Shown here: positions 1-64,000 of the stretch, in pieces
Layout of the letters: each line of letters begins with the position of its first letter
Position numbering within the stretch: the stretch's first letter is position 1
NCBI GenBank assembly: GCA_964017235.1
Contig: OZ024929.1
Location: 25,541,464 to 25,605,463, forward strand
Reading direction: 5' to 3'
DNA from: Sabellastarte sp. h YS-2021
Lineage: Eukaryota > Annelida > Polychaeta > Sabellida > Sabellidae
DNA length: 64,000 nucleotides
Translations under genes and position numbers: made by a program
The notes under the pieces: model-generated
Database searches by the model: none
What the model was told of the DNA's origin: nothing
What the model saw: the letters and a program-made list of their open reading frames with translations, nothing else

Positions 1-2097
1 TTGGGATTGATGTATATCTACAAACTAACAAACTTTGATCTAGTTTAATCATCATACAAATGTTTTCAGAACCGGTGAAAATACAGAAATCCACCATAAC
101 ATCTTGTCACTTTGTTGAAAATATGATAAAGAACATAAACTCCACAGATAACATGATATTAGTGATAACAGTCATAAGTCACCCTAATGGTAAGCTCTCT
201 GAAACAAACACTACCTCTTGTAGGGGTTTATCCATTTTAAAATTTGTCTCAGCATCAGTTTTACAAACGGTTCAAGTCTACAATGTGTACAGTTTCTTGG
301 ATTTGTTTAGGGACAGATTACTACTTCTAGAGTACATTTCAGTTTGTGACTATATCATGTAATCTACTGCTTTGCAGTCGCAATCTCTTCCCCACATGGG
401 GTGCATTAAAACAATGAGCCAAAAGTCATAGTCAGGGGACATACTAGGTCAAAAGTCCAGGATTATCGCTATTAAATAGGGGAAATGCAAGGTGGAGAAA
501 CTTGATTTGAAAGGGGTGAGTTTTAAGATGGTCAGTGGTGTCAAAGACAACAGAATGATTGAGGGGAGTAAGAATTCTTACACTCCCTTCTGCCACGTTG
601 AGGACGAGATCATTTTGTGTGTTAAGGTGGGCACTTTTTCTGTTGGTGGATTGTGATATCCACTCAAAAGACTGGCCTCATAGTGTGACATTGGAGGAGT
701 GTGAACACAGTGTAAGTCGTGTTTCATATCATCCCATCATTCCCACTGTGTTTTGTGAAAGATTTGAGCATTTCACACAATGGAATTCTTCAAAACCAAA
801 ATTTGTTTATTCTGAACTGTAGGTTTTCAGTTCTTTCCACTGGCAAGTATTATCAGTAATGTCAACGCAATTGTATCATACTTAAATAAGTCACAGTCTT
901 CTCAAAGAATTGATTACATGCGAGATACTACAGAGTGCTAAAAACTGTATTCTGATGTGGTATTTACTTTTTATTTGTTAAGTTATGTTTACCATTGTAG
1001 TGAGTTAAAGAGTCTGTGTTATGAAAGAAAGCTATTGAGAGTACACTGAACAAACCAACCTATAACCCACTGCCAAAAGGTCAGTCTCATATACCTCATG
1101 TGGTTTTACTTGTATTTTTATGTGTTAAAAATTCCTGAATTTACTATATACTAAAATGTACTTGATTTTAGTAAATAACTATAACCTGTGTCTCATGTTA
1201 TGATGTAGTGGATTTTGTCTCTTTTCATCAAGATATTTTTCAGAGCACAACAGATTAGCTATACAAATAATATTTTGTCGATGTAATGGGAACTCCAGCT
1301 TCATGCTGACGTCTGTTTTAATTTTTAACGTATGTATATTTGTTAATAGTGCAATATTGATAAGGTATTGTATCCTATGTGTCCTCTTAGTGTACAGCAC
1401 AGTACATTCTTAGTCCACAATAATGCAAGGAGTTATATAGATAATATGTGTATAGATAAGTTTTTACAACACGTGTGTCCTATACTTTACAGCAAACTAT
1501 ACTCTCTGTTTACAAAATGTAAGAAGTTTACAGAAGTATGTAAGTATTCATGTGTCATGACATGCACCATACCCTGGGCATGAATGAATAAGCAAAACCA
1601 TTTTTTAGAAATATATTTGTTACAAATACTTTTAGACAGTAAAATTTCTTGGCAACATCTTGTGATGGTGGTTTTATTTTGTATTGTTGTTAAATAATTT
1701 CTCTATAAAAGTCCAAATGCATCCAATATATTGAGTGGAATTCTTTTATAACAAGAAGTGGGCTCTGAAGCCTAATTAATATCATGTTTTACACAGGAAT
1801 GCTAGACTCTTGACTCTAGGTTTTTGTAAACAGTTTGTGGTGATTTGTGGGAAGATACTGAATGTCTGTGGTATGGCCTTATGTGTTTAAAGCCACATAA
1901 AAAATCAACATTTACCATGACTTTCAGAAAGGGAGTTCACCAAGGAATACCCCAAAACTGACCTTATTTGGTTTGAAGTGATTCTTTACTGCCCTGTGAG
2001 AGTCTGTTTTATGTGTTTCTCTATGTTGCTGGTGATAAAGTCGTTTCTTTGTGTCCACTCACACAACTGGTGGATTGTATCGCGTTAAGGCCTGTAA
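1..2097. other. No recognisable gene or repeat
   Basis: This AT-rich stretch has only short open frames (up to about 100 codons) with no family motif, no biased composition and no matching splice sites. I see no transposon ends. It could be intergenic or intronic DNA; the sequence alone does not decide. Confidence 0.6.
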
Positions 2098-2229
2098 GCA
2101 GTGACAGCAATAGAGGCCCATCATATCCAATGATAAAAGTATGGGCCAATCAGATCCAATAACAACAGTATGGGCCAATCAGATCCAATAACAACAGTAT
2201 GGGCCAATCAGATCTAGAGACAACAGTAC

Positions 2230-2810
2230 AGGCTAATAATATCCAATGACAACAGAACAGGCCAATCAGATCCAATGACAACAGTATGGACCATTCAGAT
2301 CCAGTGACAACAGTACAGGCTAATAATATCCAATGACAACAGAACAGGCCAATCAGATCCAATAACAACAGTATGGGCCAATCAGATCTAGTGACAACAG
2401 TATGGGCCAATCAGATCTAGAGACAACAGTACAGGCTAATAATATCCAATGACAACAGAACAGGCCAATCAGATCCAATAACAACAGTATGTTCCAATCA
2501 GATCTAGTGACAACAGTATGGGCCAATCAGATCTAGAGACAACAGTACAGGCTAATAATATCCAATGACAACAGAACAGGCCAATCAGATCCAATAACAA
2601 CAGTATGGGCCAATCAGATCCAGTGACAACAGTACAGGCTAATAATATCCAATGACAACAGAACAGGCCAATCAGATCCAATGACAACAGTATGGGCCAA
2701 TCAGATCCAATAACAACAGTATGGGCCAATCAGATCCAGAGACAACAGTACAGGCTAATAATATCCAGTGCTAACAGTACGGGTTAATCAGATCCAATGA
2801 CAACAAAACA
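2230..2810. repeat. Minisatellite segment with 116-bp higher-order units
   Basis: Here four different 29-bp monomers follow in fixed order (GGCTAATAATATCC..., GGCCAATCAGATCCAATAAC..., ...ATCTAGTGAC..., ...ATCTAGAGAC...) and the block of four is repeated. The segment is more heterogeneous than the one to its right, as expected for an older edge of a satellite. Confidence 0.75.
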
Positions 2811-2829
2811 AGCCAATCAGATCTAGTGA

Positions 2830-4085
2830 CAACAGAACAGGCTAATAATATACAATGATCACAGTACAGGCCAATTAGATCCAGTGACAACAGAACAGGC
2901 CAATAATATGCAATGATCACAGTACAGGCCAATTAGATCCAGTGACAACAGAACAGGCTAATAATATGCAATGATCACAGTACAGGCCAATTAGATCCAG
3001 TGACAACAGAACAGGCTAATAATATGCAATGATCACAGTACAGGCCAATTAGATCCAGTGACAACAGAACAGGCTAATAATATACAATGATCACAGTACA
3101 GGCCAATTAGATCCAGTGACAACAGAACAGGCTAATAATATACAATGATCACAGTACAGGCCAATTAGATCCAGTGACAACAGAACAGGCTAATAATATA
3201 CAATGATCACAGTACAGGCCAATTAGATCCAGTGACAACAGAACAGGCTAATAATATGCAATGATCACAGTACAGGCCAATTAGATCCAGTGGCAACAGA
3301 ACAGGCTAATAATATACAATGATCACAGTACAGGCCAATTAGATCCAGTGACAACAGAACAGGCTAATAATATGCAATGATCACAGTACAGGCCAATTAG
3401 ATCCAGTGACAACAGAACAGGCTAATAATATACAATGATCACAGTACAGGCCAATTAGATCCAGTGACAACAGAACAGGCTAATAATATACAATGATCAC
3501 AGTACAGGCCAATTAGATCCAGTGACAACAGAACAGGCTAATAATATGCAATGATCACAGTACAGGCCAATTAGATCCAGTGACAACAGAACAGGCTAAT
3601 AATATGCAATGATCACAGTACAGGCCAATTAGATGCAGTGACAACAGAACAGGCTAATAATATACAATGATCACAGTACAGGCCAATTAGATCCAGTGAC
3701 AACAGAACAGGCTAATAATATGCAATGATCACAGTACAGGCCAATTAGATCCAGTGACAACAGAACAGGCTAATAATATACAATGATCAAAGTACAGGCC
3801 AATTAGATCCAGTGACAACAGTACAGGCTAATAATATACAATGATCACAGTACAGGCCAATTAGATCCAGTGACAACAGTACAGGCTAATAATATACAAT
3901 GATCACAGTACAGGCCAATTAGATCCAGTGACAACAGTACAGGCTAATAATATACAATGATCACAGTACAGGCCAATTAGATCCAGTGACAACAGTACAG
4001 GCTAATAATATACAATGATCACAATACAGGCCAATTAGATCCAGTGACAACAGTACAGGCTAATAATATGCAATGGTCACAGTAC
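2830..4085. repeat. Homogenised 58-bp dimer segment
   Basis: About 21 near-identical copies of a 58-bp dimer. One half reads GGCCAATTAGATCCAGTGAC plus AACAGAACA; the other reads GGCTAATAATATRCAATGAT plus CACAGTACA. Alternate copies differ mainly at one R (A or G) position. In the last six or so copies GAACA becomes GTACA, so the array shows a directional variant gradient, typical of recent unequal exchange. Confidence 0.9.
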
Positions 4086-4360
4086 AGGCCAATTAGATCC
4101 AGTGACAACAGTACAGGTCAGTCAGAGCCAGTGACAATGGTACGGGCCAATTAGATCCAGTGACAACAGTACAGGTCAGTCAGAGCCAGTGACAATGGTA
4201 CGGGCCAATTAGATCCAGTGACAACAGTACAGGTCAGTCAGAGCCAGTGACAATGGTACGGGCCAATTAGATCCAGTGACAACAGTACAGACCAATCAGA
4301 TTCAGTGACAACAGTACAGGCTAAGGACACACCTGTGGCCAGATGCAAAATATATCCACC

Positions 4361-4685
4361 AGAAAAGGATAGCAAACATGGTTTTGAAGATAAGTGGCAT
4401 TTGTTATGTCAGCTGAGCTCACATTATGGGATCACTCTGCGGCGTCCGCGTCTGCGTGAACAACTTCAGAGGCCCTACAAGGCCCTACAAACACCAAGGC
4501 CCAGAGACATGGTGTTTTTTAAAAGATACCTTATTCATCGAGGATGAAAATTTGTTCAAGGCATGCAGAGTGTTTGTTCATCTGTTCTCCAGAGCCATTA
4601 CAAGTGAGGTACACCCATCCAAAGTGTGAACATTTCAACACTTTATCACAATTTTCTCATTGACTATTGAAGGGATTTCTCTCAT
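4361..4685. other. Unclassified 5' part of modular element 1
   Basis: Between the 5' end motif and the first A cassette. It contains 'gcgtccgcgtctgcgtgaac' and the near-duplicate GGCCCTACAA twice (4,471 and 4,481). Two overlapping open frames of 67-80 codons show no family motif and I do not call them genes. Confidence 0.45.
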
Positions 4686-4689
4686 ATCG

Positions 4690-5530
4690 TACATATATGT
4701 ACTAGGCCTCAAGTAGATTCGCTTGTGACAGTATCAGGCCAGGTTCTTTGGTACTTATTTTTTTATGAATTTTTAAAATAATTTTTAATGCATTAAAATT
4801 CATGAAATGGTGCACTAAATCACCTATAACATGAAAAGTATTGCATTTAGAGCGTTTTGTTAAAATATGTTATTCAGCTACTTTTTCCATAGCTACAACA
4901 TGGAGAGTAACTTGGGTGTCTATCCCAATAGCTAAGTGAGTAATAGCTACTTTTGGACTTTTCACTACCTTCCATCATGAGTAAAATCACTTGTAACTCA
5001 AAAACTATTGCATTGAGAGAATTTTGAATAAATGTGTTATTCTGCTACTTTTGGGTCAGCAATAACATTCAGACCTTTAGCTCATTCCATAGCTGAGCAA
5101 TAGCTACTTTCAGGTTCTTGCTGTTGAGTAAATCAGTTGTAACTTGAAAACTATTGCATTTAGAGTATTTTCTTTAAATATTGTATTCACCTACTTTTGG
5201 GTCAGCAATAACATAGTGAAAGTGCAGACTGTAGCTCATTACATAGCTGAGCAATAGCTACTTTGAGGTTCTCACTGTTAAGTAAATAGCTTGTAACTTA
5301 AAAACTATTGGATTTAGAGAATTTTGTTTAAACATGTTGTTCACCTACTTTTGGGTCAGCTATAACAGTGAAATTGTAGACCTGTAGGTCATAGTATAGC
5401 TCAGCAATAGATACTTCGAGGTTCTCACTGTTGAGTAAATGAGTTGTAACATGAAAACTATTGCATTTAGAGCATTTTTTTAAAATATGTTATTCAACTA
5501 ATTTTTACACCTTAACAGTTAATTTGGTAC
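4690..5530 (+). repeat. Family A cassette array (~150-bp units), direct
   Basis: Five diverged copies marked by AACT(C/T)(A/G)AAAACTATTGCAT at about 4,828, 4,995, 5,141, 5,295 and 5,448 (spacing 146-167 bp). Each continues with TTTAGAG, a T-rich stretch, 'cacctacttttgggtcagc' and 'gctgagcaatagctacttt'. The same family is found inverted at about 6,365-6,475 and 10,715-11,620. Confidence 0.85.
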
Positions 5531-5539
5531 TTCTGAATA

Positions 5540-6345
5540 CCATTTGCAGGGCACAACTTTTGTGTCATTTTCTTCATTCACTTCTACTCTGAAACTCAAA
5601 ACACACAGCTGACAGAGCCTGTTCACGGGCACTGATTGCTTGTTTTTATGAGTAAGAATTAATTAAACAAATACTACGTTATTATTCAACATTAAAGGAG
5701 TAGTGCTTATTAACCAGTGAGCCAAAATTTGGCCAAAATTACTCTATCTCTTACAATTTTCGAGATATATGACATTTTCTATTTCTGCCAAAATTCAAGA
5801 TGGTGGCCGAAATTCGTGAAAGTCTAAATTTTTCAGAGGCGTTAAAGGAGTAGTCCTTAATACCCTGGGGGTCCAAAATTTGCCCGAAATCACTATCTCT
5901 TACAGTTCCCTTTTCCATTTCCGCCAAAATTCAAGATAGCGGTCAAAATTCAGTCATGCCCGTTCACGGGCACTGATTGCTTGTTTTTATGAGTGAAAAT
6001 TAATTAAGCAAATTATACATTATTATTCAACATTAAAGGAGTAGTACTTATTAACCAGTGAGCCAAAATTTGGCCAAAATTGCTCTATCGCTTACAGTTT
6101 TTGAGATATATGACATTTTCCATTTCTGCCAAAATTCAAGATGGCGGCTGAAATTCGTGAAAGTCTAACTTTTTCACAGGTCCTAGTCTATTAGTCCCTA
6201 GTACCCTGTGGGTCCACAACTTGCCCAAAATTGCTCTATCTCTTACGATTACTGAGATGAACGATATTTTCCATTTCCGCCAAAATTCAAGATGACGGCC
6301 AAAATTTTGAAAGGTCTAAGATTTAAAGAAGTCTTAGAGGAGTAG
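5540..6345 (+). repeat. Family B cassettes, direct
   Basis: Four units of about 150 bp with 'ccaaaatttggccaaaatt', 'cgagatatatgacattttc', 'gccaaaattcaagatggyg' and 'gtctaa.tttttcagaggt'. Two larger direct copies of about 350 bp (from about 5,610 and 5,960) both open with 'gttcacgggcactgattgct'. Each unit carries a CAAGATGGCGGCC-like word (near 5,796, 5,932, 6,137 and 6,289). The same family recurs at 62,760-63,370. Confidence 0.85.
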
Positions 6346-6364
6346 TCATTAGTACCCCAAGGAT

Positions 6365-6475
6365 CCCTAACAAACCTCTATATTGAATACTTTTGAAGCT
6401 AAACGTGACTTATTCATTGGCAAAATGTCAAAGTAGCTATTACTCTGTAATCATTATAGCTACATCTCCATAGGT
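6365..6475 (-). repeat. Family A cassette, inverted single copy
   Basis: Read on the minus strand it shows 'gctactttgacattttgcc', 'agtattcaatatagagg' and the other landmarks of family A. It lies directly after the B cassettes and in the orientation of the larger inverted A array at 10,715-11,620, so the two may be one array split by the Penelope/LINE insertion. Confidence 0.7.
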
Positions 6476-6479
6476 GTAG

Positions 6480-7244
6480 GAACTGGGGGGCAGCGGGGGC
6501 GACTGGGGATATTTCCCTCCCCCAACTTTTTGCACTAGAACTAAATTCCAATTTTGAAGTTTATGCAAATTTTTACAGGTAACTCAATAATATATGGTCA
6601 AATTACACTTTTACCTTTTTCACTGCTTACATGTACCATTGTGTTATTTTTATGTTTTGTGAAAGGAACATTTTCAGTTTACAGGGATTTGTAAAATTCT
6701 GTGAAATGTTTCACTTATGCAGACCAAAATCATACGTATAGTAATCTTCTACATTTACCATGTTGCTAATTATTTAGAACTTAGACATGTAGTTTCAAAT
6801 TCACACAGAGCAATGGTTTATCACAGCAATATTTTTTGTCAGCTGATAACATTTTCCCCAGAAGACTCTTCTTTCTTTAGTGTGTGTTTATTGGACCTAG
6901 CCAGTCCAATGATTGTACATCCACCTCAATTTGGGGATTAACCTTGCTAAAAACAGATCTTGTATCAGCTCGGCACTTGAAAGAAAGGTCACAAGTTCTG
7001 GAAACATTTAGTCCAGATATTAGAAATCCCTTTCAAATGCAGAGGGGACTATATGTATTTCTATACCCGGACAAGGTTGGGGAAACTGTCACACTGTTAT
7101 CACAATGATTTCCTTTGGTAAAGGAACTTGAAATTACTTTAATTGGACCATTTGAATTTCTGTATTACCCACATGCAATACATTCTGTAAAATTATAAAG
7201 GGGATAAGGGGGCGCCTGGGTAGGGCGTGCCATGAGACGGCATA
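6480..7244. other. No recognisable gene
   Basis: Contains a G-rich patch near 6,487-6,510 (ggggggcagcgggggcga) and AT-rich DNA. Open frames at 6,717-6,941 and 6,884-7,108 (74 codons each) overlap in different frames and match no family I know. An eroded coding relic cannot be excluded for 6,880-7,110. Confidence 0.45.
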
Positions 7245-7247
7245 TCT

Positions 7248-8169
7248 TCATACAAACATATTGATGCCTTTTGGGTGGAGTGTGGGGAATGCCCAAATAT
7301 AATATAGTTCTTGGCTTTTGCGTCTAGTGGAGGCATTTGGGCTTGTTGGATCCCCCATCCAATGGAAAATGCTAAACTCCATGTTCCTCACAGAGTGGTT
7401 ATTCTGTGTGAAATGTTGAGATACTGGTGTGGACTTTTCTGATTGGAACTTTTGAACACTGTTGTAGTGTTCATACATCCTGTTCCTGATTGGTCTTTTA
7501 GTCTCTCCTACGTACTGTAGGCCACATTTATTGCAATTTATAATGTAAATCACATTACTGAGTTCACAAGTAACTTTATGCTGGGGGGGGGGGGGGGGGG
7601 GGGGTGTTAAAGACTTGCATTTAAATACTTGTTTGCTGTGAAAACTGGTTATTTGGTCCACTTTCCTCAGCTTTAGACAGTAGGTGCATTTCTCTAGTCT
7701 TGTGCAGACAGGGATGTGAACTGACTGTTTAGTGTCAGTTTTAGGATTTGGGGGATAAGAAATAATGCTGCTAGTCAGTAAATCCTTTAGATTTGGTAGT
7801 CTTCTGTATCCCATTAAGGGTTTGGTTTTGAAAACTTGTGTAAGTTCTTCAGTGTTCTGGATAATGTTCCAGTTATCTAGAGCCCCTATCTGTGGGTTTC
7901 TAGGGTTAAATTGTGTGACCATGACTGGTGCCTCATTGGTGGCTTTTGAGACTGTATCTAAAAGTTCATCTTGGGTAAACTTTCTAGCTCTAAGGCAGTG
8001 TCTTTTTAGGCTAGGAAAAGGGTATCCTCTCTTAAGATAATATCTGGTGAGTTTTTTAGTATTGGCTTCAAAGTCACTATCTAGACTGCATATCATTCTG
8101 AGTCTTCGATATTGTCCATAGGGTCCTTTGGTGAGAACACTTTTGGGGTGGGCTGAGCTATGTTCCAGA
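7248..8169 (-). pseudogene. Penelope-like endonuclease end (GIY-YIG) of a split ORF
   Basis: The frame is open from about 8,169 to the stop at 7,248-7,250; the longest Met-started part is 282 residues (from 8,096). Near its N-terminus it has the conserved linker QYRRLRMICSLDSDF. Past the middle it has seven prolines coded by a long C run on this strand (G run at 7,582-7,602 of the plus strand). After that comes the GIY-YIG endonuclease: VIYIINCNKCGLQYVGETK, then RNRMYEHY and SQHF. The paired cysteines in YIINCNKC are usual for Penelope-like elements. The enzyme would nick DNA to prime reverse transcription. Here it lacks its reverse transcriptase, so it is a dead fragment. The homopolymer run could be a length-variable or assembly-sensitive site. 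Confidence 0.85.
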
Positions 8170-8172
8170 TTA

Positions 8173-8183
8173 CTTTAGTTATC
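8173..8183. repeat. Target-site duplication of the LINE, left copy
   Basis: CTTTAGTTATC on the plus strand. It matches CTTTAGCTATC at 10,193-10,203 in 10 of 11 positions. Joining the Penelope reading across this point restores the family order (PTDS, then EHSSAHP), which supports it as the true insertion boundary. Confidence 0.7.
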
Positions 8184-8359
8184 CTCTTCACACCTAGTGA
8201 AGCTTAAGGCGGAAATGTGTTCCGTTTCCGTAGCAATCTGTTTTTTTTCACAAGAATGGGGTGCTGGCCCAGCCCTGGCTGGCTAGCTCAACCCTCCTCC
8301 TTTCTCAACCAGGCTTGGGACTTGCTATGGCGGAGTTTATGTTCCAAATACAGGTGAGT
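8184..8359 (+). other. Passenger segment resembling a host first exon
   Basis: This 176-bp segment is neither LINE 3' tail nor Penelope. On the plus strand it has a pyrimidine-rich leader, then ATGGCGGAGTTTATGTTCCA continuing to CAG at 8,353, followed by a perfect splice donor GTGAGT. It would read MAEFMFQIQ. It is followed by a run of 13 A (8,360-8,372). It could be a 3' transduction picked up by the antisense LINE, or a separate insertion. A real exon in use here is unlikely because it sits inside a nested insertion. Confidence 0.35.
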
Positions 8360-8390
8360 AAAAAAAAAAAAATTCCAATTCAACTTTTAT

Positions 8391-8429
8391 AGCGCTTAAT
8401 CTCTGTCGAAGTGACAGACTCTAAGGCGC
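8391..8429 (-). repeat. LINE 3'-end tag with hairpin
   Basis: On the minus strand the tail reads GCGCCTTAGAGTCTGTC, ACTTC, GACAGAGATTAAGCGCT. CTGTC and GACAG can pair around a five-base loop, and GCGCCTTA can nearly pair with TTAAGCGC. Related tails are at 30,340-30,390, 38,170-38,212 and 50,950-51,000. In this LINE group the 3' end is recognised by the reverse transcriptase, so a conserved stem here makes sense. Confidence 0.6.
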
Positions 8430-8516
8430 AACATCATAAGCATAGTTTCAAAAATCATTGTCCTTGTCCATAGCTATGGTCGACATCACGGAGAACGCCA
8501 TATGAGGTGGAAAATA

Positions 8517-8927
8517 CTAAGGAGGATAAGCTTGGCAGAATAGGTATGCCTTAAGTTTTTTTCTGAAGGAAGCAATGGAAGTGGCAGATCTTACATTATC
8601 AGGGAGTTCATTGCATATTTTGGGAGCATCATATGCAAAGCTTGGACCAAACTGCATTGTGGATTTGTAAATAGATGGTTGGTATTGAGGAACATGTAGA
8701 ATTATACCATCAGATTGACTCAACCGAGTATTATAGGCACATTGTCTAACTTTGAGAAATGGGCTGAAATATTTTGGACAGTTAGTATGTAGGTATTTAT
8801 ATACCAACAAGTCTTGAAGATGCAACGGTGCCTTATGGGTAGCCAATGAAGGGCTTTTCTTAGTGGAGTGGTGTGAGAAAGATATGTGGTTCTGCAAACA
8901 ATTCTGGCCAGACTGTTTTGAATGCAT
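8517..8927 (-). pseudogene. LINE ORF2 C-terminal end, out of frame with the RT part
   Basis: The frame encodes LLVYKYLHTNCPKYFSPFLK, then SFAYDAPKICNELPDNVRSA and SIASFRKKLKAYLFCQAYPP before the stop at 8,517. This is the usual end of CR1/L2-type proteins. It belongs to the same protein as the reverse transcriptase upstream, which reads KALHWLPIRHRCIFK in another frame. The two frames meet near 8,810-8,825, so one frameshift has broken the gene. The same C-terminal block is found as relics at 30,110-30,270 and 38,000-38,120. Confidence 0.85.
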
Positions 8928-10192
8928 TGTAGCTTGCGTAGGTTAGCAACAGATAGACCCCTAAACAAGGAGTTACAGTAGTCAAGCCTACTGCCCACAA
9001 GTGCGTTTGCAGCCGTAAGAGCAGCATCACGAGTCAGGTACTGTCGAATTTGCCTAAGATCCCTCATCTGGATGAAACATAGTTTACATACATTTTTAAC
9101 ATGTTTGGTGAAGGAAAAGTCTGAGTCAAACCAGACACCCAAATTCTTAACGGCATCTGAAGGTATCAGTGATTCACCCAATATATTTACTGGAAAGAAT
9201 GGGTTAAACTTTTCTTGTTGAGACTTGGCACCAAATAAAATAAAGTCAGTCTTATCAGCATTCAGCTTTAGTTTGTTTGCACACAGCCATAGTTTGACAT
9301 CTTCGAGGCACTTTCCTAGCCGATCGAAGGCAATTTTTGCATTTTTGTGTTTGAGGTGAATAAACAGCTGTGTGTCATCTGCATAAAAGTGAAATTTGAC
9401 ATCTGGATGTTTAGAGATTACTTTGCTCAAAGGTGTGGTATACAACGAAAAAAGAATAGGACCAAGAACTGAACCTTGTGGTACCCCAAACTCAAGCTTT
9501 CTAGCCTCAGACAGAACAGAACCAATCTTGATGCATTGGGTACGATCAGAAAGGTATGATTTGAACCAGTCTAGGCATCTACCCCCGACACCGAACCATT
9601 TTCTTAAGCAATCAAGGAGTTTGTCGTGATCAATGGTGTCAAATGCTGCAGATTGATCAAGCAGCACCACAGCTGTGGCCTCTCCTCTGGCTAGAGATAG
9701 GTGAATCTGGTTCTTTATAGACAAAAGAGCTGTTTCAGTTGAATGGCCATGTCTATAAGCAGACTGATACTCGTTTTCCAACCCATGGAGAGAGACATGT
9801 CTACTGAGTTGTGAGGGAACTACACGTTCCACGAGTTTTGAGATAAAGCTCAACCCAGACACAGGGTGATAGTTTTTTAGTTCATCCTTTGATAAAGAAG
9901 ATTTCTTTATCAGTGGAGTGACAACAGCACTCTTGAAGCCATCTGGGACAGCACCTTCCAACAAAGAACAATTCACAAGTTTTGTGATAGAAGGAAGCAG
10001 TATATCAAGGCAATCCTTAACTAGGAAAGTGGGCCAAGGATCCAGGAGACAGGATTTTGTAGGTGAATTTTTGATTACCTTTGCAATATCGTCAGGTGAG
10101 GCATCATCAAATTTGAAAAGTCCTGACGGATTCACTGGAGATGGCAAGGAAAAAGATGAAAAACTGGAAAAAGACTCTCGGATTTTAGTAAT
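8811..10192 (-). pseudogene. LINE reverse transcriptase (CR1/L2-like)
   Basis: The frame is open from the 5' truncation at about 10,192 (reading ITKIRESFSSF) and the first Met is at 10,147. Reverse transcriptase motifs are visible in order: LKNYHPVSGLSFISKLVERV, YRHGHSTETALL, VVLLDQSAAFDTIDHDKLL (first catalytic Asp), LEFGVPQGSVLGPILFSLY and FHFYADDTQLF (the catalytic Asp pair), then a thumb-like part ending KALHWLPIRHRCIFK. Such enzymes copy their own RNA at a nicked target. The endonuclease domain is absent by truncation and the C-terminus is out of frame. The clade call (CR1/L2 group) rests on motif style and the 3' tail. Confidence 0.9.
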
Positions 10193-10203
10193 CTTTAGCT
10201 ATC
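10193..10203. repeat. Target-site duplication of the LINE, right copy
   Basis: CTTTAGCTATC, 10 of 11 identical to the left copy at 8,173-8,183. The difference is one C/T change. Confidence 0.7.
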
Positions 10204-10318
10204 TGTGGGTTTATTATACAGAGTGGTTATAAGTCCTCTGTTTGGGCCAAATTTGACTGTGGTGTCCAAAAAGTCAATTTTTGTATAGCTCATATCATGG
10301 GTGAACTTAATAGTTATA
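10204..10318 (-). pseudogene. Penelope-like ORF, upstream piece
   Basis: On the minus strand this reads IKFTHDMSYTKIDFLDTTV, then KFGPNRGLITTLYNKPTDS. That is the region between the reverse transcriptase core and the endonuclease of Penelope-like elements. Beyond 10,318 the sequence turns AT-rich and the similarity stops, which marks the 5' truncation. It continues in sense at 8,183 once the LINE is set aside. Confidence 0.8.
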
Positions 10319-10714
10319 ATTTTTTAATAATAATTTTTAACCATTATTCCACAACAAATAATGTTTTGTCAATCTATAATCAACATTTATTGATTTTATC
10401 CCCTTGATCCTCTATAAAGAGGCTCAATCCCCATGAGAGAGGCTCAATTTAGTGGCTCAGAGCGGATAGGATTTTTGTACCTTAGGGCAAAATGGGATGA
10501 AATTTTCAGCCTCTAATGAGAAAAATCAAATATTTTTTTTGAAATATTGCCAAACAAAGTTTTGGATAATATAACTATATTACTGAGGGTAACTACTATT
10601 CACTACACACATAGACTCTTATTATTCTTATATTCTGTAAAATTAACCAAAATTGTTGGTGTCGAGTTGAGTCGGTGCAATCTAGTTCCTCACCCCCGAA
10701 CCAAAAATTGCTTC
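10319..10714. other. AT-rich stretch without a gene
   Basis: Contains 'gaggctcaat' twice (near 10,420 and 10,439) and otherwise no family I recognise. It separates the Penelope 5' end from the inverted A array. Confidence 0.5.
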
Positions 10715-11620
10715 CTACGTCCCTGATCTCTGAAAATTTGTCATGACACAAAACATTAAAAGGTAGATAAACAACATATTTGATGAAAATCCCTCTAAAT
10801 TGAATACTTTTGAACTTACAAGCGACATACATATTTGCAATATAGTAAAGCAGCTATTACTCAGCTGTGGAGCTATAGCTCTGGAAATTTGCCACAACAC
10901 AGATCATCAAAAAGCAGCTAAACAACATATTTGATTAAAAAGCTCTATATTGAATAGGTTAGAAGTTACAAATGATATACTCATTGACAAAATATCAAAA
11001 TAGTTGTTGCCATTATAGATACCACTATGAAAATTTGACGCAACACAGAATATCAAAAAGAAGCTGAAAAACATTTAATATAAAAACCCTTTAAATTGAA
11101 TACTTATGAAGTTACAAGTGACTTACTCATTGACAAAATGTCAGAGTATCTGTTACTCAATTGTTATTATAGCTACAGCTCTGAAATTTGTCATGAAACA
11201 AAACATTAAAAAGTACCAGAACAACATCTTCGATGTAAAAAAACCTCTAAATTGAATTGTCATTGTCAAAATGTCAGAATAGCTATTACTCTGTTAGATG
11301 TGTAGCTACAGCTCTGAAAATTTACCATGACACAGAACATCAAAAAGTAGCTGAACAACTCATTTAACAAAAACATTGTAACTATAATGGTTACAAAGAA
11401 TAAAGCCTTTTACTCATTTCCCTCGCTTTTAAACACAGAAAATGGCTATTACTCAGCTATTAAGTTAGACTTCAAAAACAGTTACTATCTTGTAGATACA
11501 AAGAAAGTAGCTGAACAACATATTTTATTAAAGTGCTGTAAATGCAGTCATTTTAGGCTTATTACCAATCTACTTAAGGTAGCCACTAGCACTATTACTC
11601 ACTTAGCTATGGACTTAGAT
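10715..11620 (-). repeat. Family A cassette array, inverted
   Basis: About five to six units with 'ctctgaaaatttg', 'acacaaaacat', 'gctgaacaacatattt' and 'aaattgaatacttttgaa', spaced 130-157 bp (near 10,729, 10,879, 11,024, 11,181, 11,310). Read on the minus strand these are the landmarks of the direct A array at 4,690-5,530. The two arrays thus face each other across about 5 kb. Confidence 0.8.
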
Positions 11621-11789
11621 CTGCAATTGCAGGAAAAATATTGATGACACAAGAAACTAAGCTAAAATTAAAGCAAAATACCCAACAGCCTCCTCCCCCG
11701 ACCAAAAAAAAACAAAAACCTGTTAGTTCAAGTGTTGTAGTTATAAGTAATTTACTAAGTTGCCAAAAATGGACTTGTTGGGGTATTTT

Positions 11790-12730
11790 TGGGGTCAAAG
11801 GCTGACCTTGAGGATAAACTTCAAAGTCAAATATCTGTCAGCTATAGAGGACACATATATCAATTAAAGATGTCATTAATAAAGAGATTCAACTTCATAT
11901 TGATGAGAAAAAGCCTCAGAATGTGAAAACTCCTTGATCACCATCGAAGACACCCCATGGCGGCCATCTTCTTTTTTCAAAATCAGGCCAAAACTATTTC
12001 TAGGCAAGCTTTTGTAAAGAAGAACATATCCTGGAAATTTGAGAACTCTATCTAGAATACTTTTTCCTCTATGGCCTCAAAATGTGTAAAAGTTCTTGCT
12101 GACCATCAAAACAAACTGCCTGTGATGGCCGTCTTGTTTTTGAAATGAGGCAAGCTTCAAGGTCAAACATCTGTAGGCTACAGAGGATATATATATATAT
12201 ATTGATGTATTTATTAAAAATATCAACCATGAAGACATTCAACTTGCCATGGATGAGAAAAAAAACCCTCAGAATGTATATAACTCCTTGGTAACCGTCA
12301 AAGAAACACAGTGGGGCCATCTTGTTTTTTAAAATGAGACTAAAAATATTGCCAGGCAAGCTTTTGTAATGAACATATCCTGGAAATTTGGGACCTCTGC
12401 CTATAATACCTTTTGCTGTAGAGGTGGTAACAGGAAAATCTCTACACAATGCTTCATAACCAACAAAGAAAGGCCAGTGGCGGCCATCTTGTTTTTCAAA
12501 ATGAGGCCAAAAATATTCCCAGACAAGATTTTGTAATGTTGAACATATCCTGTGAATATTAGAGCTCTACCTATAAAATCTTTTACTTTAGAGGGGTCGT
12601 AAAAGTCCTTGCTGAAGGTTTGCAGCCTACTTGTTTATCAAAATGAGGCTAAAAATAATCCCAGACAAGATTTTGTAATGATGAATATATCCTGCAAATT
12701 TGGAAGTCTAGCTATAATATTTTTTTATCA
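11790..12730 (+). repeat. Family C cassettes, direct
   Basis: Alternating submodules form a larger unit of about 332 bp. One begins 'cttcaaagtcaaatatctg' (11,810) and 'cttcaaggtcaaacatctg' (12,147). The other carries 'ggcggccatcttg', 'aaatgaggccaaaaat', 'cccagacaagattttgtaat' and 'gaacatatcctg'. The GGCGGCCATCTTG word (near 11,957, 12,124, 12,312 and 12,478) is the reverse complement of the word in family B. The same cassettes precede the hairpin of the element at 54,090-55,974. Confidence 0.85.
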
Positions 12731-12754
12731 GAGCAGTGAACGGTGAAGTCCATA

Positions 12755-12778
12755 GTATCCACTGGATCCGGTGGATAC
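12755..12778. repeat. 3'-terminal hairpin of modular element 1
   Basis: GTATCCACTGGA followed directly by TCCGGTGGATAC: a 24-bp dyad with one T-G position and no loop. It lies at the end of the C cassettes, as does its partner at 55,943-55,971, which has a 5-base loop and perfect arms. Confidence 0.85.
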
Positions 12779-12906
12779 AATGACCAAAACTTCATCATTT
12801 ATGGTTGAAATTTGACCAAATCGACCAATTTGTTCAGTTTAAAGAAGGGTTGTATTTGATTTTATCTGAAGATATTGTATCAGTTTGGTTTGGTCAAACC
12901 TTTTAT

Positions 12907-14739
12907 GCCCCTTCACACTACAGGTGGTACGTCCCTCGGTTACAGATGTTCCTCGACAGAGGAACCGCCTCCCAGGTCGCCCCATTTTTTCAACAGTATT
13001 TGGTCCCAGAGTGCTTCAACTGTCCTGTCATGGTGGTTTCCATGGTTTATTCACTGTGACACAGGTTTTCTACAAGGTTTCTCCCTGTTTCCAATGGTGT
13101 TTGATGGCGAGGCACTGTGGTCCTACTGACGTTGAATGTTTTTTGTTAGTTCTGCTTTCAGCAACACATGCTACCCTGACGGTGACATAAGGTGGAGCAA
13201 GGTTCCCAAAGGTTGTCTGTTCGCAATGCTGTTTGTAGTATTCTCATGCCACTGTTACTGGCAGTCGTGTGTCAGCACCCAAATGCCTATAAAACCATGC
13301 CTCACAGTTGACCACCATCATTTCTTTTGGTGACTTTAAGAAAGCAACATCGCTATGAATATTCAGACAGCTGACAGATTAAGATAGATTGTTGGTATGC
13401 TGCAACTCCAAAATGATAGACTTATGCAAAATGTTGCAGTTTATCTTGATTTGGCCAGTCGTAGAAGACCAAGGCTTCCAGACAGTGTTGGGTTGGAAAC
13501 TGGCTCTTAGACAGACCACTGTTTAGGCAGAATGAAGCTCTGATGGACCAGCTGCTGAAGTCAGATGTATATGGCTACAAAAACTTTGTCAGATTGTCTC
13601 CAGAACTCTTCAGAGAGGTGGTGGAAAGAGTGGGTCCAGTGATTCAGAAGGAGAAGACAAGATTTCGTGAGCCACTTTCAGCTGGGTTGAAGGTAGCCTT
13701 CACCCTGGCAATCTACCAGATTTATAGCGAGGAGCAGCTAAAGTATCCAAGTACCCCACAAGAATGGCATGAGAAGGCAGTGCACTTTGGCCACTGGTAG
13801 AATTTTCCCCATGCTCTGTGAGCCCTAGATGGAAAGCATGTAGCCATAAGATTCTCCAGGCAGTCAGGGTCCGGATATGACAACTACAAGGGTTTCTACT
13901 CAGTGGTGATGTTAGCCCTTGGGGATGCTGACTACAGGTTTCTGTGGGCAGACATGGGGAGTAATGGGTGTTGTTCTGATGCCCAGATCTCCAATGAGTG
14001 CCAGCTGAAGCAGAGCCTTGTGCCAGGTTTTCCCAATGCTGATCTGCTGCCAGGTGATGACAGAAAGAAACAAAATACACAAATATCAACAACAAAGGCA
14101 CAAAAGAAATAACAAAATTCATTGCAGAAACCATAAGGACAAATCATAATAAAAAAGCCAAGTTAAAATAAGTTAACATAATTCTGAACAATAATTCATA
14201 ACCAAGGTATCACAACTTAGAAGTAAGAATTGAAGTGTGAATTAAAAACTTTAAAAAAATTCAAACCGACATGAAGTAACAAAAGTAACCTCTTTAACAG
14301 CACAGCCAATACAACTGCTAGAGCATTGAGGTACCAGTAAAGGGTACTTGGCAATTACATTGACACATTGGACTGCTGCTAATGTTACGACCTTTCAGTT
14401 ACCTTGTCCCATCAGTGGGCCACAGAATCGTCCCTTATTTCACCTTGTGTCACAACAAAAACAGTGCGCGCGGTTTCCCACTGACAGGGACTGACAGGCA
14501 CGGTGATGTGTATGGTGGTGATACTGACATAGGACGGTGAATGAGGGTGACTGATTTGGGAACTTCTCAGAGGCGAAAATTGTAAAAAAAATTCAAAACT
14601 TCCATGGGTCACATATGGATTGGAATCGTGGGCCATTGACTCGCAAGTTTGCATACAGATGTCAGGTGATGATCCAAGACAGGGATGTTTTACCAAACAC
14701 GGATCACAGTGGGTGATACCGTCTGCAGTGTGAAAGGGG
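12907..14739 (+). mobile_element. PIF/Harbinger DNA transposon relic
   Basis: The left end GCCCCTTCACACTACAGGTGG-like (12,907 on) and the right end (14,719-14,739, reversed CCCCTTTCACACTGCAGACGG-like) form terminal inverted repeats of about 21 bp. Both are flanked by TAT (12,904-12,906 and 14,740-14,742), a 3-bp target duplication as Harbinger elements make. Inside is a broken Harbinger transposase (13,460-14,080). The second protein of the family (Myb/SANT-type) is not recognisable. About 400 bp on the left and 650 bp on the right are non-coding or too decayed to read. Confidence 0.85.
13460..14080 (+). pseudogene. Harbinger transposase, broken and shortened
   Basis: The N-terminal part reads GYKNFVRLSPELFREVVERV, then EKTRFREPLSAGLKVAFTLA (from the Met at 13,543). 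After YPSTPQEWHEKAVHFGHW come an in-frame TAG (13,798) and TGA (13,819). The same frame then gives ALDGKHVAIRF, GSGYDNYKGFYSVVMLALGD and FLWADMGSNGCCSDAQI, the catalytic core with its Asp residues. About 40-50 residues usual between the two parts are missing, and the protein stops after LLPGDDRK, before the last catalytic Glu region. It would have cut and joined the element ends. It cannot work as it stands. Confidence 0.85.
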
Positions 14740-14742
14740 TAT

Positions 14743-15584
14743 AAGTTGTCTGTGAGATGGTTGATGCCCTATATTGTAATACATCATCTATTACCTTGAT
14801 GTTCAGTCCACTTACAAGACCTACAGGTCTACTCTATGACCTGAAAGGCTTATACCCGAGAACATTTAGAATTCTTGTGGTGGAAATTATTGAGTTTTAC
14901 CCTCAACCCCTCCCCCCATTGAAGGGGAGGAATAAGGGTATTGTAACGGGGTCTGTCTGTCTGTTTCTTTGAGTTTACGCATAACTCAAAAACTATACAT
15001 GGGTTCTGGGTCATATTTTCACACAAGATGGAGTCTATCTGTGGCTCGGTTGTCAAAAATTGTTTGGATCCAGATGTTTTGGCCATACCCATGAGAAATG
15101 GATTGTGTTGGAAAGGAACTGCTTGTTCTCAAAAGTTTTTAGCAACGATGTTTTAAAAATGCACACTTGTAGTGTACTTTTGAGACAATCACAATGTACA
15201 CATGTCCTATCTGCAGTGCAATATGTATTGGATGTTTGGTCAGTGCCTGGGTTAACAATCAAACTTTTATAGCATTATGGTAGTTAACTGACAATAATAT
15301 TTTCTAAGTAAAATGATGGTTTTCTAGAGAGAAACACAAAGGTTCCAGATAAATCTTTACTGTTGCTCAGGACTTAATCTAACCCTTCTTTCTGTACAAC
15401 CAGTATACACAGGTGTACTTACAGGTAAACTGAACACATTCCTGTATCTCAGGTCTCAAATGTGTTAAAAGTGGGAAAAGCTATATTAATCACCACCAAA
15501 TTTCACGTACTAGTCACTTCCTGCTAATGATTGTCAACAAAGTTTATTGACACCACATGTTCAGCTTTTCAACAATAGGATGAT
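14743..15584. other. Non-coding; one repeat patch
   Basis: A patch at about 14,930-15,060 has 'cggggtctgtctgtctgtt' and 'cataactcaaaaactatac' followed by 'gggtcatattttcacac'. The same combination occurs near 61,850-61,920 and, inverted, near 60,600-60,660, so it is a dispersed repeat. The rest shows nothing. Confidence 0.5.
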
Positions 15585-15890
15585 CAGGGGCGGATCCAGC
15601 CTTTAAGTAAGGTGGGGGTTCACATCAGTGTAAGGTGGGGGTTCACATCAGACATACAATAACTAAGGGGGTCGGGGCATGCCCCCCCCCCCCCCCCCCC
15701 CCCCGAAAGAAATTAATTTCTGGTGATAATATAGTGCATTTCCTGTAAATTTAACACCACTTGCAAGAAATAATTTTGTACTTTGGGTTGAATCCCTTTA
15801 CATTATTTTCAAGGGGGGTGGGGGTGGGGGGTGGGGGGTCCAACCCCCCCTGACTCCCCCCCCCCCCCCCCCCCCCTGGATCCGCTAGTC
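15585..15890. mobile_element. hAT-like MITE with GCGGATCCAG ends
   Basis: Left end CAGGGGCGGATCCAG (15,585-15,599) and right end CTGGATCCGCTAG (15,876-15,888) share a perfect 10-bp inverted core. Inside are an imperfect duplication of 'aaggtgggggttcacatcag' and three long C or G runs (15,681-15,705, 15,811-15,840, 15,857-15,876). Flanks GGATGAT and GGATGGA could be a worn target duplication. It is too short to code for anything. The family guess rests on end sequence style only. Confidence 0.6.
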
Positions 15891-17500
15891 GGATGGACTA
15901 TTGATACAATACTAGGACTGAATGACTGTGGTGAGAGCTCTATGTATATATTTCTATCATCAGGTTTCTACATTTTTCCAGGAACTATACATATGTACAA
16001 ACACTTACACGTATAGCACCACATACAAACCAACTCTAATTTTCCCTTCAGCTAACTTGTAATTTTAAACAAGTGCCAATAAAACATATATAATCAGGTA
16101 CCCTTGTACATAACCATCAGTAGCAGTTGAGGTATTCGTTTACCATAAAAGCTAGAAAAGACAGTGCTAGAATGTATTAATCCTCAGTTAATAGTCTGTT
16201 AAAGTAGATCCCCTTTCTGTTGAAAGCCATTGATCCAAACCAGCATCCTTAACTACTTGTACTGTGACTCGTGACAAAAAGTTTCTTTGACGTGAAACCC
16301 GTCTTCTAGTTTTTGTTGTTACCGTTTAATGGAAGAAGATCTCAAGAAGTGTCAGATCCCCCCCCAAAAAACCACTTCCACAGTGTTAACTTCAATATCA
16401 TTAGCTTAACTCCTGTTAACTTGGTTCTTCAGGCATGATTTATTAAGAAAGTGTACATCAGGAGTTATCATGAATGGACATGCGCATTTGGTTTTTAAAA
16501 AGAGACCCCACATGTGAACAAGACTCTCTTTAAAGGAAGAAAAACATTTCACACGAGTATACAGACTAGGATAATTGTTTTGGGACAAGGCATAATGTTG
16601 TGTTCAGAACACACATTGAGTCAATTTTGCACAACATTTATACGTACACAGAAACTACATACTGATGAATTGTTTTGGCCAATGTACCGTTATGTGTACA
16701 AATAATTATGTAAATGTTTTACATCTTACAAATTAATTGGATGGAAATCTTGGTCAGTGGCTGTTTAACTATACCAATATGGTATTGGGCGGCAACATGA
16801 CGGAGGTTCTATTCACAGGTGGGTTAACTTTTCACCACAAGGTCTATTTTCCTATTTTTGTAAATTTGTTGTGGCTGTTTTAAAATCTGACCACTGCTTT
16901 AAAATGCTTCTTTTCAGTGTAATGTCTAAAAATAGCTTCACTGTCTCACACTCCATTATTGGTTGATATTTCAATGATTTCAATAAAAATCATTAAAGGG
17001 ACGGACCACGATGGATAGACAAATGAACAAAAATAAGGTTGAAGTAAGGGATACTACTCTGCCATTATACTCCTCTCTATATGTCCTCTCTGTTAAGGCT
17101 AGATCTTGAGCTGACTTCATGAACTGGTGATTCACACTGAAATGCAGGACTATTCAATTTTCCATTCTATTCAACAACAAAACCGTGCTAATACGATATT
17201 GTGCGTGTGCCAGATTGCATTGTATTTGATTTCAACATGGTTATTTTTTCATATCTGTGAGCTTTGCTTCCATTGACAAATAAAGTTAATGGTGGTCAGT
17301 CAAAACAGTGGCCTCCCCTTCTTTATTGTCATTGGTCACTATATACAGTGACCCCCTTCCAATGCATTATATAATTCAGTTGGAACTACTTTTTATATTC
17401 ATCCTCTTACCTTTCTCTATAAAAGGGTTTTTATTTGAATTTACCGCCATTCTTTATTCAAAAAGTGAATCAACATATGCTGTGTGAATTTTTGTCTGGA
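15891..17500. other. No gene recognised
   Basis: AT-rich DNA with short open frames only. At 16,797-16,818 a short ATGACGGAGGTTCTATTCAC plus AG precedes GTGGGT, which looks like a tiny first exon and donor site but has nothing else to support it. The 5' terminal repeat of the DIRS-type element probably lies in the right part of this stretch but I could not define it. Confidence 0.4.
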
Positions 17501-17807
17501 CTTTTAGTGTTCTAATGGATATGTTTTAAAGTATCTTAGTGTTTTAATACACTATCAAGCGACCATGGGTGGTGTTAGATGGTGTAAAAACTGCCATACG
17601 TCTCATGAAGGCCCCATTGGCAACAAATGTCAACAGTTTGAAGGCATAGAAGTACAGACATCCATGGACAATCAGGCGAGTACTGGTCAAGCATCAGGTT
17701 CCACAGTTACATCGGAATAAGCAAGGTTAGTAGCGGAACATGTTACAGTAGTCAAGGACAGTTCCACAGTCACTAGTACAGGGACTTCAAATAGTCAAGA
17801 CTTAATT

Positions 17808-19250
17808 TTGGCAGAATTACAAAAGATGTCTCAAAGATTTTCCAAGCTAGAGGAACAAACTTCCCAAGATAGATCAGTCCTCAGTGAATTAATGAATCAA
17901 GTACACAGTAACAATCAAACTACTGTATCCAAAAACATTATTGCCACAAGTACTGGGTCAAGTACTTTACAGGCTGGCACTAGTGTGATGACAGATGTAT
18001 ATGGTCAAGTAAATAACAACAAAGACAATAGTAGTGGTCAAAGTTTCAGTGGTAACATTCAATTTGTGAACAGTGTTAACAGTACATCACTAGTGTCAAG
18101 TGGGGTGAATATACCAAGCCTAGTACAACACATGGGAGCTAGACCCAAAACTTCCAACACGGCAGTGCCAAATGGTTTGACACATCTACCAGTTCATAGT
18201 ACTAAATCTGGAGGTCATGGCATGGGCCACCATCTGACAAATGTTCTTACAACAAGTGACAATTTACAAAGACTAAATGATATGGAAAGTGTTAATAGAC
18301 AACAGAACACAGTTCTGATACCGGACAACATTAGTGTCATGCATACGGGTCACAATAATGGGACATACGGTACAGCTGGTCAAGTTTATCATCAGGTGGG
18401 GGGTACATACATGAACAATGTACATGTTCCACAAAATGTTCCTATTTTATCTTCCACAGTTGCTACAGCAGGAGGTGTGCAAGCAGAAGGTGTTTCAGTG
18501 GGAAGTATGCTACAGAAGCGGACAGAAAGTGACACGACTCACAAGGTTCACTTACAGAATGCGACAGGAAGTATCATCCCATCACTCCAACAGTTGAGGC
18601 AAGCAAATGACATTCATACAAAGGTGCAAAGAAGATATCAGGAACTGGAGGACACAGCTGGTCATGGCAATCAAGGTAATCTGGATCTATTATTGGAGGT
18701 GTTATCTAAGAAACAGAAGCAAGACAAAATTAAGGTTCAACGGCCTCAAGACCTGGCTTTTGTGGGGAGTATGAGGAAAAGACCGACATATGAGCAGTTA
18801 ACCATATGTCAATGGCTCCTTGGTTTCATGCGTATACGACAAGAAGAACAAGATCCAGTGATTAAAGAAAATATGTCAGATTATGTGACGGAATTATTAC
18901 AAGATGCCTGTGATTATGGCTGGGATAGTGCTAAGGGGGCACACTCAGTTTTACTTCATAGGATGCAAGATGGTGTGGTTACTTGGCATAATGTCAAGGA
19001 AATTCATAAAATTAGGAAACGTTATGCTCATACAGTAGTTAATTCCAGTGTGAGTGATAAGAAAGTGTTGAAAATCGTGCCTTGTTTGAAATATAACAAA
19101 GGTCAGTGTTCAAGGTCAAGTGACCATGAATGGCAGAATATGCTTTTAAAGCACATGTGTACCCATTGTCACAACGTGTTGAACAAAACAGAAGGTCACC
19201 CCAGGAAAGACTGTTGGAAAGCTCCCAAAGATCAATCAAAAAACAATTAG
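17808..19250 (+). CDS. Gag-like protein of the DIRS-type element
   Basis: A 480-residue open frame, rich in Gln, Asn, Ser and Thr in its first 270 residues, with a short coiled-coil-like start (ELQKMSQRFSKLEEQTSQD). A conserved block follows (TYEQLTICQWLLGFMRIRQE), and near the C-terminus (about residues 425-470) a Cys/His cluster (CLKYNKGQC, then HMCTHCHNVLNK and HPRKDCW) that looks like a nucleic-acid-binding zinc site. It would package the element RNA. It heads the gene order of the element and overlaps the next frame. Assignment is by position and Cys/His pattern. Confidence 0.7.
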   Translation: MAELQKMSQRFSKLEEQTSQDRSVLSELMNQVHSNNQTTVSKNIIATSTGSSTLQAGTSVMTDVYGQVNNNKDNSSGQSFSGNIQFVNSVNSTSLVSSGVNIPSLVQHMGARPKTSNTAVPNGLTHLPVHSTKSGGHGMGHHLTNVLTTSDNLQRLNDMESVNRQQNTVLIPDNISVMHTGHNNGTYGTAGQVYHQVGGTYMNNVHVPQNVPILSSTVATAGGVQAEGVSVGSMLQKRTESDTTHKVHLQNATGSIIPSLQQLRQANDIHTKVQRRYQELEDTAGHGNQGNLDLLLEVLSKKQKQDKIKVQRPQDLAFVGSMRKRPTYEQLTICQWLLGFMRIRQEEQDPVIKENMSDYVTELLQDACDYGWDSAKGAHSVLLHRMQDGVVTWHNVKEIHKIRKRYAHTVVNSSVSDKKVLKIVPCLKYNKGQCSRSSDHEWQNMLLKHMCTHCHNVLNKTEGHPRKDCWKAPKDQSKNN

Positions 19251-20089
19251 TGGCTGCCAACAATATTGGAAATTCTTCTAGACATTTTTATAATTCCAAT
19301 TTGAGCAAATGTCAAAAATTTAAGATACACAAGCAGTTGGCTAATCGAAAAGAAAATATTCTACAATATGATAAAGCTTCCAACAGATCTATCCGGGTTA
19401 GGTCCAGAACGTTTAAAGCAAGCAATAAATCAGTTAAAAACTCAACAGCTACACTACAAAACAGGGTTGTTGAACATAAAAAAGTTGTGTACGGGCCAAA
19501 GAGTACTGATCATCACAGCATTTCTTTACACAATAGATTTCAAGTACTTTCTGATTTAGTCCCTGATGATGACAATTACTCTGTCAAAGACGATTACCAG
19601 GTCAAGGTTGATAGTATTCAATCTATTAAAGAATCGGTAGATAATGTAAACAAGCAACCAAAATTCTGTGGTGATAGTACTTGGCGATCTGTCAAACGAG
19701 TAGAAGAGACAAAAAGTCAAGATGACACAAAAATAAAAAATTCTAGCCTGGCACAAGGCGGAAAAGTAGACATTACGAATTCTGTTGAAGTTGTTAAAAA
19801 TGTGATGGCAGGCAATTGCAATTGCTTGAGAAACGTAAATGTTTTGAATTTCAAGGACAAGTGTACAGATCTTAAAGCGTGTATAACTCAACAAAAAACT
19901 ATTTTTGTTTTTTTGCCTATCAGTAATTTAAAACGATTGCGAATTAGTGAGGCTTTGAAACCAAACAAAATATTGACAGAAATGAATTCGATCCAATCAC
20001 AATTCATGAAGTCATTAAATCCACAGGAAAACCAAATTTTGAGAAGGCAAGAATACAACTTCCTTCTAAAATCAATTTTGAACTTTTAG
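19130..20089 (+). CDS. Linking open frame of the DIRS-type element, function unknown
   Basis: A 319-residue frame that overlaps the gag-like frame on its left and abuts the reverse transcriptase frame on its right. It is basic at first (SQRSIKKQLVAANN) and polar throughout, with HNRFQVLSDLVPDDDNYSV near the middle. I recognise no domain. It may be an N-terminal extension of the polymerase protein or a separate product. Confidence 0.45.
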   Translation: MAEYAFKAHVYPLSQRVEQNRRSPQERLLESSQRSIKKQLVAANNIGNSSRHFYNSNLSKCQKFKIHKQLANRKENILQYDKASNRSIRVRSRTFKASNKSVKNSTATLQNRVVEHKKVVYGPKSTDHHSISLHNRFQVLSDLVPDDDNYSVKDDYQVKVDSIQSIKESVDNVNKQPKFCGDSTWRSVKRVEETKSQDDTKIKNSSLAQGGKVDITNSVEVVKNVMAGNCNCLRNVNVLNFKDKCTDLKACITQQKTIFVFLPISNLKRLRISEALKPNKILTEMNSIQSQFMKSLNPQENQILRRQEYNFLLKSILNF

Positions 20090-20127
20090 ACGAAATTTGT
20101 AAAAATTATTGGGATTACCAAGTTCCT

Positions 20128-21645
20128 TTGTTTCTTAAATATGGTTTTCCTCTTGATTTTCCGGTTGAACATGAAGATGAGTTACAAACTTCAGAAGTCA
20201 ATCATGATTCGGCCAATAGGTATGGTGAACATGTTGAACATTATATCAAAGTGGAAAAAGAGCATGGGGCTATTTTTGGGCCATATGACGAACCACCGTA
20301 TGGTGTTACAAGTCAAGTCTCACCATTTATGACAAGAACCAAAAATGACAGTGAACATAGACGAATAGTCATTGATTTGAGTTGGCCTAAAGGGGCCTCC
20401 ATTAATCATTTTACTAAGTCAAATGTTTATCTCAATGGAGTTTACAAACTTCAGTATCCTACTATTGATAACATTACTGAAAAACTGACTGAGTTTGGTA
20501 GTGAAGCTCGACTATATAAAGTCGACTTATCAAGAGCGTTTCGCCAACTTAGGATAGATCCCAAAGACTATAATTTGTTATGTCTGAAATGGGATGATAA
20601 GTACTTTTCTGATACATATTGCCCCTTCGGACACAGAGGTGGAGCAATGGCGTGCACACGAGTCACTGACCTCTTTAGGTACGTCATGGGTCGACGTAAT
20701 GACGTCATATACAATTACGTGGACAATCTAATTGGGGTGGGGCGTAGTGACGCTATAAATGACGCTTTCGACTATCTAGTTGGTTTGTTACAGGATCTGG
20801 GTTTCCCAATCAGTAAATCGAAACTAGTTGGTCCCACAACTCAGTGTAATTGCTTAGGTATCATTATCAATACCACTGATTATACACTTTCAATTCCTGA
20901 GGAAAAATTTGGCGAAATAATTCAGAAATGTGAAGATATTTTTCACAATACCATCATTACTCTTCGACAACTACAGTCTGTGATAGGATCCCTTATGTTC
21001 GTACACAAATGTGTTAAACCTACTCGATTTTTCATAAATAGACTACTGGACGCTCTCAGAAACGCAAGTACAACTCGTATTGCCGTATCTACAGAAATGC
21101 GCAGAGACTTAGCCTGGCTATTGAGGTTCTTGCCTCTGTTCAATGGTACTACCAAGTATATACATGGTGTAATTGAAGAAATGGAAACTCTTCATATAGA
21201 TGCATGTTTACAAAGTGTTGGTGGTGTGTGGAAACAATACGTTTATACTGGCAAAATACCTGATATTTTTCAGGAAAATCATTTCAGTATTACTCATTAT
21301 GAAATGGTAAACATATTAGTTGCTATAAGAAGCTGGGGAAAACAGTGGAAGAGTAAAAGAGTTGTCATAAAAACAGATAATATGGCTGTTGTTGAAATAT
21401 GTAGATCAGGTTACACAAGAGATGTTCATTTAGCTGCAATTGTCAGGAATATCTGGTTACTGACTGCTCAATACGATATTGAACTTAGTGTATGTCATGT
21501 GTACGGTCGTAACAATGAGATAGCTGATTTACTGTCTAGGTGGTGCAATTCTCAGGGTAATATCGAAAAATTGAACATTTGGGTAAAAAATCCTATATGG
21601 GAAAGTATAACAGATGAACATTTTAAAATTAATTATGAAATATGA
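20128..21645 (+). CDS. Reverse transcriptase and RNase H of the DIRS-type element
   Basis: A 505-residue frame. The reverse transcriptase spans about residues 70-290, with RRIVIDLSWPKGASIN, ARLYKVDLSRAFRQLRIDP (catalytic Asp region), CPFGHRGGAMACTRVTDLF and the region around VIYNYVDNLIGVG. The RNase H part spans about residues 345-485, with METLHIDACLQSVGGVW, HYEMVNILVAIRSWG, VVIKTDNMAVVEICRSG and the final GRNNEIADLLSRW. This is the DIRS/Ngaro style of polymerase. Its end overlaps the recombinase start by four bases. Confidence 0.9.
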   Translation: MFLKYGFPLDFPVEHEDELQTSEVNHDSANRYGEHVEHYIKVEKEHGAIFGPYDEPPYGVTSQVSPFMTRTKNDSEHRRIVIDLSWPKGASINHFTKSNVYLNGVYKLQYPTIDNITEKLTEFGSEARLYKVDLSRAFRQLRIDPKDYNLLCLKWDDKYFSDTYCPFGHRGGAMACTRVTDLFRYVMGRRNDVIYNYVDNLIGVGRSDAINDAFDYLVGLLQDLGFPISKSKLVGPTTQCNCLGIIINTTDYTLSIPEEKFGEIIQKCEDIFHNTIITLRQLQSVIGSLMFVHKCVKPTRFFINRLLDALRNASTTRIAVSTEMRRDLAWLLRFLPLFNGTTKYIHGVIEEMETLHIDACLQSVGGVWKQYVYTGKIPDIFQENHFSITHYEMVNILVAIRSWGKQWKSKRVVIKTDNMAVVEICRSGYTRDVHLAAIVRNIWLLTAQYDIELSVCHVYGRNNEIADLLSRWCNSQGNIEKLNIWVKNPIWESITDEHFKINYEI

Positions 21646-22640
21646 TGGAATGTATATTTATGTGTATTCCAGAAAGTGTACCTGGTCTTCGAGCTTTGGC
21701 CGAATTGGTGTCCAACAGGTTAACGAAAGCCTACAAGCCTAAGACATGGACCACATACAAGTCAATGTTTATCACATTTATGACATTTTGTGAGATTATG
21801 GCCACTGATCCTATCGATCCTTCTCCTTTTATCATTATGGCTTTCATTGAACTTTTGGCTCATAATAACTTGGCTTTTCCTTCTATTGCCAATTTTATCA
21901 CAGCTATCAGGTCCCAGGCAAAATGGTTGAACATCCCCATGAATAATCTGGATCACCCCAGAGTTCACCTCATGATGAAAGCTGTTAAGAATTCAGTTTC
22001 AAAACCTCCAAAATTCAAATCAGTCTTTGATATTCCTACTCTTCACTCAATTCTGTTAGCTTGTGAGTACTTTCCAGATTCCTCAGTTTTCATTGCCATT
22101 TATCTTTTGGCTTTCTTCGGTTTTTTCCGGATTTCTAACTTAGTTCCTACTTCAAAACTATCATTCAACACAAAACTGCATTTATGTAGAGGGGATGTGA
22201 TCTTTCATGAAGATATTGCGATTGTGTTGATTAAGTGGTCCAAAACCTTGCAAAATCCAGATCAAGGAAGTTATATAATTATCCCTAGCTTGGGTCTTTC
22301 ACCATTGTGCCCTGTGACGGCAATTAAAAATATGATTAAGAATTATCCAATTCAAGAAAATCAACCCATGTTTGTGAATGTGAATGGAGTTATTACTCAA
22401 TCTCAACTTAGATCCCATTTGAGAAAGGTGTTACTTCAGATTAATGTGGATCCAAGTGTACATTCGTTTCATACATTTCGCAGGTCGGGAGCGACCTTGG
22501 CATTTAACTCTGGTGTTGATATTTCACATATTAAACGTCATGGTACATGGCTGAGTGATGCTGTTCATACATACATTGTGTCTGATCCACAGAATGCATC
22601 AGCAGTTTCCCGTACATTTGCTAACCTACTCTCTACTTAA
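21642..22640 (+). CDS. Tyrosine recombinase of the DIRS-type element
   Basis: A 332-residue frame. The N-terminal part (about residues 15-110) is the core-binding fold, with LTKAYKPKTWTTYKSMFITF. The catalytic part runs from about residue 125 to 325, with FFGFFRISNLVP (first Arg), a Lys-bearing IKWSKT strand, HSFHTFRRSGATLAFNSGV (His and second Arg), HIKRHGTWLSDAVHTYIV (third box and Tyr). It would join the circular DNA copy to the genome without a long target duplication. It closes the gene order that makes this a DIRS-type element. Confidence 0.9.
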   Translation: MMECIFMCIPESVPGLRALAELVSNRLTKAYKPKTWTTYKSMFITFMTFCEIMATDPIDPSPFIIMAFIELLAHNNLAFPSIANFITAIRSQAKWLNIPMNNLDHPRVHLMMKAVKNSVSKPPKFKSVFDIPTLHSILLACEYFPDSSVFIAIYLLAFFGFFRISNLVPTSKLSFNTKLHLCRGDVIFHEDIAIVLIKWSKTLQNPDQGSYIIIPSLGLSPLCPVTAIKNMIKNYPIQENQPMFVNVNGVITQSQLRSHLRKVLLQINVDPSVHSFHTFRRSGATLAFNSGVDISHIKRHGTWLSDAVHTYIVSDPQNASAVSRTFANLLST

Positions 22641-22700
22641 CTACCCTATGGTTGGGGTTTGGTGCTTTATAGTTGTATAGTAATTTTATTTTATTTCAAA

Positions 22701-23520
22701 CACTAACTTGGGAGGCCAAGTACATGGTCTTAGCAAATTTTTAGAATTTAAAATGTCTAGAGTTACTATTGTTGGCAGCTATATTGTTTTACTCGCTGCA
22801 ATGATAAACTGGGGACACAGGTTTAATCCCAGTTATTACTTACATTACATGTAAATAGTTTTTGATTCATACATATTAACAGTGTCTGTTTTATATGGAA
22901 TTTTAAATATAAATGTTTTAGTTGAAACTGCATAAAAAATTCTTAATGAGTATATAATCATCAGTAATGGTAATGTTAGGATACAATGTCCTCATATACA
23001 ACATATGTTGAATGATAAAGTATATTTTATGTATCATTTTAGTGTTACTATAAATATAAAATAATAAATTTTGTTAATGCTAATGGAACCTATTAGTATG
23101 GTATAACCAATTAGTAACAAAAAACATAGGTGTGTAGAGCAATATAATAGAACTAGTGTGAATGTATTAATATTGCACAATAGAACTAACAAATAAATAA
23201 AATTAATTTTTCGCATATGCGACTGTTACTTCACATCTTTGGGTTAACCCTTACTCATCTTAACTATTCTCCTTCTCAATCTTCCACTTCCAAATTTCTT
23301 GGCTATCTGTTGGGACTGTACATATTCAGTGTTTGTAATTGATGGTTCACTCCAACTGGAGTACAGGCCAACAACAAACATCTCAATCTGTACACATGGT
23401 CTGAGTGCTTGTTTAAAGTCTTCGTTGGCAGCCCCATGTTTTTACAGGACACACCTTTTCCTTTCCCACAATAATGTACCGATGTAATACTTGTTGCTTA
23501 TTGGCTGAATAATAGAGCCA
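22701..23520. other. AT-rich flank of the DIRS-type element
   Basis: No gene. It may contain the 3' terminal repeat of the element, which I could not match to a 5' partner. Confidence 0.4.
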
Positions 23521-23730
23521 TTACATCCATCAGGATGTTATGTTTTTGGGTGCCTTTGTCTGTGTGTCTCCGATTTACTCTAAAAGTAATGAACAGACTT
23601 TTTTACTTTGGGTAGGGTCTGAGCAAAGAAAGAAGTGCATTTTAGGAAAGATCTGGATTTTTTTTTGAATGCAAAGAGATCCAGAATTTTTTAAACAGCC
23701 CAACCTACGAGTGAGGTCTAGTTGTGTTTG
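23520..23730 (+). repeat. Dispersed repeat fragment
   Basis: 'ccatcaggatgttatgttt', 'gtctgtgtgtctccgattta' and 'aaaagtaatgaacagactt' form a block that I recognise as a common dispersed repeat type in marine invertebrates. It has no coding capacity here. Family name unknown. Confidence 0.4.
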
Positions 23731-26480
23731 TTTTGACAACTCTCATGTAATAATTTAAAGCAATTTTAACATCTTTTAACATTTTGTGTTGTAAGCTAGT
23801 CCATTCCCTTTCAAAAGGCTGTGAAATTGGTGCTTTATTAGATTACCATTAGCATGTAAAAAGATTATTTTTTTTGCAAAATAAATATGACCATAACTTG
23901 TGAGATGTAATTGTTTGAACTTTTCCCTTCTTTTTGACAACGGTTCTTTCTTCCAAGATCAGTTGAAGTGATACTCGTCATTGGGTTGAGTTTGGGTAGA
24001 ATTTACATCACCAAAGTACCACTACAATTTTATTTGTCCAACTTGTTTTGAAAAGTTGGCCTTTCTTGTCAAAATCTCATTGTTAAAGTGAGGCTCCAGT
24101 GAAGTGATGCTTTGTGGATGAGCTTTCAGCCATAACAGTCTGAGTTATGGGGGTGTTGGGTAGAGTTATGAGCACTTGGCGTGGTCTTGCATCTCTCTGT
24201 GGAATGTTTATGGAGCAGGTCCATCACCCCCTGTGATCACCTGACCTGACTTCTTCATGGAATCACAATTTAAGGGTCAGAGAGTGGCCAGATCCTAATG
24301 CCAAATCAATACAGCTTTCATATCAGTGGGAAGCCATCTCTCTCTATAAATAGACATGGGCGGGGTACAGGCATGGAGAAAGCTTACCGGGGTTGACTGG
24401 AAGTCTTTTTTTAAATTCTTATATATTGGATAGCATCATTTTGTTTTCACAAAATTAATACTTATTAATCTGGCAATATATTTTATGTTAAATATACAGA
24501 GGTAAAATACTACATCATTTTCAAACTTCATTGACATGTTATTTTCAGTTCGACAGTGAGATGAGCAGTTTCAGTGGTTTTTCTTTAACTTTTTAATTCA
24601 GTCAAATTTTACCAGGAAATCAGAACAATCTGATATGCCGTTGCCCTGTTCTGTAGGCAAATACCTTTAAAATGGATAATATATGATAAAAAAATTAATG
24701 GAAAATGTTAAAGTAATTTGCACAAAGTCCATTTGAAAGATTTTTGAAGTGAAAAAGTGTCGGCCGTGCTTGACACATCAAAGCTTAGCACAACTAAGTG
24801 TACCACTATTGTGTGTAATAAAATTTGATAATTGAATCAGTGGATACGAGGCTAACCCCGATCAGGACATGTAGTGAGCTGGAACTGACACCTAGTTATA
24901 CCTATTCTGAGTTAAGTTTAAACTTTATCTGTCAGTACACATATCCTACAGTAGTTCACTGCTAGTTTTCTGATAAACTAATGCTTTGTATTGTAATGAA
25001 TTAAGCCTGCTAAATACTTAATGCTTTATCTCTAAGTAATATATCAGCGTAAGTTTTAACATGAGGCAAGATTCACTAATGTTAAAGGAAAATTAACAAA
25101 TTCCCTGGAGTTTATTTTCGACTTTGTGCTTTTCAGTTTGTACTGAGGAAATAAATACATATTTAGTATTTCACTAATTTACCATCTAAACTTATCAGCG
25201 GAACTATCTCAGATTAATGCCTGATAAAATGTCTACAATTTTTCAAAAGTTTCCAGTTTTAACCCGACCAAACAGCCAAGTATTGCAATAGAGGTGTTTG
25301 GGCCACCTTTGGCTGGGGCGTGGTCAGTTCTGAATGAGTACAAAGAGGGGAGGTGAAGGGGGGCATTGATACTAATGATGTACCATTTTATCTGTCTGTA
25401 GATGTGTCTTAAAAGCAACACAACAGTTTTACACAGTGCTATATCCTGGGGCTTCCCTTCAGGAAGTGATAGTCCAATTAGCTGAGTACAAAGACCTTCT
25501 CGGAACCCCTTTATCACCCACAATGTAAAGCAGCATACAGGATGTAATACAAGAAGGCTACAGTTTAATATCAATAACACACATTTACAAATATTACATT
25601 AAATGCATTATTTTGTTGAGTTTAAGACTCAGACTCTAAGAATTTCACAGAGACTCAATGTAAGTTTTGGCCGGGTGATGGGATCAATTTAAAGCTAATC
25701 AAGGTGATAGCTCAAGGTTTGAGCCCAGGGGCCGGTTTCTGAAAAAAATCTAAGACTTATGCAAGTCTCATGCTTAACCTTTACATAAACAGTGGTGTGA
25801 ATTTGAATAAAATATGTTGAAGGTATGCATTTTGTAGGTAATGTTATTTAGGCACACAATGGTGGTGAATTCAGATCAAACAAGAAACACTTGGGAATGG
25901 GTAATAAACACAGCAAAACTTACTAGATCTTACTAAAATATAAAAAGGTCCATATCCAGGTGATGACTGTAAGAGTGGTGTGTATATTGAAAACAACTGA
26001 TTCATGAAGGAGTGTAACACAGGTAAGAATGTATCACGACAACCTCTGTTTGATATTACTGTTCCCTTCTCCATCTTACGTGTTCAGAAGAAATCAGTAA
26101 GTTTGTCAACTATTTCTAAAATTTAAGCTATAAATTGAATAAACCAGCTCATTCATAATATTACTATAATTCAAACACATCATTGTAAGTTGCCATGAGC
26201 TGTCGGCCACTCTCACATCCCAGACAACAGCCAATGTATATACTTACATTCTTGCTAAAGAGACATCACTACACAGTCATCAAACATGTCGTGTGATCCA
26301 TACAGGATTATCAGGCATGTGTGACATAGAATCAGCCTGTCAGTTGTAAACATATCTGATATGGGTCTTCATTATTTGGACAATACAATGGCCATATCAT
26401 GTGATCATATATTTGGCACAATCACAACCCACATGTTGCACGGTGTAACACTCCCTTACCTTAAGATAAAAAGGCACTGC
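23731..26480. other. No gene recognised
   Basis: Featureless apart from short open frames. At 25,731-25,770 'ggggccggtttctgaaa' and 'tctaagacttatgcaagtc' resemble the outer end of the MITE at 57,690, so a single worn end may be present. Confidence 0.4.
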
Positions 26481-26485
26481 CTCAG

Positions 26486-26790
26486 TGTGTGAGTTAACAA
26501 GTTTGGTATCCAGTCTCCTGGCTCACACCTCTGTGGTTGTAGGTTCGGGTGCCAGACCATAGCAATATGTGATGCACTGTTATTATATGGACTGAAGCTA
26601 TTGCAGGAGATGTTAAAGCTAAACTCTGAACTAACAAGTTATAACAAATGAAAACACTGACATCTGTACCAGATGGGTGGCCAGTGAGGCATATTGCGTA
26701 TTGGGCATTTCGGAATACCGAGTTTAAACTTTAACCCAACTTAAATACTGGCTGTTAAACGGGACATAAAACCTCACCTTTGACCAACTT
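26486..26790 (+). mobile_element. tRNA-derived SINE, diverged, with internal extra DNA
   Basis: The head shows 'gagttaacaagtttggtat' (A-box region) and GGTTCGGGTGCC (B-box region). The tail near 26,748-26,776 has 'ctggctgttaaacgggacat' then AAAACC, the same tail as the SINE at 34,205. About 140 bp between head and tail has no counterpart in that copy. Confidence 0.55.
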
Positions 26791-29700
26791 AAACTAGTTT
26801 AATTTTTTTAAATTTATTTTTTAACCAAACTTAAACCATAATCTATCACATTTGATGAAGCAGTTTCTAGCATGTGTACAGCATCTTCCACTTCATGACC
26901 CAAGAAGTTAGAAAGACAAAAACTGGGAAGAGGACATTTTTGGCATTGTGATAAAACACTGGTCTCTCACTTGTAACTGTGAAGAATTTCAACCTTCTAG
27001 TATGTGACAGTATCAACAGTTATTTCAACAGCTCTGCCCACTCAACTTACTCTGTGACATTGTGTAATATGTGTGAAATAACATGACACACAACCAAATA
27101 AACTGCATAATATAGTCAAATAAAATCTGTGGATGGTATGTGTAGGTAGTTAAAATTGTATTCATTGGTTTAAGCATTTGCCCTAAATTAAAAACTGTGA
27201 TTCAAAATGAATAAAAATACTCAGTGGTTAAACAGATAAAGACCTTCATATATCTGGCTGAAGTGGTGAGATAATTATTTTTTGGCACAGTAACAGATTG
27301 ATGACCCTCAGCAGTACTATTGCACTCTTTAACGGAAAAATGAAAATAGTGCTTGTAAAACTGATTTCTGGGTATTTCCAAACCTTAACTTTATCGTGTC
27401 TGGTGCAACTAGACTATCTATGCTTTTACTTCATTATCTTCAAGACATGTGAAAGATTTTCCTGTTGTATAAACAGTTTTGTAGGCACTAATTTGAATTT
27501 AAACATAAACCGGATATACGTCACTGTTGCTATTCGTAGGCATTAATGGTGGATTCGATTGAAAATATATTTAGCACTTGGTCACGAAATCCAATGCAAA
27601 ATGGAGGTTGAGTACTGTGGTTGAGTATGGGCCTTTTGGGGTTTACCACTAGCCATCAATGGTAGTCTAGAATCTAACCACACCCCATTAACTGCCCGTA
27701 CAAAGCTTTCTGTGGAGGGTTGATGGGATTAGTGACCTGTGTAGCAAATTCTTTTTCCATGTCTAACATGGCGTCAGTGTTTAATTAAAATCCACACTAT
27801 CCCACTCAGATAGGCAAATGAATCAACAGTATCATTGGGTTCTAATTATACATAAATAAAGTGATTGACTCAAAAATATGAATTGAAAGTCTACAAATGG
27901 TTTTAGATAAATTTGCAAAGGTTTTTCTTTTTTCTAATAAATATATGAATAAAATATGTAAGCAGATGAAATTTTACAAATCTAAATTATCATTCGAGAA
28001 CAACTCGATTTGATATTTTAAGCACAATTTAAATTTTGAAAAAAAAAAGACAATTCCAACGGATTCACTTAAAATGATGGAATTGCTCTTATTGGCAATT
28101 TTTAAAAAAGAATTGTGATACCCAGGTAAAAACATCTTAATTCACCATCCATTTCTAAATGAAATCTTGATCATAAAGCATTTGCAAAATTGAGGCATTT
28201 TAACTGAACTTTTAATGCAAATAACCACCGCAGAAAGCCTTGCAGTGCTGACTGAACTGGCTTCTCTTTCAAGCCTTTGCTTCAGATAATTATACTTAAT
28301 GCATATTCTTTCTCTCAATGGAACCAACTGGGACACAATTGAGTTTTCCTTTATTTACTGGCAAACAGAAACTTAATTTAACAGTGACATTAATGTCAAT
28401 ATTCTGTCATATTTGGGAGACTGTCAGTTATCATCTGGCCCCTTAATGACACAATTTGACATAATGTTCTGGATAAAAGACTTTTAGAGAGAGGAAAATG
28501 AAAACTGAAATTCTGTTTGTGGATTGAGGCAAATTGCAGTAATTTCAGTTCCTGCAGCTTGCGACAGAAGCCCTACTTCAATAGGTTGTTGTGGAGACTC
28601 TTTAGGGTCCTTTCATAGACATTACCAAGGAGAAAAAGGACCATTAAATAATTCTATGACATAATATTCACAAGAACCAACTTCAAAACAGAATAACAAC
28701 TGCTTTGTATTTTATTACTGATTTAAGTTTAGTTCTTGTTCAGCAACTATTTAACGTCTGTCAAAATGTGAGATTATAGTAAAAGGGTCTAAGTAGTCTT
28801 TTTAAGTAACAAGAAAATACCATCAACATGGTATGAACAATGCAGTAGGGTCTGTTCTATGCCAAGTTGTCTGTGTTCTGTTTTTTTGACAGGCCAGAAA
28901 GAAATCCTTTCAGTGTCCATCCAATTACTTGTAATGTCTGATGTGTTCATGCTTCAGTGTATTAATGTCCATTCTTACACTGATGGGAGCAGAATATATT
29001 ATCCAGTTATGATAATGTTTTGTATGATCACTGCAGTTATATAATCTTGTTTTGGCCTTTTGCTGGGTCACACTGGTTTTCACAAGGAAGTTCCAAAGTG
29101 AACAACATGTCCATAGCTTAAGACAATGGGAGCTTAACTGGAATAATAATGTGGAGCTATTTCCATGAAATCTGCTGTCTTTTTTTGGTATTCCAGGACA
29201 TTGATGGTCATGTTCATCCAAATGTAGATTCTTAACATCCCTTTTCTTTCATCCAACAGAGCAGTAATATTCATATATTTATCCAAGAGAAGCAACACAT
29301 TAGCCAACCAGGTATTGAGTAATCCAACTGCAGATATATAACCTTATGTTGTCCTTTATTGCTGGGTCATATTGGTTTTCTGTCCAGGAAACAAAGATTT
29401 ACTAACTCCTACATTTCAGTTCCACCAGTATATATGAAGTGTTGTATGTATTTCAAGTGAGCTTGTGTATAAGCTCTAGTGTAGATATTTGTAAACTCAG
29501 GTCTCATGTGGTGAGAAAAACAAAGTTTCCACTTTTCCAGAATGTTGAGAATACAGGTAAATATCGACAGAAAAAACCTCTAATGTCCCATTCACACTGC
29601 AGGTGTTACCACCTTTGTTTATTGGTGTTTTATGTATTTCCTTCTTCAATCTTCCCACATACTGCCACACTTCTGTCAGTAAACAATGTGTGATATTCTG

Positions 29701-29990
29701 TGACCACATACACAGAAGTTTTAAACTTTTCAAAACTTATCAAACCATAGATGGTATGAACTTCCGCATGGTGTCCTATAACTTCTGTAGCTGTTATGCT
29801 GCCTTTCTTCCCAATTGTAAGTTATTCTGTCTTTTTTCTGTCTCTCCAGTGAAGATAACGACTTGCTGTAATATTGCAGCATGTATACAATATCTTTACA
29901 GTATACTTTCTGTGTCATACCGTGGTCTTTGTCTTTCTCAATGGTGATTCTCTTCTGTTGCATAATTATGGCTAGAGATGTCTGTCTGTG
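26791..29990. other. No gene recognised
   Basis: AT-rich with short open frames. A ~50-bp block with 'tgctgggtca' and 'ttggttttc' occurs near 29,030-29,085 and again near 29,330-29,385. Near 29,587-29,607 'cccattcacactgcaggtg' resembles the Harbinger end at 12,907, but no partner end was found. Confidence 0.4.
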
Positions 29991-29994
29991 GAGT

Positions 29995-30400
29995 ACTGCT
30001 GTATGTTTGAAACCGCTACATTAGTCTATAAAATTATTCATGGTGGCTACCCAAGTTACTTTGGACCTTACCAGACCAGTAGTACGCAGTAGTTTCATGT
30101 TTCCATTATTCACTTCAGAAGTAAGTCAAACATTTGGATCATTGCTTTGTCTTTGATGCTGCTAAGATTTGGATTGACTTACCTGACATCATTCCAAATG
30201 TAACCTTTATTGCCTCTTTCAAAGCTCAAAGCTTACATGCTTGCAGCAACCTATTCGCCATACGCTCCCCATTTCCTGTGTATTCTCTGGTATAACCTGG
30301 ATATGTTAAGGAACCTACTCTTACTCAGTATGTTTATATACAGTTTCGCCTTAGAGTCTGCCATATGATTGAGATTAAGCACCATAAAAATAGTTTAGAT
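29995..30400 (+). mobile_element. CR1/L2-like LINE 3' fragment
   Basis: Broken coding pieces read LVYKIIHGGYPSYFGPYQTS and, in another frame, FDAAKIWIDLPDIIPNVTFI followed by ASFKAQ, the C-terminal block seen at 8,517-8,927. The 3' tag follows (TTAGAGTCTGCC, GAGATTAAGCACCATAAAA). It has frameshifts and stops and no reverse transcriptase core. Confidence 0.75.
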
Positions 30401-31080
30401 TATCTAAGTTTTACAGAAGGTACAACATTCGCCTTCTGGTTGTCTCTCTGTCTATAACCTCCAGAAAGACTTTCTGTAGGGTGACAGGGGCTTCAGGAAA
30501 ATTATTTCCACTTAACAATGTTTTCTACTTATGTAAATCCTTCTCACAGAAGGCAGACTGTACGTCACACATGAGATTTGGTTCCATGTTCTATCTTCTC
30601 ATTCAAAATAATTTGACAATGAAGATGCCATTGACATGGACCACTCCACGAGTTTTGTTGCACTTTTCGATCAAGATTTAGCTGTAATGACTCCTGACAC
30701 TGGCTTTTTTTCAAGGCTGAAGGCTACCTTTTGATGTCACTTATAATGCACCTCATGTCCCATTTGATCAAATCAAGTAAGAGGGGAGTGGAGGCACCTT
30801 TGTTACATTTGGGAAATGAATATTCCACAGCATGGAGCTTTTTAGCATGTCATACAAGCCTCGCAAGGTTAAGAGGGACTTTGCTGGAGCCGACACAATT
30901 GGATGATGCAATTTGGTCTGACATATTGCATTGTCTGGAAAGAGGTAATGGCTTTTCTTTCGGTATCTTTGATGTAAGGAGGATTTAAAGAATCCCCCAT
31001 GTGGTGTAGCCATACTAAAGCTATATAGCTATACATGAAGGCTACACAATTGAAATAAAGCTGATTTTGATACTGAGTTG
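30401..31080. other. No gene recognised
   Basis: Short open frames on both strands without motifs. Confidence 0.4.
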
Positions 31081-31084
31081 GAGG

Positions 31085-31180
31085 TAACACTGAACAAGTT
31101 TGCTCTTCAATGATGTGGGTCTCACTTCTGTGATCATGGGTTTGAACCCATCTCATAGCGATGTGGAACTGCCTGAGGGC
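31085..31180 (+). mobile_element. tRNA-derived SINE head, fragment
   Basis: 'gaggtaacactgaacaagtt' matches the A-box region of the other SINEs here and GGGTTTGAACCCATC the B-box region. Only the tRNA-like head is clear. Confidence 0.5.
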
Positions 31181-34100
31181 CTTTCATGATGTTGAAAATT
31201 TATTTTGACATTTGACACATTTATACATAAATACATTGGTGGAGGAATCAAGTGTTACATCATATACTTCCATCATGACTACTGCTCTCATCATGTTGAC
31301 ATGTATGCCCAGTCATGATGCCGTGCAGTGTGGCGTGTAGATGGAAATTAAAGTGCAAAGCATAGTTTGCAAAAGTTCAAGTTTATATACAAGTACATGT
31401 TAGAGATCCCTTGCTCACCAAACAGCTGGACTCCAGAAGTTTTCTAAATGACTTAAACCACCTTACTTCTATTTTTCATGAAAATCGGGTTAATTGGTTG
31501 GGTTAGAGGGAAATTCCCCGAAGTTCAGCTTGTTACAATGCAAATTGTATCTCATCTGTTTCTTTGCAAAGACTTCTCTCCGGTGTAACACGAGATAATG
31601 GCTCCTCTAGATTTCTGACTGGGGAACCAGTATCTGGCAAGGGGAGTTCAAATATTCTGACTCCCCCTGCAGGATTCTGACTCCCCCTTCCCACTCTTCC
31701 CGCTTTTAATAGGGACTGTGTGTGGGCTGTTATTGCTATATTTGTAAGGAAAAGTTAAGATAGTTAATGTAGGGAAATATTTCAATCATTTAAATTGACT
31801 AGGTGGTGAGAAAAAAAAGGCTTAAGAAAAGAATAATCTTGTGAGGATCAAATGTACAACCTTACTTCTATTATTAAGTATTACTTTAGTGATAACACAG
31901 ATTCTTTTATTGCATTTAATGATATAGCTAAAGCCTTTAATAGTGTAAGTACAAAATTGTTATTTTAACAAGCTGCTTCATGATAACATTGACAAAAATG
32001 TATTTACAATAAAAGGGCTATGTCTAAAACGTCTTTAAATGATACTAAAAGTAAAATTGTCCACTGCAGAAGAAATTGTAGAAAATATATTAAAATTTGA
32101 AATTGTTCAGAAGGCCCGTACAATCTTCATCTAGCTACAGGTACCTGAGAGTAATAATTGCTAAGAATTTGAAGTAAACTGACTGTGTTCAAACTCTTTC
32201 TTCTTCAGAGGGATGAGCACTTACAAAAAACTATTTCTTGATTTAGGAATTTCAAGCAAATGACTTATGATAACCTTTTTCATGACTGTGTTTTGTGAAG
32301 TATGTGTCCCTGTAATAAATGATTCATTATAACAAATATATTTTATATTGTGTGTACTGAATAGTACGTGTCACATGTATACATGGTACTCTCAAGAATA
32401 AGCTATTTCTTTAAGTACTTGTTTTAATTAATGGAACAATAAAATTAAAAAATAATAAATCAACATAATTTACTTTTCTGAAAGTACGTCTTGCAATATT
32501 TATTTTGATCAGATTGGGTGTGAAGAATTAAGAATTCCCTTATTAATACTATTACCTATCACTTCAATAGTTAGGGAAATTAATTAATGAAACTAGTGGA
32601 AGCCATTCTGTTACAATTAATTTATATAACATGGCTTTTCTTTTAAATAAGCAAGCTAGTTGTCTTGTGAGTGTGCACACTGATTATTTAAATTTTAAAC
32701 AATTTAAATTGTTTATTTGTATATTATTCTTTTCCGTAAATAGGTTTTCAAAGAAAAATGTATCAGAAATACAGACCTGGACATCCACTTTCCTGACCCG
32801 TTTGAATGGGTATGTTTTAACAATGTGTTCACCTGAACAAACATGAAGGCACCTTTAGATAACTACAGGAAATCTTTTTTTTTGTATCAGAACATGGAAA
32901 AATGTCTTTCATTCTGGATCATATATCAAAAGATTTATAGGTTTAAAAATAAACAGGATCTCTCTTGTATCGATAAAGTGGTCCAGATAATTCTGAGAGC
33001 AGTTCACAAGTCACCTCGTAAATACTCACTAATTACTCACAAAACAAGATTATATTCATTTGCTATCTAATCTTACAAAACAAGATTTCAGACTTAAGAA
33101 AAAACCTCTTTACCTGACATAATGGCTATTACATTGCAGCAACTTGATAAACAAATTAACTACATCTTCTGTAGTGCCAGAAACAAACACGTAAGAAAAC
33201 AGTAAATTACTTTGCTCTTAGGATAAGGAACTAACTTGAAACTAATTGGTAGCAAAAACTCTCTCTATGTTTCCTTCTGCAGAGATATTTCAAGTTGCCA
33301 AACATAATTCAATACACAAAATATGAGACTTTTGATACCAATGTCATTTTTACCTCCCTTGACTTTACACTGGAAAATATCTGTTCACTCTTGTGTGTAA
33401 ACCTATAATTGTATTTTAAGAAGGTAGCTTTAATTATCTTATTTGTGTTTATTATTTCTATATCTTTTGCTATGTTTTTACATTTAATATTACTTACTGG
33501 ATCATATTCAGAGAAAAAAATTGTGGATTTTCTAGTAAAAAACCGACTGGACAAGGTTGCATTTCACACCACCACCTATGGTTTGTAATCTAGTCGACAA
33601 AGACCATGCTGAATAGGAACTGATTGTCTGAAAGTGAAAAAAAAAATATATATATATATATATCTAACAAAAAATGAGCAGGTTTCTGACCAGAGACTTA
33701 ACACCTTATAACCCTCAGTGTGTTCTGATTTCCATCATATACCTGGTGCACCTCCATGTACAGGGTAAGCTACATACTCGTCAGTTACATTAACCGCTGT
33801 TTTCCTACCCAACACCAACTTAAAGCTTGTTTTTATAAGAAATCTTATTATTTTATTGCATTAATTATGTCATAAATCCAGAATAAATATTGTTAAAATT
33901 AATTCAAAATTGAACTTGTGAGCAACCTTCAAAGACTGGTTGTTTCAGTCTTTTTTACTCTGGCTTCTCTGGTAGCGGTGTTTGTAAAACAGTTTAATAA
34001 ACACTAGATTTCAAGTTAGAAATGATGTTTTATTAACCACAACATGCTGTATTTGACCTAAACATTGGGGAATAAAACCAGTAAATATTCTTTTATTTCT

Positions 34101-34200
34101 TCTTCTGTGCTCCGTACTTGGATATATTGGCATTACAAATGTGTGAACAAGTTTTGTTCATAAACTGACTACATAGTCCAACCTTAAATAATTCAAAAGG
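31181..34200. other. No gene recognised
   Basis: Very AT-rich. A (TA)n microsatellite follows an A run at about 33,640-33,664. Near 31,655-31,700 'ctgactccccctgc' is repeated. No coding signal. Confidence 0.4.
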
Positions 34201-34204
34201 TCAA

Positions 34205-34355
34205 TGGTAACCCTAGTGGTTAGCAAGTTTGGCATCTAATCACAGGCAGTCACCTCTGTGTGGGTTTAACTCCCATAAGTAATAAAAAGCTGTGGGCCTG
34301 TCCCAATATGATCCTGGCTGTTGTATGGGACGTAAAACCCTAGTTTTGAACTTTG
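34205..34355 (+). mobile_element. tRNA-derived SINE
   Basis: 'cctagtggttagcaagtttg' (A-box region) and GTGGGTTTAACTCCC (B-box region) are followed by a tail with 'ctggctgttgtatgggacgt' then AAAACCC. The tail is shared with the copies at 26,486 and, in shorter form, 52,985 and 63,526. Confidence 0.65.
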
Positions 34356-37300
34356 AAATCAAATTCTGTTTTATTGTTGAACATACACATGTTGAATCTG
34401 TTCACACTTTATTCACATCTCTACAAAGCCGGGGAAATCCGTTTATCAAGCAATCAACAAACAGAATCAAAAGTTGGTTTCAGGGCAGGATATAACCACC
34501 CAGAAATATCTCATTCACATCTAAAACAGATGAGAATTGGTTTGGGATTATTTGGAAGTAAAAATGCTCGCATATATCCCAGAGTAGGCATTTGCTCACG
34601 ATATCATCTGTTCCGATTGACCAGATCAAAAGCAAAAAACATATCTGTTACACCGGAGAAATGTGACTGGGCCTTATATATGTCCAGTAACTAGGGAGCA
34701 ACAGTGCTTAATCTACAACTAGGTTACTGCTAACTGGCTAGGGTATCTGTAATAATTAGAAATAGCTCTCTAATTTTTAACGAGACCAGTTATTTGTATG
34801 TCAACTGTGACCGTGTATGTTTGAATAACAAACTCTAGATGTGTATCTTACTTCTGTCTCTGTTACTTAAACAGGGGTAAGACTCCAACTGCTTGTGTCA
34901 AGTACTATATCATGAATATTATAACTATGTAGACTAGACTGTCTTATATTAATGTTCCACATCTCCGAATGGTACTCCCTGACTACTCAGGAAGAGAAGT
35001 TTGTTCTGGACTAATTTTGTGGGATTTTGTACCCTCGGGAGGTGAGCGTTGATAGGGGAACATTCAACTGTTGTCTCATTTGCTCCTGAAAATTTAAAAC
35101 ACAAAATTATCAGGATCAGTCCCAGAAAGTGTCCATTCTGGTTAAACTTCACTTGGATCCCTGTGTCATTAGGGAAGTATGTACCTAATTTGCAGCCATT
35201 GATCTCTGTCATCTTAATGCATAGCTCAGTGTTTCATATAAATTCTTTTGTCTGCCATGGAGATATTTGTTCCCTGAATTAAATGCTGAACTATTCCCAA
35301 GTGTTCAATCTCTCTCTAATATCACAGGATTATATTGGGATCAGTCCTTTCTATTGCAGAACAATGGGGATTTGTGCAGAGACACATTCTTTATCTTTAT
35401 GAAACATTCTTAAATATCAAGAAGGGTGTCAGAAGTGGTTCATAAGCAGTGAGGGATTCCTTTCAAATTCACCCACCTTGCTTGCTCACAGAAAAAATTC
35501 CAGGAGGTTCCTGACAGATTCAACTCATTGGAACAGCTCTTTTAGCGTAATGTTATTGTATTCTATAATCTAAAGAATATATTATCTTGATCACTGGTAC
35601 CAGCTGTGTGACATGAAAAACTATGTGGAAAAAACTACAGTGGAAAAAAAACTCCAGCAGGAAACACTCTATGGGAGTTTGAAAATACCTAAGACCCCTT
35701 AGATTTGGATTTTTCTGTGTGGTAGTTACCTATATTATGTTATATCTGGTCATTCATATGATTACGTTATAACTGTGTTATCTGATATACATTACTTAGC
35801 AGTGCTTGTATATTTTTGAACGTATCATTCAGTGTTGTAAATTGTTTGCAATTTATTAAAATTAGTCCAACTGTGTACTTTCATCCAATGCATTATAAAA
35901 GTTTAAGTCTCGTTTGTTTTTATGCCCCTTGGGTTTTTTCTGGTAGGTTTTTCTACTTATTTTTATACAGTTTTCTTTCTATCAGGGTTTTTTTCTTTTA
36001 TCTGCTAATCGGTATGAAATGTCTAAGGCTAGGTACAAGATGTCACAGACTATCCATACCCTATGATAACCCCACACCCCATTTCAGAAAACCTGCCTCT
36101 GTAATCATATTTTGATTAAATATAATTTCCAGATATTTGTTTCTTTGTTCGAGAGACTATATATTCACTTCCCATCTGTGACCATGTAGGGGCAATAAAT
36201 TGTTTCATTGAGAAATATCTTGCAAAATACAACTGAGTTTGAGTTGGGCCGCTATGGGAGTGGCATAGATTCTATTTACAGTCATCATTCAGCAGCACTG
36301 AACCCATCTGACTTTTATGGCGCAATGCACATGTTATTTATAGAAAGTGGAAGAGAGGGGAGTTAATGGGCTTGGTGGGGGTAGTATTTTCACAGAAACT
36401 CTGAGAGGATGAGTAACAAGTCTGTTCTATAAATATCCGTGTTTGTTTACAAAGATTGCTTATTATCACAAAGCTTTATAGTCAAATTACAACCCTATTT
36501 GAAGGTGACAGTTAATGGTTGGTTGTTATAATAGTAACTTGACATAAACTGTGTCTTACAAGTACCAAACGTCCAAATCTCATTACTGGACATTTTAAAA
36601 GACGCAGATTAGCATTTGTTAATGATGATAAGCTACAATCAATGAATTCTTGAGTGGAACATGCTGTACGAGAACTAATATTTAAATTTTTGATAAATTT
36701 ACCAGAATTTATTGCAATTCAAGGCCAGTTTTTACTCAAGAGATAAATCCAATAGGAATTTGTTATGACTGTCTGAAATATTTAGCTAAAATAGTTCAAA
36801 TAAATGTTTTTTTTAAAAATAGTATATATATTTTGGATTGAAATGTACATTTTCCCTAAATTTTAAACTTTAGATGGCACATCCCCAGAATATCACTACA
36901 AAGAATGTTTATTTACATATGGCTGTATAGATTGTGGTCATAAACTTAGCTAATAATTGCAGCATTTGTCATATTGATGTTTTGTGCAAGGATATAAGGA
37001 ATTATAATAGCGAGGTGGGGCAATAACTCACTGATCAATGAACACTAACTCTGTGGGCTGGGTTAATCCGGGTACAATTTGGATATTTACATCTCTGTAA
37101 GACTACTGAGGATTGGAATAATGTAAGAGTTTAGACGATAAGTAACCATACTGATGTGATTCCAACTGATTTTATGTACCTTTTATTCCATTATTAAAAA
37201 GATAAATACTCAAGATTTTAATTATGTATTGACTATTTATAATTATTTATAACTATTTATCTGTCCAGTGACTTATAATTTAAACACACCAAAAATATTT

Positions 37301-37635
37301 TTAAAGATTTGTTTCATTTTTTTTATTTTCTCATTGTATAAAAGTATAGTATTGTAAAAATCCTTTTTAACTAAAGAAACTCATAATTATAAAATATTAT
37401 GCAGAAGGTGCTTTAAACATTTTCAACTTGTTGGGTTGGGTATACCATTTCAGCCGGCAGAGTCTGTCAATAATATGTGTCTCTCATTGGAATCTGTTAA
37501 TTTCTTCTTCTTGAAACATATACAAACTGTATGCATGGGTTGGTTTATCGCAACATAAAATATTAACAGGTTTGACAGTTTGTTACTCAAGTATCTACTT
37601 TGCTTGTGTCCAGTACTCATTTTAGTAGTCATTTG
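34356..37635. other. No gene recognised
   Basis: AT-rich DNA. The open frame at 34,353-34,694 (113 codons) overlaps another frame and has no motif. Nothing else supported. Confidence 0.4.
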
Positions 37636-37639
37636 GACT

Positions 37640-38220
37640 ACTTCAATTTACTTTCAGAAGTTTTCCAAGCCCACTCTGTGTGCAGGTTGTGATGCATTCA
37701 AAAGAGTGCTGACAGAAGTTCATCAAATACAATCAGATGTATGTCAAGATAGACGTCAAGACTCACTCCTAGTCCCAAGAAATTGTATTGGTTGCCTTTT
37801 AAATATAGTATTGAAAATTGACTCACTGGTCTGTAAGTTTCTTCAAGATAGTTACCATAAATATTTTAGTGTATATTTTTCTGCCTATGCCAATTTGTAC
37901 AATACTTTACAATACTATTATTGAAATGATGGTAAACCTCTTGTGGTTGCACAGTTTTGTTCCTCCATCCATAAATCATTCAAAGTATTTTGTTACACTT
38001 TTGCTATGGATACACCAAGAGTGTGGAATAGGTTTTCTGATGAGGTTTGTACTTCATTCTCTATTGCCTCATTCAAAAAGAAACTTAAGCATTGTCTCTT
38101 TCTCAATGCATATCCACCATAGATTCTTTACTAATCCTGGGTCTCCATTGCTCCTCACCTTTCTGATATAGTTTGCCTTTTTAGTGGAGATTAAGCACAA
38201 TAAAAGTTGGTTTGAATTAG
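37640..38220 (+). mobile_element. CR1/L2-like LINE 3' fragment
   Basis: Decayed coding pieces include a trace of the 'HWLP' region near 37,785-37,800, VYKFLQDS-like reading near 37,830-37,855 in another frame, and FAMDTPRVWNRFSDEV, ASFKKKLKHCLFLNAYPP at about 38,000-38,122. The 3' tag GTGGAGATTAAGCACAATAA is at 38,183-38,205. Several frameshifts separate the pieces. Confidence 0.75.
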
Positions 38221-39410
38221 ACTTAGAAAATATGCTTGCCTTTTGACTTGGTGCCATAAAGTCGGACACACTGCAAGAGACTTAATAAACTCACATATAC
38301 AGAGCACCTTCCCAATACTGGCGAGTTATGGGCCTGAAATAAATGTTGCCTGATATTGGACATTTTTACGACCATATATCCAGTTACATGACCGTGGCTA
38401 TATGGTCACATATGATAGTGTGTGGTAATATGACTCTGTATACGTCACTCTCAAGGGTTCAGGGAGTTCACCGTGATTTGTCATTGTGTGTCCTTTGATG
38501 TGACAAGTTATTACCATGATGAGATCTGCAGTAGTTACTCAGTGTTCACACAAACAATCACTCAAAAGGTCCCAAGTGTTGGCATTTCATTTGGTGTACA
38601 TATTGAGTTGATCACCACACTGCATTCTCTCACTAGAAATCCTTCCGGAACACTCTCAGAAACTGTAGTGTCTGAGGCCATGTACACCAACGCACAATTT
38701 TGCTTTACAATTTGATTTCTATATATTTTACAATATGCATACTTACATATATATGTAGAAGTTGATAGTATGTATACAATACATTTATTTACATAAATAT
38801 GTGAACAGTTGAAAAATAAATATATTAATATAACAATTGTGAAATGTAGGTCTTGTTAAATTCTCATAATTCTTTGTAGTTTCTGTGATGCTTAGATTTC
38901 ATTGAAAAGCATACTGGCCTGGTGATGGCTCTGTAGTTTAAGCGATGACAGAAGACAGTGCATACAAGTTAGATGTAGTTTCTACACCATACCACTGTCT
39001 TTCATACATTGGTGAAACATCCAATTCCTTGCACGTCCTAAGGTCCTAAAAGTTAAAAAATTTCCACCCCTGAACATCTAACCATGAGCATGTGCAGATG
39101 ATATTTTTCATACAGTAACTGAAGGCGTGGTCCACTGTGTACATAAGGTTGTGACTCGGCTGTGTTTTGGTATAATACGGCAACATAACATGAGTGGAGG
39201 TAAATGGAGATTGTCTCTTGGTGATACACGTTTGTACTACTGTCATTCTACTATTACACAGTTACACACCATGTCCAATCAGTGACCATGCACATCATAC
39301 TTTATAAATACACCAAACCTCGGATATGAGGCGGCTGTAATGTGGTGGAGGCATTAGTCAAGCCATCGCACTATACACCACTGCATATTGACAGACAACT
39401 TTGCCACTTA
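38221..39410. other. No gene recognised
   Basis: AT-rich DNA with unsupported short open frames. Confidence 0.4.
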
Positions 39411-39411
39411 G

Positions 39412-39480
39412 GTTTACGGTTTTAAACCCATGACACCAGAGGTGGGATGTGAGTGTTACCACCACAGCCCCAGGTCCGCC
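39412..39480 (-). mobile_element. tRNA-derived SINE head, inverted fragment
   Basis: On the minus strand 'ggctgtggtggtaacactca', then CATCCCACCTCTGG and GGGTTTAAAACC correspond to the A-box and B-box regions of the SINEs at 52,985 and 63,526. The tail is not present. Confidence 0.6.
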
Positions 39481-40591
39481 AATTGTTTACATAGAATTCT
39501 ACAACACCAAAAGAAATATCACTTTTTCATCAGGAGCAGTTTGGAAGCAGTTAGTTAATTAGGGCTGGTGGGACATAATCTGTAAAACTATTGTAGGGAC
39601 TCTTTCTTTAGCAAACCTCACAGTGGTTTAATTCAAAGCACATTTATACATTGAGGTGTATGTCCATTCACTGCACTTTGTTATTTATAATATTTGCAGT
39701 AGGTGTTACAAAGAGGGAACCACCACCAACACCCTCCCGAACACGAATAAACAAAGTTCTCCTGTAGTGATCCTAATATGTCTTGCAGTGATTCCTAACA
39801 ACTATTCATTTCTCTCACATATTGAATATTGAAGTGTTACACTTCTTGTGGAAGTCACACTTGATATTTTACGACCCTTTCAACAATTACAGTCAGGATA
39901 TGCTGAGTGCATTCCTTGTAATCCGGTAGTAAACCCATAATCCTGTGTGGGAGTGGTGCTTTGTTTCTATACAAACGTGGTGAGTGTATTAAATAATTAG
40001 GACAGAGGTACAGTTATCATGATTAACTACCACAATAACAGGAATAAATATAACACCTACATGTTTATATCTACGCATGTTTAGTAAACACTGTAATTTA
40101 ATAAAGATTATCAACAATCCGTGTTTTTCTGAGTTACCCTAAACTCGCCTCAAACTCTGATTCCCATATGTATTTCACCACACAACTCAGGCAATTCCTA
40201 TTGCATGGGAATTAGGGTCTGCATGCAATATGTCAAACAAATGATGGATTCTAAAATAGCAGATTGTTATACAACAAAAGCGGATCCAAAGAATCTCAAT
40301 TCTCGTTTGAATGACATTCTTAATCAGATGTGTTCATTAGACAAAATGAAGAAGTAAAAGAGGTGAATTCACTAAAATACTGCAACAGGTTTCAGCTGTC
40401 CAAGTGCTAAATCTCCAAACTAGAAGATGTAAGGCACACCATACAAAACATAACGTATAAATCATAAGTCATGAAATGTGATAAGGGTGGTGGCCAAGGA
40501 GACAATTGGTGTTCAGTAGTAGCGGACAACATGCCTGAACTGTGAATCACAAAGGAGTGACATATTTGAAACAGGCAGTGCCTGAGCACAT
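39481..40591. other. No gene recognised
   Basis: No open frame or repeat that I can support. Confidence 0.4.
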
Positions 40592-40640
40592 CCCAGTGAG
40601 CACTGCATATGTTTATAAACGTTTGTAAACATTGACAAAG
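40592..40640 (+). repeat. Left terminal inverted repeat of the 5.1-kb unit
   Basis: CCCAGTGAGCA, then CATATGTTTATAAACGTTTG. It pairs with 45,672-45,720 in roughly 33 of the first 38 positions. Confidence 0.8.
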
Positions 40641-40839
40641 TTTATCGATGAAATATCAACATTTTACAGTTTAAAAACATAAAGAAATGTTTTTGAAATC
40701 TTGTGATAAGAAAAAAACACATTGATTTCATATTTAAAATATATATCTTCTTTACACATAGTTTAGCTAAAAAATTAGTGAAAATATACAGATTTCTTAA
40801 AAACATTACAATTCAGAAATAGTTATATTAAACTTCTCA

Positions 40840-41077
40840 GCATCTCTGAGTTTAAAAGAATAAACACCTGTCTTTAATATTATTAGCCCATAGATACTGT
40901 CATGTAATTGCTTTTGTTTTTCTTGCTTTACTTAATTGGAAGAAGAAATCTGTCTTATGGATGGTTACAATTATACAATGTAATATTATGCAAAGAATAA
41001 TGAACATTCATTGAGCTATTTAAATGTACATGTATGTAAAATGATGTTGATTTACACCAACGAACATTAATCAACCT
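40840..41077 (+). repeat. Long direct repeat, left copy
   Basis: Runs from 'agcatctctgagtttaaaag' to 'cattaatcaacct'. About 80% identical by eye to 44,050-44,283 in the same orientation, with small gaps. Confidence 0.85.
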
Positions 41078-41170
41078 ATACAGATAAGTATTGCTTTTAT
41101 AGCGCCACTGCACATGTTCTTTCATTACATCCAGTTATAATATGCATCAGAAAACATACTACTCTTTAAA

Positions 41171-41576
41171 CAAAGAAAAGGAGGGGGTGGTGGATTTCTG
41201 AGTGCTGAGTGAATCTAAATGATATCCATAAAGAATCACACAAATTGGTTGATGCCAATTGGGGCTAGACTGTGTAATTTGAATATCCAACTCAACTCAG
41301 TTCTCCTTCGCCTGGCTGTGTTGGATGGGTCAAATTTTGGTGTACAACATTCCAGCACAGAGAATTGCATATTTCTGTGGGAGTGTCCATCATTTCTGAA
41401 ATGGCCATTTCAGAAATAATGGACACTCTGATGGACACTCTGAGAACTGAGTTGAGTTGGATATTCAAATTACACAGTCTAGCCCCAATTGGCATCAACC
41501 AATTTGTGTGATATCAATTTGTATGGATATCATTTGGATTCACTCAGCATTCAGTAATCCCCCCCTTTTTCTTTGT
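41171..41576. mobile_element. Foldback / MITE with ~135-bp inverted arms
   Basis: Arms at 41,171-41,305 and 41,441-41,576. The inner ~69 bp of each arm (ending in CAACTCAGTTCTC) are identical, while the outer half (CAAAGAAAAGGAGGGGG end) has several changes and an indel. The spacer holds a second dyad at 41,382-41,427 (AGTGTCCATCATTTCTGAAA... with one mismatch). The two open frames here, one on each strand, are mirror readings of the arms and not genes. Confidence 0.85.
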
Positions 41577-41579
41577 CTT

Positions 41580-42065
41580 ATATATTCGTATAAGAACACT
41601 AGAAATCACATTAATTAACACATAGAGTTGAATAACCTATATTTTTCAATTTTAAGAAAAATAAATTTTAGACTAACTAATATAACAAAAAATAATATTA
41701 TTAAATAACTAAAGGTTATTTACGTAAATAAAACAACATAGCCTCCCAGAAGCATGAAATATCCATGCAAAAATAATATTTTTATGAACATACTCATAAA
41801 AAGATTTTACAAAACTATTAATTTCTAACTAAAAATAATTAAGAAAAAATGTAAATTACACACGGCAACATTGACCGACAACCGGAATTGCCATACATAA
41901 TTATAAAACCATAACCTATTATAATTATAAAAATTATTTTATGAAAAAAAAACAAAATAAATTATTTAAAAATAATTATTATATTTATTATTTAAATATT
42001 ATATCATAATATTGACAGTAGAATACAGCTTACAATACACATGACATCATAAACTAAATGACGTC
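41580..42065. other. Extremely AT-rich stretch
   Basis: Nearly all A and T with TTTAAATA and AATTATT words. It could serve as promoter or replication-prone DNA, but nothing specific is visible. Confidence 0.4.
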
Positions 42066-42067
42066 GT

Positions 42068-43237
42068 ATGAATATGACACTTAGGAAAGCATATGACATC
42101 ATTAAAATTTCTAAGCAATACAGTAACCATACCAAACCATCTTATGATCAAAAGTGGTTTAATATGGAGTGTGAAAGATTCAAGTGCAATGACTGTAGTA
42201 ACACCTACAAAAACAAATCAAGCCTAAGGAGGCATATTAACTCTGTACATTTAAATCAAAGGTACATCTGTGGACACTGCCAGAAGGCTTATATGAGGAA
42301 CACTGACTTCCTCAAACACAGGATACACTGCCACCAGCCTGTAATCCTACAACAAGGCCCAGAAAATATTGATAGGGTTGCCCAAGGTAAAACCTCCACA
42401 CCCAAACCTGTTGCGAACACCCATCCCATAAGGAGAACCCCCAAGCCAGGTTCGATATCAATACCACTACCAGAGTATTAGAGGGATCTACTGATTGGGA
42501 ACAAATACTGAGAAACGACCTAGCACTCAGTGAAGATGATAGCCCTCAGTTAATTTCAAGGAGCACCATAACTGACAAAACACAATGTCCTGATGCAAAC
42601 AAAAATTGCAACACATCGCCACTAGGCATACTAGACATTAGGAACACTAGCCAAACATTCCTAACAACTCATCATACACCCCAGAACATCAAAGAGTTCT
42701 TGAAGATCAGCAAAAAAGCCGACTTCACAATTAGGTTGTATTCCACTGGTCGCCATGAAAACTAGGGAATCTCAAACTGATAGTTCACAATGCAAGGATT
42801 GCACTTATGAAGAACAACTCATACTCCAACGCCAATCCTACATAATTAAGGATGCTATCAGGAACACTGACCCTAACTACAGTAAACCATCTACATCAAG
42901 GGAGGACAGGCATAAAATGTCACTCCCCAACAAGTCGGCACATATGAAATGGATGGCCAAATTTAGGAGGGAAACTATCCCACAGAGCCCCACTGACTTC
43001 AAAAAAGCCAGGAAAACATCCATATTTACCAGACCAGAAATCAAAATCAGCAGCTCCTGAGCCCAAGTCCCCAATCCAAAGCTTAAAAAACCTTCAGCTT
43101 TAACTGTGGACAATGAGACATACGAGGCCATTTGCAGTCGTAAGGCCACAAGGCCAACATTAGTAACATCACCCAGAGTGATCAAACTACCACCACCCAA
43201 ACCAGAAGGATGGTCTTATAGGACCACCAAGTTTTAG
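42068..43237 (+). pseudogene. C2H2 zinc-finger protein gene, broken
   Basis: The first frame (137 codons) has two C2H2 fingers: residues 38-61 (FKCNDCSNTYKNKSSLRRHI, with HINSVH closing) and 66-89 (YICGHCQKAYMRNTDFLKHR, closing HCH). Both have C-x2-C and H-x3-5-H spacing and the usual hydrophobic residues. A second frame covers about 42,463-42,766 (STDWEQILRNDLALSEDD, then HHTPQNIKEFLKISKKADFT). The first frame is then used again from 42,755 to the stop at 43,235, with one TGA at 43,058, ending KPEGWSYRTTKF. So two frameshifts and a stop have broken a protein of about 385 residues. Role unknown; the fingers suggest DNA binding. It may be the element's own gene or a captured one. Confidence 0.7.
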
Positions 43238-43239
43238 AA

Positions 43240-44045
43240 TCATAAACTGTATTAATTTATAAACACCTGATAAAAAACAACCAATAAATGTTTTGAAATT
43301 ATTTTATTTATTACTAAAAACAATTAAACAACCATTTATTCACAGGAGTAGATAGTTGATATACCTTTATATTTTGTAAAATATTACAATGGCTCAATAA
43401 AACCTACTACATAAATATTCATTATAATGTGAAATAAAATGAATCTAACTAGATCTTATGTCTTTCAATAAAGATTTAAAAACACCATGGGTTTAAATAC
43501 TCTATATAAGCATATAAACAAAAATTATAATGAATCATTTGGCTGTCTAATCGAAATTAGTAGAACCTCTAAAAAGCCTAAACAAAGGCAAGGAAATGAG
43601 CAACCCATACTCACTACTGCATAAAAGTATTTGATTGCACAAGAAATAGCCACCTAAAGTATTACTAATAGGTTATTCGCCTATTAATAATACTAATCAA
43701 AATATGCTATTGTTACAGTTTTTACCCAGAATGATAAAAATTAGTATCAACCCAGTCCCAGGTACAGTTACAGGACAAGAAAATCTGTACCAGTTCTACC
43801 ACTACAACCAAAAAGTACTTCAGGGACTCCACATTTGGATCATTGCCTCTGATGAGACTTTTCAGAATAATTTCAATAAAAGTCGAAATATAATTACATA
43901 AGTGTATATTGTATCAGGCACACACTTTATTAACCTTATCTGACCACCTGCAGGAAGTTATTATTTTGGTACTCTTTAAACAAGACCCTTAAAACCATGG
44001 AAGAAACAAATAAAGTACAATAACAGTGTGTTAATTAATTGCCTG
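43240..44045. other. AT-rich downstream of the zinc-finger gene
   Basis: Contains AATAAA-type words near 43,285 and 43,396. The open frame at 43,704-43,901 has no motif. 'ttactaataggttattcgcc' is followed by TATTAATAATACTAATC, a weak dyad. Confidence 0.4.
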
Positions 44046-44049
44046 CAAG

Positions 44050-44283
44050 CATCTCTGAGCTTAAAAGAATAGAGACATTCCTTTAATATTGGCCCATAGA
44101 TATTGCCATGTAATTGCACTTGTGTTTCTTGTTTTACTTAATTGAAAGAAAAAGATTGTAATGTCTTATGGCCTGTCAAAATCATATAAAATTATGCAAG
44201 CAATACTAAACATTCATTGAGCAATTTAAATGTGCATGTACATAAAATGATGAAGATTTACAGCAACAAGCATTAATCAACCT
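44050..44283 (+). repeat. Long direct repeat, right copy
   Basis: Partner of 40,840-41,077, spaced 3.2 kb from it and bracketing the zinc-finger gene. Confidence 0.85.
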
Positions 44284-44489
44284 TTATGATCACAATCAAA
44301 GTATACAGCTATGAATTTAAAAAATGTGATTGATTGTGACAATTCAAGATGCACAACTATATTATTCAAAATGTGTAAAATTTTAACTGCATGGGTACAT
44401 TCATACAAATTTTAATTTATCAACATACAAAAAGGTTTATATTATAAACCTCAATAAACATTGTATTTTAACCAGTAACATTTATAAAT

Positions 44490-44632
44490 ATTGATATATG
44501 TTTGTGAAAGAAATGTTGATAAACGTATTGAATCTAAATGTTTATGCCTGTTTTCATTTTTAAACCAAATATCAACCTTTGAATAGGTATGTTCATAAAC
44601 ATTTATAAACATATGAAATGTTGACTTAGAAA
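44490..44632 (+). repeat. Internal copy of the right end of the 5.1-kb unit
   Basis: 'cattttcatttttaaacc'-like sequence, then ATCAACCTTT and CATAAACATTTATAAACATA follow in the same order as at 45,585-45,710. It stops at GAAATGTTGACTTAG, where the true end reads GAAATGCTCACTGGG. It may be an older end left by a duplication or by a previous insertion. Confidence 0.65.
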
Positions 44633-45671
44633 ATGATTAACGTACAAGTTTTTAAATAACATTTCATGAATTTATGATTTGAAGGTTGGGCCCACTACTT
44701 TCACTTTGTGATTAATACTGTCAAAATGTTTGTTTAAATATAATTAATTTTTCAGATACTGCCATTAATTTACTTAAAGAAAATATAAAATTGAAATGTA
44801 AAGCAACATTTGGCTGTTTAAATGCATTTATTAATAAATATGACTGTTTAAATACATTTATTAATGTTGTACATTTACTGACATTGATGAACCTTGTCAT
44901 ATATTAACAAATGTCAATAAAAATGTCTGATGTTGATTTACATATTTTAAGATACACTCCTATTAAATGTAAAACACAAGACCAAAATCATTAGGTTTTC
45001 TAACTAGAGTGGTTAATTTGAAACCTTCCAAATAAATATACGAATATGTATGTACGTCAACATTGAAATGTTTATTTACATTAATTATCATTGATTTAAA
45101 TTATTAGCCATGAAATTTGATAAATATTGATTTTAATGTAAACTTAAACTTATCCCACATTTTAATGGTTGAGGTATTACCATTAATAGGTTCTTTCATA
45201 CATCAAACTGATGTTTAGGAACATTAGAAAAATTTCCAATATTCATTTTAATTCACATTTATTTTATGTTTATAAATGTTTAGGTGTCATCAAAGATGGC
45301 GGTGAGCAATAATAGGGGATTTTAAGGAACTTATAAAATAATTATTCAACATATAACACCCAATAATAGGAATTGAATGAGCGCTCAATTTTGAAGCCGC
45401 TATCTCTCAAGTTTAGACATAAAAATGATATTCTCATGCTTTGAGAGCCCTTCTTTATGATGTTATTTGTACTTTTTGTATTTAAACTTATGCTGCATTG
45501 ATGATATTTGTATAAAGAAACATTAATAAACATTAAAATTTTTTTAATTCCTCAACGTTTATATACATTGCAAATACTAACATTGATATACATTTACAAA
45601 ATAAATGTTTATAAACATTTTAAATCTAAACGTTTAAGTCATTTTCATTTTTAAACCTAATATCAACCTTT

Positions 45672-45720
45672 CAATGTGTATGTCTATAAACATTTATAAA
45701 CATATGAAATGCTCACTGGG
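45672..45720 (-). repeat. Right terminal inverted repeat of the 5.1-kb unit
   Basis: ATAAACATTTATAAACATAT, then GAAATGCTCACTGGG at the very end. Partner of 40,592-40,640. Confidence 0.8.
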
Positions 45721-45815
45721 ATATAAACCTGCAGGAAAGTGCTGAAATCCACCTACAAAAATTATCATTAGGGTCACTAATATCGGAATCCCTGACAACC
45801 ATGGTTCGCCTTTGG

Positions 45816-45873
45816 GTTTATAACCTCAAACCATGGTAAAATTCTGTGTATACCATGGTTTTGAGGGTATTAC
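45816..45873. repeat. Small hairpin with ACCATGGT
   Basis: GTTTATAACCTCAAACCATG plus GT at 45,816-45,837 and ACCATGGTTTTGAGGGTATT plus AC at 45,852-45,873 pair with three mismatches around a 14-base spacer. Another ACCATGGTT lies just upstream. Possibly a MITE remnant. Confidence 0.6.
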
Positions 45874-46049
45874 TCCTATTCTAACTATTTTATTGTTATT
45901 AATAATTTCATATTTGATAATAAAACAGATTTTATTACGGGCGTGTCATCCATTATTAATTGCAGAGGGTTAATATCAGCGAACATGTATACAGGGATTT
46001 TACTATCTCGACCAATATACTATTTGGACACAAATATACAGTGAGATAA

Positions 46050-46790
46050 ACATTGCATAAAAGCAGTAATAAATGAGATATAACCAAAAAACACAAAATC
46101 TGTGACCTTATGATTCCAGTTTGACCCATAAGGGAGGGCCAGGGGTAAATATGACGAGCTTTATAGACTCCATGTGTATGATTTGCTGTCACCTCCCAAT
46201 ACATTGAAAAGTTGTAAAAAATAAAGGAGATAAACCAAAACCACAAAATCTGCATTTTATGACCCAAGTTTCACTCCTTAGGGGGTCAGAGGGTAAATCT
46301 GGCCAGCCCCTGTATAATGTTTCTTATTACCTCCTATTGCATCCAAAATTTGTAAAAGCCATAATAAGGGGGGGGGGGGGGGGGGGGGCAAAACACAAAA
46401 TCTGCAATTTTATGTCTCCAGTTTGACCCACGGGCAAGGAGTAAACCTTACCAGCTTTCTAAAATCCCTGTATTTTTTTGCAATTACCCTTGAATAAATT
46501 CAAAAGTTATAAAAGCAGTAACAAAGGAGATAAAAGGCAAAAACACAAAATCTGTGATTTTATGACCCCAGTTTGACCCACAAGGAGGGCCAGGGATAAA
46601 TCTGAGTGGATTTTTAGACTCTTTGTATATGGTTTCCTATTACTTCTAAATACATGTTAAGGCCCTAAAAGCAATAATAAAGGAGATAAAAATGAAAAAG
46701 AAAAATATTTACAATTTTATGACCCCAGTTTGATCTATGGGCGGCAGGGGTAAAGCTGTCTTTCTTAACTACCTGCATATGGTTTCCTAC
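46050..46790 (+). repeat. Family E cassette array (~150-bp units), first part
   Basis: Units marked by CACAAAATCTG at 46,092, 46,242, 46,394 and 46,544 (spacing 150-152 bp) plus a diverged fifth. Each has 'atgaccccagtttgaccca', 'ggagggccaggggtaaat', 'tatggtttcctattac' and 'agcagtaataaaggagata'. One unit holds an 18-base G run at 46,371-46,388. The array is cut by two insertions and resumes at 48,345 and 49,438. Confidence 0.85.
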
Positions 46791-48344
46791 AGGAGCTGGA
46801 CAAATCGGCCCTTTACCAAATCAGCCCTTGGCAAATCGGCCCCCTAAAAAAGTCGGCCCTCGCCAAATTGGCCCCCTAAAAAAATCATCCCCCAAGTTAA
46901 AAACAAGCATGAAAAGCATCACATATTTATTTACAGTAAACACACTAAGAAGCACCAAGCGGAAAAACAAGCATCACATCTATTTATTTACAATAAACAC
47001 ACTAAGACACACTAAGCTGGAAACAAGAAAACAAGTACCACATATATTAACAAAAGAAGTAAGTCTAATTATCAGAATTTTCTGAGGGTCTTGGAGGCAT
47101 ACATTCTCCTGACCTTCTTCTTTGCCTCTTCCCTTTCTCCCTCTTTAGTTTCTTGGCTGAAAGGAGTGTTACCTGTAACTTAATAAACTGTGACTCCTCC
47201 CACAGAAGGTCAATCAACAGGTATAGATTCAATTGGTTGCCATGGGCATTTGAGTTCAGTCTTCGGTGCCAGCTTTCTACATCATTATTTGTACGGATGG
47301 CTTGAAGAAAGACACTCCAAGATGCTGGATCCCAAACATCACTGTCAATCCATGTTCTTTGTATGTAGTCCACTAACATCCGTAATTGGCTTGTAGAAGC
47401 ATCTCCGGCCAGTTCTTGAAGCATAGTTGGTATATGCTCTTCTGGTAGGAAGGGAAGAGCAATGAGTCTTCTGCAGTATCTGTTGGTTGGTCTATCATTG
47501 TAGTAGGCTGGAAGCAGTCAGAAAGACTTTATATATGCCACCACAGCATTTGCCCAATGGAAGGCACATCCCTTTCTTTCAGCCTCAGGTAAAACAGACT
47601 CAGCAGCTTTCCAGATAGCCATCTCAAAGTCCATCACTAGCCTCTTTACAGATGGCTCCCCGGGCAGAAGTTGCCGAACAGATCTTAGCATATCCTTATA
47701 GTCCCTCCTGTTTCTAGTTGACATCAAAACAAATAACAGAGGCACTTGTTTGGTGTCACCTACCTTCTGAAGAAATGCATGGATGGAGTATAGTTGTGTG
47801 AATGGGGCCCTGACCACCTTGAATGTACCATCCATATACCAGGTTTTGCCCCTTGGGAGAAGCTGTAACATCTTATCTGTGGCAAAGAGGTCGCTTTCCT
47901 TGGACACTGAGATCATCTCTGAGGAAGTTTTCTGGGATATGTTCTCTATCTCAAAATCAGGTGACTGTGGATGTTTGGGGCGTGACCTTTCTCTGTGGCA
48001 GTTTGCTGTCCTTACAAGGTTACTAGCTTAAGTGTTAAACAAACAGTATTAGGCATTAAAAGGTGATGTTCCCTTTGATGGCCATGCAGAGGATTATATC
48101 ATCTCCCCCTTGTAGGCATCAAAGAGAACAATATAGGCATTATAGTTGGTATCTCCACAATTTAATACAAATAATTAATATTATTACTATGATAATTATT
48201 AATTTTATAATTTTATCTCACAGATAACCCCAATGTATATGGGTTGTTGTGAAAAAAAAACATAAATCATATGTACACTTATCTATCTATATCTAGGGGG
48301 CCGATTTGACCATAAATTATTTTATAGGGGGCCGATTTGATTCG
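46791..48344 (-). mobile_element. Mutator-like (MULE) DNA transposon
   Basis: A 1,554-bp insertion flanked by TTTCCTAC (46,783-46,790) and ATTCCTAC (48,345-48,352), 7 of 8 identical, a size usual for Mutator-like elements. Both ends carry the word CAAATCGGCCCC(C)TA in opposite orientation, several times at the left end. Inside is a broken MULE transposase on the minus strand. It is shorter than a full MULE and lacks the N-terminal part. The family E array continues without loss across the insertion point. A worn piece of similar end sequence is at 50,846-50,890. Confidence 0.85.
47065..48030 (-). pseudogene. MULE transposase, broken
   Basis: On the minus strand the frame is open from about 48,030 (NLVRTANCHRERSRPKHPQS, DFEIENISQKTSSEMISV). 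It continues through TWYMDGTFKVVRAPFTQLYS (first catalytic Asp), LLFVLMSTRNRRDYKDML, VKRLVMDFEMAIWKAAESV (second Asp) and KGCAFHWANAVVAYIKSF. A TGA at 47,518-47,520 interrupts it. The same frame then reads NRYCRRLIALPFLPEEHIPT and TNNDVESWHRRLNSNAHGNQ, the typical C-terminal block, ending in a basic tail (KKLKREKGKRQRRRSGE). Such enzymes cut and paste the element. The N-terminal FLYWCH-like DNA-binding part is missing. One stop and the truncation make it non-functional. Confidence 0.88.
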
Positions 48345-48469
48345 ATTCCTACTACCTCCCAATACTAGTAAAAATAGTAATGAAAGAGCCAAAAACAATG
48401 AATCTGAGATGTTCTGACCGCAGTTTGAAGCATAATCACCTTTCTAAAATCCCTGCACATGGTTCCTAC
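48345..48469 (+). repeat. Family E array, middle part
   Basis: One unit that continues the array after the MULE: TACCTCCCAATACTAG, then 'aatgaatctgagatgttctg' and 'aaaatccctgcacatggttc'. Its end GGTTCCTAC (48,461-48,469) is the left target duplication of the next insertion. Confidence 0.8.
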
Positions 48470-49437
48470 GAATCAGGGGAAAAAAGCCTGGTAAAAAAAA
48501 CATTGTTGAAAAAATGGCAGTGGAAAGAAAGCCTGGTCTATCTTGGAAAAGATGGGAAAAAGCCTGGTGTATTTTTTAGGTTTGATACATATCAAGATTA
48601 ATGATGAAGTAAACTAACACATTATTTTATTCATTTGTATACAAAATGTGTCTGGTACAAAAAAATTATTTTTCTAGTACAATTTATTTTATCAATATAG
48701 AATACAGAAATATGTAAAAATTATTATGCTTTTTAAGAGGTTGTTTTAAAATTATGTCAGTATATCATTAAAGGAAATGAAACTTTTTTCCAAACATGCA
48801 ATTATGGTTGGATTCCCAGGAAAATGTTGGATGTGTATGTCACTAATTGCGAGAAGGTATTGCCATATTTAAGAGACAATCCTGAGTAGATACAATGGTC
48901 CATTTGAAGTGTGCTCTGGTGTTCTTTTATCACCTTACAATAAAGAGTTTCTAGATTTGCAACTAAAGTTTGTTTTCCACTTCCAGGCTAACGGTGGAAC
49001 ACCTAAATTACTAATTGCAACTATATACAGCCCCTTGTTTTAGTCAGATTTCTTTGTGCTGAAGTCCACAGTGGGACTTCAAAGACTTCTCATTCCCTTT
49101 GACAATAATGAAAGGTTTTAATCTCTGTTCAAGACCCAAACCTGAGCAGGTATTTCATTCCCTTTTAACTGTACTATGGTGTTTTTTTATTAACTTGCAT
49201 TAAAGGGATTCTTAAGAGAGAGTGTGACTATAATAAACCATCTGAATCAAATGATTATAATAAATTAATGTTTTATTTCTACTTTATCATTAATCTTGAT
49301 GTGTACAGAAAAAAAAGAAACACTAGGCTTTTTTCCATGTTTTTCAAAACACACCAAGCTTTCTTTCCACCAGGCTTTTCTTCCACCAGGCTTTCTTTCT
49401 ACCATCATTTTTTCCACCAAGCTTTTTTCTGCGCACC
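48470..49437. mobile_element. Mutator-like non-autonomous element with ~150-bp inverted ends
   Basis: A 968-bp insertion flanked by perfect 9-bp duplications GGTTCCTAC (48,461-48,469 and 49,438-49,446). Inverted ends of about 150 bp contain repeats of GGAAARAAAGCCTGGTG and finish with ATCAAGATTAATGATRAAGT. Long inverted ends and 9-bp duplications are typical of Mutator-like elements. The interior (about 48,620-49,280) is AT-rich and codes for nothing I recognise. Open frames in the ends are repeat-derived. Confidence 0.85.
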
Positions 49438-49525
49438 GGTTCCTACTACCTCCCAATACATTCAAAACCTGTAAAAACAATAATAAATGAGACAAAAGCC
49501 ACAGTCGCCAATGTCCCCCAAAACA
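49438..49525 (+). repeat. Family E array, last part
   Basis: TACCTCCCAATACATTC, 'aacctgtaaaaacaataata' and AATGAGACAAAAGCCACAG resume the unit after the second insertion, then the similarity fades. Confidence 0.75.
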
Positions 49526-50615
49526 ACAGTAAACCACACAGGAGGGTTACCTTTTTATTATATACACAGAATATAAATATGTAAAATAATAAAATATACA
49601 ATACTAGCTATTAAAGGTCATAGGCAACGTTTTTCACAAAAATTGTGAAGTTCACTTAATTCAGTAGACAAACACCCTATAAGAATGAAAATGTGGTTTA
49701 TTTTAAGAAATATATGGTACAAGAGGCATAAATAGCATTAGAAAAATAAATATCACGAAGCAGAGTGAAAAGCCGACATATTGTTTTTCTCGTAGTAGAC
49801 GATTGTTACACCTGTTTAAAGATTATGTAAATGGTTTAATGTCAGTAAACACACGTTAGTTGCCACGTTAGTCAGTCTTTTGTTACTAAAATACAAGTAA
49901 ATTGATGTCTTATAATATTAAATGTCAGAGTTAATACCAGATGTTAATATACTCTTGACTAAATTAATCATAAATACAAGTAAATGAATATCTTATAATA
50001 CTAAATATCAGAGTGAAGTCTTAACTTGGATCATGAAATTACTATATAAATATTGTTGCCATCAACTTAAAATTTACCAAGTTACCATTAACTTATATCA
50101 CAGTTATATCACACACCACACAAATACATATAAAAGTTACAATAAAACAATTCATAAAGTTAAAAAAATGTAAGAGATAAGGGGATAACAGGGGGTCCGA
50201 TGAATTTAAGGTTTCTGATTACTACCTTGTATCAAAAATGCTCATAACTGGGCTAATTATAGCCCAATCACTCCTAAGATGTAATCAGTTCGAGATTTTG
50301 TAGTATTGACATATATTCAAAATAGTAGCCTCCTAGTTTTGCCGAGCGCTGTTGACAAGACGGAGAACCCTAAAAGAACTTACTTTTGATCATGTGACCT
50401 TTATAAAGGTCAAAGATCCAAAATTAACATGTGGAAAAATTATCCCATGCAACATATAAAACTGCCAAAAAGCTTCCCACTAACAAGGGAGATATTCAAG
50501 GGAGACAATAATGCGGCAGGGGCGGCAGAGGGGAAACTCAACATGAAAACAAATAAGCGCCATTTTCAAGGAACACTTCATGAGGTGTAGGTATTATAAC
50601 TATCAAAGACCACAC
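49526..50615. other. No gene recognised
   Basis: AT-rich DNA with an imperfect direct repeat of 'acaagtaaat' and 'tcttataat' words near 49,890-49,920 and 49,975-50,005. Short dyads only. Confidence 0.4.
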
Positions 50616-50617
50616 TA

Positions 50618-50715
50618 GGGCTTGAAGGGGTCCAAGGTCAAATGTGAACCCATCAAAAGATTCAAGCAACATAATTACCAACAAAATGTCTTCACATCCC
50701 AAAACTCTAACACTA
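50618..50715 (+). repeat. Diverged single family D cassette
   Basis: CTTGAAGGGGTCCAAGGTCA, then ATCAAAAGATTCAAGC and CATCCCAAAACTCTA match the order of family D (54,130-55,590). It suggests the family E array belongs to the same class of modular elements. Confidence 0.55.
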
Positions 50716-50845
50716 GCAGATCCGGGGGTTTCAACATTGAAACATTGAACATCCTGCATTGGATCACGCCTGCCACGGAAACATGACCCCACCCCCCATT
50801 TAAAGCTGGATCCCCCTGAAAAATGAGGGAGATACAGGGAATTAT

Positions 50846-50890
50846 TTCAAATCAGCCCTCGGCAAATTGACCCCTTAAACCTTGAGCCCT
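50846..50890 (+). repeat. Worn MULE-type end sequence
   Basis: CAAATCAGCCCTCGGCAAAT followed by TGACCCCTTAAACC resembles the left end of the MULE at 46,791. No partner end seen. Confidence 0.5.
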
Positions 50891-50944
50891 GCAAACTCAG
50901 TCCAAAGTTAAATAATAATCAATAAAATGTGATACAGTAAGAAT

Positions 50945-51060
50945 ACTTTTATAGCACTTAATCTCCATGAGATGACAGACTCTAGTAGGGCTAACATTTA
51001 TCTGTGAACAGTACATGGTTAAGCATATATCAAGTTAGCATCCCTAACTTGTAACCCAAA
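50945..51060 (-). mobile_element. CR1/L2-like LINE 3' UTR fragment
   Basis: On the minus strand it reads CTAGAGTCTGTCATCTCATG, then GAGATTAAGTGCTATAAAAG, the same 3' tag as at 8,391-8,429, preceded by a UTR-like stretch. No coding part. Confidence 0.65.
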
Positions 51061-51111
51061 ATATGGCAGATGACTCCATGTTTGGTCCAACTCAAGGCTT
51101 CTGAGTCAATT

Positions 51112-51221
51112 TATCGAGATACTAAGTCAATAAATTCAGATAGTTTAGTCAATTATCGAGTTAGTAAGTCCTTGAATCAAGACAGCCAAGTCAATATATT
51201 GAGTTACTAAATTGACGAATA
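51112..51221 (+). repeat. Short ~22-bp tandem repeat
   Basis: About five worn copies of AGTCAATWAATYGAGWTACT. AT-rich, no other signal. Confidence 0.65.
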
Positions 51222-51380
51222 GAAAAACATCATTCATGCTGGCCCTTCTATTGTTCTGTAGAAAATAAAAGTTTTTGATAAACATCATTTCAACACAAGT
51301 GATGTCTCACCGGGACGTCTTGCCACTCAACTCATGAGTCTAGCATGTCCCAGATTAGAACCAGTAACCACAGAGTTGAA

Positions 51381-51690
51381 GCTTCTCTTACATCCCATCC
51401 TACGTGTATATACACATATGTGTGCTGCAAATATTGTTGAAAAATATGAACGTAGCCTAGTAGTGGGGTAGCAGAGATTTGCACGTGCAAACAAGGAATA
51501 TTTTTCTGACAGGAGTGTCAGTACTTGAACATTAAAGAACAGACTGCTACTAGCAACAGATCCAACAGTGGGTTAATATGGATGCAAGGTACACGCGAGT
51601 GTATTGTACAGCACGTGCAAACCCTGCAAGTGAATGGGGAGACCTTGCAACACTTGCAAGGAAAATGCACATGCGCAAGTCTCTCATAAA
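51381..51690 (+). repeat. 310-bp tandem duplication, first copy
   Basis: Begins 'gcttctcttacatcccatc' and ends before the same words at 51,691. It contains 'ttgcacgtgcaaac', 'gctgcaaatattgttgaaaa' and 'atgaacgtagcct'. Roughly 85% identical by eye to the second copy. The opposite-strand frames of 115 and 86 codons in this block read through the repeat and match no family. Confidence 0.85.
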
Positions 51691-51998
51691 GCTTCTCTTA
51701 CATCCCATCATACATGTATACACACGTAAGTGTGCTGCAAATATTGTTGAAAAATATGAACGTAGCCTGGTAGTGGGGGAACGGGGATTTGCACATGCAA
51801 ACAGGGTGTGTTTTCCCAACAAGTGTATCAATACATGAACATTAAAGAACAGATTGTGACTAGCTACAGGCCCCACAGTGGGTTTATATACATGCAAAGT
51901 ACACGTCAGGGTATCTTACAGCATGTGCAAACAGTAGAAGTAAATAGGGAGAACCTACTGCACTAGCAAGGAGAATGCACGTGTGCAAGTCTCTCGTA
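51691..51998 (+). repeat. 310-bp tandem duplication, second copy
   Basis: Same order of landmarks as the first copy, ending near 'tgcaagtctctcgtaa'. A short inverted piece follows at 52,150-52,206 (minus strand CTCTTACATCCCATCGTACG), so at least one further copy existed in the other orientation. Confidence 0.85.
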
Positions 51999-52149
51999 AG
52001 TTACCCTTGAGATATGGATGTGTTTATAGACATACTGCATGCACGCAGAGAAAATGTGCATGTCAATTTTCAGTGCGTGGTCTGTGTGACCTTGAGATTC
52101 TGTTATAAATTCACAAGTGTACCTTAAGTGTGCCTTGCAAATCCGCCGA

Positions 52150-52206
52150 TTTTTCTCTGTAACCAGGACGTATGTGCACGTACGATGGGATGTAAGAGAC
52201 TCCAAA
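52150..52206 (-). repeat. Inverted piece of the 310-bp repeat
   Basis: Reversed it starts GTCTCTTACATCCCATCGTA and runs into CGTGCACATACGT, matching the start of the two direct copies. Confidence 0.6.
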
Positions 52207-52970
52207 TGTGTTCTTGTCTTATGTGATAATGCTGGGACTTTGTAAGCTCTGATTCCCATTTTGATCCATTCTTTGAATTAAACAAACCCTTGTGACTATA
52301 ACCACACATCTAAAACAGGGCAATCTCACTTTAGACTCATGTTTCTCAAATGTCACAATTAATTTAAAAAATGTTCAATGCATGCTTCATGACATGGTAA
52401 TAATAACCTTTTGCAATTCCATAAAGATACTTGTCTGCAAAAGAAAACACATGGATCATGACAATTAACCTGTCCAGTTCAGACAAAGTTTAGTTTAAGG
52501 CTGGAAGGCTTGATTTCCGAAAGTCCCTGTTTTAGGCCAATGTCTGGGGTTTTTACCAATAGTTTGAACCCAGTGTCCCAACTTCGTTCCACATTTTGTT
52601 TGCGGTCATACCCCTCCTTCTTTCGGGTGTACCAGAGAGTACTTATACCACAATGGTAGTTTCTGGTTGTTTCCATGCATTCCATGCTTTTCCTCCAATG
52701 ACAAATGACAACAATGTTCTCTTACTGTAAACAGAAAGTAGGAAAAGAGTCAGAGACTTACAGACCTGCTCAAAACCAAATCAATCAATACAAGTTATGG
52801 TCGCATGTAATATAATGTTAGATAGTTGAATGGTTTTGTCCACATTTTCTCGTCACAAATCAGCAGAAACAGTTAAAAATGTGTATACGATTTTTATGAA
52901 AACATTATGTATATTGGTTTACTAATTAAACATTGGATCCTTTGAAAGGCTAAGTGTTTGCTTAAATTCT
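52207..52970. other. No gene recognised
   Basis: Short open frames only. Confidence 0.4.
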
Positions 52971-52984
52971 CACTGACGTGCATG

Positions 52985-53221
52985 AGGGGGCCATGGTGGC
53001 AGAGTGGTAACACCCTCGCCTCCCACCTCTGACATCAGAGTTCAAATCCTGGCCCGACCTCAAGTGAGAAAGCTGGTAATTGCTTGCTGTTGGTCGGCAG
53101 TTTACACTGCAAGACCTTGACCACCTGTATGTACTGGTTTCCTCTGCCCTTCCAACTACTCGTCGTGATGTGACCTGTACAGTGTTGAAAGCGACGTAAA
53201 ACCCCGAATAAAAAAATAAAA
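52985..53221 (+). mobile_element. tRNA-derived SINE, older copy
   Basis: The A-box region TGGCAGAGTGGT and a worn B-box GAGTTCAAATCC lie in a tRNA-like head, followed by 'agtgagaaagctggtaattg', 'ttggtcggcagtttacac', 'tactggtttcctctgccctt' and 'gaaagcgacgtaaaacccc', and an A-rich tail. Target duplications CACTGACGTGCATG (52,971-52,984) and CACTGATATGTATG (53,222-53,235) differ at three positions, all C/T or G/A changes. The tRNA-like head is transcribed by RNA polymerase III in such elements, with movement by a LINE enzyme. Confidence 0.9.
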
Positions 53222-53235
53222 CACTGATATGTATG

Positions 53236-54089
53236 GACTAAGTGTTTTCTGAAATAGGAGCCTTCATGAAGGTTAAGACTTCCGTTCATTTCACACAGAC
53301 ATGCTCTGAAAGATCTATCAGAAGTGATGGCCAGGTGTAATTTGTACTAACGAGGTGGTAGTGTCAATTTGTCACTCGCAGCAGTCCACCGGGCCCCGTC
53401 ACATTAGTAGCTAAACAGCCGCAATTAGAGAGAAAAGAGAAATGAACCCAAATGACAGTGTCTGGTTTGTGTATTCACTGAGTGATGGGCTGACTGGCAA
53501 ATATCTCCTTCTTTAGGGGGCAGATTGTAGAGGTTTTGTTATGGACTGACAATGTTTTCAGCTTACAAAAGCCATTTTTGAATAAATACCAGCAAATTAT
53601 ACAGCCTAAAACAGAGATCTATGTTTACTGATGCAGTCTTCTATTTTCTGCTGGAAGGTGGTTCTTGGTAATCGTATGAAGCCAGGAGAGTAAGTTTTGA
53701 AGTTTCGGGAGTGGATATTTGTGGTCGAAAAGCTTCATGTCAGAGTTTTGTTTGGGGTATTTGACAATAGGAGAGTTTCAGGTCTGCACTGGGTTGATTA
53801 TACATAATTTGGGTTAAACGTCTCTTTCAACACATTCCATAAGTCATGTCATCAGAGGTAGTTTGTATGGTGGTGGAGAGCATCCCATACTAGTTGATCC
53901 AAGATTATACATTGTGAACCACCAGACCAGCTTAACAAGAGGATGTTGTTTGATTTGAATATATTGTCTCAAATGGATGGTGAGCTGATTGCCCTGGAAC
54001 TTAAATAGCAAGGAAGGTTCACATTACAAACATCATCCACCAAGGATGACAACCATAACTAGACCTATCGCATTGGAGAACCGATGCAA
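53236..54089. other. No gene recognised
   Basis: No motif in the open frames. A GC-richer patch near 53,390-53,400 (accgggccccgtcac) is not part of any repeat I see. Confidence 0.4.
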
Positions 54090-54129
54090 ATTGTATCCAC
54101 CAGAAGAAAACTCACCAAAGCCATTCTAA

Positions 54130-55590
54130 CATCGCTTAACCTTGAAGGAGAAGCCCAAGGTGAAATCTGACCATATCAAAAGATTCTTAGCCCATGATTT
54201 CCTATAGGTTGGTGTGACACTGCAAACCTCTAGCCCCAAGGGATACGAATAAGCAAGATATAAACACTAATTTTGGCAATCCTCATTTGACATTGAAAGA
54301 GAGGCCAAAGGTCAAATCCGATCACACCAAAAGATTCCCAGCCCATGATTTCCTAGATTTTGGTTTACCATTCCAAAGCTCTAGGACCAATAATAAGCGA
54401 ATTATAAGCACTTTTAAGTTTGGCTATCCTCATTTGACCTTGATGGACGGTCCAAGGTCAAATCCGACCACAGCAATAGATTCCCAGCACATGATTTCCT
54501 ATAGTTTGGTTTACCATCTCAAACCTCTAGGACCGATAATAAGCGAGTTATAAGCACTTTCAAGTTTGGCTATGCTCGTTTGACCTTGAAGGAGGAGTCC
54601 AAGGTCAAATCTGACCACATCAAAAGATTCCCAGCCCATGATTTTCTATAGGTTAGTTTACCATCTCAAACCTCTAGGACCAATAATAAGCGCGCTATAA
54701 GCACATTTAAGTTTGGCTGTGCTCGTTTGACCTTGAAGGAGGGGTCCAAGGTCAAATCCGATCACACCAAAAGACTCCCAGCCCATGATTTCCTCTAGGT
54801 TGGTTTACCATCTCAAACTTCTAGGACCAATAATAAGCGAGTTATAAGCACTTTTTAGTTTGGCTATCCTCATTTAACCTTGAAGGAGGAGTCCAACACC
54901 AAATCCAACCACACCAAAAGACTCCCAGCCCATGATTTCCTGTAGGTTGGTTTACCATCCCAAACCTCTAGGACCAATAATAAGCGAGTTATAAGCAGTT
55001 TTAAGTTTGGCTATCCCCATTTGACCTTGAAGGAGGGGTCCAAAGTCAAATCCGACCACACCAAAAGAGTCCCGGCCCATGATTTCCTATAGGTTGGTTT
55101 ACCATCCCAAACCTCTAGGACCAATAATAAGCAAGTTATAAGCACTTTTAAGTTTGGCTATGCTCGTTTGACCTTGAAGGAGGGGTCCAAGGTCAAATAC
55201 GACCACACCAAAAGATTCCCAGCCCATGATTTCCAATAGGTTGGTTTACCATCCCAAACCTCTAGGACCAATAATAAGCGAGTTATAAGCACTTTTAAGT
55301 TTGGCTATCCTCGTTTGACCTTGAAGGAGGGGTCCAAGGTCAAATCCGACCACACCAAAAGATTCCCAGCCCATGATTTCCTATAGGTTGGTTCACCATC
55401 CCAAACCTCTAGGACCAATAATAAGCGAGTTATAAGCACTTTTAAGTTTGGCTATCCTCGTTTGACCTTGAAGGAGGGGTCCAAGGTCAAATCTGACCAC
55501 ACCAAAAGATTCCCAGCCCATGATTTCCTATAGGTTGGTTTATCATCCCAAACCTCTAGGACCAATAATAAGGGAGATATAAGCACTTTT
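54130..55590 (+). repeat. Family D cassette array, exact 147-bp period
   Basis: CCAAGGTCAAAT-type starts lie at 54,155, 54,305, 54,452, 54,599, 54,746, 54,893, 55,040, 55,187, 55,334 and 55,481; from 54,305 on every step is exactly 147 bp. Each unit has 'gaccacaccaaaagattccc', 'cagcccatgatttcctatag', 'aataataagcgagttataag' and 'tcgtttgaccttgaaggag'. Units are close to identical apart from the first two or three. The 88-codon open frame at 54,287-54,553 is repeat read-through. Confidence 0.95.
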
Positions 55591-55900
55591 CATGACTGCA
55601 AAGAAACGCCTGTGGCGGCCATCTTGTTTTTCAAAATGAGGCCAAAAATGCTCCCAGTCAAGATTTTATAATGAGGAACATATCCTATGAATTTGAGATC
55701 TCTACCTATAATACCCTTTGCTCTAGAGGGCCACCAAAAGTCCTTGTTTAAAGTCGAAAAACGGCCGTGGCGGCCATCTTGTTTTTCAAAATGAGGCCAA
55801 AAATATTCCCAGGCAAGATTTTATGGCTATGAATATATCCTGCAAATTTGAGAAGACTAGCTATAATATTTTTTTCGTTAGAGCGGTAACGGAGAAATCT
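55591..55900 (+). repeat. Family C cassettes of element 2
   Basis: Two units with GTGGCGGCCATCTTGTTTTT, 'caaaatgaggccaaaaatat', 'cccaggcaagattttat' and 'atatcctgcaaatttgag'. They match 11,790-12,730 closely and lie in the same position, just before the hairpin. Confidence 0.9.
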
Positions 55901-55942
55901 CTCTACACACTGCGGCGGCGGCGTAACGAAGTCAAACCCATA

Positions 55943-55971
55943 GTATCCACCGGATGCTATCCGGTGGATAC
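55943..55971. repeat. 3'-terminal hairpin of element 2
   Basis: GTATCCACCGGA, loop TGCTA, TCCGGTGGATAC: twelve perfect pairs. Same position and sequence as the dyad at 12,755-12,778. Confidence 0.9.
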
Positions 55972-55974
55972 AAT

Positions 55975-57689
55975 AATGGGAAGGCAAGTCTGATAAGATG
56001 TGATTCCTTGCTCTTGAAAGATGCCCATATAACTGGATTGTAAAGAAGCAATAACCCGGCATAATAAGACACTAGGATTAATAGGGATAATGGCCACTAA
56101 TTCTACTTGTCGTGATGAACAACAACGACTATTATTTTCTTATTTTTACCAAAAAAATACACTGAAGAAGTTAATGTTATGTTATCACCTGTCGCCACCC
56201 CCTGCTAGCTGTGTTGATGTAATAACATTAGACTGCTTGTGATTGGTGTAGCAAATCACATCCCACATTTCCTGTCATTGTATTCCACCTTGTTAAAACA
56301 TTAGGGCTATTTATGTCCACATCTAAGTAGTTAGTTCTCCGTGTTCACTATTTTTGTCTCCTTTGTTCCTGTTGTTTTAGGTAATATCTAATGTCATGAC
56401 ACATTGAGGTGACAGGTGCTGAGGTTCTCCATATGTGACACAACCACAACATAAGTTTCACATTATAAAAAAACCAACCACAGAGTAACATAGTGGGCGA
56501 CTTTCCGGATACTGGCTCTGTTAAATGTCACACATGTTTGTTATGGACAAATGCCCAAGTTTGCTGTAAACAAACTCCATCCAGTTCTTGGCCTTGCTGG
56601 AGTGGCTTTTGAAGTGGGAAGGCAAATCATCAGGTGCTTTTTCCGGGACCAAGTGCCTTCATCTGAAATTTATTTAAGGAGCAAAAAAAGTCTATTTTTC
56701 CGTTTTCTGCTTGAAAACCTACTTTCCGTGCAATCAGGTCCTTACACGTGCATGAAACACGGATATTGAAGCATTGTTTGTAGCAACACTGAAGCTAAGA
56801 TGCTATGTTATAACAATAGCCTTGTTCAAGGCTCAATTTGTTTTAATTTTTTATTTGCTATTGGTTCCCTGTAACCAAGCACAGTGCAGGAAAAGGCTAC
56901 TCTGGCTTGTTACAATCATAAAAAAACAACTGACACTTCACACACTAAATATAATAGAAGATAAAATGTTTGAATATATTACTTATTTGACACATTTGAA
57001 AGTCATTTCATCAGTAGAATAAAACACATAGTTCCATAAGTCACACAATATAAAACAGTAATAATATTCTGGTTTTTATTTTACAAAGAGCTACAGAGAG
57101 ATAAAAAAAAATTTATCTGAAATTTTATTATTCCATCAGTTTCTACTTATCCTATGTTCTGCTAAAAGATACAAAATTTGATCGAATTTTTGACAGAAAA
57201 ATTCTTTATACATTTTTTTTATTGTTCATTGTAAAATATTAAAGTGGATTCTCCTATTTTGAGTAGAACATAGGAAGATATAATATTTTGTTACTAATAT
57301 GATTGTATTGATTGGTACAAAATTTTGATCCAGATATGAATGTCCCATTATAAAAAAGAAATCAGTGAATACTGTTCTTATGTGTAATATATTCAAAATT
57401 CAGCTTTTTAAATTATTCTATATTCCGCCTAATACTGGATACAAGTTAAGGAACAATGTTTACAGAGTCAGTAAGGATCGGTTGTAGTTTCCTGGCTTGT
57501 TGCGATGGACCATATTAAAAATGTTTGATATTTAGCTGACCCTCCCCAACTCTTGATCCGTACCTTGGCTCTGTTCATCTGGTAACCTTCCTGTCATGTC
57601 TCTACGCCTTGTCAGACACACTTCCCGTCTTGTCCTGTACTGTAACCATATTGTCTGGAAGCATTTGCTGGCCTGTCGCGGTTCAGTAC
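55975..57689. other. No gene recognised
   Basis: AT-rich with short open frames only. No repeat family identified. Confidence 0.4.
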
Positions 57690-58402
57690 CTGGGCTGGGA
57701 TTCACAAAAGGTCTTAAGTTTAGGCAATTGTTTTGCTAAGATAAATCTTAAAGTTATGACTTTTGTCTTAGCTAAGATTTCTCTTAAATTGGGATTCACA
57801 AAAAGTGCTTAGCAAAATCCTAGCTGAGACAAAATTTGTGCAAAAAGTCTTAACTATTTTGAATTTAAATTAACTAATCTTAGTAAAACAAAAATATTTT
57901 TTATCAATAAATACACCAAACATGCTCTTTAAAATTATAAAACAGATTTGTTACTTTTTCTTTGCAAAATTATGTAAAAATAGTGGTATTTGTGTTTTAT
58001 TGTGAGTCAGCTATTTTTATGACAATATTTTTACCACAAGAAGGTAAAACGTGGAAATTTATAGGTAATTAAATTATGTAAATTTTTATTACAATCCACA
58101 GAAATTACTTTTATAGGAAGTATAGATCCCCATAGTATATATTTTGTTGGCTTAACAAAGGGTAAAATGTAAATACATGCAATGGAATATTTTAAAATTG
58201 TCTTAAGTCTGCCCTGCAGTGGTCTTAAAGTTATGAGAAAATCTAAGACAAATTTTTATCTAAGACCTTTAGTGAATCCCATTTTGTCTAAGCAAAAAAA
58301 AAAAAGTCTTAACTTTATGACAAAATTCTTGCACAGTTAAGACTTTTCTCTTAAAGTTATGACAATTTTTTGCTTAAGACCTTCTGTGAATCCCGGCCCT
58401 GG
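57690..58402. mobile_element. MITE with nested inverted ends
   Basis: Left end CTGGGCTGGGATTCACAAAA then GGTCTTAAG; right end reversed CCAGGGCCGGGATTCACAGA then AGGTCTTAAG. A second pair of GGGATTCAC words lies about 100 bp inside each end (57,789 and 58,275), so the ends appear duplicated. The interior repeats GTCTTAACTTTATGAC-like words in both orientations and is AT-rich. No coding capacity. A single similar end is at about 25,731. Confidence 0.75.
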
Positions 58403-58890
58403 ACACCACTCCATTACAGGCAGTAGACACAACAGAATGTACTTGAAAGGAAACCAGCCTGTCGTAAACATCCCCGACCCGACTTGGTCACTTCCTGTCT
58501 TGACAAAAAGTGACCAAGTCTTTGACTGCAGAGTGGGTAACATCTCAGCAGGACAAGCTGGGAACAAACCACGACAAGCTGTAAAAAGAAACTGACAAGG
58601 AGGTTACAGCAACAGACATGCCAGGAAATGTGTAGGACAGGATGTGTAGGCTTCATTTTACCGACCCATGACTTGTCAGGTATGCAATCTTTGTCTATAT
58701 TCTGTTTAAATAAGGCGAGTCAAATTGCAATTTATCATTTGATATCTGGCATCTGATCGATTACACTTGGCACCGTTAGACAGGCTTTTGTCTTTTTTAT
58801 AAATTAACTTATGAGATAGTGTTGAGATACAAGTTGGGCTGATTTGCTGATATGCTTTTGTTTTTTACAATTGCTGCTTTTATTGGATTT
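58403..58890. other. No gene recognised
   Basis: Contains recurring 'cctgtc' and 'gacaagctg' words but no gene. Confidence 0.4.
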
Positions 58891-58895
58891 TTAAG

Positions 58896-60078
58896 ATGGG
58901 TCATACAAAGGGCAGAAGGAATGTGAGGAAGATAGAAGTTTCCACAGACACACCTACAGAGCTTGAATTGCGGGATACAGCTGCTGACATACGGAAGAGG
59001 AGGGAGGAGAGAGAACAGAGAAAGGGAGGAAGGCACAGAAACAACAGAGTGGAGAGAGGGAGATGGAGGAAGCTAGAAGGGAGGAAACTCCATAGTCAAT
59101 AGAGGAGGCAGTAGCCGAAAAGTAACCAAGAACTGAGAGGAGTGACAGTGAAATGGACACAGAGGCTGGAGGAGAGCTGGGCACATCTCAATTGCAATCC
59201 AGTCACGAGAAATTCACATATGACAAACATTTACATTTACTTAATAGACTCAGATGATGAGGTCATTGTGAACTTTGTCAAGGATTATAACCTGTCTTTG
59301 AAAAAACGAAAGACTTTGTTTGAATCCCAAAGGACTCACTACAGAAAACTCACCCAATCCAAGTGTGGCCATGCTCCAAAAAATAACAGAGAGGCAGAAC
59401 TGGATTCAGGACAAATTTAACTTCTTGAAGACACCCATCAGATGCAAGGGACTCGGCAAATATTCAGGCTACAAGTCCCAGCCCTAGGTGCCAGTGCATC
59501 TGCTGCTTCAGCACACAACATCTCAGAGGTTCTACGGATATGGATAGCATGGAGATCAGCATGCGATTAGACACCACACAACAGCCTTCAGTTGCAAGTC
59601 CCAGTGTAGTTTCCTAGCATTCATCCAACAAGCTCAGCAGAGTCAAGTGGCACCCCAAAGGACAGCAGCAACCCAGAGGGCAGCCAACTTTCTTTGTAGT
59701 TGTGGATAACCAACAAACCGGGCCTTCAAGACCTATTACTTGTATACTGACCCTGATAAAGCACTTCAACTCACCATCAGTTGAATCTCCAACCGGTGAA
59801 GAAAGTTCACACAACATATCAGGACTCTATAGCTTTTTGGGGGATTTACAGTCAGTCATGACCTAAAAGCAGATCGATATACCACAACCGTTTTCACCAA
59901 GTGACCCACATTAACACACCGCCTCTCCTCCATGCCACCCAGCTGCAAGAGCCTTAGTGGCAGCTAGCCCACCCCCAGCCTGCCCAACAATTATCCTAGC
60001 CCAAGCAGCAGTAGCAATAGACCTACTGCACTTGCCTATAATCTGTCCTTTTCAGGACCAGTGCTGTTAAATTTATAG
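58896..60078 (+). pseudogene. Broken MADF (Myb/SANT-like) DNA-binding protein gene
   Basis: The start reads MGHTKGRRNVRKIEVSTDTP, then LELRDTAADIRKRREEREQR, a charged N-terminus. A frameshift follows near 59,020 and stops lie near 59,098-59,115. The MADF-like part at about 59,230-59,400 reads LIDSDDEVIVNFVKDYN, then KTLFESQRTHYRKLTQSKCG, with some 25-30 residues of the usual domain missing between these pieces. A worn Ser/Gln/Pro-rich tail can be followed to SNRPTALAYNLSFSGPVL and a stop at 60,076. No intron is evident. MADF proteins bind DNA; some are encoded next to Harbinger-type transposases. Several frameshifts make it inactive. Identity rests on motif memory. Confidence 0.6.
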
Positions 60079-62711
60079 CTACTTGTGTGGAACACCTAAA
60101 TCTTCCAAAAGCAATTAACTTCAGATAATCCAAACATGGACTTAAAATATTTAGAACTTAGGAAAAAAAATCTAAAATTTTGCAGCAATACTCGAAGAAA
60201 AAAGTAACTTTACCCCCCCCCCCCCCCAAAAAAAATGGGCCTAAAAAAATAAACTATGCCCCCCCCCCATTTGATGTTATTCAACACTATTATGTCACTT
60301 GTTATTGTCTGGAAACTTGTTGGAAATGTACTGGATTTGGGGGTAAATTTGTTGGAAACTGGAGCAACACCAGCTTAAATAAAAGTTCTTGGAATAATTG
60401 GGTAGTCCTGAAAAGGACTGAGAGATTAGAGCTTCTTCTGTCTCCAGGGTAGCTCCTATCTCTGATCCTGTGCTCATGCATAAATATTGATTTACGTATG
60501 TAATGAAGAGAATCAGATTTCTCTGTACATGGCCAATTGAAAATAAGAAAAACTGTCTCTTGACTTTAATTTTCACTCTGGCCACCAAATTTGAGCTCGA
60601 TTGATGTTATAGTTTTTGAGTTATAAGGGCAAAATGGAATACAGACAGAGGAAAGACAGACAAAACTGATCACATTAAACCTATCCTCTCGTCGAGCGTT
60701 AACAAAGCACCCTAAACTTCTGTAGAAAGTCTCTTTGATGTGTAGCTGGTATCTTTGCAGTGATAAATGATGAGTTACAGCAGTCAGAACGGGTTTATAA
60801 AATGTTGGTTTGATCCCGACTTAGAAATTAATCAGTCCAGTCCGGTTGGGTAAAAAAATGCTCCAGTCCTGTTGGTTTGTCAGTATGGCTTGTCGGGGTT
60901 TGATACAGCTTGTCTGTTAGGGTTTTAGGGCTTGTCCTGGTAATTTCCCGTCTAGTTGTGGAGAAAATCATCCCGACCAGGAGTCAGGTTGGGAAGTAGA
61001 TCCAGACAAGCTGGGATGTAGTATGTCCTGTCGGGGAGATGAAACCAACCCAAGTTTTTTGCGCACTCTTTCTGGATTTTTGTTCCGACTCCCGACTTTG
61101 CAACTGACACTAGAGTCATAGAGTCAGATGTAGGGTGGGATCCAGTGGAGGGAGTCATATGTTTGAATTCAAACTTTTGAATATCTGTAAAACTGGACTC
61201 GCTACAGTGTGAGAAATGTCTCCTACCATAGTGGTAATATCAGTGAAGCTTACCTCCTCATTTAACGCACCTCTGTACGGCTGCAAGGTACTTTTATAGA
61301 TATTAAATTCTGCCATGTAAACTAGATATCTATGATTTTCTGTTACTGTCCATACCATTGTGTATTCTGTCGGTTAGTGCCTACTGCTTTATGTGTTTCA
61401 CGTCTTTGCTAATGGGCTTCCATTATATGAAGTATGCTGTTCCTGGTTTGTCGTTATGTACTTGAAAATCAAACATATTCAGGTCTAATAACTTGCAATT
61501 CCAACATGCCTAGCTGTTGTTTACAGTTTCTTTTAACCCGTTTTCAGTGAAGTTCCCAGACTGTGGAATGATCTTTTCTGGGATACACGGATTCTTCTGA
61601 CACATTTAAATACAAAAGTCAGTTTGTTACAAAGTACTTCCTTTAATATATAGTTATCTCAAATGAAACTTAACGTTATCTTGGTGGGGATCTATTTCAT
61701 GGTTCACACATTTTAAAATCTGATATCTGATGCTGGTGATGTCCCTCAAGATCTCTTTTTACTATGGAGATTAACATACACATAACACAAGTTAAAACAT
61801 TTACATGTCCGCACCAAAGTACGTCCTGGAAGTGGCTAGGGCACTGTAATTGGATCTGTACGCATTTGCATGTAACTCAAAAATTATGCTTCTAATCTGG
61901 GTTATATTTTCACAGAAGGTGGGGCTGTAGATTGATCATCCTCAAAGATATCAAGCACTGGCTTGTTCAGCTTTATGACACTGTTCCAATAAACACCTTC
62001 ATACAATATTGTTAGACTGAGAACAACACATCCTTGATAATACCAACATTAATAAAATATCTGAAACTCAGTACATTTTATACACATGATGGTTAATCTT
62101 ACTTTTGACTAGGTGGGGTAGATTTTCTGTTGCAGGTCACAGTTTGAGATTTTACATTTATATTTTCACAGACACCAGAACCATTGCCATTGATTGCCAC
62201 ATTAAAACAAGTTGCAATGTTTACGGTACGGTGACATAAGACTTTGAAAAAGTTATCCAAACTCTTAAATAATTTCTGTTTTCAGAGTGACATGAAATGA
62301 GGAGATGTATTATATAAGATCCGTATGTCTGGGTTCTGAGCTGATAAGATTTCTTGAATCTTCTAGAATTGTAATCAGTCATGAACATATTAAATAGAAA
62401 TTTAATTTTATTACCACCTTGTTTTTACATTTATTGAATGTGAGACACAGTTTAAACCAGTTCTAAGGTTAGCAATTATCATTTGATCGCCAGTTTTGTG
62501 TTCATTATATCAAAGTAACAATGAATCACTTGCACATTCGCATTGTGGTCTCAAATATTTAGCTAGAAATAATGTTTATTACCCTTTTCAGGATGTGTTA
62601 CTAGTCCATAATGTGTAAAGAAACTAGCCTTCCAATTTTCCTAGTTAACATAATTTCAATGGTGTTTTCATACAGAATACAGTATTATAAACTAGACCAA
62701 GGACACATCGG
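60079..62711. other. Non-coding; low-complexity and dispersed repeat patches
   Basis: Two C runs lie at 60,212-60,227 and 60,260-60,269. A dispersed repeat with 'agtttttgagttataaggg' and 'gacagacaaaac' is at 60,605-60,670 (inverted relative to 14,930-15,060), and another at about 61,850-61,930. GTC-rich words (cttgtcctg, gcttgtcgggg) cluster at 60,830-61,050. No gene recognised. Confidence 0.45.
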
Positions 62712-62759
62712 AAAAGTATCCAACGGAAAAGGTTAACTAACATGGTTTTGAATATAAAT

Positions 62760-63370
62760 ATTTTTTCATATGGCGGCCAAAATAAAGAAAAATTCTAAAT
62801 TATTCACAGGAGTTAAAGTTGTAGCCCTTATTATCCAGTGGGCCAACTTTTGCCCGAAATCACTTTATGTTTCACACAGCTGTCGAGATAAATGACTTTG
62901 TCTATTTCCGCCAAAATTCGGAAAAGTCTAAAGTTTTCAGACGTCATAGGAGTGTAGTCCTTAGTACCCAGGGATTCCAATATTTGCCTGAAATCACTAT
63001 GTCTTGCGGTTTTCGAGATAAACAACATTTTACATTTGTAGCAAAATTCAAGATGGCACCCAAAATTCGGAGAAATCTAAATTTTTTAGAGGTCGTAGTA
63101 GTCCTTAGTACCCTTAGTACCCAAAATTTGCCCGAAATCACTCAAATCTCTTACAGTTTTTGAGATAAACGACATTTTCCATTTCCACCAAAATTCAAGA
63201 TGGCAGCCAAAATTCTGAAAATTCTAAATTTTTTCAGATGTCCTGGACGAGTAGTTTTTAGCACCCAGGGGGTCCAATATTTGCCTAAAATTGCTCTATC
63301 TCTTACGGATAAAGCACATTTTCTCTTGCTGCCAAAATTCAAGATTTGGCAAAAATTTGGAAAAGTTAGG
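62760..63370 (+). repeat. Family B cassettes of element 3
   Basis: Four units near 150 bp with 'aatcactatgtcttgcggtt', 'tcgagataaacaacatttt', 'gcaaaattcaagatggca' and 'tctaaattttttcaga', matching 5,540-6,345. Overlapping open frames on both strands are repeat-derived and not genes. Confidence 0.85.
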
Positions 63371-64000
63371 TTGATTTCACATCCCAAACCTCAAGGACCA
63401 ATAATAAGCAAGCTATAAGCACTTTTAAAATTGGCTATTTTCATTTGGCCTTGAAGGAGGGGCCCAAGGTCAAATCTGACCACAACAGAAGATTCCTAGC
63501 TCATGATTTCTTACAGGTTGGTTTCGGGGGGCCACAGTGGCAGAGTGGTAACACTCTCGCCTCCCACCTCTGAGACCGGGGTTCGATTCCCGGCACGGCC
63601 TCAAGTGGGAAAGCTGGTAGTTGCTTGCCGTTGGTCGGCAGTTTACAGTACAGAACCCTAACGAACTGTATGTACTGGTTTCCTCTGCCCTTCCAACTAC
63701 CCATCGTGATATAACCTGTACAGTTTTGAAAGCGACGTAAAACCCCAATAAATAAATAAATACAGGTTGGTTTCACATTGCAAACCTCTATGATCAATAA
63801 TAAGTGAGTTATATGCACTTTTAAATTTGGCTATCCTCGTTTGACCTTGAAGGAGGGGCCAAAGGTCAAATCAGAACATATCAGAAGATTCGTAGCTCAT
63901 GATTTCCTATAGGATGGTTTCACATTGCAAACTTCTAGGAAAAATAATAAACAAGTTATAAGCTCTTGTAAATATGGCCCCCTCGTTTGACCTTGAAGGA
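63371..64000 (+). repeat. Family D cassettes of element 3
   Basis: Units with 'caaacctcaaggaccaataa', 'ccttgaaggaggggccca', 'aggtcaaatctgaccacaac' and 'ctcatgatttcttacaggt'. Once the SINE is left out the period is again close to 147 bp. Units are more diverged than those at 54,130-55,590. Confidence 0.85.
63526..63760 (+). mobile_element. tRNA-derived SINE, young copy
   Basis: Head with A box TGGCAGAGTGGT (63,538-63,549) and an intact B box GGTTCGATTCC (63,580-63,590), then the same body and tail as 52,985-53,221 ('gaaagcgacgtaaaacccc', then AATAAATAAATAAA). Perfect 14-bp target duplications TACAGGTTGGTTTC lie at 63,512-63,525 and 63,761-63,774. Overlapping minus-strand open frames here are only the SINE read backwards. 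Confidence 0.95.

Follow-up and report, generated by a model that had tools for sequence, protein, structure and literature searches.

Helentrons and their non-autonomous derivatives, the HINEs or DINE-1 elements, have been characterised by a Rep with F-Y-R before motif 2, a PIF1 helicase and an AP endonuclease, by ends of which one has a palindromic subterminal repeat at 2 nt and the other a palindrome at 10-13 nt, and by the relation of the small elements to the coding ones as deletion derivatives (PMC4067079). The elements reported here resemble them in the helicase and the endonuclease and appear to do so in the Rep, the ends and the deletion-derivative relation; they differ from the Helentrons of that account in a CTAG terminus with insertion at A^T, not at TT with variable Ts, in motif 2, where W takes the place of the S found between G and P, and in their large mixed cassette arrays (PMC4067079). 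Proto-Helentron-Pi of Phytophthora infestans is described with 5'-TT, 3'-CTAG, A^T insertion, no target-site duplication and a Helentron-type Rep, all as found here, but without the endonuclease that is present in the coding element here, and the passages on it make no mention of satellite cassettes (PMC4067079). The endonuclease has been given as a Helentron hallmark, and the Helitron2 target has been reported to lie between TTTT and T or C, unlike the A^T found here (PMC5148889).

Among non-autonomous elements, the Cg_HINE of Crassostrea gigas are, like the small elements described below, dispersed and equipped with subterminal repeats, a palindrome, a microsatellite and central satellite-like arrays (138-181 bp repeat consensus in the oyster), with no target-site duplication (PMC7492417). 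In the published oyster account an element has a single repeat cluster, or two in exceptional cases, in constant orientation and TT is suggested as the preferred site, whereas here at least three cassette families occur in one element, E1 has cassette A running both ways, and A^T is the site in the insertion tested (PMC7492417); the elements L003, L013 and E1 thus fall outside the Cg_HINE type. The ten autonomous oyster Helentrons could not be related to Cg_HINE elements by the authors, unlike the present case, in which the small elements have end types and arrays in common with a coding relative (PMC7492417). Short arrays of ~160-bp repeats between element flanks, similar to those seen here, are also described for the bivalve element Pearl; Pearl, CvA, MgE and DTC84 of bivalves are likened to the present elements, or set apart from them, by the descriptions in these papers only (PMC7492417; PMC11136912).

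The window, that is the whole 64,000-bp stretch of annelid DNA that was analysed, contains three loci (E1-E3, Table 1) with a common end architecture and sharp boundaries between element and host. We consider it very probable that they belong, as non-autonomous HINE-like members, to a rolling-circle family with Rep/PIF1-helicase/AP-endonuclease relatives in the same genome; E2 is a complete member, and E1 and E3 have suffered damage. On its left side E1 has an eroded tip next to a 58-bp minisatellite. For E3, no right end was detected in the 9.9 kb from window position 62,537 on in searches with CCGGTGGATAC (up to two mismatches), GGATACAA and looser palindromes; a loose palindrome at L001:9,340 belongs to a different inverted repeat. 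A 234-bp segment inside the E3 D array, initially considered as a cassette, has the sequence features of a tRNA-like SINE when read directly.

Table 1. Features of the three elements in the window and of the coding element on contig C2.
Feature	Position	Strand	Description
E1, left tip eroded	4312..12780, start approximate	- (from termini)	LF, A(+), B, A(-), nested retro-sequence, A(-), C, right end
E1 left end	4329..4360	.	hairpin remnant with 5/7 pairs, 4,329-4,346; subterminal TATCCACC, 4,353-4,360
E1 cassette A array	4816..5505	+	orientation opposite to A in L003, L013, L024 and the coding copies
E1 cassette B array with repeated spacer	5695..6357	+	
E1 inverted A array, start	6366..6476	-	read from sequence; no blastn match here
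E1 nested sequence	6477..10727, bounds approximate, ~4.25 kb	-	GIY-YIG ORF 7,248-8,174; RVT_1 ORF 8,720-10,198
E1 inverted A array, continued	10728..11577	-	piecewise matches from 10,759
E1 cassette C array	11958..12750	+	two fragments plus three units that are complete or almost so
E1 right end	12755..12780	-	palindrome GTATCCACTGGATCCGGTGGATAC + AA (hairpin 12,755-12,778); T next
E2, complete	54059..55973	-	CTAGACC...GATACAA; flanks A and T
E2 left end, D-type	54059..54131	.	CTAGACC tail, 7-pair hairpin, subterminal repeat ATTGTATCCACC
E2 cassette D array	54132..55590	+	147 bp x 9.9
E2 cassette C (Ca, Cb)	55599..55913	+	
E2 right end	55943..55973	-	13-bp-arm palindrome (hairpin 55,943-55,971) + AA; GCGGCG microsatellite before
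E3, continues past window	62692..64000	-	CTAGACC end, left hairpin lost, mutated GTATCCAACGG
E3 cassette B array	62821..63366	+	
E3 cassette D array	63367..64000, continues outside window	+	SINE inside at 63,527-63,760
C2 coding element	C2:115,870,779-115,891,449, ~20.7 kb, counted from A before CTAG		left end in L060

A sequence-only reading of the window had taken TATCCACC as a 5' end common to the three loci and as the element terminus. The motif is present in E1 and E2 and degraded in E3, and it turned out to be subterminal: conservation runs ~35 bp further out, through a second hairpin with a 7-bp stem to CTAGACC, and copies diverge only there, so that CTAG is the tip and E2 extends from 54,059 to 55,973. 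All seven hairpin pairs were formed in 14 of 19 left ends, compared with 246 of 20,000 random positions, after 12 of the 31 places listed by the scan (one with seven pairs, one with six) had been dropped as not being element ends. Pair 6 shows a compensatory change, GC in D-type and TA in E-type ends. On the opposite strand these ends read 5'-TTGTATCC...hairpin-(10-13 nt)-CTAG-3', with the stem 10-13 nt from CTAG in the 13 ends, out of 15, that were measured.

Helentron/HINE ends are defined by a subterminal inverted repeat 2-4 nt from the 5' end and 38-60 bp from the 3' end and by a palindrome 8-35 bp from the 3' end. The repeat at the palindrome end lies 2 nt from the terminus, inside the 5' range, and the hairpin stem near CTAG also has a distance inside its range; the repeat at the CTAG end, at ~31-36 nt, falls slightly below the 38-60 bp known from mites. 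Because the left end carries the CTAG and hairpin that mark a rolling-circle 3' end, the 5' and 3' ends were probably swapped in the earlier reading, and the minus strand given for E1 in Table 1 is inferred from the termini. The original orientation, with the palindrome end as 3' end, would agree with the Rep, helicase and endonuclease genes, which run from the CTAGACC end toward the palindrome end; it is nonetheless unlikely, given that some Helentrons are reported with inverted genes, that the CTAGACC end read the other way gives hairpin, 10-13 nt and CTAG as in canonical Helitron and proto-Helentron 3' ends (PMC4067079), and that a palindromic repeat 2 nt from the other terminus is like mite HINE 5' ends (PMC4067079).

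The modular element family is real and large. In the whole 1.79-Gb assembly the paired hairpin pattern had 706 matches (342 + 364) against 0 + 0 for the reversed pattern, and TATCCACC had 40,812/40,495 versus 13,490/13,016, so that the end patterns are not due to chance. The outer hairpin arm is indeed the reverse complement of the left motif, as had been noticed, at 12,755-12,778 and 55,943-55,971. For comparison, 30 hairpin loci were taken, namely the first listed on contig C1, with 1.5 kb on each side and an exact pattern including the final T; this sample favours well-kept copies and cannot serve as a test of that T.

The proposed cassette order was confirmed, with A followed by B near 5.5 kb, B by D at 63,366/63,367, D by C at 55,590/55,599 and inverted A by C near 11.7 kb, and the reversed window, used as a control, gave zero cassette matches. 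The B|D junction occurs at no fewer than 18 other loci (40 scored of 3,260 candidates), and D|C is spanned in fixed register in 19 of the 30 hairpin loci. Among these 30 and the other fetched loci, B|D was matched in L001 only, which overlaps the window. E3 and L071 have the same B|D junction although their left ends, which it follows, are different. No clear match was found among the fetched loci for the E1 junctions A|B, B|A(-) and A(-)|C or for the boundary between left end and B in E3. L003 and L013 each hold A(-), E133, B and C, and array copy numbers vary between elements. A tail tree made by a quick method, with 17 of its 27 inner branches open, placed the E1 tail, with weak support, outside the L003/L013/L018 clade, without finer placement, and L024 apart. 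L005-L008 were rejected as independent copies, since they belong to one segmental duplication and are 96-99% alike including their flanks.

The search for an autonomous relative with Rep and helicase genes, suggested by the sequence-only reading, was successful on contigs C1 and C2, where coding elements additionally carry an endonuclease; the C2 element has the same two end types, and both copies are damaged. The C2 element consists of left end, D cassettes, Rep (PF14214), helicase (PF05970), endonuclease (PF14529; 27.8 bits at a cut-off of 27.4), A(-), seven E133 units, A(-), two G units and a right end of the form GTATCCCCGC...GGGGATACAA, and has HIQ instead of HxH. In the C1 copy helicase and endonuclease share one reading frame with four in-frame stops in the helicase part, and its Rep (FYRIEFQQRGWPHIH) has, of the two diagnostic Helentron signs, the F/Y-w/l/y/k-R near motif 2, and shows W in the position between G and P where the second sign would be S. 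The two copies are 99.0% alike over endonuclease and arrays, 98.9% in Rep and 96-97% in the N-terminal part, and have in common the gene-to-array junction and the A and E133 arrays, which are contiguous with the endonuclease gene. Their homology begins ~4.5 kb inside the C2 left end, so that the part with left end and D cassettes is known from one copy. A protein search with the helicase returned helicase relatives, many of them with an Exo_endo_phos domain; the first named matches are from Lingula, Holothuria, Amphiura, Haliotis and Saccostrea.

A gene-less element (L041+L059) carries the same A, E133, G and right-end modules as C2, with 83-90% identity of the arrays, 84-99% of the G units and 94% of the right end. 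The C2 left end has diverged from the D-type left ends, and for this reason D-type elements may have had a different driver. No own end pair was seen in the stretches read beside six Rep loci (L049, L050, L037+L051, L046+L052, L048+L061, L039+L062). As candidate partners, L049 and L050 (Rep; 2,245-aa open frame in L049) have a different end, and L037+L051 and L046+L052 showed no end pair in the fetched stretches; L046 contains two bare ACTAGACC words without hairpin or repeat. Neither L061 nor L062, which lie beside the Rep loci L048 and L039, has an end belonging to those genes; L061 contains an array of its own on the minus strand, distinct and provided with a right end, and the end beside the L041 Rep belongs to a neighbouring element.

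The insertion site was determined for the C2 element. Its joined flanks match at least 40 places (40 scored of 57 candidates), at least 12 of them at 93-97% and covering query position 1 or 6 to 160, and all eight empty sites fetched read GAAGAA^TTA. The two ends therefore belong to one insertion, which took place at A^T without target-site duplication and not at the TT of classical Helentrons. A preceded the element at all 15 left ends that had been located without requiring this base, and T followed it at all 31 right ends, the majority of them fetched with a pattern that demanded this T.

A canonical Helitron has 5'-TC, 3'-CTRR, a hairpin ~11 nt from the 3' end, A^T insertion and a Rep/helicase without endonuclease; the present elements have the CTAG, the hairpin distance and A^T, but start with TT, not TC, and possess an endonuclease, and are accordingly not assigned to this class. 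Ends and site are those of proto-Helentrons, from which the endonuclease separates them, and the fusion of endonuclease and PIF1 helicase that defines Helentrons is present as PF05970 and PF14529 in one frame in C1. The Helentron/HINE-like interpretation with exchanged cassettes offered earlier is supported by the coding relative and the recurrent B|D junction; the terminus proposed with it does not hold, the direction is probably the reverse, and the insertion tested departs from the TT of classical Helentrons. Our reading is that an endonuclease-bearing Helentron with Helitron/proto-Helentron-like termini gave rise to the small elements, as its non-autonomous derivatives and recombinants.

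Mixed cassettes could also result from nesting, if small elements had inserted into each other's arrays and the mixtures were stacked insertions. Elements do lie near other arrays, as F arrays follow L018 and L023 and A(-) arrays flank L024 on both sides, and a loose scan of E1 gave two minus-strand one-mismatch CTAGACC words, at 7,327 and 12,711, each less than about 60 bases from a subterminal repeat with two mismatches; the word at 7,327 lies in the nested sequence and that at 12,711 in the C unit that comes last, next to the right end. As E1, E2 and E3 contain no internal palindromic right end and no exact ACTAGACC, and many loci share the B|D and D|C junctions in an identical register, nesting was rejected as the main source and appears quite improbable. 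The cassettes might instead be ordinary satellites of the host that each element captured on its own, or that the elements prefer as insertion targets. Satellite capture has been discussed for the oyster elements (PMC7492417), and arrays without an adjacent element end were found here, F in L062 and A(-) blocks in L058 (8- and 4-kb stretches); the D|C register fixed across 19 loci and the ~99% identity of A/E133 arrays contiguous with the endonuclease gene in two coding copies make this explanation unlikely. Short inverted repeats at both ends and small elements without coding capacity would also suit a cut-and-paste MITE with terminal inverted repeats, an explanation that is hardly credible in view of the asymmetric, hairpin-bearing ends, the absence of a target-site duplication in the one insertion tested and the presence of a rolling-circle Rep in a relative whose ends are of the same types.

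Under the rolling-circle reading, the small elements would have begun as internal deletions of coding elements and would have been copied in trans by the encoded protein as single-stranded rolling-circle intermediates. Template switching, or unequal recombination among relatives residing in one genome, may then have joined cassette blocks, and amplification of the successful mosaics as units would explain why junctions like D|C and B|D recur.

The three loci are thus read as rolling-circle transposons that carry short satellite-DNA arrays in mixed combinations, with larger relatives in the same genome whose replication genes, end types and, in part, arrays hint at how the arrays spread and get shuffled. 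Tentatively, and with rather less than even confidence, an endonuclease-bearing Helentron lineage that retained Helitron-type termini (TT...CTAG, A^T) could be viewed as a reservoir and mixing vessel of satellite DNA, in which the coding element has several unrelated cassette families next to its genes and the gene-less offspring would swap cassette blocks and end modules during rolling-circle copying, the dispersed satellite library of the genome being assembled inside a transposon. The combination of endonuclease, A^T and CTAG bears on the published proposal that the endonuclease explains cleavage between Ts (PMC4067079); if the view is true, gain of an endonuclease alone does not set TT targeting. 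Since this genome contains both coding and small elements with common end types and arrays, it becomes directly testable where the arrays come from and how they are joined.

The positions of the hairpins, the subterminal motif and the cassette families A to D in the window were borne out, and no cassette matches were found in the reversed window, which served as control. A search of the 1.786-Gb assembly with the paired hairpin pattern yielded 342 and 364 matches, compared with 0 for the reversed pattern. The elements of the window (E1, E2 and E3) and further features of the window and of fetched genome loci (L numbers) are compiled in the table.

Features in the window (C3:25,541,464-25,605,463; C3 is contig OZ024929.1) and at fetched loci; the strands given for E1 to E3 are the probable ones
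Feature	Sequence	Position	Strand	Remarks
Minisatellite	window	2154-4321		58-bp unit, 37 copies; directly adjoins the eroded left end of E1
E1	window	about 4312-12780	-	
Nested sequence within E1	window	6477-10727	-	limits approximate; carries a GIY-YIG ORF and, apart from it, an RVT_1 ORF, each in minus orientation
Tandem duplication	window	51379-51999		310-bp unit, 2 copies, 81% matches
tRNA-like SINE	window	52986-53220		87% identical to the other copy
E2	window	54059-55973	-	
E3	window	62692-64000	-	runs off the window
tRNA-like SINE	window	63527-63760		inside the D array of E3; apparent TSD
Inverted repeat	L001	9324-9377		AATGCATCCCC...GGGGATGCATT; separate and, by its surroundings, no end of this element family
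D blocks alternating with A(-)/G blocks	L061	5290-7971	-	followed by a CCCCGCC-type right end
F cassettes	L062	3809-4208		units of about 146 bp lying downstream of a helicase that belongs to another Rep element; 20-bp inverted box in common with B cassettes
Segmental duplication	C1 (L005-L008)	4.43-5.11 Mb		four 3-kb loci, 96-99% identity through both flanks
Different Rep element	L049			apparently young, other end; 2,245-aa open frame
Copy of the L049 element	L050			99% alike over 6.6 kb

The sequence-only reading had taken the subterminal motif as the terminus; in the copies compared, conservation instead extends upstream of TATCCACC and through a hairpin to (A)CTAGACC. In a sample of 19 such left ends (12 other hits of the scan, being no element ends, were discarded), this hairpin has seven of seven pairs in 14, six in two and five in two (L071 and E1), and it is lost in E3. 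Random window positions, scored as the best of the same seven offsets, gave seven pairs in 246 of 20,000 cases. Pair 6 shows a compensatory change, GC versus TA, between the two classes of left end, D-type and E-type. At the opposite, right end the tip reads ...GGTGGATACAA followed by T in the copies compared, and a compensated pair of the palindrome distinguishes ACC/GGT from CCC/GGG types. The right-end modules form several classes, at least three of which were found with E-type left ends (the L003/L013/L024 class, the class of the coding element on contig C2 and L041/L059, and the E1 class).

The genome contains 24 Helitron_like_N matches. A Rep/helicase relative of the sort that had been sought, having the same types of ends, was found on contig C2; it spans about 20.7 kb and has Rep, PIF1 helicase and AP-type endonuclease. 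A second copy on contig C1 corresponds to it in the N-terminal frame with DUF6570 (96-97%), Rep (98.9%), PIF1 helicase and AP-type endonuclease (99%), the homology beginning only about 4.5 kb inside the C2 left end. In both copies the genes are directly followed by A(-), seven E133 units and A(-), and in C2 the arrays continue into a pair of 157-bp G units and then, past a GCGGAC microsatellite, the right end, while the upstream side carries a matching left end and then D units. The A/E133/G module and right-end type of C2 also occur gene-less in L041+L059. The Rep HxH site of C2 reads HIQ, and an RT fragment, absent from C1, lies between its helicase and endonuclease; the C1 helicase frame has four stops. 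Another driver may stand behind the window's D-type elements.

The joined flanks of the C2 element gave at least 40 matches, two of which were its own halves, and 12 matches at 93-97% covered position 1 or 6 to 160. All eight empty sites fetched read GAAGAA^TTA, versus GAAGAA/CTAG...ATACAA/TTA at the filled site. The two C2 ends are thus those of a single insertion, at A^T, with neither target duplication nor loss.

Read on the opposite strand, 15 of the 19 left ends have the order subterminal repeat, hairpin, 10-13 nt and CTAG; these were picked with ACTAGACC at ≤1 mismatch, which in part predetermines the CTAG they share; the distance from stem to CTAG end was measured in 13 of them. Among the remaining four, E3 has CTAG, L059 and L071 have GTAG, and E1 is eroded. 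Where neither position was required in the search, A preceded the element in 15 of 15 left ends, whose first letter was C in 13 cases and G in two. According to excerpts of PMC4067079, canonical Helitrons terminate in CTRR and have a palindrome some 11 bp from that end; the termini of the Phytophthora proto-Helentron are TT and CTAG. From the hairpin-(10-13 nt)-CTAG layout and its likeness to these ends, we infer that the palindrome probably marks the 5′ end and CTAG the 3′ end, the opposite of the earlier assignment, in which the subterminal motif marked the 5′ end and the palindrome hairpin the 3′ end. With the palindrome end as 5′, the genes of the coding relative would lie in the opposite direction, which speaks against this orientation, although such inversion has been reported for some Helentrons.

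Thirty hairpin loci, all on contig C1 (27 once one duplicated locus was collapsed), were examined over 1.5 kb from the hairpin. Of these, 21 have D arrays and then C, three have E133, B and C, one has C alone, and one (L024) has E133 leading directly into the right end; four were duplicated loci, with a C fragment in three and the end only in one. In longer fetches L003 and L013 run from the left end through A(-), E133, B, B, C and C to the right end, and L024 is without B and C. E133 and inverted A are diverged relatives (71% over 96 bp). Ten complete D-type copies measure 1,008-1,403 bp. Matches covering the D/C junction came from 19 of these 30 loci. The B-then-D junction described in the sequence-only reading likewise recurs, that of E3 being found at at least 18 other places (40 of 3,260 candidates scored). 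At one of these, L071, B is preceded by a D fragment and, beyond it, a left end of D-type; E3 instead has four B units behind a left end that is E-like. One B/D junction therefore sits behind two different left ends. Among the fetched loci, the B/A(-) junction of E1 had no spanning match, its A/B and A(-)/C junctions had one and two nearby matches, respectively, without clear coverage of both cassettes, and the left-end/B boundary of E3 matched only itself. Cassettes may have been exchanged through template switching; for two-array oyster elements, recombination between flank-sharing elements was earlier proposed (excerpts of PMC7492417).

Compared with the HINEs of a Helentron, these elements work likewise and have most structural signs in common, but the TT target of Helentrons and HINEs was absent from the one insertion tested and from the base before 15 left ends. 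The ends of the proto-Helentron are found here, whereas its endonuclease-less state is not, an endonuclease being present. The elements are therefore classed as a variant form of the known HINE/Helentron kind.
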